A stretch of 64,000 nt of DNA from Tubulanus polymorphus (Eukaryota; Nemertea; Palaeonemertea; Tubulaniformes; Tubulanidae). The position numbers were made by a program, and so were the translations under genes. The DNA lies in the NCBI RefSeq assembly GCF_964204645.1, contig NC_134026.1, forward strand, positions 3,782,001-3,846,000, given 5' to 3'. Under the pieces are notes generated by a model. The model was not told where the DNA came from. It made no database searches and was given only the letters and a program-made list of their open reading frames with translations. Shown here one piece after another: positions 1 to 64,000 of the stretch. Each line of letters opens with the position of its first letter. Position 1 is the stretch's first letter.

Positions 1-2332
1 ATTGATCCATAATAAAATTTGCATTCATTCAAAAATCTTCCAACAAATCATAAACACATTCAGACTAGAAGCATATTCATATACATATATCTCTATATAT
101 ATCTTTGTATTCTATCTAAAGTCAGTAATAATATATAGTACCATTAACAAGCCATACTAAAATAGGTGCTTTTCACAAATCTATAAAATCTTTCTCAAGA
201 GATAAACCTGTGCTTATCAGGATTTGATTCAATTTATGAAAATTGAATTCGCATGAACTACTCTAGATTTACGTTTTTGGACATTACTTTACAAATGATC
301 GCGAATCCAGAATACACACAGTATGTGGGCTTTACTGACTAAGTAGACTCTTGTCTTGCTTGGCATTTTATGCGCTCGTAAAATTCCATGGTTTACCATA
401 AATATTTCACCGAGTTGAGAAATCAGAAATCTTCATCGATTTCTAGCAGTTTTCTGAGTTGACTACACAAAATACACGTACATGTACTTCATATTACAGA
501 TTAAGTTTTTCATGAACGTGAAGACGAAATTCTCATCTGAATATAACTAGGGTAAATCATGTTCATTTCAAACTCGAAATGTAATTTTCCTGAGCAGTAG
601 AAGACAGTGATGAGTTATAATAACAACGTATCGAAGTATTTCAAAAATAATTTTTAGCAGGACAAAAACGAAGTGACAATTTGGAAGTAAAACTAAAGCT
701 GGAAGCACCAGACAAACAAATATTTCATCGTAAGACACGTAATGATGACAGTCAGATCTCACATACCTTACACACTTTATAAAGCACACTTCATCTACTT
801 ATGAATTATATTACATTGTTCTCAAGTCACTATGGTGGAAAGGCAATTGAATTCTTTGCTGATTTCAAAGAATATTTTGGACCACATTTTCAAATAATTT
901 AGGGCCAATAACTTAGAATAACGAAATGCGAAAACATACATTTTATCTACAACGAATTAATGCTGATGAATGCAAATTATATGCAAAAGGCCTTCACGAA
1001 TCTATTGCCATACGCTTAGCAATAGATCTGTTTGCACAACTACGACCTTGTGAATTTATAATAACTTTCTTCAGGGGACCAGCTTTCTTTTATCAGTTTG
1101 CTTATCCTAGTTGAATTGTAGATAATTCAAATAACACCTTACACTTGATGTGATTGCGTTCGTGCAATAAACAGGTATAAAACAAAAGGACAATATCTAA
1201 GAACTAGTCGTCTATACGTTTCATAAGCAAAAAGCGAGCGATTTCAAAAACCAGCCAAAGCCTTTATTCAATCAATGGCTATCATAATGTAATTCTGTGG
1301 ACCAACAATAGTAATACAAATTGATCTCTCATATCAGACTCAATAATAACTAACACCGGTAAAATCGAGACCATTCATAAAATAATTTTTTTGGGAAATT
1401 TGTGTCCTCTGATAAGAGTTGTTATGTAAGGTATATAACAATACCTTCTTAATCACTAAAATGTACTCTATGAATGGTCCCATGTACGCAATACATTGTA
1501 TGCATAATATCCTGCTCACTTTCTAATTACATAGCATAGCACAGTGGTCCTGAGGCAGTTTATTACGTTACAATAGGGATTAAGGTTCACTCTCAGTAAA
1601 CTCTGCTCCCAGTAAAATATCATGGCAATATCTGCTCCAGTGATGAAATGGCATGCACTTCTATACGGACGGATCCAGGGCAAATGATGAGCATTTATTC
1701 TCGAGTGTTTCGTCTAAGGCAAGAGGCACCCTGGATCTGCCACTAAAATCATAGAGCCGTACAGACCTAAATTCAGGATATAAAAGTAGCCTATAATAGG
1801 GAAATACGAACAGTAGTTCCACACTGCTCCAACTGAACAGTAAACAGGTGATAAATTGTGGAGACAATGAGTAATAATCATTCTTAGAAGAAATTCTTTC
1901 ATACGAGATAAGTACATGTATTTAACAGTATCAAATCGATCATGCTAATATGCATTTGTCACTTTAGGAGTGATTCCTTCTTACACTTTGACCTATGGAA
2001 AATAAGGTCGCGTCACTCTTTCTTTCTTCTTCACGCATTCCACTCTTCGACGATAAGATACAGAACAAAACCGAACACCCTCGAAACTAGTAAAATACAC
2101 TCATACTATACACGCCTAACCTGCCAGAATTCAATATTAATTTACTATACGAACATACACAGGATCCCTACAGATCGATCATTCCTGGATATAAGGAGTT
2201 TTCAAGGAGAAAGTTTTATATTTCATGGAAGCGTCTGCATCACTTTTATATCCTAAATTCTGTTAACTCCTCCTAAATTGGTACTGTTTTATGTCAGTAA
2301 ACCATTAATTCAATGGTTTTGTAAGCAAAACC
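1..2332. other. Region downstream of the NR1J gene, no gene recognised
   Basis: AT-rich sequence with only short open frames that show no family motif, codon bias or splice context. Part of it may be 3' UTR of the minus-strand nuclear receptor if a distal poly(A) site is used; one further AATAAA-type hexamer on the minus strand lies at 1263-1268. Nothing else is supported. Confidence 0.5.
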
Positions 2333-2338
2333 TTTATT
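2333..2338 (-). terminator. Poly(A) signal of the nuclear receptor gene
   Basis: TTTATT on the plus strand reads AATAAA on the minus strand, about 290 nt beyond the stop codon of the receptor. It is the nearest canonical hexamer I noticed; use is inferred. Confidence 0.4.
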
Positions 2339-2625
2339 TTTATCCTTTACACTACCCAAACTCAAGTTTCTAATTCGGTAACCACCTAATAGGGTAACAA
2401 AAAGATCTTTGTTCCAACTGTACTGATTTAGGCGTAGTTCAATGAACAACTTTTAAAAATATCTTTTTCCCTATTTCTCAAAATTGAATGAGTTTTAAAG
2501 GAGTTCTTGACATTTATGTTCAAATCAAAAGAGTTTCAAGCATCTTCCATTAAGAAGAAGTTTTAAGGAATCAAGGAGTTATAGGGATCCTGATGCATTA
2601 CAATCATTGCGACATATCCCATTTA

Positions 2626-4595
2626 TTACTTCAGGTCAAAAACTTCCAGCATCAGAGGCTCGATTTCATTCGGATTCACGTGTAACAGCACTTTACCGTG
2701 GTTCTCTGTCAGCTGCTGTAGTTCGTCGAGTTTGCTCAGTAAACGCGGGTACAAATTACGAGCGTGCGCGTACGAATGCCGAGACTCCAGATAATGTTTC
2801 AACAATGACATGTATTTATCCTGTAAATTCGACACCGATTCTCGTTCTCGGATATTCGGCCGATCGGGCGAAAACAACGATATCGTCTGCATTATTCCCA
2901 TTATGTTCGTATCGTTTTGAATCAGCGGTTTCAACGATTGACAGTATTTCACGTGTTCTTCGTGCAGTTCGACGTAACCGGTCGCTTTTTTCAACACGAT
3001 CGTCGGTATTTCGCCGTTCGGCGTTATCCACGAGTCCTTTTCCGGGTTGTAGTGTTCGGCCGAGCGTAGAAACAACGTGCTCAAAACGACGCCCTTTAAC
3101 AACCAGATCTGACAGTCTTGACTCATGTGCAGGAAATCCTCGAGTCGTTTCGCGAATTTTATCAAACGCCGCACGATCAATCCGGACGCGTTGACCAGCT
3201 GATTCAGCGACGAATTTTCAGACGGATTTTCGTCGAGTTTTGTAAACGTTATTTCGTACGCGTTGGCGATTTCCGTAATGAGAAAGTATTCGTCGTTGGT
3301 GAGTTTACGCGACGGTTGCGGACTGTTGCTGAATACGGGCATCGGAGATTGACACAACAATTCGTCGGGAACGGGCGTCGAACTCAACGAACTGGGAACA
3401 CTCGGCGGACTCGCTTCCGAAGGCGACATGACATTCACCGGTTCAGATTTTATCTTCGTTTTCGAAGTTGTTTCTCTTTTTATTTTGTTTTTCTTCATCT
3501 TTTCGAGGCGTTTCTTTTTCTCCGCATCACCTGAAATGAGTTCGAAACGTCAAGAGGTATTTATGTGCAATGCGTCGCGAATAAAGATTAAAATTATCAA
3601 ACCAACGATAAAATAACCATAAGATTGAAACCGACTCCTCTGTCTGCTGCCAAATTCTTACCTAATATCATATCCTTCTTCATGCCGATTTTCAGACACT
3701 TCATCAAACGACAGTATGAGCAAAATCTTCGAGTATTTATATCCAACTGGCAGTTGCCTTTAAACATACATTTTACAATCTACAAAACAATAAATAAGGC
3801 CAATACAGTCTAACCCGCTTAACGGTTGCTCAAAAGTAGGTTACTTAGAGTTAACCAGTGGTTAGTAGACATAGGGACAATTGAGTGTTCATTGTTACTA
3901 TGGTATTTCTCCTCCAGGATCCGGTTCCATAGTTGTGGGTTAGAGTTAACTCTGAGTTAAGATTAGTTCATTTTCAATATTTTAACTCGGGGTCAAATCT
4001 TAACTCACGACTGTGGAACCGGGCCCTGTTATCTTCAAGCAACTTTTAAGCAACTTGCCCCCCTCCGGTTATTCTATTTCCACCTAACCTGGATATCATT
4101 TACATAATAAATTTATGTCATGCATAACGCTTAATCTGCATTTCTCATTCAGAAATAACTCTAGCAAAGACCGACAATTAATCTTCCGAGATTTTTTTTA
4201 TTTCGACTTTTAAAATAACTCATGATAATATACCTTGTCTTTGAGAGCATTTCGTCGGAAGAACGCCTTACAAGATTCACACGAGATCGCGTCGAAATTA
4301 TATCCAAGAGCTTTGTCACCGCAAACGCCGCAGATCTTTTTATCTTTGCATCGGGTTTTATTTTTATTGTTGGTTTCATTTTGTTCCGAGGGACTCTTCA
4401 CCATGTCATATTCTTGACATAACTGCAATACGCATAGAAGAATACATTTCAAGTACACAGTCCATATAGGCCTATTTGCTAAATCACAAGCGTCTTGTAG
4501 AATTAACTTACAGTAAAAAGCTGTTGTTCAGTTTCTGAAATGCTACCAGAGCTCGCGGTACTGGCTTGGCCATTTGCTTCGGCTTCTTCATCCAT
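2626..4595 (-). CDS. NR1J1: NR1J/HR96-like nuclear hormone receptor
   Basis: Four coding exons, spliced as 4512-4595, 4234-4422, 3662-3779 and 2626-3530, give 431 aa with consistent phases (0, 0, 1). Residues 59-124 form the two-zinc-finger DNA-binding domain. Its P-box is CESCKAFF, the ESCKA type typical of HR96, DAF-12 and NHR-8 rather than the common EGCKG. The second finger ([19 protein letters not shown]) comes from exon 3. Exon 4 holds the hinge and the ligand-binding domain (about residues 205-431), ending in an AF-2 helix PLMLEVFDL, very like HR96. In insects and nematodes this family acts in xenobiotic and lipid or sterol sensing; that role is inferred here. The hinge is shorter than in fly HR96. 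The start ATG is 15 nt inside an exon whose acceptor lies at about 4611, so an untranslated upstream exon is likely. Confidence 0.9.
3822..4063. mobile_element. MITE family B copy 1, interrupted by a family A copy
   Basis: Sits in intron 2 of the nuclear receptor gene. The outer ends are inverted repeats of the GGTTGCTCAAAAGTTGGTT type. The interior matches the copy at 11574-11706 up to TATTTCTCCTCCAG. A family A element (3919-4025) then interrupts it, and the match resumes at GTTATCTTCAAGCAAC. Confidence 0.6.
3919..4025. mobile_element. MITE family A copy 1 (foldback, inserted in family B)
   Basis: About 107 bp with terminal inverted repeats CCGGTTCCATAGTTGTGGGT and its near-complement at the right end (CACGACTGTGGAACCGG). 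The interior has AGAGTTAACTCTGAGTTAAG. Related copies lie at 8673-8784 and 10068-10186. Confidence 0.65.
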
Positions 4596-5725
4596 GTCGA
4601 TATAAATCTCCTAACCTTAATCTGCAAACGGAAAAGTATGATTTAGTTTTCAATACGGTCAGATCCTCGCATTCAATTCAGCATGTACGTTCCCTGAAAT
4701 GGTTTAAACATTTCACGTGACTGTGCATATCTTTTTATACAAATAGAAGATAAGGCCATTTAAGATTATAGGCTATGGCCAACAGGTTTTTTATCTTGCT
4801 TATAATTCATGTAACACCAATGCAATGATTAAACACCATATACTAGGGTAAGAAAGAGAAAACCACCCACCTACAATCTGCATTTAAGGTTTCAAAATAA
4901 TTTCAAAAATCATTTCCTTAGAAATTGAGTACGCTTGCAGGTGCATTAGGTCCTGAACCAAGAAAAAGTGAGCATGGACAGGCCAGGTTGGTGGTGAGTC
5001 ACTGCTACTGGTTAAAACATCTGACCAACTTTCACTTACGGATAGGCCAAAAATACGAACGAATATTGAGGCTTAACAATAATTTCATAGTACTTTGAAA
5101 CAGATGTTCACGCCACATACTCACATAATCAATCACAGCAATAGTCAATCATAAAATAATCAGCCCCAAATCGATTTACGATCTCTCGATTTCATGTCAA
5201 AATCATCGATACAGGAAGTCAGCTGACCGTGACCTGGTACATGTTTGGTCCGTTCCGGTGTCCGAATATTCGGGATAATAATATTTGCACTTTTACCTTT
5301 GATCTACTGAATTTCACAACATTTTCATTTGTGTTAGTCTAAGCTATCATTTCAAATCAATTACTTTATTTATAGTCGCAAAAAGTATTTGAATTTATAT
5401 CCGATTTCGGTAGAGGCACGACAGTACTGCATCGGTGAGGAGTACTGTCATGGCTGCCGGTGTAACACGTAATCGTGTTTAATTATCGTTTTGTTGATTT
5501 TTACTGATTAATGTGAGTATTTCATCCAGTGATAACAATGTATTTCAATCCTTTGGACTAGAAAAATTAGTTTGCAAAATTATTTAGTACTTACTCGCTT
5601 TCCCATTAGATCTATAGCTAGAGTAATGTCGCTACTTGATAAGGTAACACTATTTGTAGGGTTTGGACTCGGACTCAGCTGAGAAAGACAAGTTATTTTT
5701 TGCTCAATATTTCAAAATCATAACA
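4596..5725. promoter_or_regulatory. Shared divergent upstream region of NR1J and MOGS
   Basis: The two genes are head-to-head, with 1.1 kb between their start codons. The region probably holds both promoters and 5' untranslated exons. A candidate acceptor for a MOGS 5' UTR intron is at about 5659, with a donor near 5515 (AATGTGAGT). A short upstream ATG reading frame of 10 codons (5450-5482) would precede MOGS if transcription starts before it. No TATA box was convincing. Confidence 0.4.
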
Positions 5726-8575
5726 ATGGCAAAAGGTGAAGCAAGAAAGCGAAATAATCCTAAAGGTTCTACACAAGCTACCCAGAAAAACCAATCAGAT
5801 GCACAAGAAGCAAAGTCCCCACCAACCAAGAATAAATCGTCTTTACCAAACTTGATGAAGCAAAAGAAGAAAAAACAGAATGCTGCGATGAATTTAGATG
5901 ATTTCAGGATCATCTTCGGAATAATTGGAGTTCTATGCATTTTTATGATTGTTGGATATGTAATCTACCAAAACGTGTTGAAAGAAAGAATAAGGAAACC
6001 ACTTGGTGTCATTCCTATCATTGCTCACAACGCGACATCTGCATCAGTTGATCCACGGAGATTCTGGGGCTCGTACCGGCCGGGAAACTATTTCGGAATG
6101 AAAACCAGAAGTCCCAATTCGCCCGTCGCTGGTCTCATGTGGATTGCGCAACACGGACAGCCGAAACTACGTCACTGGTGCGATCACGGTGATGGCCTAC
6201 GCAAATACGGCTGGGTTGAACACGACGGCATCAATTTCGGCGTCCAAGATATAGTCGACGATGGTTTCGAATTGCAAACGAAATTCGTGAAGCAGCCAGG
6301 TGGCAATCATGGCGGTGATTGGACCGCAAAAATATCTGCTAAATCTACGGTAAGTGAGCAAAAAAATTACCAATTTCATACTGCGTTTAACCCTTTGGTG
6401 ATGGCCTTTGCTAGTACACTGCACCAAAGATATTAATGTAATTGGTAATTAGTTTTTATCTCAGATGAAAGATGCCAGCACATAGCAAACAATAAATAAA
6501 ATTAGTAACTTACAATACACTGCAGAGTAGTGTAGACACATTACATGCCTGTTATTTAATGCACTGGGGTGGAATTTTTTTTAAAATTTCAAATCAACTT
6601 CAGCACTTTAGGGTAATTAGTCAACTCTGATCGGGTTAAGATAATCAAGTCGCTATTTTTACGTTTATTACAGCCAGGTCGTGAAAAGTCTGTTCTTTCG
6701 TTGATCTTCTACTTTGCACTGGATGGAGAAGGAATCTTGCAGCCTATAGTCAAGAAAAAGCAGTTGGTTGGGATCAGCGGTAAAACGAAAGACCTCGGAG
6801 AGTTTAAGATGGAATTCACGACGTCTTCGACCCAGTTGGAAGCTTTGAATTATTTGTATTCATACGCGCCGACTTTGAAAGATATTAAAGACACAGTATT
6901 CAACAGTTTTGAACTGAAACAATATGATGAAAGCGTTAAATCGCAGTATATAGCTTTAGGTGGTCATGTGATGGCCAGAGAACATGTAGGTAAAGAGAAT
7001 ATTATAGCGTTTCAAGTGACTACACCAGTGCCATTTGAAATGGAAGTCATATTTGAGTCCGGTAGCGTTAGTGAACGTCGCGAAAGACTCGCCGGAAAAG
7101 CGTTCACTCGTTCGTTCAAAAAACATCAACAAGATTTTCATTCGAAGTTTGAAAATGTGTTTAAACTCGAAAAAGCAGGGTACAATAGCAAAGAAATAGC
7201 ATTCGCGAAAGCGGCGCTTAGTAACATGTTAGGAGGTGTCGGGTACTTTTATGGGTCTTCAATTGTTCAGTCCGTTCACAATGAAAAACCAATATCATAC
7301 TGGCAATCTGCTCTTTATACCGGGGTACCATCGCGATCATTCTTTCCTCGCGGCTTTTTATGGGATGAAGGGTTTCATAATCTTCTTATAAGTAAGTGGA
7401 ATTCCGAAATATCGAAAGATATCATCGGTCACTGGTTAGATTTGATGAACGTTGAAGGGTGGATACCGAGGGAACAGATTTTAGGCGATGAAGCTCGGGC
7501 GCGAGTTCCCGGTGAATTCGTCGTTCAAAAAAACCTCAACGCTAATCCTCCGACATTTTTCTTGCCGCTGAAGCAGTTGGTGAAAGAAATGATTAAAAGT
7601 TCGAAATCGGAAGATAAGACGTATCTAGAAAATCTGTTTCCGCGTTTGAAAGCTTGGTTTAATTGGTATAACGTTACGCAGTCCGGTTCAACTGTGTCAT
7701 CGTACCGGTGGCACGGACGAGACGCAAAAACTAAATTAGAACTGAATCCAAAAACGTTGACATCTGGTTTAGATGATTATCCCAGAGCGTCACATCCAAC
7801 CGATGATGAACGACATGTAGATCTGCGCTGTTGGATGGCTTTAGCTGCTGGGATTATGGCAGATGTTGCCAAGTCCTTAGGTCAAAACTCTGAAGAGTAC
7901 ATTGCAACTTACAATATGCTTACCGACAACAGACTATTAGACGAGTTTCATTGGTGTCCGAAAACTCAACGCTATTGCGATTATGGTCTGCACACCGATC
8001 AAGCTCGGCTACAGCGTCCAAAACCGCCTAAAAACCTCCAACCGGGCCACGCTCCTCCCCAGCACATCGATTTACCTAAAGAAAGATTTGTGCTCCAAGA
8101 ACCTAAGCCTCAGTTCATCACCTCTTATGGTTACGTCAGTTTGTTTCCGTTTCTTCTACAAATACTAGAACCCAATTCCCCGAAATTGAATAGGATATTG
8201 AAGGATATCACGAAACCGGATTTGTTGTGGACGCCATACGGTTTGCGTTCGTTGGCGAGAAATTCGCCGTTTTATAAAAAGTTCAACACTGAACATGACC
8301 CGCCATATTGGCGAGGTAATATATGGATAAATTTGAATTACTTAGCCGTACGCGCTTTAAATCACTATGCATCGGTCGAAGGACCTAGTCAAAATCTCGC
8401 TCGAGACATCTATAAACAATTACGCGATAACATCGTAAAAAATATCTACAAAGAATACGAACGTACAGGGTATATATGGGAAAATTACGACGATATGTCT
8501 GGCGAGGGTAAGGGCACGCATCCGTTCACAGGCTGGTCGGCACTAGTTGTGTTGATGATGGCTGAAAATTATTGA
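5726..8575 (+). CDS. MOGS: Mannosyl-oligosaccharide glucosidase (ER glucosidase I, GH63)
   Basis: Two coding exons, 5726-6349 and 6674-8575, joined in phase 0 across a GTAAGT donor, give 841 aa, close to the roughly 837 aa of vertebrate MOGS. It is a type II ER membrane protein: a basic N-terminal tail (residues 1-60), a membrane segment at about 61-83 (RIIFGIIGVLCIFMIVGYVI), then the luminal enzyme. The GH63 N-terminal domain starts near residue 110 (FWGSYRPGNYFGMKTRSP). The catalytic barrel carries GFLWDEGFHNLL (about 434-445), GWIPREQILGDEARARVP (about 470) and GLDDYPRASHP (about 575). It trims the outermost glucose from N-glycans and so starts the calnexin cycle. ATG 5726 has a good context (AACAATGG); upstream in-frame codons include only a TTG. 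The single intron holds a piggyBac-like MITE. Confidence 0.95.
6386..6639. mobile_element. TTAA-flanked piggyBac-like MITE, copy 1
   Basis: Lies in the MOGS intron. It begins TTAACCCTTTGGTG and ends in a degenerate GGGTTAA, with TTAA at both ends. The right interior (GGGTGGAATTTTT, CTTCAGCACTTTAGGGTA) aligns with the better copy at 10839-11114. Confidence 0.65.
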
Positions 8576-8672
8576 TACGTATCAGTATTGTTGTGAAAAC
8601 TTCCTCTTAAACAACTTTCCGGGCCTGGTTTCAAAATATATGGATTGAGAGAAATGAGCTTAGTCTTCAGTG

Positions 8673-8784
8673 GACCCAGTTCCACAGTCCTGAGTCAAGA
8701 TTTTTTGACTCTTAGAGTTAACTCATTGAAAATGAATTGATTTTTACACGGAGTTAACAATAACTCACAACTGTGGAACTGTCA
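8673..8784. mobile_element. MITE family A copy 2
   Basis: Begins GACCCAGTTCCACAGTCCTG and ends ACTCACAACTGTGGAACTG, which is its inverted repeat. The interior carries TAGAGTTAACTC. It is related to the copies at 3919-4025 and 10068-10186. Confidence 0.6.
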
Positions 8785-8832
8785 TGGCGAGCCCTGCTAA
8801 GTGTTGTTGCCATGAAAAAATCATGTGTTGCA

Positions 8833-8838
8833 AATAAA
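8833..8838 (+). terminator. Candidate poly(A) signal of MOGS
   Basis: AATAAA about 260 nt after the stop codon, the first canonical hexamer noticed downstream. Confidence 0.4.
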
Positions 8839-10067
8839 ATCTTAAAATCAAAGTGATTTCTGTAAGCCCAGAATCAAGCCGTCATACATTCCTCTTGTCC
8901 GGTGAAGTGTGCTATCATATAGGATATACATGAATTTTTGTTTTGTTTTGCATATTCATTTTGATCAATACTTTTAATTTACTAGGTGTGTAAATTACAT
9001 TTTAGGTGCGTGAGGATTTATTCAGCTCAAGTAAAAAACCAGAAGCCCATTGATATATGTTATTTTTGAGAATGATGATTGATCATGGATAATTCCTTGT
9101 TGAATGTAGTTTTAACTCATTCAAGGTCGGTAATCAAACAGTAATTATTTAAGGCTCTAGTCTCTAAGACTATTCATATATAATGCGATGTTTTTAAACA
9201 TTTTCTTTTGTAGTCACAACCGTGTAAAATTGTCCACTATCACACTACCAATATATGTCAATCAATGAGAAATTGTTTTATATGAATGGAAATTGAAGTT
9301 TATTATTCAAGATGCGAATATTTCACAAAATGAATGTATATTTGTTAATATTGATCGGTTTTATTTAAATAAATGTGTCTTTATACGTAAATTATAGTTC
9401 TCATTATATATCGATTTATCTCGACATAATTCCATATTAAAGTCCGCAGTCCGCGTTTTAGTTGTTGACAGATCGATCATAATTTTTCTCTGCTGGTGTG
9501 ACACCGGTGTTTTAAATGCGAATTTAAACGCCTTTTCCCCCGAATACAAGGATATCTAGGTAATTTTACTCGGCTGAAGCCCTAGTATTGCCTATGTATG
9601 AACCATTTAAAGTCTTAAGTTGGATCAAAAACGCGTGAAAACCATCGTTACGTATCTAATTCAAATAAATCAATTTTTATTGAAGAAAATACCCACGTAA
9701 TAATAGCCTGTTTAGTATCTCTGAATCGGTTAAATATAATCTACAATGCTTGTATAGTTACCTCTTGTAAAGTCTTGTGTATGTGGGCAATTGTTTAAAG
9801 GCTGCGGACTAGAGGGTCCCTTACAATAGCTTTGTAGCTTTTTCCTCTGCCTCTGGAAGCGGAACGCCTCTAGCTGGCCTAGTATATCATTGTAAGGCCC
9901 CTAATATAAATTTATAGGCATTAGATATTTGCAATATTTTGAGGAAAAAGAAAAAGTACCAATATCCATTGCTAGCACATCTACCCACTGGACCAAAAAG
10001 CTCGTTGCAAAACACCAAATCTCTAAACCCACTTTGATAACATGGTTTATATACTTTTAAAACCCCA

Positions 10068-10186
10068 GGTCCCAGTTCCACAGTTATGAATTAAGAGTTA
10101 ACTCTGAGTTAAAGTAAGATCATTTTCGATAAGTTAACTCCGAGTCAAATCTTAATTCGGAACTGTGGTACTGTGGTACTGCACCC
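10068..10186. mobile_element. MITE family A copy 3
   Basis: Begins GTCCCAGTTCCACAGTTATG and ends CTTAATTCGGAACTGTGGTA, with AGAGTTAACTCTGAGTTAAA inside. Same layout as the two other family A copies. Confidence 0.6.
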
Positions 10187-10838
10187 AGACTCCATAGATT
10201 GAAAATTACTGAATACTATCTACATTTGGACCGGAAATGTTTGCTAAGCCTTCTCTAGCACATTATAAGGAATGACTGCTATCGCCTAGTATCTGGCTGT
10301 TGTTTCCGAAAAAAAAGTTGTTCTTGGGGTAATTCGAAATTACTTGTTGGTCTGGGTACGACGCGATCTTATGATTTACCCCTTGTTTCGCAAAAATTTG
10401 TACCGGTACTGGACTTTTAAAATGATTCATTTACTCATCTGAACATAAGATTTTTGATGTTTTCGCTTCTATGCGTTTTCAAATATATGTATGGGCAATG
10501 TATGTATATGGTATGTACTAATGGGAGACACATGCTCATTGCTTTTGCTTCAGTGTGATATTTGTTTTATAGTTCATTTCGATTTTTCACATGTTTTATT
10601 GAGTTTGCGCTTATTATTTTCTAATGGGACCATTCTCACTTATTTTTAAGGGGACGTGGAAACGTCGGTACTCATGTATGTGGTTGTACATAGTAAGTTA
10701 GCAACAATTTCTAACTGCTCAACAGTGCATCATGACCTAAAAAATAGAAAATTCTACAGTTTGATATTCCATTTGGCCTTCCCAATCAACAACTCGCCAA
10801 GACATTTCATATGATGATATATCTCTTGGCAGAATGTA

Positions 10839-11114
10839 TTAACCCTTTCACTGCGTCTACACGGCAGCACGAATCAGTGATGGATTGCACTGCTGTGTAT
10901 TGATTTAATTAGTAATTACTAATTATCTCTCTTGAAAAATGGCAGCACTTGTCAAACATTGTGAAATATTAGTAACTAACGATATACCGCGCCAGGGTGT
11001 AGACGCACTATAGTGCTATTCCTGTTATTCAACACACTAGGGTGGAATTTTTCAGAATTTTCAAATTATCTTCAGCACTATAGGGTATTAATGAGCCAGC
11101 ACTGAAAGGGTTAA
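10839..11114. mobile_element. TTAA-flanked piggyBac-like MITE, copy 2
   Basis: 276 bp with near-perfect ends, TTAACCCTTTCACTGC at the left and GCACTGAAAGGGTTAA at the right. TTAA target duplication and CCCTTT-type ends are hallmarks of piggyBac-derived elements. No transposase is encoded. Confidence 0.75.
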
Positions 11115-11281
11115 TGCTTTGAATGTTTTTTTTAATGTAAGTTACTAAGGAGATAGGCTATGTACGTAAAAGATTGTAAAATTGATTAATTTCCGCTAAA
11201 TCGGTTTTCCGAATTGTCCTAACTCGAATTCATAAACGACATCAGTCATAAATCGTTACGAAGAAGGTATGATTTCGTCGA

Positions 11282-21963
<10,682 letters not shown>

Positions 21964-23885
21964 GTTTATCTTACGTAGGCTACTGGAGAATAAAATGTAT
22001 ATATTATTTGAATCAGGACACCTTCATGAATGAAACATGGCATTCCCAGATGAATAATGATGTAGACATCAATCTGCGTCCTGGACCCACCTCCGTTCTT
22101 ATACTGTTGAACTCATACGGAGGTCCAGACAAAATGGCTTACCGCGCTAACGTGGGGTGGCTCCAGGCTGCAGATTGATGTGCTTTCTCACAATACATCT
22201 TATAATTTATCAGAGAAGACAATTGTTATGTCTTGTCTTTTTCACGATCTAAGGCTTCGTTACGTTCTTCCTTAGTAAAATGGCTTCCATTGTAATGGAC
22301 CAATCTAAAGGCCCTCATTAGTCAATTATGTCTTGGTTATTTGATAAAGTGATTCATTAATGAAATTGTTAAATTGTCTTTAATGTACTTAGAGAACACA
22401 TCCTATAATGCTATGATTTACTGCTTGAGGCGGTCATTGGCTGGCAGTCATTAGTTAGTTAATGACAAACCTTTTGGCCCCAATTCTTCTGTTCATGATT
22501 ACCACTGTTAGTGCCAATGATTTAAATTTTAGAGGCCGGCCCTGAGCTGGTTTACCGGTACGTTGTGATGTATGTGGTTTCTACAGGGCAGAACATGAAT
22601 GGTTGGCATCATTAAGTGTATGACAAATTTCACGGAACAAAACATCTTAATTCTCAGACTCTTTTAGTACCCACCCGGCACAGACCAATGGGTGAAAGGG
22701 TAGCCCCGTAAAAATCTAGAGAATGTTTCAAATGGAACCATAATTCAAACACCTAAGAACAAAACATTGTACATGTAATATCTTTTAATTAACTTATACA
22801 GGGTTTTTAACGATACTGATTTACCAATAACTTTTATGATGAAATTAATGATGGAATTTTTGATGAAATCAGATAATCTAACTGAAATGTATACTGTGTA
22901 AATAGATTATCATGTACTACACGCATTTTTACAGGCTCAAAGCTTTGCTGTAGATATCAAATTATATGAAGTATGAAGTAGTTGGTAGAAATGAGGTGCA
23001 ATTCGCGATAGTATATCGTAAATCAAAATACATGCATTAGCTTGACCAAAATAGACTAGCCTATTTACTAATAGCCCGCTGGGTATTTACTAATGTTTAT
23101 ACTATAAATCGCTTGTTGTTGTTGCATAATATTTAGCTGTCTGTATTTAGGACTTACGATCATTAAGGACTAATTTTCATTAATGGTTATCAAATTAAGG
23201 CCCCTATGCGTGTACAGTATTCTAAGCTCGGTTGAAATCATGGTCAATCAAATTATCATTTTATCTTTGTACGCTTCCGGCATAAACCTCATTGTGGATA
23301 GTAATTCGCTGAATATATTCATATATCACAGCGATTAAAAACTTGTGCTGTGAAGTCATTTACATGAAAGTTTTAGAATTTAGCGGTCGATTTTTTGTTG
23401 ACGACTATTCCTTGTTAGCGATTCAGTGATCTTGTTTAATATTTATATCGTATTCCATACGTTTTCATGTGGGGTTTAATGTAGAAATATTGCTCACATT
23501 CATAGATTTAGATCAGATATTGCCCGCACACTTGCCCAGAAAATCTTATTTACAGTGCAGTGCTGTGCTGTTTTATGTATGTTTATAGAGTTGATACAAT
23601 TTACCATATTTGTGAGTTGGAGCTTTGGATAGAATATGAAAAACCATATGATAACAAATGTTTGACACTTTTAGCGAATCCTACTAGTTGCTATGTCCCT
23701 GTTAATACCCCGGAGTTAGAAATTGTATGTAACGTATATACCGAAAATCGAAAATTATTGTAATCGGTTGCATTTCCTAATTAATAAATTACCTAATTTA
23801 AGTCTCCCAATTAAGGCAATTTTCACAATCAGCCTTAATGCCTTGTAGTGCACGAAAGTACGGTCAGTCTTGATATACCACCTCA

Positions 23886-23953
23886 AGGATCGTTCATTTA
23901 TTACGTATGCAAAAAAGGTCAAATTTCATGCGTACGTAATAAATGAATGATCC
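23886..23953. mobile_element. Palindromic foldback element
   Basis: AGGATCGTTCATTTATTACG and its inverse CGTAATAAATGAATGATCC make a stem of about 27 bp with a short loop. This is typical of very small foldback MITEs. Confidence 0.5.
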
Positions 23954-25002
23954 CTCACGATAAACCGCAAGCCTTGCCATATACCAGATTTTTGGATGTA
24001 CCAGAGAACGGAATATCCGTATTTTATCTTGGAAGTACGGTAGTTGAAATTAACTCCCCATATACTGCGATACTCTTTAAATCACCAAAATCATAAGTTT
24101 TATTGTATTCTTTATCTGTAAATCCGCCAAATGTACCACCCATTGCAGACGGGATATGTATGTTGTTTAAAATGGAATTTCAGTAATATTAATGATAATC
24201 TATTGGATCTCAGAAAGAAACATATCAGACGATGAACCAGCATGTTAACAAATAATGATTGCACAATAGCTGCTCAGTAACCATTCTAGGAAAAATGTTC
24301 AGCACTTTTCGGACCTGTAGTCTCTTGTCACTTTGACTAGTATCCTCTACCTGGCTTTATTGGGAAATGTGAATGATATTCTGCCAAGAATTGTACAAAT
24401 CCAACCCACCCAATTCATTTCATGTAATTTTGATACAATGCACTTCATTACCTCTAGTCAGCAGTTATTTAACACACATTCCCAGGTGAGGTATCTTATC
24501 ATTGAGTATTGATGTAATTTATTAGTGATTTAAAGTATGATGTATGATCTCAGCACCTTGTCACAGCAGCTAGTTTGCTGAATATTTCTGTGTTGTAATA
24601 CAGTGTACATAAATTTGTTGCATATGAAATAAAACTCTTTCTTAATACTAATAACTTCTTTCGATGTTCTTCATTTTGTAAATTTCCTTGGATTTCAAAT
24701 AAAAAGTGACGCGGGGGACATTATGTAGAAGAACAATGACATGGTACACCAAACCCTCTTCATTCGGATCGGTTAAATCTGGATTTGGTTCTAATCCGGA
24801 TATTATTACGGTCCTGTATAGGAATGTTCGTAAAATATGTTTAATCCGGATTTCTCATAAACAATATGAAGTTCGTTGGTCTCAAATGATCCAAATTATG
24901 CAGGTTTGACTGTACCACTAGACAAGAGGTACTGTAGATGATACTTTTGATTTTTCAGTTAGTTAAGCAATGAAACAATTTATTCTAAAAATAATCAACA
25001 TC

Positions 25003-25008
25003 TTTATT
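25003..25008 (-). terminator. Candidate poly(A) signal of the SH2-adaptor gene
   Basis: TTTATT on the plus strand gives AATAAA on the minus strand, about 885 nt beyond the stop codon. Confidence 0.3.
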
Positions 25009-25892
25009 GCATCACTTGGATATATATATATATTTATATAAATGTATGAGCTGCATTATCGCTGTGTTATGACTGATCATAAAAACATCTAAAGCTAACT
25101 TAGCTCGATCTAATATATAAAGTATTATTCCGTTGAGACATTTAAACAGGGTATTTACTTCTTGATGTAATTTAAGATTTTTGCAGCATGTGAACAAATA
25201 CATGTCCTATATAGGAATATCCACTTAAAACAACCAAAAATCTTCCAACTTTCTCACAAATTCAAAAAATTGAACAACTATAAGTGAAGAACACACTGGA
25301 ATTATCTATTACAAAACTTGATTGATACTTCATGTATCCATGTTACATTTTACATCAGTTATCTAGGCCTGGTTAGATGGAAGGGTAAGCACCTAGGGAA
25401 CACAGTTTCAAACCTTCTCTTGGGGAGGTAAATTTGTAGTGATATATGCCCTAATCTTCAAATCTATTCATAGACGGAATGTACGTAGCACCATACTTGA
25501 ATAATAATACATGTCATAATATAAATTGATGTGTTCTGAATCAGCAGACACTGGAAATAATGAAATATACGCTTAATACCCAGCAGCCTCTGTGAACAAC
25601 TCACTTTTCATATTAGTAAAAAATAAATGCACTAACGATTTGATTGTTCCTTTTGAAAATCTAACATTTTCTCCGTTTAAGTACGAATTTCTTAACAAAA
25701 GATCACAGTCTAAAACAACATAAACTCTTAACATAATTCAGCATATAATATTTCTATCATTATTTTTGGCTCTCCACATATTTGTAGATAAACAGAACTT
25801 GAATATGTATTATTCATACCGGTACAAAACCTAGTATTAAAACCATCAACGCAAGAAATAAAAGCCACGAGAAAATGCGAAATAACAGATCA

Positions 25893-28800
25893 TCATTTTC
25901 GCTTGGGAACCGGATTCTTCAAATTGAAATTAGCGTTCACCCAAGATTGATCTTTGCTCAATGGATTCAACATATAGAATTCGACGACGTCGTTCAAAGT
26001 GCGAAAATATGTTTTCCCGAATAGATACGTCCCGTCACCTTGTACGTCGATCGGGAAATGACGAACTTCTCCCTCGTGTAAAACGGATAAAGCATAACCG
26101 TTACCCTGAAATATATAAATATTTATCCTAAAAATTCTCAGAAAAATCTCTGCATGAAAGTGAAATAACAGCCCTGGGAGAAGTTGCTTAAAAGTTGGTT
26201 ACAGTTAACTAGTGGATAAAGGTTTACTACAATTAAACTTGTAACCACGGTGTTCGTCCACCAGGTAACTCTAACCGACTTATGAGCAACTGACCCCAAG
26301 CCTCGAATGTGAGACTGAAATATGCAGCCACAAATAAAACAATAAACAACTTATAGACAAGAAATAAGCTATTTGAGACTCATAACTTACATTCCTACGT
26401 TCCCTGACTAAAAAATCATGTTCATTGGAATGTCTGCTGAACAATGCTAACGAATCTTTTCCGGCTAACCGACCGTGATACCAGGGATACGACGAGAATC
26501 CCGCCGGTGTCAAGTTCATCAGAGGAGGTACGACTGCCGTTTTTATACGAGGTCGTGCTTGACGTGATAAATCCTTCAACGTTTGCCGTTCGTGACCGAA
26601 AAATTTATGATACGATGACGGAGCAGGATTTCGCGATGATGGATGAGTATAGACTTTAGTGTTCGCGGTTTCCCTCATGCTGTTGCTTCTATTTAGTTCT
26701 TTTCTTATCGGTAAAACAGTCGATACGCTTGCCGTATTCATCTCAAGACCCGTATTGTGTTTTTTACATTTCGGCGGAACTGGAGGTGGCAACAGGGGGT
26801 CATCTTCCTCTTCTACATGCGGAGACGACGTCAACTTCGGCCGAACACTATTTCTTGGAGCAGGAATCTGAAATGTAATGTATCGAAAATAAAACTAATG
26901 GGCCTCATTTTAGGATGATTACGACAGTCATTAACCAGTAGTATTTTCATAAACTTACTGGTTTTTTGCAAGCAGCACTTAGAACATCAGGTGATCTGGG
27001 TGGAAGAACTGGAAAAAAGAACAATATTCATACAAGCAGCCTGTCAGCTGATACAGTTCCGCTGTGTTTTGTTAACTTCATCACTCACCATTTATCTAAT
27101 GGCCCCATTGCTAAAGGTACCCCCATGGGAACAAGCCAAGAACAGCTATGTAACTTAGTAGCTGCTAAATATTCATACATGTACCAAATCAATTGGTAAT
27201 GATCTGAAAAGGATTAGTAATGAGTTATATATAGACATAAGGGGGCCAACCCCTGGGGTTCTAATCCTTAAACAATGGGTCTATCATATTATGGTTGTAG
27301 TCCTTGATCCATAGAACCGTCGGTCACAGTGGACCGAAAAACAGATAACATAATCTAATCTGACGACCATCCATCAGTCTGCTATCAATATTCTACAGGC
27401 CTGCAGGAGGAATGTCTAGCTTGAATGAAAGGATGTAACTTACTCGGTGATTTAGGTGGTAGTGTAGGTGGTGATGATGAAAGCTAAAAACAACACAAAA
27501 AACAAATCAAACATAAAATTAACAAAATAGGTTCTTAGCCAATACCGATACTTGAATTCTTAGAAGTAATACATATGCATATACATAATAATTCAGAGAA
27601 ATTGATAATTCTCGAAATATTTACCAGTATTTTTGGAACTTCTTCTACTGGAATGTTGCGAACTTGTGAATAAGTTGTTGTCGACCAATCACCAATAACC
27701 CTAAAATATGAACGAAAACGAAATGAGAAAAGTTCCCACGCAAATATTATCAATGATGGTATTATTAGTTAGATGCACTGTATTTAAAAGCACATACTCA
27801 GTTGAGTTTCTGGAAGTCAACTTTGTGCTGAACTGAACTTCAGTATAATTCACAACTTCATTTCCTTCGGTTGATGGTATTGATAAACTTCGTCTACGCA
27901 CAATTCTGTGGACAAAACAAATGAAATGTGTAATTCATTCTAAGCAAAAAGCACATGCACGTTACATCTCTACCGATCGATTGAGTTTAGAATTACTCAC
28001 GGCATCGGCAAATTTTCTTCAGCGTCTTCTTCGTCCTCTTTATCATCGATAAAATTGTCCGGCAGAGATGTTTCACATATATATGATACTTCACTAAATG
28101 AATACTTTCGTTTCGTCAATGCTTTTTCGGCCCCTGTGTATTTCACTTTACTGTAAAGTGATGAATCGCTTTTATTCAAACCGCAACTAAATTTCTCATG
28201 AATCGGCATCGAGCCGTCCTCGCTTCCCTCTTCCGAGATACAGGTCTCTAGTAAAGAGTCACGTTTAGAGCACAAATCTGTACCAGTATCGCTTTGGTCT
28301 CCGAGGACCATGTAGATATTTTCTTCTGCTGCACTGTCTGAAAGCGACAAGGACGAGAGGCCAAGTTCGGTACAAATGTCAACTTTAGTAGAAACTATGT
28401 CGGCGCTATCAATCGACCCATTTTGAGATGATTCTGCCGCATTTTCGTTTGTTTTATCCGAGGTCTTTGCCTCCGTATCTAGTGAGTCATTTGACGCCAT
28501 GGAAATCATTGAAGTACGCCTGGGGGGTGTAGGTTTCCAATATTTCCGTGGTTCCTTAAAACTGGAATTCATGAATTGCAGCAGATCCTGAAATGTTTCG
28601 ATTATCTCATAACTTGATTTTTATCATTTCACTGTTCAATAAGCTTATGCACATGCATGATAACGCATATATATCTCCCTTTTTACACTGATGCCTCCTT
28701 ATCAGAAAGCTTTTGACACAAATTGAATAATTAAATATTAGAATGAGGAAGATATTTATACAATACACCAATATACATTATATATTTCATCAAATTTAAC

Positions 28801-31800
28801 TAAATGCGGAATGAACGTTTGGTTTGAATACCTGATGCACAGCAGAATTTGATGGTTTTCTGTGTAGATTTCTTACATGGTCTGCGGGTATAAAACCAAC
28901 CTTGTCATCAATTCTACATATGAGAAAATTCATATTCAATACATCATCCCAATTCCTGTTTTTCAGGGGAATATCGTTTTAAAGTTATGAAATACATTTC
29001 GAATATTCAGAAAAAATTAAGTATATTTAGGCATTTAGAACCATATCAGAAACAAATAAAAAATCTAACATTGTGAAACCTGTTTAAATCCAAAAACAGC
29101 AATAGGCGGATGTTTTTATCTCCCATTGGAAACTGGCCCAGGCTTTTATTACTCACTTCACTTGAAACCATCCGTCAAAGGTAGTCGATAACACCACGAC
29201 TGTTTGTCCTCGTTTATAGGATATTTCACTTTCACTCTGCGCTTCATAATCACATAACGTTTCGAAACTTCCTACTAAAATACAAGAGATACGCTTAACC
29301 GACAATACCACGACACATACTAACAATGGTCTTTGTGATTACTAAGTGTTGTCATCTTTTTTTCTGTGATCTCGTATTACCGTTTTATCATGCTTCGAAA
29401 AGGATAGTTGAAAAAATTTCCCAGACCCTGTATTCACAGTAAACTTATACTTGCGCGTCATTTCAAAATTGGGCCAGTCTCAATAACATGCAGGTGCCAC
29501 CACAAAGGCGAGTGTAAATTTTTCAAAAGCATTGAATATTGAACGAAACAGGAAGTTAAATCGTGTGTCAAATGTCGCTTACATGTACGTCAATGTATCG
29601 CAATCAATGCTTTTACCGAGAAAACCATAAAACAGGAAATGATAGGAATAAACGATATAGATTCAACTAACGATTCACATATATATATGTACCGCGGTAT
29701 CGTAATACTTTTTGTAGCAGAATCGTTTTTTCTTTCATGCAATTCAGTTATAACTTACAGGGTGATTTGTTCTTCTTTTCCACTTCCACATTATCTACAT
29801 CTTGTTGGTCCGCTGGTACCAGATAGTTACCCGGTGCCCAGCCTTGTTCTCCGGTTTTCTCGCAAATAATCAACCACCATCCTGGATTAGTACAAAAAAA
29901 ATTAGCAACTAAGTCAATCAGTATCATTTGTGATGTTATTCTTTCAAAAGGAAAACATCTTTACCCAAATGCTATAAAAATTCAACGAATTCAAAGCAAT
30001 TTTCCGGTCCTTTTTATGCATTGTTATACACTACGAAATTGGCACAAACTTATTAACATATCATTGAGGTAAACCCAAGATAGAACATTCATGAACTGTA
30101 TGTCGAGTAAATAGTTTTATCATATAAATGACACTTAGCTGGGTTAAGTCATGTTTCACCCACATTTTACAGTTCAATATCATATGTTTAATACATATAT
30201 ATATATATCTATATACCAGATATTGTAATACATGTAGCTATAACTCAAAATTCGTAAATTCTTATTAATGACTCTTGTTAATCCATTACTCATATCATTA
30301 CCATTCCTTACTTGATTTTCAGTTAAAAACTGTAGAAGGCCAAAATAAAAAACTACATTTAGTGGATTATGTACATATGTATTAAAAGTAACAAAACCAA
30401 TTATTGGTATGATGGTTATTGTTTCATTATTGGGGGTAACTGTTACAAATGATATTGGCGAGTAATTAAGCGTCACGCATACCTGATAAATGTTTTTCTA
30501 TGACTGTTACTCTATCACCGATGAGCAGATCTGCTTCGTTGTAACGCGTTTTTGAGAAGTTCGCCGTGGCCATATATTGACTCAGCGTAAGACTAGCGTC
30601 GATGTTTACTGATTTATTGTCACCGCTCGAACACACGGTCAGTTTCGTGTAGTAGCTCTCTTGGTCAGCGATGTCGGGCGCCGAATCCGAGGTCGCGGGT
30701 ACTTTAAGATTTTCGGTCGAACGTGACTTGTTGAATTTTTTAAGCAGCTGATGATCGTCGAGAAATTTAGAAAATTTCGCCGACCAACTAAATTCAAGGA
30801 ATAAGGAATTTTGAATAGGATTTCTGGCAACAAGTGTTTGACCATAGTCTTTATATCATTAAATTTTCATAATTTCATTTACAGACTGCAATTAGGGTGA
30901 TTTCAATTTCGTCGCCCCTTAAATCTATGGTACTAAAATGAATAGATTCTGCCAAAACCATTTTGCATTTACCTGAATCTGTTTTGATTCTTGTTCAATT
31001 TATCGAATTCAATTTGACAGAAATCGCTGTCCCATGTCTCAAAGAACGAAGTTACTGAAATGCGTGAACTGATGTCTTCGGGTAACTCAATTATTTTCTG
31101 AAAAATGCACACAAAAATACTTATAATAATTAAGGCTAAAAAATTGATACTTTGTTTCTCATTTCTACTAAGCTTAAAGTCGACCCGGCTGGACACCAAT
31201 ATACCCTATCGTACATTCTACTTTTCTTAAAATCATGATCAAGCTAGTCATAACAGACCCAGCAGCTTAAGAAATTAACAGATTTTATGGCAGTTTACAA
31301 AAGTGACCAAGCTGATTAGGAGAAACAAGGTATCATTTTATTTTAGCCAAACAATGTACAGTAGACTGAATTCAACAATACTTTTCAATACACTTTTTAC
31401 GAACCTTACAAAATTCCTCGATCATAGTGGCTCTTTTATTTGCAGTTTCTTTGCCGACCCAATTTCTTCCGAAAAATGAAATTGCTATAATGATAAAAAA
31501 TATAATTCCTCAAAAAATAGATGAAATACGGGATTAAATTCCAAGAATCTATATTCACACCATTCCATTACTTGGAAGTTCTGGAAGAATTATGTCCGTT
31601 CTAGATTTCAAGATATCTTTGAACTCTTCTTTAATCAATGCCTATGGAAAGAAAATTATGAGAAATAATCAGATCGAATGATTTAAACATCTGCATAAGG
31701 CTATACCAGCAATCAATTTTTAAATCATATTTTTCTACGAACCAGAAAGTCGAAAAAGCTGCTGAACTTGCGGTATATAGGATGCTTCACACCATCTGAC

Positions 31801-32399
31801 CAACTGACGGACAATATATATACCTGAATTTGATGGAAAAATTAAAACCTACATATACATGTATGAGTACATTATTCGCGTCTCAATTGTTAATTGCACC
31901 TTCATAAACACGAAATGTATCGCTCAAAATCATGTTAACAAATATTAGCTGATCATAAACCTACATTATTGCTTTGTATTACTCATGCATTGCACCAGAT
32001 AAATTATTTCACAACTATACCGGTACTACCAGTTTATACAAATGACGAAACTGATCATAATCATGATAATTATAATGATAGTTCTGTAATTAATATAGAA
32101 CTATGCCTATGTAATAGCATGAAGTTGTTAGTTTATAAGAAGTGGTAGATATTAAAGAAGTACCCAAAATCAAAACATCATAGTTTATACAACATCAATT
32201 ATCATTGTAATATAGATATGGAAAAGGCTGCTTTCGAATCCCGAACTCTTTGTGTGGTCTCGTTTTAAGTTTACAATAATTTAAACTACTAAATTATATA
32301 TTTAAAGCTTACATAATGACTGGTCGGACAAGTCCTTTTCTCGAGTGAAATGCACACCACATCGACAACGCGTCGAGCCATGATTGAATCCGTCTGCAT
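25893..32399 (-). CDS. PX-SH3-SH3-SH2 adaptor, p47phox/NOXO1/Tks-like
   Basis: Sixteen exons keep frame throughout (887 aa): 32313-32399, 31743-31823, 31572-31641, 31405-31484, 30973-31097, 30483-30787, 29759-29881, 29157-29274, 28832-28955, 28001-28587, 27798-27905, 27625-27700, 27444-27483, 26959-27008, 26391-26867 and 25893-26105. A PX domain (about residues 7-125) has the lipid-binding IYRKFSSFFDF box and ELP. SH3-1 (about 216-270) reads ANFSKTRYNEADLLIGDRVTV then GWWLIICEKTGEQGWAPGNYL. SH3-2 (about 291-356) reads FETLCDYEAQSESEISYKRG to GFIPADHVRNL. A Ser/acid-rich linker has tyrosines, an RRRSLS site and proline motifs (PPTLPPKSP, LLPPPVPPK). The C-terminal SH2 (about 784-868) has WYHGRLAGKDSLALF and FLVRE with the phosphotyrosine-binding Arg. 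PX plus two SH3 domains fits NADPH-oxidase organisers and Tks scaffolds; the SH2 is unexpected. The ATG at 32381 is an alternative start, and a further upstream exon is possible. Confidence 0.85.
26171..26297. mobile_element. MITE family B copy 3
   Basis: Starts GCCCTGGGAGAAGTTGCTTA and ends CTTATGAGCAACTGACCCC, with GTTAACTAGTGGATAAAG inside. It lies in the intron that splits the SH2 domain of the adaptor gene. Confidence 0.55.
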
Positions 32400-33261
32400 C
32401 GTGTACGTGTGCGACTCATACTCAACTAATGCTAAAAAATACAAACAGGAACTGGTAAACTATGAGTGTAACATTCAGAATAGAATTCTTGCAATTGCGT
32501 TTTATCTGTGACGTGCGTGATGTGGATGTTTTCACAGCAATTCAAAAATGCAATACGGGCAAATGTATATAATGCACAATACTTTTTAAATCTTTATAGG
32601 GATTGGACTCTCTTATTCATTTGATTGGTAGTTGATTTGATTCGTATTGCCAGTATTGGTTCGCTAACCCTTACAAACACATTTGCCGTGAGGAGAGCGA
32701 GACACTTGGTTCTAACTAAACCCTGAAAAACTACATTTGAAATATCATCTCATTAACAGTCGAGGATCATCCAGGATAGCACATTTTTTTTCTTAATTGA
32801 CCAAAATGCAACTCCGTGTGCTGGCACTGACTAGTGACTGACTGCCACTGGGGCCTTTAGACTAAAATTTAGGCCTACTAGTCCTACAATTAAACTCGGG
32901 GTAATTGTTCTGTAGTGCTGGTGTGTGAAGCCTAAATAGTATGCTATATACACTACTACAATAGTGTATTGTTGTCAATAATGTCAATGGCTGTTGTGTG
33001 TCCAGCTATAGCATGCTGGACGGAGTCGGAATTAACGCATAAAAATTGCATTTGATTGAAATTCAAGTCAGTGGCAAAATAAAGGCCGCGATAGATATAA
33101 CACAAACCCGAATCATAGGCATACTGCTGTTCTCGTCCAACCGCTTGCAGTACTTACAGTACTGTGAAGTGAAGGTATGTAGTAAGTGTGTGGTGAGCGT
33201 TACAGAAAACAAAATTCTTTACTCTGATGGTCGGATGTAATATTTAGAATGGCGGGAATTC

Positions 33262-33582
33262 AATCGTCACACACGTGCTCACCGGCCGGGATCAACCGTC
33301 ACGCACGTGCTCGCCGGGCCCAACCGTCACGCACGTGCTCTCACCGGCCGGGATCAACCGTCACTCGCGTGCTCACTGGGATCAACCGTCACACACGTGC
33401 TCACCGGCGGGATCAACCGTCACGCGCGCGCTCACCGGATCAATCGTCACCGTGCTCACCGGCGGGATCAATCGTCACCAAGCTCACCGGCGGGATCAAC
33501 CGTCACGCGAGCGCTCACCGGGATCAACCGCACGTGCTCACCGGGATCCCGTCATGCGCGTGCTCACCGGGCCGGGATCAAG
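33262..33582. repeat. GC-rich minisatellite with CACGTG cores
   Basis: About 11 degenerate units of 21-34 bp, consensus GTCACGCACGTGCTCACCGG followed by a variable GGGATCAACC. At least five units keep the palindrome CACGTG. The array stands out as GC-rich in AT-rich DNA, and all three forward frames stay open through it, so the apparent reading frames are artefacts. Confidence 0.85.
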
Positions 33583-34433
33583 ACCTACTCAATTAGCAGG
33601 CCTACGTAGTAAACAAATTGTTAAAATTTAAGCTTTGAGAAACTGGACTGTATAGCCTGCAGGCTCAAAGAATTGTCCTGAAGAACTTAGTTTTTGTTCT
33701 GGGAGCCTGACACCTACAAATGATTTATACCCCCGGTACGTTGATAGGGTGGTGGACCGGGTCGGACTGCCAAGAAAATCTTAAGAGAAATAGACTAAAA
33801 GTATGCAAATCCAAATAGGGCTTACGGCCAAGAAAAACCCTCTAGATTTTCTGCTGTGGGAAAGCCGCCCCACATGTTCGCTTGCAGCCCTCGCATTGCC
33901 CTTTTCAAATTAAGAGTGCCCATTCCTATCAAAGCCCGACCCTTCTAAGAATCCTAAATCCACCCTTGTAGTTTATTTTCCTTCCAATCTAACGGATAGA
34001 ATGTGAAAATTCATTGAAATTAAAATGATCAATGACCATCCATCATGCACCAATTTAACCTCTCGATAATAGCCTGCAACCTGTCCTAATCGCTGACCTG
34101 TTAGTGCTATTATTGAAACAAATCTATTTTACAAATTATATATTTCACTGTTGAGTAGTTACGTGTAGAATTTTTGGGCCGTAACTTGTGATGGAAATAA
34201 AAGCACCCGCGTGCAATGTAAAATGGCAATCATCAGTAACAGCTGATTGCCATAAAAATATATATGAAGAAAACAGTTGCCGCTTTCTAGTGTATGATCT
34301 CGGGGGCTGAAAATTTCATTATCACCTTACGTTTCAATCAATAATATCGTGTCAAAATTGCATCAAAATCGAAATTGCATCAAAAAGTTAGTTTGATTAG
34401 AAAATGTAGATTTTGTTTGTTAAAATCCGTTTT

Positions 34434-34445
34434 GGGGGGGGGGGG
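34434..34445 (+). repeat. Homopolymer G run (12 nt)
   Basis: Twelve consecutive G in otherwise AT-rich sequence. Confidence 0.9.
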
Positions 34446-35704
34446 CAATTTTCAGTAGAAATTCACTCTCAGAATCAGCGAAATGTGAATTACGAAAATA
34501 CCATGTTTGAAATGTCATTAAACTAATATGAAAACAAGTTTTCTGAATTCGTTGAGTGTGATACTGCTAGATGAGGTGCGCGGTCCGGTTAAGCAATCCT
34601 CGTTGGAGTCACTGGTTGGATGAGGTCTACCCAGAAAAATGTCACGTGCTTTACCACCGCATTTAAAGGTCCTTCTGAACAAAATACTGCCGGTTGCGCC
34701 GCTATCATCGGCAAAACAATTTCATTACACCCCCTTCTTAAATACGGAACGTAACGTTCATTACGATGTTTTAGCACAATGAGTTTTTCAATTATTGTTA
34801 CGACATATGTTGCGGTTGTCGCACCAGTGGCTACAATCATGAATTTTGCTCTGAATTCTGGAACAATAATTGTTCATCCCTTGGCTTTGGTGTTTTTGCG
34901 TATGGTCATGCGTGGTAGTGTATTTAACGCGTAATGATGACACCATTCGGACTCTATACAATAAGACCAGTTGTAGTATACAACTAGTTGCACAGTGTCA
35001 CGTCGGGAGCTGCAACACTGAAGAACATGGTCCGAAAATTGATGATTGGGTACGTTCTCTAAATTTTCGAGTGTTAGATTTAAAAAAAGGTCATTTCGAT
35101 TTCGCAATGAAGTTCCTAGGGAATACGTTGGGATTATAACATTTGCTTCATTCCTACATGAAGAATTTGCGTCAATTTTCATTTTCCCATGTCATGTTAT
35201 CAGAAAATATCTTGTCATCAAGAATACATTTTCTCAAAATTAGCGTTTTTGTGACAGGCTGTGATATGATCATCACACGTCAATTTCTTTCATCATTTCA
35301 TCATTTTTCGACGACCTATCTATCTTTACACAATCTACGTTTTCATCGAATCTCTTTTTCTTGGACCTTTTTTCCACTGAAAAAAATGAATAACACGCAT
35401 GGTGTGTAATATAAATGTATACAAAATCGGAATATTACCAATATTTGGACGTTCTATGTTTGATGACCATAAACTATCATTGCAGCTGTTCAGATTTCCA
35501 TTTCATAATATGTGTATGATACAAAACTGTAATTAGGGTCAATATTAAATAAGCAGGTTTAAAATGGGACGTAGACGATTATGGAAATATGATGCATTTT
35601 CTTGAAATCCACAATGTGGTGGAGGGTCTCGTCCAGCCACTAATACATGTATATAATATTTATGAATCCTTGGGGGAGTAATTGGAAAGTAAATTTTTAG
35701 GTTC

Positions 35705-36607
35705 ATGGTCCTTGCAAATGTTATTTTTGGAGTAAAGTGTGAAACGATGTCTACGACCTCACAAGAAAACGAAGACGAATTCTTAACAATCGCACCAGAG
35801 GTGAATTTCTATTTTTTTTGTAAAATTACTGGTCAAACCACATAGATGAGATTTAGATAGGTTTCGATTGGACTACCGATTCAGGAATATCTCTTCCGGT
35901 GCGTTCGTTTCGACCAGCGGCTCTGCCTATTCAGGAATAGCATAAACCTGATAGAAGCGACCGGTAGAGAGTTTGTGATACGGAATTCTATCCTTAAACC
36001 GAAATAAGTGCAACCGAAACCTGTCTGGATCCCATGAAATCCTCTTGAAATCAAATGGCCGATGAAATCATAGAACTCAAATCAAATTGATTTGAGCTCT
36101 ATGATGAAATCAAGTGTTAAAGTCACCAGCAAAGACGTGACGATGAAAAACCATTATTGAGAACAAATCGACACATCGATTTGCTGAAACGAATATTCGT
36201 CGAACACAGATATTCTTGTGATATTTTCTTTTTATCTTGTATCAGGAGAAAGAAGATGATCTTCTGGCTGACGGGTTGATGCAGAAACTGCAGCAACTTG
36301 TTGTGAAGCAAGGCGTCGATCTGTCGAATAAGACACAGACTCAGATGTTGAACGCACTTGAAAATGTCATTACCGAAAGCCATAACCCAGCGGTATGATT
36401 ACTTAAAGTTAATTGTACTTTCTCGAATTTAAACGTCGCCTGTTTCAACACGAAGAATGGATGATTTGATTTGATTTAAATTAGATACATATGTCACGCT
36501 CGACGGGGTTCGGCGCACATGTCGGAAATCAAATTATATCTCAAATATGTATCCGTTGTTATTCGCAGGCCAAGAAACATTTGCTCGGCGGCAGCTTGGA
36601 AGGATTA
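35705..36607 (+). other. Giant gene exons 1-3: start and pro-region
   Basis: Exons 35705-35800, 36246-36392 and 36569-36607, all phase 0, encode an acidic pro-region of 94 aa or less. The usual FxGD aspartate switch of astacin propeptides is not obvious; the nearest motif is LYEHD, spanning the exon 3/4 junction. The 5' end is unresolved. Confidence 0.6.
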
Positions 36608-39600
36608 GTACGTATATTATATAACCAAAACGATTTTCATCTTCCAATAATTCTTGATTTTTTCGAAACGTTCCTAAAAATCCAGTTCAACAAAGCACAT
36701 ATTCTCAATTTGCACCAGAATCTATCTGCGCATGTTAGCCAATTCTATGTACATTAACAGTGAAATCAAAATCAGTATGAATTTGTGTGTAGAGTTCTAC
36801 GCTCAGTCATTTTTTGAGTTTGAATTGATAGATTCTGTAGTGTTTGTTTATGCATTGGTTTTCACACGATACAACATAACAACAGCTCGTCCATCCTAGA
36901 ATCTGGGGCTGAGTATTTACCAAACTGTGTATAGATTCAGGAAAAAGGACCCCTTAAACCAACATCCATTCTATACGATATTGAATAATAAACAATTATC
37001 AATAGTTAGGTAATCATCATTGTGGGGCATGTTTCTATACCAGACGTTGTTACTGTTTCGTGTAAACACAGACCGTGAAATTTAATGATGGATGTTTCAA
37101 CGTTTTATGTAGTACGAACATGATTCGTCGATGATTCAAATTCGCCTCAACGACAAGAACCGAAAAATGCAGGAGCCATCGAAACTTTGGAAAAATGGCA
37201 TCGTCCCTTACGTTATTCTCGACAAAAGTCGGACCAAGAAACCGTTGACGCGGCATCAAAAGCGTCTGCTTGAAAAGACGATCAGATTCTTCGAGAGTAA
37301 AACATGTTTAACCTTTCCAAAGTGGTACAAAGGTTTTAACAAAGATCATAATCGCGACGTAGACGGTTATTTGAGATTTTTCCAAGGAGACGGGTAAGCT
37401 GGTTTCATAAAAAAATCGCGGCGAGGATTGGCTATTTATCAGTTAGAATCATTAAATTAAGCGTGACCTTTTCTATTGATATGTATAGCTGTTTCTCCGG
37501 GGTTGGAAATTGGAAATCAAAATACGGTCAACCGATCTCACCATGCGATCATATGGTAAGCTTGAAAGCTTGAAAATCATAATTCGCGTTATACATCACT
37601 AATGTTACTTCATATCATAAAACAGTTGAACAGTTTAAGGCTCACCGCATGTGCGACATTACGAGCTGTCATGATTGACCTCTCAGCTATCGTACAATGA
37701 TGGTAATGACATGCGATAATTGTCCTCATTTTGTAACCTTTATATAATACACGATGAAATAGTGTCTCCGCACAAGCACAAAATGACCACACTTACCACT
37801 GGGCGCTACCGTAACCAGTCCTTTTTCGACCGAATTGTACATATTTTTATCAATATACGTAGTGTACACCGATAAAGAAGGATATGATGATAACTATGAT
37901 ATCACGACACAATCACATGATATTTCATTTATACATTGCGGAAGTTTTCTGAAAATGTTTTCTTATGATTTCTATAGTCGACCGTGATGCACGAGATAGG
38001 TCATGCGATTGGAATGGAACACGAGCAATCCAGGCTGGATAGAGACCGTTATTTGAAAGTTTATCCAGAAAACTCCAGTACGTTGTATAAAGAATAGTTA
38101 GAATTGAAAAAAAATTATCGATTTGTATAGAAATCATTGCTGATCTGATAGAGAGATAGTTGGCGCATAGATTTTAATTAAAATTGAACTTGAAATGATC
38201 GAAAGTTCAATCACATATAATGCGATATTCTGACTGACTTGATCTCTTTTCATCATATATCTAATGATAGCAATTTGAGCTGATTGAATATATTTCTATA
38301 GAATTGACGATGAATAAGCACGGTGCAGCGGACACAATATTTGATCTATCTGCACCATACGACATGTCATCAATCATGCAATATGGATTATGGGTAAGAA
38401 GTTCAAAACTTAAAAATCAATAATGTAAAAATGTCGTCAGTTTGAAGCGAAAATAACTAAAACAGGAAATCTAGGCTAAAATATGGGCTACACAGTGAAG
38501 AATGAAGGTTTTGCTTTTTCAATCCATGAAATTTGATAAGACCGTGGTAGAATTGCTTCCATGCCTCCGTAGACCAGACCATCATCAAGGGCTGCCAACC
38601 TCTGAAAAGTGCTGTTAGTGACAAATTGATTTTTTCAGTAACATTTCATTCAAACGTGAAAGAAAGAAAAAATTCAGATTAATCAGTAATCAACAGCAAG
38701 ACCCTCAGTAACATCTTTCATATTTCTGTGTACATCAAACAAATCAAATCAGTCTTAACAAATACTGAAAATCAGGAAAAGTTGGCAGCTCTGATGATAA
38801 TACATGTATAACATGATCAGAATAATTTCCGCCCACTCATTGATTTATTTGCGAAATATCAATTGCCGATTTTATATTAGGATTTCAGTAAAAATGGTAA
38901 AATTGTCTACGATCCGAAAGACAAGTCGCAAAGATATTTGATCAAAAATAACGATGTGGTAACTTTTTATGATCGTATGTCCATTAATGCTGCTTATCAA
39001 TGTATAGGTAATTTGAAAGCTGAACCTGTTTTGCTTAAACCGCACAAGATGGATTATATTTGAATCCGTATATCTTATCTCTTTGCAATTTCGTATGCAG
39101 AATTGAAATGTCCCGACGCCAAAAAGTTGAAATGCAACAACGAAGGATTTTTTGGTTACGAGGAAAATACGTGTAGGTGTATTTGTCCAGAAGGATTGAT
39201 GGGCCCAACCTGCGATGAACTCTATAAACCGAGTAAGTGAACTAACTGACTATATTATACTGAACATCGTTGAAGCGCAATATTTTCGAAACATGATGTA
39301 TGTGCGACCTGCAGGAAAGATGCCGGCAAAATGGCCGAAAGGGTCCTATGGTTTACCCATGACCGAAGAGAAATGCATCGACGAAACGTGGATGACGGGT
39401 AGTTTGAAAGAACATATCGTGAAAAGGACGGCGCCGGAAGAAAAACTAGATGAACTAGATGGCGACGATGAACCTCAGTTTGTTAACGTGTACGCAAGGA
39501 GCAAGTTTACCCCGTGGCGATATTGTATGGCGGGTGATTTGAAGATCGATTCGTCGTATGACTGGCCTCCTGGATTCTACTGCATATACAAATATGGTGG

Positions 39601-42600
39601 AGATTGTCCTTCAGGTCAGTACAGTGTGTATGCAAATCATACTTAAGTCGTGATCAATACGTATCACCGTATGAAATATTTTATTTTTGTAGGTTTTTCG
39701 AAAGGAAACCTACAATTTGGCAATACGGATAAGACAGGGGAAGGAGCAATACCAGATGGGCAACAACTTAATAGCACGGTTCAAATCCAGTTTTGCTGTC
39801 GGTCAGACGGAATCTTTACGAGTGACAGAATACTACTACCACGTCAGAAACCATTTTTCTTGTTCCAAAAGAGTTCAGAATGCCAACAAGTCGAAGGTGA
39901 AATATAGATGAAAAAGTATTTCTGCCGAATAAAGAATTTTCATTTCAGCCCTTTCCAAAGTGCACATAAAGTTGCAACAGCGTGGTACTCGTAAACTACC
40001 AAAAGTCATATCACTATTTTCACACGTTAAGTAATCCATCAAAGTATTTGAAGCGACAACGAATATGTAACTATGCCGTAATGAATTGAGTCATTCTTAA
40101 AATAGATATTTATTCGCATGATTACAGGAATGCACGTGAAAAGTGATTATCATGATTTTGCAAACAAGAACTACAGCATTTCCGGTTCTCATCCTTACAT
40201 CACAACTTGGCGCAACAAACTACAATTATACCACTGTTCCTACGTGCCTTTTGATAACGGTAATTTCCCAACTACTTCATAATACCATCGATATCATAAC
40301 GAAATAGCGTATGGTGGATTTAGCGAAATTTTCGATTTCAGAATGTGGCGGTATGATAGATTTGACGAAGGAACAGCGCGAACACAGAATTACCTCTCCT
40401 GGATATCCAAACCAACTTGGTAAACATATGAACTGTTTGTGGTTTATCAAGGTAATTCTCAAATTATCTTGACATGACTGGTGTGTAAGATAAATAGGAT
40501 TTACGAATAGTTCCTATTGGCCTGGCAAGAGAATTGGTCTGGCAGAATGAAAAAGCCATTTTTTTATTGATATCTTGGGTAGAAATTCAAATATCTACCG
40601 CTAATCATATTCTTTTTGACAGGGTGCAGAGCATTCAATCATACGCGCGGATATAGATTTACTTAACTTAGAACGAGATTCGTCAGGAAAATGCACAGAA
40701 AACTATCTGGAAATCAAACGGCACCGTATTGCACAGCCCGGAACGAGGTAAATACTAGGAAAACGTTTACAAGCGAATTAAGATATAACGATTTACATTC
40801 TAGATATTAGAGAGGTCAGCCTGAATTGGGTTCGATATTAATAGACATGGTTCATTTTCGACTACAGGTACTGTGGGAATATGCAGGTTATGAAAAGCTT
40901 CGTTACTACCACGAATTATCTGATGGTACGATTATCAACGTTTGGCGATGCCGACAACAATAGGGGATTCTCTATGAGAGTTCGACAACTAACTGGTATG
41001 AAAACGATCGTGACTAAACATATATTTTGTCAAGCAAACAAAAAATTCAAGATAACAACTACGATGAACAACTAACCCAAACATGAATTGTGGATTTTTT
41101 TAAATGTTTTCCAGCAGAAAACGATTTCTGTTATAATTACCACGATTCCGGCGCATCATACAGGGGTACCGTCAACTTAACACAAAGTTATATGCCTTGT
41201 CTCAGCTGGGATAAAGTTACTCATTGTCCCTACCACACGTTTATTCCTACGTAAGTGACAGAATAAATCATAAAATTAGATAACCTCCCGCATCAATTTG
41301 AATATTTTCGCGAACAAAATTTAGAGCAGATGAATAGATTGTCCGATTGTTTCGTTTTGAAGCGGATTCTACTCGGGTTTGGAGGGAAATAATTACTGTC
41401 GAAACCCTGGCAATCTGCCAGCTCCTTGGTGTTACATACAAGCAGAAGACTGCAAACAGGATTTATGCGACGCTTGTCAATTTCGTAAGTTTGGAAAAAA
41501 TTGTTTTCGAAAACTCAAATCTCTCAATAAATATCTCAACTCTCGAAGTATTTATAATTTTTTTTCAGGGAAATGTTTAGATTTGTGGGACAACTGCGAG
41601 GAACTCAAGGGCGATGTTGATTATTGCACATTGGACCCTACGGCTAAGATAGGATGCCGAAGATCGTGCAATTTATGCAGAACAGAAAAATCACGTAAAT
41701 TAACAGGTATATATTTATTTTTCATACACAAAAAATATGTTCTTATCGTTTCGTTCTTTACTTGGATATGATCAACTATTTATTGAAGTGTCCCGAGTCA
41801 CATTTCCGTCCCTTAGAAATACAAAAAGATGTTTCCGTATGTACGGTATCTCATCAGGAGATTATTGACATTTTTCCGTATTTTGATAACAGATGTATAC
41901 ATTTTCCCTGTTTTCTTATTACAGAAATCCGATGTAAACGTCCAGCGATACCGAATGATAACACGCGATACATTTTACCAATAAAAAACTTGTACAGCGT
42001 CGGCGAAAAGATCTTTTACAAATGCGTTAAAGGAGATGGTCATTACAAACAAATCTGTTTGAGTGACGGTACATGGAGCTGGACGGATACAATATGTTCA
42101 GGTTAATTACGAGAACATTTTTTTTCACCAAGAATTATTATTCTTCAAGACTAAGCGAACTGGACATCAATTAGTATGATTATAGTTATGGATGCATATC
42201 TAAATCCATTACGGGTATCTTTTTTAATTCAAGAATGCGCTGCCGGGTTCCATCAAATCGGTAGAAATTGTTACCGAATCGCAACGGATTATGGCATGGT
42301 GCTAATCGACGAGGCAGAAAGTATATGTGCAGCTATGGGTTACCATCTAGTGACGATTGATAGCAAAGAAAAAATGGATGAAGTCAGAAAAGTAATGTAC
42401 GTCAATCGTATAAACGTACTTCGTTTACCATTCATTTAAACTATTGCTGATTTAGGTTCATAACTAAACGAAGTCAAGCAGATCTAATGATGGCCAAACC
42501 CTTTTAAATCTAGAACCGATCGATTCATAAATTGGAGTTTTCCATACGGCTTGTATTTCTAGGACTAACGATCGCTCGACAGCTGAAGCGTATTTCATTG

Positions 42601-45600
42601 GTCTGAAAAGAACCGCGTCGAATTCTAAGACTTTTCGTTGGATGGATGGTTCACCGGACAACGGATACGAAAACTGGATGAGAGGTCAACCTAACAATTT
42701 CAATGGACAGCAGGACTGTGTACAAATATATCGAGCTAATGGTCTCTGGAACGATGTACCTTGTTCATATAGCCGTCATTTCATCTGCGGAGGTCTTGCA
42801 GCAAGTATGTTTCATAGCTGACTGTATTCGTTTTTATTCAAGTATTTCTGATCCAGGAATGATAAGCCATTATCATAAATTGAATGATTATAGAAAACGA
42901 AGGCACGTGTGAAGATACTCTGAAGAATTGTCCGGAATTCCTCAGCAAAAATCCGGACACGTGCATTAAACACCCAGAATTTGCAAATGTTAAATGTCGC
43001 GAGAGTTGTGGATTTTGTATCAATGAACTTAAAGGTAAGATTTCAAAACACAAGAAGTCTAAATATATGATCAAGATACTAATAGTAGCAAATTGGTTGT
43101 ATTATAGATCGAATAACATGCAGTCAAGCGGGACAAGGCAATGATGCTAAATTACTTAACGAAACGATTACAACTTTCCGAATCGGACAAACCATAGTAT
43201 TTGAATGTAATGATGGCTATAAACTAACCAGCGGCGATCTGTTTAGGGTTTGCCTTCCCAACGGTAAATTCTCCGGTGAAATTCCAACGTGTAAAGGTCA
43301 GTATAAACAAATTATGAAAAATGATGGAAATAGTTCAAATCGATAAATCGGGATGATTGTTATTCATTAAGAATACGGATGTTTCAAAAATGTCATATTT
43401 GCTAAGACTATAAAATTAATTATCTGAAACGCTCCGTACTAAACTTTACGAACGGAATCGTCTGGTCACACTTTTTCCAGATGAGAAATCTGTACCGTTT
43501 GTCGTTGGAAGTCTTGTAACTGCGAGAAGATACAGAAATAGCCCAGGGGCAGCATTCGTTGATACGACCAATAGAATTGTCAACGAAGGCAAAATCGTAT
43601 CGTGGACATTCTACAGCGCCACCGATGGAGACATTTTTTTACAAGTAAATGATCATTTTTTGTAAAACGTCCTGGGGACAGATTTTGTAAGAAAAAAATG
43701 CTATCGAGGTTTATAAACCAAGTTACTAACTCGGAATAAACTAGTTATCTCAATGTAAAGGATTTTACCGAAGTAGTTCATTCCGATCTAGCTTACTGTA
43801 CTTGGAATTATCCTCCAAAATAGCTTTCAACTGAGAGAACTAGATGTTTTTTTTACAGTATGTTCCCACGACGCGTCTACGGCAGAGCATAGCGACCCAA
43901 TGATTTTTTTCTAAATTCGAAATTTCGGCTCAATGACTCGAAATGTCGGAAAAAATCATAGGGTCGCTGTGCTCTTCCGTTCCGTACGCTTCTGAACATA
44001 AAGTAGATATACGCCGAATATCTTTGTTGTAGATCTGGCGTGAAAATAGCAATGGCAGTTTTACTTTGGTGGGCCAAAATAAAATACAAACGTATAGAAA
44101 TCGGAAAATGACAGTTCATGTGCACGAGGATGAACAAATCTACGCCCAAAAAGATAACGTAATCGGCTTCTTCTCGATGAACGGTAGCGGATCCAGTATC
44201 TCTTATGATGCGTGTGTCAATGAGTTCGTAAGCAACTTTAAGCCTCACATTTACAGCATGGATTATTTCAACGCCGGGAGACCGATGGTTGTTGAGACGC
44301 CATTCAAATTCACATTGATAGGCGGGGCTTGTAGAAATTATTCTCTGCAAGCCAAAGTAATTCCGGGTATGTTATTAACCCGCTTCCACATATTACCTAA
44401 CTTAGCTGGACATCAGCGTGATTACTATTATTAAGATTATTAAGTTACGACCGTAGAACTGGCTCCGATAGCCGCAGTTCCAGGAGTGGAACTTGATTAC
44501 AGTTATATCGCAGATATACTATTCTCAGATATTTTCGCAATAAGATTCCCGTTATTATATGCAATAATCTCTCTGTAGGTGTCGTGAAGATGAGTTGCTC
44601 GATTGGCCCAGCACCGACGAATGCTCAAGTGAACGTTACTGGCACAGTAGATGTGGGCGCACGTATTCTTTACTCGTGCAAAGATTACTACCGTAAAATG
44701 AGAGGGAATATACTCAGAATTTGCAAAACAGGAGGAATTCTATCGGGAACGCCGATCGCCTGTGAATGTAAATATCCGTGTGTACGGCACTTCCAACATA
44801 TCGTTTAAATAATAGCCTTTATTTCTAGCTATTTATATGTAACAAGAAAATTTTTTTTGTTGAAACGAAATCAGAATCACACTATTATACATGAAATCCC
44901 CACGCAGAAAGAAAATCGAGTCCAAAACGGTTTCCTTTAGATATTGATTTATTTTCTAACGTCTGGGCGATACCCTAATAGTCCTCTTCAGTAATACTAA
45001 AATTAATGTTCCTTCGAATTTATTCAAGACATGAATCCGCTTTCAAACGAATGGATTTTGTTCGGGAAGCGATTTTACAAGCCGGTGATAGCAGCTGTAA
45101 CGTGGGAACAGGCGACTGGTTTATGCGCAATAGAAAATGCGTTTCTTACAACTGTTATTAATGATAAACTCATCTTCAAACTGAAAACTCGTCATCTTCA
45201 CGCCGGCCGATACTGGACCAGCGCGCGCGGTGATGGTAAGTCTAGCCCGTTAGTTATGGGTATTTGAGGTCTATGCGGTTTTTTTAATTCAAATAATTCT
45301 ACGATCTTTAGGAAATCGATTGTCATTGTCGGACTCGTCTGCTCTGGAGTATTCCCAATGGGAAAATGACGTGCCAATGCATTTTCCAAACACATCTTGT
45401 GTTACAATCAATCATCAGGGGAAACTGTCAGCGGAGCTCTGCACCTCAAATGCCGGATACATCTGCGAGAAGAGACACGGTAAAATATAGATTCATTTTT
45501 ATGTTCTGCTTTGTAATCTTTAGACCAATGTGTGAAAATAATCGTCATCATCATTTGACCCTTCTTTTGGATTATTAGTTTGTCCTTTCGGGTTTGTCCG

Positions 45601-48600
45601 AAAAGGCCGGGATTGTTTCTTGGTCATTCGTCAGAACGCAACGTGGCTTGAAGCGGAGGGATATTGCCCGGCGTTCAATGGATACCTGGCTACCATAAGA
45701 AACCAAGGAGAGCATGAGTTTGTAAAGAGGTAAATGACCAAGTTAATTGTATACAATCATATCATGTTATGGTAAGAAGATACGTATAACATTTTGAAAT
45801 TTCTGAATGGTTTCAGGTTGGCTCATGATGAGAGCGTCTGGATCGGATTAAATGACAGAGTAAAAGAAGGCGTCTGGAAATGGACAGACGGCAGCCCTGT
45901 TAACTATACTAATTGGGGTTCTTACTGGAATTCCTATCCGCAGCCAACACCCACTGGCCCATTGACGGGAGATTGCGTAGTACTCAGTAAAGAAGGCTGG
46001 ATGGACTTTAAATGGGACGATATCTCGTGCAGCAAAAGACGCTCATTTGTGTGCAGGACAACTCTTCCGATAGAAGGTTTTCATTCAATAATTTCACCGG
46101 ATATGCATTGCACGGACTGCACCATATAAACCATTGAAAGAAATCCACCCACATTAAATTGAAATCTATCCGCCATTATTTTATCAAGGCCTTATATTTT
46201 CTATCATGGCCAAGTATCCAATTTGTTTGTGAAAGTTAATTCCATTATCCAATCAGACGAATAGGTCAATTCGAAATTATTGTTTTTCGTATTATTTGGC
46301 AACGGCATATTTTTGGTGTTTATGGTTCATGACTTCAAATATCTCACTTTCATTAAGATTCGCCTTAGACACATATGTATCCATATGGCCACATACAATG
46401 ATATATTTTGCAGAAAAGATGACCGATAAAAACCAATATTGCTTCGAAGCTGACTCGAACCATCCGAAATACCACGGCAGACACCACTTGACTAGATCCG
46501 GACTGCACTGTCAGCGATGGGATTCACAGTTTCCGCAAAGACATTCGTATTTCAGAAAAGATTCCGATTTCAAAGCCGATTATTCGGTTTCCGCGGCGGC
46601 CGATTATTGCAGACAGTTCATGAGACAAACGAAAGTTTGGTGCTACACTACTTCGAAAAAACGATGGGAAACGTGTAACATGCTAAATTGTGGTAAGTGA
46701 TTCAGCGTGTAAATTGAAAGCTATAATCCTGATTCATTCTCTGTGCGAGCTTCAGCGAAGATGATCTGGGTTTTATTTTTATTCAATCTTAGTGGATACG
46801 AAAGCTAAACGATTTTGCCACCATCCTGCGCTCTACGCGAACGTAACCATAATCGAGGGAAAGACCGTGTACGAGGAAGGGGAAAGCGCGAAGATGACTT
46901 GCAAAGATGGATACTATTTATTTGGGGCAGCGCATGAAAATCTAACATGCGCCGGTGACAATCTCTGGGAAGGTGAACACTTAAGGTGTATGGGTAAGTG
47001 CAGCGTTTCCAAACGATAATCGTTCATTCACTGAAGTAATTCAAGATAATCAATTTTCGTCTCTGCAGGCATCGAAATGTTCAGCTGCGAAGTGAGTTCA
47101 ATACCCGATAGCACGCCCAGTACGAACGAACGGGTTTGGATCGGTAAAACAGTGAAATACACGTGCAACCAGTATCACATATACGTCGGTGGCGATCAAG
47201 TTCGAAAATGTGGCAAGTCGCGGCAGCTTTTAGGAAACCCGATCATTTGTGAAGGTAGATTGCCCCATTTGATCAAAATGTTTTCAGATTAAATTTTATT
47301 GTAAAATTGATCGAAATACGTTTATTTTTGAAGACATGCCCGAAAGATGCCCATCAGGGTGGGTTGTAATTGGTGGACGGTGTACGCTTATCGACCCGAC
47401 AAAACGAACGTGGATCGAAGCCGACGAATTTTGCGCTAATAACAGCGCTTTCCTAGTGAAAATACCAGATGAAAATACGAATAAAGAGATAAAGAAGTAT
47501 TTGAGTAAAATACGATCGAATTCGCAATCAATTAGTAGATTTTGGACCGGAGCAATCGGCCAAGGTACAATTTATGCGTACTTGTATGCAGCCGACAATT
47601 TGCTGGTGAATTTTTGCACGATGATATCTCTTCATGAATTTTCTAACTTTCTAAATGCAGCGCGAAAATTGGTCTATCTAGATGAATCATCTATGACTTT
47701 TTTCGGAAAATGGATTAAAAAACCTGAAGACGGTCTGGCGAACAAGGCTTTGGCCGTTGATGTGGATGGGAAGTGGATTGTAGCAAAACGGCGACATAGT
47801 CAATACGGATCTATTTGTCAAATGCCTCCCTGTAAGATCTCCTTTATTTTTTTTTGTCGATTCTACCCGACGCGCGGTTCAATGAGCAATCCAATAGGGT
47901 TCGTCTTGCGAAACAAGCAAGATTAACAAAAATAACGCTGAGCAATGATTACTTTGTGGTTACCGCTTTTGCTTTGAATTTCAGCGTGTCCAGTTGGATT
48001 CACCAGTCGCGGAACTACTTGTTATAAACTATACACAGAAGAGAAAATGTGGGCGGAAGCGGAAGCTGTATGCGTAAAATATGGCGGCCATCTGTTAACC
48101 ATTCCAGACGGAGTCTCGAATGAATTCTTCAAATCAATTGCGTATGCTGATGCCCATTTTCGCCTTTTTGCTAATAATTTTCTACATTTTCACCAGAACT
48201 GATCGTGATTTTAAGTTTCTCATCAATAATCTCAGAAATAATCTCTTTCTAGTCGTAAATTGGGCAAAAGTGTCTGGATCGGATTCAATGACCGTGTCAA
48301 GGAATCTAACTTTGTTTGGACGAGCGAAAAAGCGACGGGTTTTACTGACTGGGGCTTGTATTGGGGTCATTACCAACAGCCACATACCAGCGGAGCATTA
48401 TCCGGAGATTGTGTCGTTTTAAGTAACGCGAATAGTATGAATTACACTTGGGATGATATTCGGTGCAATAAAAATAGATCGTTCATCTGCGAAATAAAAC
48501 ACCCTTTTGACGGTAATGATTTTCATATTGACCTATAATTAAGCATTTCCAAGCGGTTTTATATATTTTTCGATGTTTTTCAATGTTCACACAGAAAGCG

Positions 48601-51600
48601 AAAGCAACTTAGACGAATACTGTGTCCGCGCGGGTGAGATGCCGAGACCGTATCGCGGTCACCTATCTCATACGAAGAACGGTTATTCATGTCAGCGATG
48701 GTCGGAGGAATATCCGCATAAAAAATCGAGGACAAGACTGATAGATTCGAATTACGCCGACGGATCCAAAATGGCTGCTGCAGATTATTGCCGGGCGTTC
48801 CCCAAATCGAAAAACCCCTGGTGCTACACGTTGGACAAGAAGAAAAGATTTGACTACTGCGACCCCGTTACATGCGGTAAAACGTCACGATTAGCAGATT
48901 GAAACTTGTTCCATAGAAATTGATTAGTTGTCACCTTATTCAGATTTATTTACAGAATCCGGAATGTCATACTGCCATCCACCTCCCGTTCATCGTAACG
49001 TGGCCTTAGAGCCGAGAAAACTGGTCTACAGATATGGCGACCAAGTACGAGCTAGCTGCAAATTCAATGGCACATTGCACGGCGGAAGTACTCTCCGCTG
49101 CCATGGAAATAATATTTGGTCAGGTCTGTCTCAAAGATGTACCTATACCGATGGTGGTAAGTCAGTGCACATATAAGTTATTTAATATCTTTTTTGCGTA
49201 GTGCATCCTCAAAGAAATAAAGAAATACTTGCGTCTCTTCTGAAAATCAAATGCGTGCGTGCTTAATCCAATAACTGTATGAATGTCAATGTAATTATAA
49301 AATGTAGACCAAAGGCGAATTAATTGCATACTACCGAATGACGAAGATGCTTCAGAGTTTATTGGAACCAATGATGTGACTATTGACGGTTATATTTGTC
49401 AACGATGGGACTCGCAATATCCACACAAACACACTAGAACTGATAAGTCGTTTCCATTGGATGGTTCTGCTAAAGCTGCGAGTAACTATTGCCGATCCGT
49501 TACTGAATCAAGGCCTTGGTGTTACACGCTCGACAGCAAAGTTCGATGGCAATTCTGTGACGTCCCCGTTTGTGGTATGATGTCTTAATTGATGAACTTG
49601 TTACTGTGTGTGTGTGTCGTAATTCTTCGTGAAAATATATATATATATTCGTTCCTGTTCTTTCTTTCAAGAAATACCGACCTGTCGCGTTCCGCAATTT
49701 GCCAACGTGACCACGACGGCGGCGGAGAATAAGCAACTGATTCTGGAAGGAGATGACGTCACGATGACGTGTCAAAATGGATTCTTCCCGGATGACGATT
49801 CCGCAAAAACTATTCAATGTAATGGATCAGGCTTGTTCTCCGGGAAGCCGAGGCGGTGTATGGGTACGCAGAACAATGAAAGAATCTACTTCAAATCTTT
49901 TTTTTTTGTTTTCGCCTGATTTGCCGAGCAATCAATCATAACTTGATGAGTTCTGATGTGAAGCATCTTTCCCAAACACAATTTCTAAAATAAAAAAAAA
50001 TTCTTATGGTGTTGCTAGGCCTGCATTTTTTGGACTTAGAATTGTCGAATTTAAAAATGTCAATATTAAAGAAAAACGGACAAATTTCAATCGTAAGAAT
50101 ATCTATAACCTACGTATTATGAACTTTAAGTTTTTGAACAGGCAGTTCTAAATAAGTTTTCAACACCTCAAAACTCTTCGGGTTTGACGCTTGTGTGCCA
50201 TATTTGCTGACTTTTTTAAGGTTCTGATATGTTCACGTGCGTGGTTGACGTACCGTCTGGTAGCGTGGCAAACACTTCCGGTCGCGTATGGATCGGAACA
50301 TCGGTCAAATATTCCTGTAAACAGTATCAACTATACATTGGTGGTGACGAAATCCGAAACTGCGAAAAGTCTTCGCTGAAATTATCTGGCACACCGATAA
50401 TTTGCCGAGGTAAAGTTCTGCTTAGTGTTTTGCATTTACTACTTGTATTCATTCAATTATTAGCTATATATGATTTTTAATTGTTTAATTTGTTAATCAA
50501 TTGCAAAATATTCATTCCAGACTTTATCACAGAACAAATTACTTACGTTATTGAATAGATAAAACTAAACCGATTGATACATCGTTTCGTTTCAGAAATG
50601 CCTGAACGATGTCCACCGGGATGGGTAATGATTGGACAACACTGTGTTATTGCGGATTTTACACCACAAACCTGGCTCGAAGCGGATAAAACTTGTGCCG
50701 ATGAAGGCGCTTTCTTAGTCAAAATAAACGACGATAAACAAAATGAAGATTTGGCTCAATACATATCTGACTTGAAGAACAAAAAGAACACCAAATTCGT
50801 GGTAAATGGTTTTTGGATTGGGGCACATGGTCAAGGTACGGTAGTTCCTACTAAGTACTTAAATTGATATTTTCAAAGAAGTTCCGTATTTACTTAGAAG
50901 AAACCGCTTCAAATCATTACAGTTGTTTCATCGACCAGCGAACTGGTTTACGCTGATGGTAGCGCGTTAGGTTTTACGAAGTGGTCAAAACCTCCTAGTG
51001 CTGGAACTGCAAACAAAGCCGTAGTTATTGATTATGATGGAAATTGGAGTCAGGAAAAACGAAGCCATGGAAATGGTGCCATATGCCAACTCCCAATAAG
51101 TAAATGCTGCTCGCCGAGTGAACCATTAAGAACACTCGTTTTTCTCAATCTTTCTTGGTCATTTCTTGGTTTTATCTATAACAAAATGAATGATAATATT
51201 GATTGAGGTATACAGTGATAAGATAATGTTCTTTGTCGTGTTTAAGGTTGTCCAGGAGGATTTTCTAGTCGTAGAAATACGTGTTACAAGATATTTACAA
51301 CCGCGAAAAATTGGATGGAATCAGAAAAAACATGCGTCAAATACGGAGGACATCTACTCACAATTGTAGATTCGGAACAAAATGAATTCTACAAAACTAT
51401 TGCGTGAGTTACTTGAAAGTGGCTTGTTGAAATATTCATCTTCATTAAATTAACAGTTTATGAAATTCTATTTCAGACAAAATTATGGCAACAGTGTTTG
51501 GATCGGTTTCAACGATATCGAGAAAGAAGGTGATTTCGTTTGGAGTAGCAATACCGACGTAGTTTATACAAACTGGGGAAAATATTGGGGCAGTTACGCC

Positions 51601-54600
51601 CAACCGTGGACCAGGGGCAAACTAGCCGGTGACTGCGTTGTGCTTAGCAAAGAAGGCAAGATGAAGTATACTTGGGATGATATTTCGTGCGAAATGAAAC
51701 GAGCATTCATCTGTGAAATTCCACACCCTATTCAAGGTCATCCTTAGTGTTTCTTATTCTCTGGAGTCTTTATAATATTGACGGAAGTATATAATGAATC
51801 GCATAGATATTTTATGTTTTTATGTGAATGTATTTTCATAGAAGCTGCCCCGTCTGGCTGTACCAGCCCACCACTTCATTATAATGTCATTCAACAGTCC
51901 CAACAGAAACGTGACTACGGAATTGACGAGTCAGTTGAAGTTAAATGCGCTCACGGTGGAACGCTCGTGGGCGACGTGAAAATAATTTGCTACGGCAAAA
52001 ATATCTGGTCCAGTCTCTCGCAAAGTTGTACCTTCGATGAAAAAGGTAGCAAAATACTGATAGCGTTTTAAGATTTAGATCGATATTTTTAAATTTCCAA
52101 ACATTAAATTTTCAAATTTGTTTCCGTTAGAGAAAAGGAGGAAAGATTGTGTGTTGCCGACGGATCCGAATTTTTCGAAATTCAACGGCACCAATTCGAT
52201 TACCAGCGACGGATACATATGTCAACGTTGGGATTCTCAGAAGCCGCATTCGCACAGTCAAACCGATAAAGATTTCCCGTTAGACGGTTCAGCAACTGCG
52301 GCTAATAATTTCTGTCGTCCAGTTGGTGGCGAATCTAAACCTTGGTGTTATACCACTAATCCAAATATAGAAAAACAGACTTGTGACATTCCAGTTTGTG
52401 GTATGTAAAATGATGTGATAAAATGGATTCGTTGTCACAGTTTAATTGATCTACTATAGGGTCCAAGTTACACCACGTTTTGACATGTTACAGAATATTT
52501 ATACTTGGAGATGTATTTGTGCTCTAAAGTCATTTACTCAATTATATGTTGATCAAGTTGGTTCCCGGCATATTGAATGAAGTTTGTGAATTGAAAATTG
52601 AAACATTTTCCCTTTGTTACAGATATTCCGACGTGTCGTGTACCGGACATCAGTAACGTGGAGATAGCCGGTGGGAAAACCATCGTACTAGCCGGTGAAG
52701 AGGTACAAATGGTGTGCAAAGATGGCTACTTCCCTGAAGAAAATACTGGCGATAAATTGACGTGTACTGAAAACCGCGCGTTTACAGGAGAACACAGAGT
52801 CTGTCGAGGTATTTTTTTTTCTAACTGTTAAATCTTAACCAGTTTATACGCTATCTTAGCATAGAACTCATGATTGTAGATGCAGTACTTAGTTCGTAGT
52901 TTCGATGAAGCTCTGTAGCATTTTCCCAATTTTTTAAATGTTTGTTGTCATTCTAATGGCATGGACACGTATCCCCAAATTTCGTCTGATATGCTAGACT
53001 TTTTTCACAAGGAGGTCAAGAACATTAGTTTCAATAAACGGCGCATTATATTCTTTTCCTTAGCTAGTTAATATATTTACCTTTTCGTAAATCAAAACAA
53101 AAAGTTTTCACATTCAGGATCATCAGCATTTTCCTGCCCTATCGACATTCCTCGTGGTAGCAAAACAAACGTTACTGGGTCCGTGTGGGTCAAAGATTCG
53201 GTAGAATATTCGTGTAAACAATACAAAATGTATAAAGGCGGTGATAAACGTAGAAAATGCGGAAAACCTCCGACGCTTTCAGGAAAGCCAATTATTTGCG
53301 AAGGTACGAAAAATCTTTATGAATATTTTAGCCAAAATGTATTCCAGAGTTTATTCAAGGACAAATTGCTGACGTTATTGAATTATTAAAGTTAATTTAC
53401 CGATTGGTGCATCTTTTTGTTTCAGAAATGCCTGAACGATGTCCTCCGGGATGGGCAGTGATTGGACAACACTGTGTTATTGTGGATTTTACACCACAAA
53501 CCTGGCTCGAAGCGGATAAAACTTGTGCCGATGAAGGCGCTTTCTTAGTCAAAATAAACGACGATAAACAAAATGAAGATTTGGCTCAATACATATCTGA
53601 CTTGAAGAACAAAATGAAGAACCAATTAGTGATAAACGGTTTTTGGATTGGGGCACATGGTCAAGGTACGGTAGTTCCTCCTGAGTACCTAAATGGATAA
53701 TTTCCAAGAATTGATTTAAAGTCCCGTATTTACTTAGAAGAAACCCCTTCAAATCATTACAGTTTTTTCATCGACCAGCGAACTGGTTTACGCTGATGGT
53801 AGCGCGTTAGGTTTTACGAAGTGGTCAAAACCTCCTAGTGCTGGAACTGCAAACAAAGCCGTAGTTATCGATTATGATGGAAATTGGAGTCAGGAAAAAC
53901 GAAGCAAAGGAAATGGTGCCATATGCCAACTACCAATAAGTAAATGCTGCTCGCCGAGTGAACCATTAAGAAAACTCGTTTTTCTCAATCTTTCTTGGTC
54001 ATTTCTTGGTTTTATCTATAACAAAATGAATGATAATATTGATAGAGGTATACAGTGATAAGATAATGTTCTTTGTCGTGTTTAAGGTTGTCCAGGAGGA
54101 TTTTCTAGTCGTAGAAATACGTGTTACAAGATATTTACAACCGCGAAAAATTGGATGGAATCAGAAAATACATGCGTCAAATACGGAGGACATCTACTCA
54201 CAATTGTAGATTCGGAACAAAATGAATTCTACAAAACTATTGCGTGAGTTACTTGAAAGTGGCTTGTTGAAATATTCATCTTCATTAAATTAACAGTTTA
54301 TGAAATTCTATTTCAGACAAAATTACGGCAACAGTGTTTGGATCGGTTTCAACGATATCGAGAAAGAAGGTGATTTCGTTTGGAGTAGCAATAACGACGT
54401 AGTTTATACAAACTGGGGAAAATATTGGGGCCGTTACGCCCAACCGTGGACCAGGGGCACACTAGCCGGTGACTGCGTTGTGCTTAGCAAAGAAGGCAAG
54501 ATGAAGTATACTTGGGATGATATTTCGTGCGAAATGAAACGAGCATTCATCTGTGAAATTCCACACCCTATTCAAGGTCATCCTTAGTGTTTCTTATTCT

Positions 54601-57600
54601 CTGGAGTCTTTATAATATTGACGGAAGTATATAATGAATCGCATAGATATTTTATGTTTTTATGTGAATGTATTTTCATAGAAGCTGCCCCGTCTGGCTG
54701 TACCAGCCCACCACTTCATTATAATGTCATTCAACAGTCCCAACAGAAACGTGACTACGGAATTGACGAGTCAGTTGAAGTTAAATGCGCTCACGGTGGA
54801 ACGCTCGTGGGCGACGTGAAAATAATTTGCTACGGCAAAAATATCTGGTCCAGTCTCTCGCAAAGTTGTACCTTCGATGAAAAAGGTAGCAAAATACTGA
54901 TAGCGTTTTAATATGTAGATCGATATTCTTCGTTTCCAAATAATAAATTTTCAATTTGTTACCCTTAGAGAAAAGAAGGAAAGATTGTGTGTTGCCGACG
55001 GATCCGGATTTTTCGAAATTCAACGGCACCAATTCGATTACCAGCGACGGATACATATGTCAACGTTGGGATTCTCAGAAGCCGCATTCACACAGTCAAA
55101 CCGATAAAGATTTCCCGTTAGACGGTTCAGCAACTGCGGCTAATAATTTCTGTCGTCCAGTTGGTGGCGAATATAAACCTTGGTGTTATACCACTAATCC
55201 AAATATAGAAAAACAGACTTGTGATATTCCAGTTTGTGGTATGTAAAATGATGTGATAAAATGGATTCGTTGTCACAGTTTAATTGATCTACTATAGGGT
55301 CCAAGTTACACCACGTTTTGACATGTTACAGAATATTTATACTTGGAGATGTATTTGTGCTCTAAAGTCATTTACTCAATTATATGTTGATCAAGTTGGT
55401 TCTCGGCATATTGAATGAAGTTTGTGAATTGAAAATTGAAACATTTTCCCTTTGTTACAGATATTCCGACCTGCCGTGTCCCGGACATCAGTAACGTGGA
55501 GATAGCCGGTGGGAAAACCATCGTACTAGCCGGTGAAGAGGTACAAATGGTGTGCAAAGATGGCTACTTCCCTGAAGAAAATACTGGCGATAAATTGACG
55601 TGTACTGAAAACCGCGTGTTTACAGGAGAACACAGAGTCTGTCGAGGTATTTTTTTCTAAATATAAAATCTTAACCAATTCTTGCAATGTTGTAGATGTA
55701 CAACTTAGTTCATAATTTCGATGAAGCTCTGAAGTATTTTCCCAATTATATTGATGTTTTATGTCATTCTAATGGCATGAACACGTTTCTTCAAATGTCG
55801 TCTGATGTGGTGGATGTTTTTCATCAGTAGGAGCATTTTTATCTATAAACGAAGCACTAGGTATGCGAACCTTAGCTACTTAATGCATTTACCATTTCGT
55901 AAATCAAAAAGTTTTCATATTCAGGATCATCAGCGTTTTCCTGCACTATCGACATTCCTCGTGGTAGTAAAACGAACGTTACTGGCTCCGTGTGGGTCGA
56001 GGATTCGGTAGAATATTCGTGTAAACAATATCAAATGTATAAAGGCGGTGATAAACGTAGAAAATGCGAAAAACCTCCGACGCTATCAGGAAAGCCAATT
56101 ATTTGTGAAGGTACGGAAAAGTAGATACCCATACAATCTAGATAACGAATTACTTTACTGATACATTGTTCTAAATTCCAATTATTCAATTTTTTGTACT
56201 AAGACATGGCGAATCGATGCCCAGCAGGCTGGGTAGTCATAGGAGACTATTGTATGACAGCAGACATTACCAAACATGATTGGGTCGACGCTGAGGAACT
56301 TTGCGCGCAGAAAGGTGGCTTCCTTGCTAAAATCACCGATGGTCAAATGAATAGTAACCTGAAAGCTTACATTAAGAATCAAGTTTCTGCTAGTTCTGTA
56401 AATGGATTTTGGATCGGAGCTCATGGGGAAGGTTAGGATTAATATCACTAACATGGGGACAGTTTCGACCATATTGGCTAGTAGAAACTTTCAATCGTCG
56501 AATTATTTTTCATTCTCTAGTTCAGTCCCTGACAACTAGTATACTAGTCTTCATGGATTCATCCCCGATAACTTATGCTAACTGGCTCCAAGCTCCAACC
56601 GGGGGATTAGCTAACAAAGCGGTTGTCATAGATAAACAAGGCAAATGGATCCTGACAAAAAGAACTTCTGAAACATTCGGAGCGATTTGTCAGCTTCCTA
56701 TCAGTAAGTGGTCTAGTAGAATTGAACCTTTACACGTCTTTTACATTATTCGATGATGCGTCTTCGTACTTTCAAGATTGCCCGGATGGTTTCACTGCTC
56801 GCGGTCGAATGTGCCACAAGGTTTTCACGGAGAAGAAGAATTGGAATGCCGCCGAAACAGTTTGCAGTTCATACGGCGGTCATCTCATCACAATTCTCGA
56901 TACAAAAACAAATGAATTCTACAAAAGTATCGCGTAAGTCGACTGTTACGTCATTACAGCCTTGATTTCATAGCTTTTTGCGATTATAAACACTTTAAAA
57001 AGTTATATTCGTTACAATTTCATAACACATTTCACGCATATCAATGTTAGTTACCGTGAAATACTCCACATTTATAAATTCTTACATATCATCTAATTCC
57101 AACATTGCGCTATTTCCTTACTCGTAGAAGAAAGCTCGACTCCTCGGTTTGGATCGGCCTCAACGATATAACGAAGGAAAGCATTTTCCGGTGGACAAGC
57201 GGAAAGACGTTCGAATTTTCGGATTGGGGCAAATATTGGAAGACTTACCAACAGCCGTGGGCTCGAGGTTCCCTGTCTGGTGACTGCGTCGTTCTGAGCA
57301 AAGAAGGTAAGATGAGGTACAGGTGGGACGATGTAAAATGTACAGAGGAGCGGTCTTTCATTTGTGAATTAGCACATCCGGTCGCTAAAGGTATGTCTAT
57401 GTGAATAGTTCGGAAAAAATCGGAAAATTGAAAAAAAGAAATTTTTTACTATGATATTTCATATGATTTCGTTGTAGATTCTTCGCCGTCAATATGTCAG
57501 TATCCACCCTTGCATTATAACGCCATCTTACAAACGAAGAAACGCATTTTCGATGTCGGTGAAACGGTCCGGTTAGCTTGTAGAAACTACGGTACTGTAA

Positions 57601-60600
57601 TGTGGGAGAAAAGTATCACGTGTTATGGCAACGACATATGGTCGAGTTTGTCTCATCGGTGTAATTATACGTTGGGTATGTTACCGAATACAATCTTCGC
57701 TATCCATCTTGTCAAAGTAGGAAACACTTTCCTCGTAGCTGAATATCTTTTATATCTGGGATTTAATGGTTTAGAACTCCGTACTTAGTTATTTGTAGAA
57801 ATTCTCCAGAGAAACGCTCACATTACCGCGTGTGGTAGTTCTTGAACGCAGTGGGTTTTTGTTTAGGATGTAATACGTTTTCTTTTCCAAGAACAAAAGC
57901 TGAAAACATGTGTGCTGCCGACGGATCCGAATTTTTCGAAATTCAACGGCACCAATTCGATTACCAGCGACGGATACATATGTCAACGTTGGGATTCCCA
58001 GAAGCCGCATTCGCACAGTCAAACCGATAAAGATTTCCCGTTAGACGGTTCAGCAACTGCGGCTGATAATTTCTGTCGTCCAGTTGGTGGCGAATCTAAA
58101 CCTTGGTGTTATACCACTAATCCTAATATAGAAAAACAGACTTGTGATATTCCAGTTTGTGGTAAGGTTTTTTTAATTAGTTTGTAGAGCTTTTAAATGA
58201 GATCAGACCTTTTGAGCTATTTAGTTTAGTTAGTTTATGTAGTTTAGTTTGTGTATATAGTATAGTTCTGGTTTCAGATCGTATGGGTTTCGATTTAGTA
58301 AAAACTAGTTCTATTTACTAATCGATTACGTATTAGAAATTACAAAAACTGAACATGTGTCAATAAGACATACCATGATTTCAGATATTCCGACCTGTCA
58401 GGTTCCATCAGCGGCTAACATTACAGTCGCTGAGAACGACGTGATTGTATTAGAAGGCGAAAAAATAACTGTTAGGTGCGATAAAGGATTCCATCCAGTT
58501 GATGACATCATGGAAACTGAATTAACATGTCTAGGAACTGGTAACTTCTTGGGAAAAATGATAAAGTGCTTGGGTATGTAACACGAAGAGATGGAGAGAA
58601 GAGATGAACTTCCTGCATCGATGTACCTGAAATTAAGGACAACGATTGTGAAATGTATTTCCTAGATAATGCTTATTTAAGCAGAGAATTTACATTACAG
58701 GGCCCGATATGTTCCAATGTAAGATCGACGTACTTCCTCATAGTCAGACATCGATGTCGGGCACCGTTTGGGTCGGAAAATCGGTAAATTACAAGTGTCA
58801 TTCGTATTACTTGTACAAAGGAGGTGATCGAGTCAGAACGTGCCAGAAAGAATCGCTGAAATTGTCAGGAACGCCGCTCATATGTGAGGGTAAGTTATAG
58901 CAATGAATAGTAAAAGCAAAGTTATAAAAAAAATAAAAAATTTGATATACAAATGGATATGTTGTTTGTAGAGGATCCCGATCGGTGTCCGCCGGGATGG
59001 GCTTTGGTGGCTGAACGATGTATCATAATCATTTCTAACCCACAATCGTATGCAGCGGCTGATTTAGCGTGCGCGGGTAAAGGTAGTTTTTTGATGACGA
59101 TTCCAAATTCAGAAATACAATCCGAAGTCGATTCATATCTTTCGACGCATACGAACCAAAATGCCATCGGTGGTTATTGGACTGGAGGACACGCTGAAGG
59201 TAATTTATAAGGTTATAACATCTCGGCCACTTCGTAAACCTGTTATTGAATTAGAATGACACCAACTGATGATGACAGTTAAACTCTAATGACTTGTGTT
59301 ACTCTTTATTTGATGTGATGAATTTCGTGTCGATAGGAGGTAAATGGTCATGGGCAGACGATGTTGCTATCGCCTACACGAACTGGAAGGTAAAGCCAAG
59401 TGGACAGATCGCTAACAAGGCAATCGCGGTTGATAACACCGGAAAATGGATGGCAGTCTCTACGAATGCGAACAATATGGCTGCTATTTGTCAGTTGCCT
59501 GCTGTCGGTAGGTTCTGGAGAAGAGCAATTTGATGAATATTCGCCATTTTTGATACAATATAACGTTACACGAAAATCATGGAGGGATGGGAATAAGTGT
59601 CACATTTTGTCGCCGCAACGATTCGATAACATCAGAACAGTTATTGTGTCTGTATCGTATTTTGTTGAATAGATAAATGTAATAGAGACAATGTGAGATG
59701 ATATGAGATACGTTACATTGTCGCATCATGTTACAGCCAAAACGCCCTTCGTAAAGCTCTTTTATGCGATTTGGCATAAACAATTTGAGGAAAAAGTTAT
59801 TGAAAAAATTTGTAGGTAATGAGTCTAGACTTACAAAAGTACTTCCTCGGAAACGTGTTATATATTCATGTGCTCAATCTGTGAGCAAAATATAGACTAG
59901 TATCCTATTTGTTCCAGCATGTCCAGGTGGATTCACAGATTATGGTAGCGTATGTTACAAGCTGTTTACGGCGATGAAGGACTTCGCTCTCGCGGATGAG
60001 ACTTGTCAGATGTATGGCGGCCATCTTGCTTCAATACCCGATTCGAAGACGAATGAATTATACAAAAACGTTGCGTAGGTTTTTTTCCACACCGGTATAT
60101 ACTGCAGATCTTCCGACTGAAAAAAGCGCATTTTATTCATTAGATTAGGTTAACATTGAAAATACGACAGTTCAATATGCAATCATTTCGTTTGTAGCAA
60201 AGATTCAGGTCAAAGCGTGTGGATCGGAGCCAACGATCGTGCGACAGAAGGAGATTTCGTCTGGACTAGTGGCAAAACTTTACAGTTTACTGACTGGGGT
60301 AAATACTGGAAAACGTACCAGCAACCGTGGACCAGTGGTTCGTTGTCTGGCGATTGCGTCGTACTCAGCAAAGAAGGCTGGATGAAATATGCGTGGGATG
60401 ATATCTCGTGCGCGTCAAAGGAAGCTTTTATCTGTGAAATTCCTCGTCCGACTGAAGGTATGTGAAATGTTTTGTCTATTCTAACATGGTCCTGGCAACC
60501 AACTCGTTTCTGCAACTTTTTAAATATTCATAACCGAATACACCCGCACTGATCGTTATATCCATTTATTCTGAGTTTTGGTTTCAGGTTCTGAGGAAAT

Positions 60601-60772
60601 CTGCGGGCGTCCTTCACTTCACTTCAATATCGTCTCAAATTCCGAGAAAACTGTTTTTGAGATAGGTGAAAGTGTGAAGTTTAGTTGTAAAACCGGAAAT
60701 CTAGTCGGCGATCAGAGTCTCGTCTGTAATGGAGGGAATATTTGGTTGGGAATTCCTCCAACCTGCCATTAA
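35705..60772 (+). CDS. Giant astacin-ApeC-CUB-kringle-CTLD-sushi protein
   Basis: A single model of 71 exons (13,500 nt, about 4,499 aa) runs in frame to TAA 60770-60772. Order: pro-region (1-94), astacin protease (about 95-316), EGF-like (317-360), ApeC (361-572), CUB (573-693), kringle (694-778), ShKT, sushi, CTLD, ShKT, sushi, an unidentified domain (1125-1290), then sushi, paired CTLDs, kringles and repeated cassettes. Totals are 1 astacin, 1 EGF-like, 1 ApeC, 1 CUB, 7 kringles, 2 ShKT, 18 sushi and 13 CTLDs. Modules are bounded by phase-1 introns, and introns are short (mostly 100-700 bp), which argues for one gene. The first residues ([13 protein letters not shown]) look like the end of a signal peptide, and TTTTTAG lies just before, so a first exon is probably missing. 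Secretion is inferred. Function is unknown; sushi/lectin/protease clotting and complement factors are the nearest analogy. Exon lists are in the module entries. Confidence 0.85.
36068..36103. repeat. Short inverted repeat in intron 1 of the giant gene
   Basis: CATAGAACTCAAATCAA faces TTGATTTGAGCTCTATG, an almost perfect 36-bp hairpin. Role unknown. Confidence 0.5.
37113..39007 (+). other. Giant gene exons 4-8: astacin (M12A) catalytic domain
   Basis: Exons 37113-37393, 37489-37555, 37978-38077, 38302-38393 and 38881-39007. The domain opens with [11 protein letters not shown]. It has the complete zinc site [12 protein letters not shown] (residues 215-226) with catalytic Glu, and a Met-turn SIMQYG with the family tyrosine. 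Four cysteines (CLTF, GCFSG, SPCDH, YQCI) match the two conserved disulfides. All key residues are present, so an active zinc endopeptidase is predicted. Confidence 0.93.
38581..38798. mobile_element. MITE-like element in intron 7 of the giant gene
   Basis: Ends are inverted: ATCATCAAGGGCTGCCAAC at the left and GTTGGCAGCTCTGATGAT at the right. About 218 bp, AT-rich and non-coding. Confidence 0.55.
39101..39232 (+). other. Giant gene exon 9: EGF-like domain
   Basis: Six cysteines in the pattern [26 protein letters not shown] phase 1-1 exon directly after the astacin domain, as in many invertebrate astacins. Confidence 0.8.
39315..40259 (+). other. Giant gene exons 10-12: ApeC (apextrin C-terminal) domain
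   Basis: Exons 39315-39614, 39693-39896 and 40128-40259. It starts with [15 protein letters not shown], continues [20 protein letters not shown], and has the CC pair in [10 protein letters not shown]. Exactly eight cysteines fit the ApeC pattern. In amphioxus, ApeC proteins bind bacterial peptidoglycan; ligand binding here is inferred. Confidence 0.8.
40342..40995 (+). other. Giant gene exons 13-15: CUB domain
   Basis: Exons 40342-40451, 40623-40747 and 40868-40995. [33 protein letters not shown] and RYCGNM are CUB landmarks, with four cysteines. Astacin-EGF-CUB order recalls tolloid/BMP1-type proteins, with ApeC inserted between. Confidence 0.85.
41118..41484 (+). other. Giant gene exons 16-17: kringle 1
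   Basis: Exons 41118-41250 and 41363-41484. [27 protein letters not shown], then [20 protein letters not shown]. Of the seven kringles this is the only one split by an intron and the closest to the classical consensus. Confidence 0.88.
41569..41706 (+). other. Giant gene exon 18: ShKT domain 1
   Basis: [27 protein letters not shown] gives the six-cysteine ShKT pattern common in invertebrate astacins. Two donors in the same phase are possible (after 41693 or 41706). Confidence 0.8.
41925..42101 (+). other. Giant gene exon 19: sushi domain 1
   Basis: [36 protein letters not shown]: four cysteines and the conserved Trp of a CCP/sushi module. Confidence 0.85.
42234..42792 (+). other. Giant gene exons 20-21: CTLD 1 with QPN motif
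   Basis: Exons 42234-42396 and 42563-42792, joined in phase 2 using a GTACGT donor. [15 protein letters not shown] starts the domain; [20 protein letters not shown], then [27 protein letters not shown] end it. It has QPN at the sugar-selectivity site and the WND calcium-binding motif, making it the most classical lectin domain of the protein. Confidence 0.88.
42894..43296 (+). other. Giant gene exons 22-23: ShKT domain 2 and sushi domain 2
   Basis: Exon 42894-43034 has [31 protein letters not shown] (ShKT). Exon 43108-43296 has [40 protein letters not shown] (sushi). Both are phase 1-1. Confidence 0.82.
43481..44366 (+). other. Giant gene exons 24-25: unidentified about 165-aa domain
   Basis: Exons 43481-43644 and 44033-44366. 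Beta-rich sequence with [20 protein letters not shown], then [12 protein letters not shown] and two widely spaced cysteines (DACVNEF, GGACRNY). I do not recognise the family. The phase 1-1 outer boundaries show that it is a separate module. Confidence 0.6.
43879..43980. mobile_element. Foldback element in intron 24 of the giant gene
   Basis: ACGGCAGAGCATAGCGACCC and its inverse GGGTCGCTGTGCTCTTCCGT bracket about 102 bp. The stem extends through an AATGATTTTTT/AAAAAATCAT stretch to about 30 bp. Confidence 0.6.
44579..46076 (+). other. Giant gene exons 26-30: sushi 3, CTLD 2, CTLD 3
   Basis: Exons 44579-44767 (sushi), 45029-45235 and 45312-45479 (CTLD 2), 45579-45729 and 45817-46076 (CTLD 3). 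CTLD 2 keeps the inner cysteines (SCVTI, LCTS). CTLD 3 has [37 protein letters not shown] and WDDISC. This is the earliest sushi-CTLD-CTLD run of the later cassette. Confidence 0.82.
46414..48512 (+). other. Giant gene exons 31-37: kringle 2, sushi 4-5, CTLD 4-5
   Basis: Exons 46414-46692 (kringle, six cysteines, [15 protein letters not shown]), 46793-46993 and 47069-47254 (sushi), 47334-47564 and 47661-47831 (CTLD 4), 47985-48141 and 48253-48512 (CTLD 5). CTLD 4 lacks the inner disulfide; CTLD 5 keeps it (GDCVVL, WDDIRC). Confidence 0.82.
48595..50409 (+). other. Giant gene exons 38-42: kringle 3, sushi 6, kringle 4, sushi 7-8
   Basis: Exons 48595-48876 (kringle 3), 48956-49156 (sushi 6), 49308-49574 (kringle 4), 49672-49863 and 50221-50409 (sushi 7 and 8). 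Both kringles keep six cysteines ([15 protein letters not shown] and [15 protein letters not shown]). The kringle-sushi-kringle order departs from the standard cassette. Confidence 0.82.
50596..53303 (+). repeat. Tandem duplication copy A (giant gene exons 43-50)
   Basis: Exons 50596-50835 and 50923-51099 (CTLD 6), 51247-51403 and 51477-51736 (CTLD 7), 51842-52045 (sushi 9), 52131-52400 (kringle 5), 52623-52808 and 53118-53303 (sushi 10 and 11). Exons and most introns are nearly identical to copy B, offset by 2,807-2,840 bp. The repeat extends into the intron before exon 43. Confidence 0.92.
53426..56110 (+). repeat. Tandem duplication copy B (giant gene exons 51-58)
   Basis: Exons 53426-53665 and 53763-53939 (CTLD 8), 54087-54243 and 54317-54576 (CTLD 9), 54682-54885 (sushi 12), 54969-55238 (kringle 6), 55461-55646 and 55925-56110 (sushi 13 and 14). 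It differs from copy A by scattered substitutions and small indels; the final intron has diverged most. Both copies keep an open frame. Confidence 0.92.
56204..57390 (+). other. Giant gene exons 59-62: CTLD 10 and CTLD 11
   Basis: Exons 56204-56431, 56521-56703, 56777-56933 and 57128-57390. The first starts [14 protein letters not shown] and lacks the inner disulfide (LANKAVVID). The second has [15 protein letters not shown] and keeps it. These are clearly diverged from the preceding tandem copies. Confidence 0.82.
57478..58889 (+). other. Giant gene exons 63-66: sushi 15, kringle 7, sushi 16-17
   Basis: Exons 57478-57675 (sushi), 57892-58161 (kringle 7), 58385-58573 and 58701-58889 (sushi). 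Kringle 7 is almost identical to kringles 5 and 6, while its neighbours are diverged. Confidence 0.85.
58972..60772 (+). other. Giant gene exons 67-71: CTLD 12, CTLD 13, terminal sushi 18
   Basis: Exons 58972-59199 and 59337-59507 (CTLD 12), 59918-60074 and 60198-60457 (CTLD 13), 60588-60772 (sushi 18). The protein ends two residues into the codon run after the last module position, PPTCH then TAA, so it stops one residue past the final sushi cysteine. Confidence 0.83.
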
Positions 60773-60921
60773 CGTCAGATATAGTCTGAATCTAGGATGG
60801 CTTATCGTAGTGTGGTAAAGGCGAGTTTAGTACTGACCTAGTGTAGCTACTTAATTCAATTCTATTTGTATCATCAAATATCAGCACAAATTAAAAACAC
60901 ACTACTTTGTACATTTTGTAC

Positions 60922-60927
60922 AATAAA
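60922..60927 (+). terminator. Poly(A) signal of the giant gene
   Basis: AATAAA about 150 nt after the stop codon, in ACAATAAAACTGC context. It is well placed for 3' end formation. Confidence 0.6.
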
Positions 60928-62785
60928 ACTGCAATACATTGAAGGTGGAAGGGAAATGAGAACTATTGGCTCCACATTAGATCCTTGTATTAGGATGTAC
61001 TTGACTAAGTATACACATTTGTGAACATATCCTCGAAGGAAAACACCTCTTAGCAGCCGCCATTATTTATTATCAGACACGTCATGGCGTATTATTCTTC
61101 GAGACGATATCAACATTTTTGTCTTTCATTGCTAATAGTACGGGTATAGAGATTGGCTTGTCAAAATAACCACTATTGGATATTCTAGATCTAGAACTGA
61201 AAGTAATACGATTTAAATGAAATTGTTATTATATAATATGAATATAGCGAGTATATAAAAGTTGTTGTTCAATCTCGTTTTTAATTTCTTTGATTTTCAA
61301 TCTTTCTTTTTGGTGTTCAATCTGTTTCAGAGTGTGGTATTGCCATCATTTGTGATTGGCAACGATGTCTTCCATTAACATTTCGTTCATCTATGTGATG
61401 ACCAACGCATGAAGTGGATGAGATTGAGAACTTTCCGTGATAAGACAACCGGATTTATTTGAAAATAAACGGTCCACACTCGAATCGAACTTGAGTTCAG
61501 CGCTTTCCCAGCGTCGTGCAGTCCAAACTATAGCATCGACAAGGCTCATATTTTCATCCACCCATTCCGTGTTCTCTTATTTATTAAATACGCCATGAGC
61601 GCACAATTTTCGCGAGTATTGTATTTTTACGGAACTTCTTCTAGGTTGCTTTTTAGTGAGGATATTAACAAGGAGAGGAAGAATGGTCTTTTGTCCAGTA
61701 TGACTAACAACGAACCGGAGAGTGATTCCTTGTCGTAGTAATTAATTGGCATATCTTTGTGAATTGTAAACGGTTCAATGGACGTATCATCACGGGGTAA
61801 TTATGCAACTAGTATATAAGCATGAGACACCGATAATGATGCAATTGCATCAATCGTATTGATATCACGCTTTCGAAGAGATGTTCGAAGAGATTTAACG
61901 AAATCTTGATCTCATTTGGCGTTATTGTTGCCAAACAAGAGAAGAAAAGTGGTAAAAAAGAAACGTTGATAAGCATTTTAGCAGGTTGCACTTGAGCTTA
62001 CGTATTTGCGTGTTCTGAGATGAGATAATCTGATTTACTCGGCCAGCCTCGGGTATTCTTACGCGCGCAGTCTTTTTGTAGGCTAAAAGATTTGCTGTCA
62101 CGAACAGACATATCGCCATTCTCCAAGGGTCCAACAATTATTTCGGATTGTTGAGGCAGTGTCTGAAGGTGCACCTGATTACCAGACGTGGTAAACGAAT
62201 GCAGGTCATGTCACCGCTAACCTTTTGATATGCGTCACGACCAAGTGACCAGCTTACCGTTGGTCATACCGTTGGTCATACGTTATTTTGCTGTTTGTAT
62301 GCAACCACCGTAAATCGAGATTTCTTATTTCTTGCTAATGGGTATTTTTTCACGTATAAGTTTGACTAAAATTCCAAAGATTAGGTAATCGAAAAATGCT
62401 TGAGTTCAATATCATACTGGCGCAGTTATCACTTATTTTTTTAGTGAGCTGGGCATTAAAAAATCATCAAGTTAACACGTTTGACGTTGAGCGAGGGTGT
62501 TTTTCTATGAGAGAAACCATCAGCAACTGATCTAATTTTGCGACACCAAACTAATTTTCAGGACAAAAAACACACACAACACACCTAGAGCCTTTCCAGC
62601 CTTGTCACTAAATCACACAATACTGTTTCCGACAAGGCAATACCATTTGAAGTTGTGTATACAAAAAAATCACTGGGATGGGAAATTAAGAGAATATCGT
62701 AACATGCGTACGCATATTCAATGGGGTTCGCTATACAAAAAGAGATAAATAAAATCCAATATTGGAAAGAGCTCCATGTTTTTCT

Positions 62786-63136
62786 TCACCCGGTTAAATA
62801 TATAACAGTCATCGAAGAATCATTTCGTAGCGAGTAGTGCATAAAACTGATTGAAAACGTTTCGATTCGTGGCAGATCATAAAATCTAAAGCACTGCCAC
62901 ATTTCCAGAATGTAAAGTAAATAGTGATGAAATACCCCATAAACCGACCGGGGCCAGGATAAAATGGTTTTAGACTTGTAAGGAAGAGAGTATGGTGCGC
63001 ATAAACTGATTAATGAGCTCGATAAAGATGTAGAAATCAATTCCATTAGGGTTTTACGCGATTTCGTCAAATAGTCTTCAATGCATGGAGCTGCACCCAA
63101 ATGAACCAATTTCTTTGGATTATCTGAGACCATCAT
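62786..63136 (-). CDS. Unidentified 116-codon open frame
   Basis: A minus-strand ATG-to-stop frame, unusually long for intergenic AT-rich DNA here. The translation has hydrophobic patches (SLISLCAPYSLPY, GVFHHYLLYILEMW) but no motif I recognise, and no clear splice partners. It may be chance or a decayed element. Confidence 0.15.
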   Translation of the reverse strand: MMVSDNPKKLVHLGAAPCIEDYLTKSRKTLMELISTSLSSSLISLCAPYSLPYKSKTILSWPRSVYGVFHHYLLYILEMWQCFRFYDLPRIETFSISFMHYSLRNDSSMTVIYLTG

Positions 63137-64000
63137 CCCTACTCAGTGACGATCTGTGTATATATGTACTAACTACCTTGCTTTTTTTCTGTCGACGGCT
63201 GATATGATTTAGCGTTGAAAGCGCTGAACAGCTCGTGTTTTATGCAGATGCAATACGTTGTTTGGTGACACCCGCAAACTGTAAACTGCTTTACCCCGAT
63301 ACGGCAGTCAATACACTTTAGAACTGGTTCTTGTGTCCTTCTCAGGTTTAAAGAATCGAGTTACTGTAACTAAAACAGGTTCATGTATTATTGGCCACGT
63401 ATAAAACATATCAAATATATACTCATAGCAGTACCACACATCTATGTACATATAAATTAGTTATTTGCGATGCTTATTTTACGCCCTAGTTCACGTTACT
63501 GATCATAATGGACAAACAACGACATACAAAGTGTTCATCTAGCGTGTGGCTAACAGTACGTGTTCAGTAATGACAAAAAGCTGTTTTTTGTTACACGTCG
63601 TTTTTTGTTACATGTTTTTTTCCGGGTTACTTGGAGATGTGTGAGTTCAGCAAGCACCTTCCATCGCATACAAATGAATGCCTTAAAAGACTCGAATGAT
63701 AAAAACATTCACAAATTTATTTATTATTCATAATTTTCAACATTTCTTCGTTTGCAGAAAATAATTCATAACTCTTGAAAATTCTATTTCCCGATAACAT
63801 TTGAGCATTTAAGATAACAAACACCTAATTTCAAGCATTCCGCACGGAATTTCAATTTGATCATAACAACGCATCTCGAAAAAACTAAATTTGTCCACGA
63901 AGCTTTTTCCGGAAGTAATAACATTCGTTTAAAAGTTTTCATAATCAATTTACTTTTTCTATTAATACTGCTGGATCCAAGTGTGTGCCTGCTCTACAGA

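Follow-up and report, generated by a model that had tools for sequence, protein, structure and literature searches.

A 71-exon locus of the nemertean Tubulanus polymorphus is modelled as the longest member of a seven-locus ApeC-astacin family

Introduction

In the limpet Patella vulgata, P-vulgata_14 is a 1,113-residue protein that is encoded by a single open reading frame on a contig without a start codon, is predicted to be secreted and was seen by mass spectrometry in bulk pedal mucus only (PMC7333891). Its listed domains are peptidase_M12A, ApeC, CUB, Kringle, two SUSHI, C-type lectin-like and ShKT. Its authors report only hypothetical proteins as reliable homologues and propose an antibacterial or defensive role; of 16 in situ probes, the five that gave a specific pattern do not include P-vulgata_14 (PMC7333891). 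The astacin family is credited with accessory domains that include kringle, C-type lectin, sushi, ShKT and CUB (PMC9848320, Figure 1 legend). For ApeC proteins, binding to microbes or peptidoglycan is documented in amphioxus and molluscs (PMC8361754, PMC9585378), and molluscan ApeC groups 8 and 9 are described with ApeC among more than 10 extracellular domains or motifs (PMC9585378).

We analyzed 64,000 nucleotides of the Tubulanus polymorphus genome (NC_134026.1, positions 3,782,001 to 3,846,000; hereafter the window, within which positions are numbered from 1). An initial annotation had read positions 35705–60772 as one astacin gene with kringle, lectin and sushi arrays, and had called this linkage undescribed. 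All domain types of P-vulgata_14 (M12A, ApeC, CUB, kringle, sushi, CTLD and ShKT) also occur in the window protein, a likeness of domain lists, not of sequence; the limpet protein has one kringle, two sushi domains and one CTLD, compared with 7, 18 and 13 in the 4,504 residues of the window protein, and its domain list does not hold the window protein's domain X (PMC7333891). Multidomain astacins, including the ShKT-bearing ones, share an N-terminal astacin joined to CUB, ShKT, sushi, C-type lectin and kringle domains, but ApeC is not in their list, and the passages on them describe neither a comparable length nor a repeat array (PMC9848320). Molluscan ApeC groups 8 and 9 resemble the window protein by description only (PMC9585378). 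The claim of novelty thus falls, and this kind of protein is already known, because the limpet domain list (PMC7333891) and the kringle and C-type lectin named as astacin partners (PMC9848320) describe it. What the window adds is the length, the repeat array and a seven-locus family. Horseshoe crab Factor C, in which a protease shares its chain with recognition modules as in the window protein, has a C-terminal serine protease and is not known to contain an astacin, kringle or ApeC domain.

Results

Rebuilt from the raw sequence, the region 35705–60772 (forward strand, as are all window features below) comprises 71 exons and 4,504 codons with one stop, a TAA at 60770–60772, as the initial annotation had stated. 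All 70 introns are GT-AG and measure 73–505 bp (53 in phase 1, 10 in phase 2, 7 in phase 0). A candidate polyadenylation signal, AATAAA, lies 150 bases 3' of the stop (60922–60927). The gene model came from a simple splice/codon Viterbi followed by hand correction, the tail exon junctions being based on splice signals and phase only. Coding and splice signals together scored 590.4 on the forward and 3.3 on the reverse strand (30 dinucleotide shuffles, at most 6.1) under a model trained on the same exons and hence favourable to the gene. The gene finder also fused an upstream glucosidase-like gene (5.7–8.5 kb) to the window gene; it merges genes readily, and its joining is therefore no proof of one gene. 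A chance chain of exons or a pseudogene was rejected on account of the intact frame and of dN < dS in two comparisons.

Exon 1 (35705–35800) begins the prodomain and probably encodes the latter portion of a signal peptide: a 13-residue stretch looks like the end of one that starts in an upstream exon, and an acceptor-like AG precedes the exon 1 ATG. The 71-exon model holds no complete signal peptide. About 119 residues lie N-terminal of the catalytic domain match in this model, whose first exon is provisional.

The conserved core opens with the prodomain and astacin catalytic domain (exons 2–8, 36246–39007; PF01400, 4.3e-34), which matches meprin, BMP1 and astacin structures in the PDB (best E 6.3e-16). 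Its 17-residue zinc site is intact, with the 12-residue motif in exon 6 and a SIMQY Met-turn in exon 7, which bears out the active-site reading of the initial annotation. An EGF-like domain (exon 9, 39101–39232) falls below the Pfam cut-off and is assigned by sister-locus homology. The ApeC domain, likewise correctly placed beside the astacin at the outset, spans exons 10–12 (39315–40259; PF16977, 1.7e-34) and has eight cysteines in translation; no DXED motif was seen by eye in it, and such motifs are only relatively conserved in ApeC (PMC8361754). There follow a CUB domain (exons 13–15, 40342–40995; Pfam 6.5e-14), kringle 1 (exons 16–17, 41115–41484; Pfam when spliced), which is intron-split as at six other loci, and ShK 1 (exon 18, 41569–41706), which has no Pfam match and is assigned by homology to the sister loci. 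Sushi 1 (exon 19, 41925–42101) scores 20.3 bits against a Pfam cut-off of 20.7 and is backed by the sister loci. CTLD 1 (exons 20–21, 42234–42804; QPN/WND) has a Pfam match, as do ShK 2 and sushi 2 (exons 22–23, 42894–43296), with ShK exon 22 just above the cut-off. Domain X (exons 24–25, 43481–44366) precedes sushi 3 (exon 26, 44579–44767), which ends the core and is assigned from the sister loci (17.9 bits, below the Pfam cut-off).

The Pfam scan used spliced pieces covering exons 1–39, 48–52 and 71 of the 71, and matched astacin, ApeC, CUB, ShK, kringle, CTLD and sushi, in agreement with the modules originally read from the joined model. Four of the seven kringles were scanned spliced and all four passed the cut-off (E 1.4e-17 to 5.1e-14), as did all six of the 13 CTLDs scanned (E 3.5e-23 to 1.1e-7). 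Among the nine of 18 sushi domains scanned, exons 19 and 26 fell below the cut-off, and no match of its own was returned for exon 50. In a genome-level search, six of the seven window kringles passed unspliced; the split first one passes when spliced. Other module copies were assigned with HMMs built from the window gene's own modules, and exons 9, 18, 19, 26 and 50 by homology to sister modules. Pfam and own-module HMMs together return the previously counted 7 kringles, 13 CTLDs and 18 sushi domains; ShK modules number two.

Domain X, 166 residues long, was absent from the module list of the initial annotation. Neither the window copy nor any of seven aligned members matched a Pfam family, and a PDB profile search gave nothing better than E 0.15. 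The domain is nevertheless present at all seven loci of the family, with two extra copies in the tail of locus A, and matches weakly at five further places in the genome (E 1.4e-4 to 0.0066). It is split by an intron in the window and occurs as single-exon copies at loci A, B, C, E and F.

The tail starts with CTLD 2 and CTLD 3 (exons 27–30, 45029–46076; Pfam) and continues as five visible units. Unit 1 (exons 31–39, 46414–49156; model, Pfam and genome kringle search) reads kringle-sushi-sushi-CTLD-CTLD-kringle-sushi. Units 2 to 5 are KR-SU-SU-CTLD-CTLD-SU, by repetition of which the tail was built: unit 2 (exons 40–47, 49308–52045; model, kringle search, tblastn and unit comparison), unit 3 (exons 48–55, 52131–54885; model, Pfam, kringle search and unit comparison), unit 4 (exons 56–63, 54969–57675; model, kringle search and unit comparison) and unit 5 with the TAA stop (exons 64–71, 57892–60772; model, Pfam and kringle search). 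A 2.8-kb tandem duplication within this array (50504–53313 and 53333–56120) is 93.7% identical over 2,825 bp, with dN 0.018 and dS 0.057 over 552 codons, and its seven introns are 79–100% identical (92% overall); judged by this identity, the duplication is evidently recent. The unit 5 kringle exon shares 94–96% identity with its counterparts in units 4 and 3 and 59% with that in unit 2, whereas all other unit 5 exons are 47–69% identical to their unit 3 or unit 4 counterparts. The kringle similarity ends at the 3' exon-intron border, and the first ~20 exon bases at the 5' side partly differ. Similarity so confined to the kringle exon looks like the product of exon-limited gene conversion.

The calcium-type strand motif WND, or WDD, is kept by the seven odd-numbered of the 13 CTLDs and absent from the six even-numbered ones. 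At the position where CTLDs usually carry EPN or QPD, six tail CTLDs have QPT, QPH or QPW and six have no motif, so that sugar binding is uncertain. The acidic pair (D-x-D/E) that marks lysine-binding, plasminogen-like kringles occurs in 0 of 7 window kringles, while some kringles of loci A, B and C carry DNE, DGE or DVE. The Lys-Tyr pair, a feature of ShK toxins, is absent by eye from both window ShK copies. The ShKT domain of P-vulgata_14 likewise has no such pair (PMC7333891).

Profile searches, tblastn and HMMs revealed six further loci on four contigs with the core order of the window gene. Loci A (contig C2, 2.15 Mb), B (C11, 7.61 Mb), D (C6, 20.2 Mb) and E (C5, 6.2 Mb) were found by genome searches with Astacin, ApeC and kringle profiles. 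Loci C (C11, 7.62 Mb) and F (C2, 29.98 Mb) came from the ApeC and kringle searches; their astacin exons were not among the matches listed in the genome Astacin search and were found by tblastn. With tblastn and HMM evidence combined, the order AST-EGF-ApeC-CUB-KR-ShK-SU-CTLD-ShK-SU-X-SU holds at 7/7 loci including the window, locus A having one extra kringle. The first kringle of locus F was dropped by the overlap filter of the HMM assignment and found by tblastn, and several locus D modules, cut in two by the automatic model, appear doubled in that assignment. Such models have unreliable ends at each locus and spurious terminal exons, and that of locus D misses the zinc-site exon; sister-locus module counts are accordingly limited to modules with tblastn or HMM support. 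HEXXHXXGXXHE is intact at all seven loci and the Met-turn SxMxY was recovered at six, locus D being the exception. Three extra ApeC loci lie outside this comparison. Contig C6, on which locus D lies, carries a single Hox cluster (10 homeobox matches in ~316 kb), in which some homeodomain flanks resemble the lophotrochozoan signatures of Lox5, Lox4 and Lox2. Searching the assembly for COX1 as a taxonomic marker gave no match.

Beyond the core, tails range from none to 45 exons. At locus E a stop codon directly follows sushi 3, and a core-only form therefore exists. Loci B, C and F have kringle/sushi tails, locus A has kringle, CTLD and sushi modules with the two extra X domains, and locus D has CTLD, kringle and sushi modules. 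The distal tail of locus B, past a gap of ~17 kb, may be another gene. The window gene, with its 45-exon kringle/sushi/CTLD array, is the longest modelled family member. Over 25 equal-length exon pairs of loci B and C (1,435 codons; exons without an equal-length partner left out), dN is 0.056 and dS 0.215, and over their protease exons (128 codons) dN is 0.118 and dS 0.877, indicating that this close pair is under purifying selection.

Discussion

We favor the reading, at a probability of roughly 0.6, that positions 35705–60772 form one gene, the longest modelled of seven ApeC-astacins, whose product is secreted and held at a surface, most likely for defence together with upkeep of mucus or the apical matrix. 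Cells would release the zymogen onto the surface of an epithelium or of mucus, and the prodomain would be removed. ApeC, the CTLDs with calcium-type motifs and the sushi/kringle array would then hold the enzyme on a bacterial wall, a glycan surface or a mucus gel, confining proteolysis to that surface. Duplication of tail units would raise binding avidity or widen the ligand range and leave the enzyme untouched.

It is possible, though clearly less likely, that the enzyme serves not in defence but in processing matrix that the animal itself secretes (adhesive mucus, cuticle or shell matrix), with a tail that binds host glycoproteins. Astacins of the BMP1/tolloid type process matrix, which counts for such a role. 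The limpet protein was located in adhesive mucus (PMC7333891), and ApeC and Astacin are among the expanded families tied to oyster larval attachment (PMC10225672). However, the limpet authors prefer defence (PMC7333891), and in the tested cases ApeC binds peptidoglycan or microbes (PMC8361754, PMC9585378).

An improbable arrangement is a division of the region into two genes, a core-only ApeC-astacin (35.7–44.8 kb) followed by a separate kringle/CTLD/sushi gene (45–60.8 kb). Locus E and P-vulgata_14 both end about where the core ends, and the donor at 44767 is weak (3.2), yet only 261 bp, in phase 1, separate exon 26 from exon 27. AATAAA/ATTAAA signals do lie upstream of the first tail kringle, at 45847 and 46153, but none was found within 44.77–45.84 kb. 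The one hydrophobic ORF with an ATG there (45450/45501), read unspliced, runs across part of exon 28 in a different frame until it meets a stop. The tail of locus B is partly set off by the ~17 kb without homologous exons, whereas the core continues into kringle, sushi or CTLD modules at 5/6 sister loci. A single gene at 35705–60772 is very probable on the genomic evidence, because the core order is kept at dispersed loci, the limpet protein is one open reading frame (PMC7333891) and the introns are short and in phase. The core order shared with the six sister loci is the best in-silico support for one gene. The single gene for a secreted recognition protease that was first proposed thus gains support from these loci and the limpet frame, short of proof.

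The clotting or immune-cascade scaffold of the initial annotation, suggested by the sushi, lectin and protease modules that share one chain as in Factor C, is very unlikely, since the protease belongs to the metzincins instead of the serine proteases, the pieces scanned with Pfam (exons 1–39, 48–52 and 71) matched neither trypsin nor LCCL, and the lack of the acidic and Lys-Tyr pairs, with the WND/WDD motif in 7 of 13 CTLDs, favors a putative surface-tethered defensive or mucus-remodelling protease.

More tentatively, the seven lophotrochozoan surface proteases, with their fixed core, fast-remodelled tail and new border domain, might form a diversifying system of recognition and proteolysis, in which unit duplication and exon-limited gene conversion would make tails differ in length and in ligand range from one locus to another and perhaps from one individual to another. 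One entry in the mucus proteome of a limpet thus widens into a family of genes in which the core is constant and the tail varies, and to which the window adds an extreme form of 4.5 kilo-residues and an uncharacterised domain common to the seven loci. If the number of tail copies differs among individuals, the family would offer a tractable case of recognition-array remodelling by exon-unit duplication in invertebrates.

In an exon comparison, the kringle exon of tail unit 5 (57892-58161) of the astacin gene proved nearly identical to the kringle exons of unit 4 (54969-55238) and unit 3. The exons adjoining the unit 5 kringle exon, in contrast, shared just 47-69% identity, and the identity of the kringle exon ended at its 3' splice border.

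Upstream of the gene, a tandem array of overlapping 28-, 62- and 83-base units occupied 33260-33581. Neighboring genes resembled, by eye, a nuclear receptor (2626-4422, minus strand), a mannosyl-oligosaccharide glucosidase (5726-8535, plus), a glycerophosphodiester phosphodiesterase (~19.8-22.2 kb, plus) and an SH3/SH2 adaptor (26-30.8 kb, minus).

The uncharacterized domain encoded by exons 24-25 (43481-44366) had weak matches outside the astacin family at five places in the genome assembly (G000 C4:22935632, C5:2848150, C6:2925685, C6:2935814 and C9:15663557). The assembly also contained one compact Hox cluster (C6:5318228-5634747), with 10 homeobox matches all in the same orientation.

Close paralogues were located at G000 C11:7.58-7.64 Mb, comprising two ApeC-astacin loci, B and C, in opposite orientation with their zinc-site exons ~12 kb apart. 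Within a 17-kb gap of locus B lay a 190-codon open stretch (~3842-4411 in the locus B sequence, L013) with zinc-ribbon-like cysteines, which perhaps derives from a mobile element.
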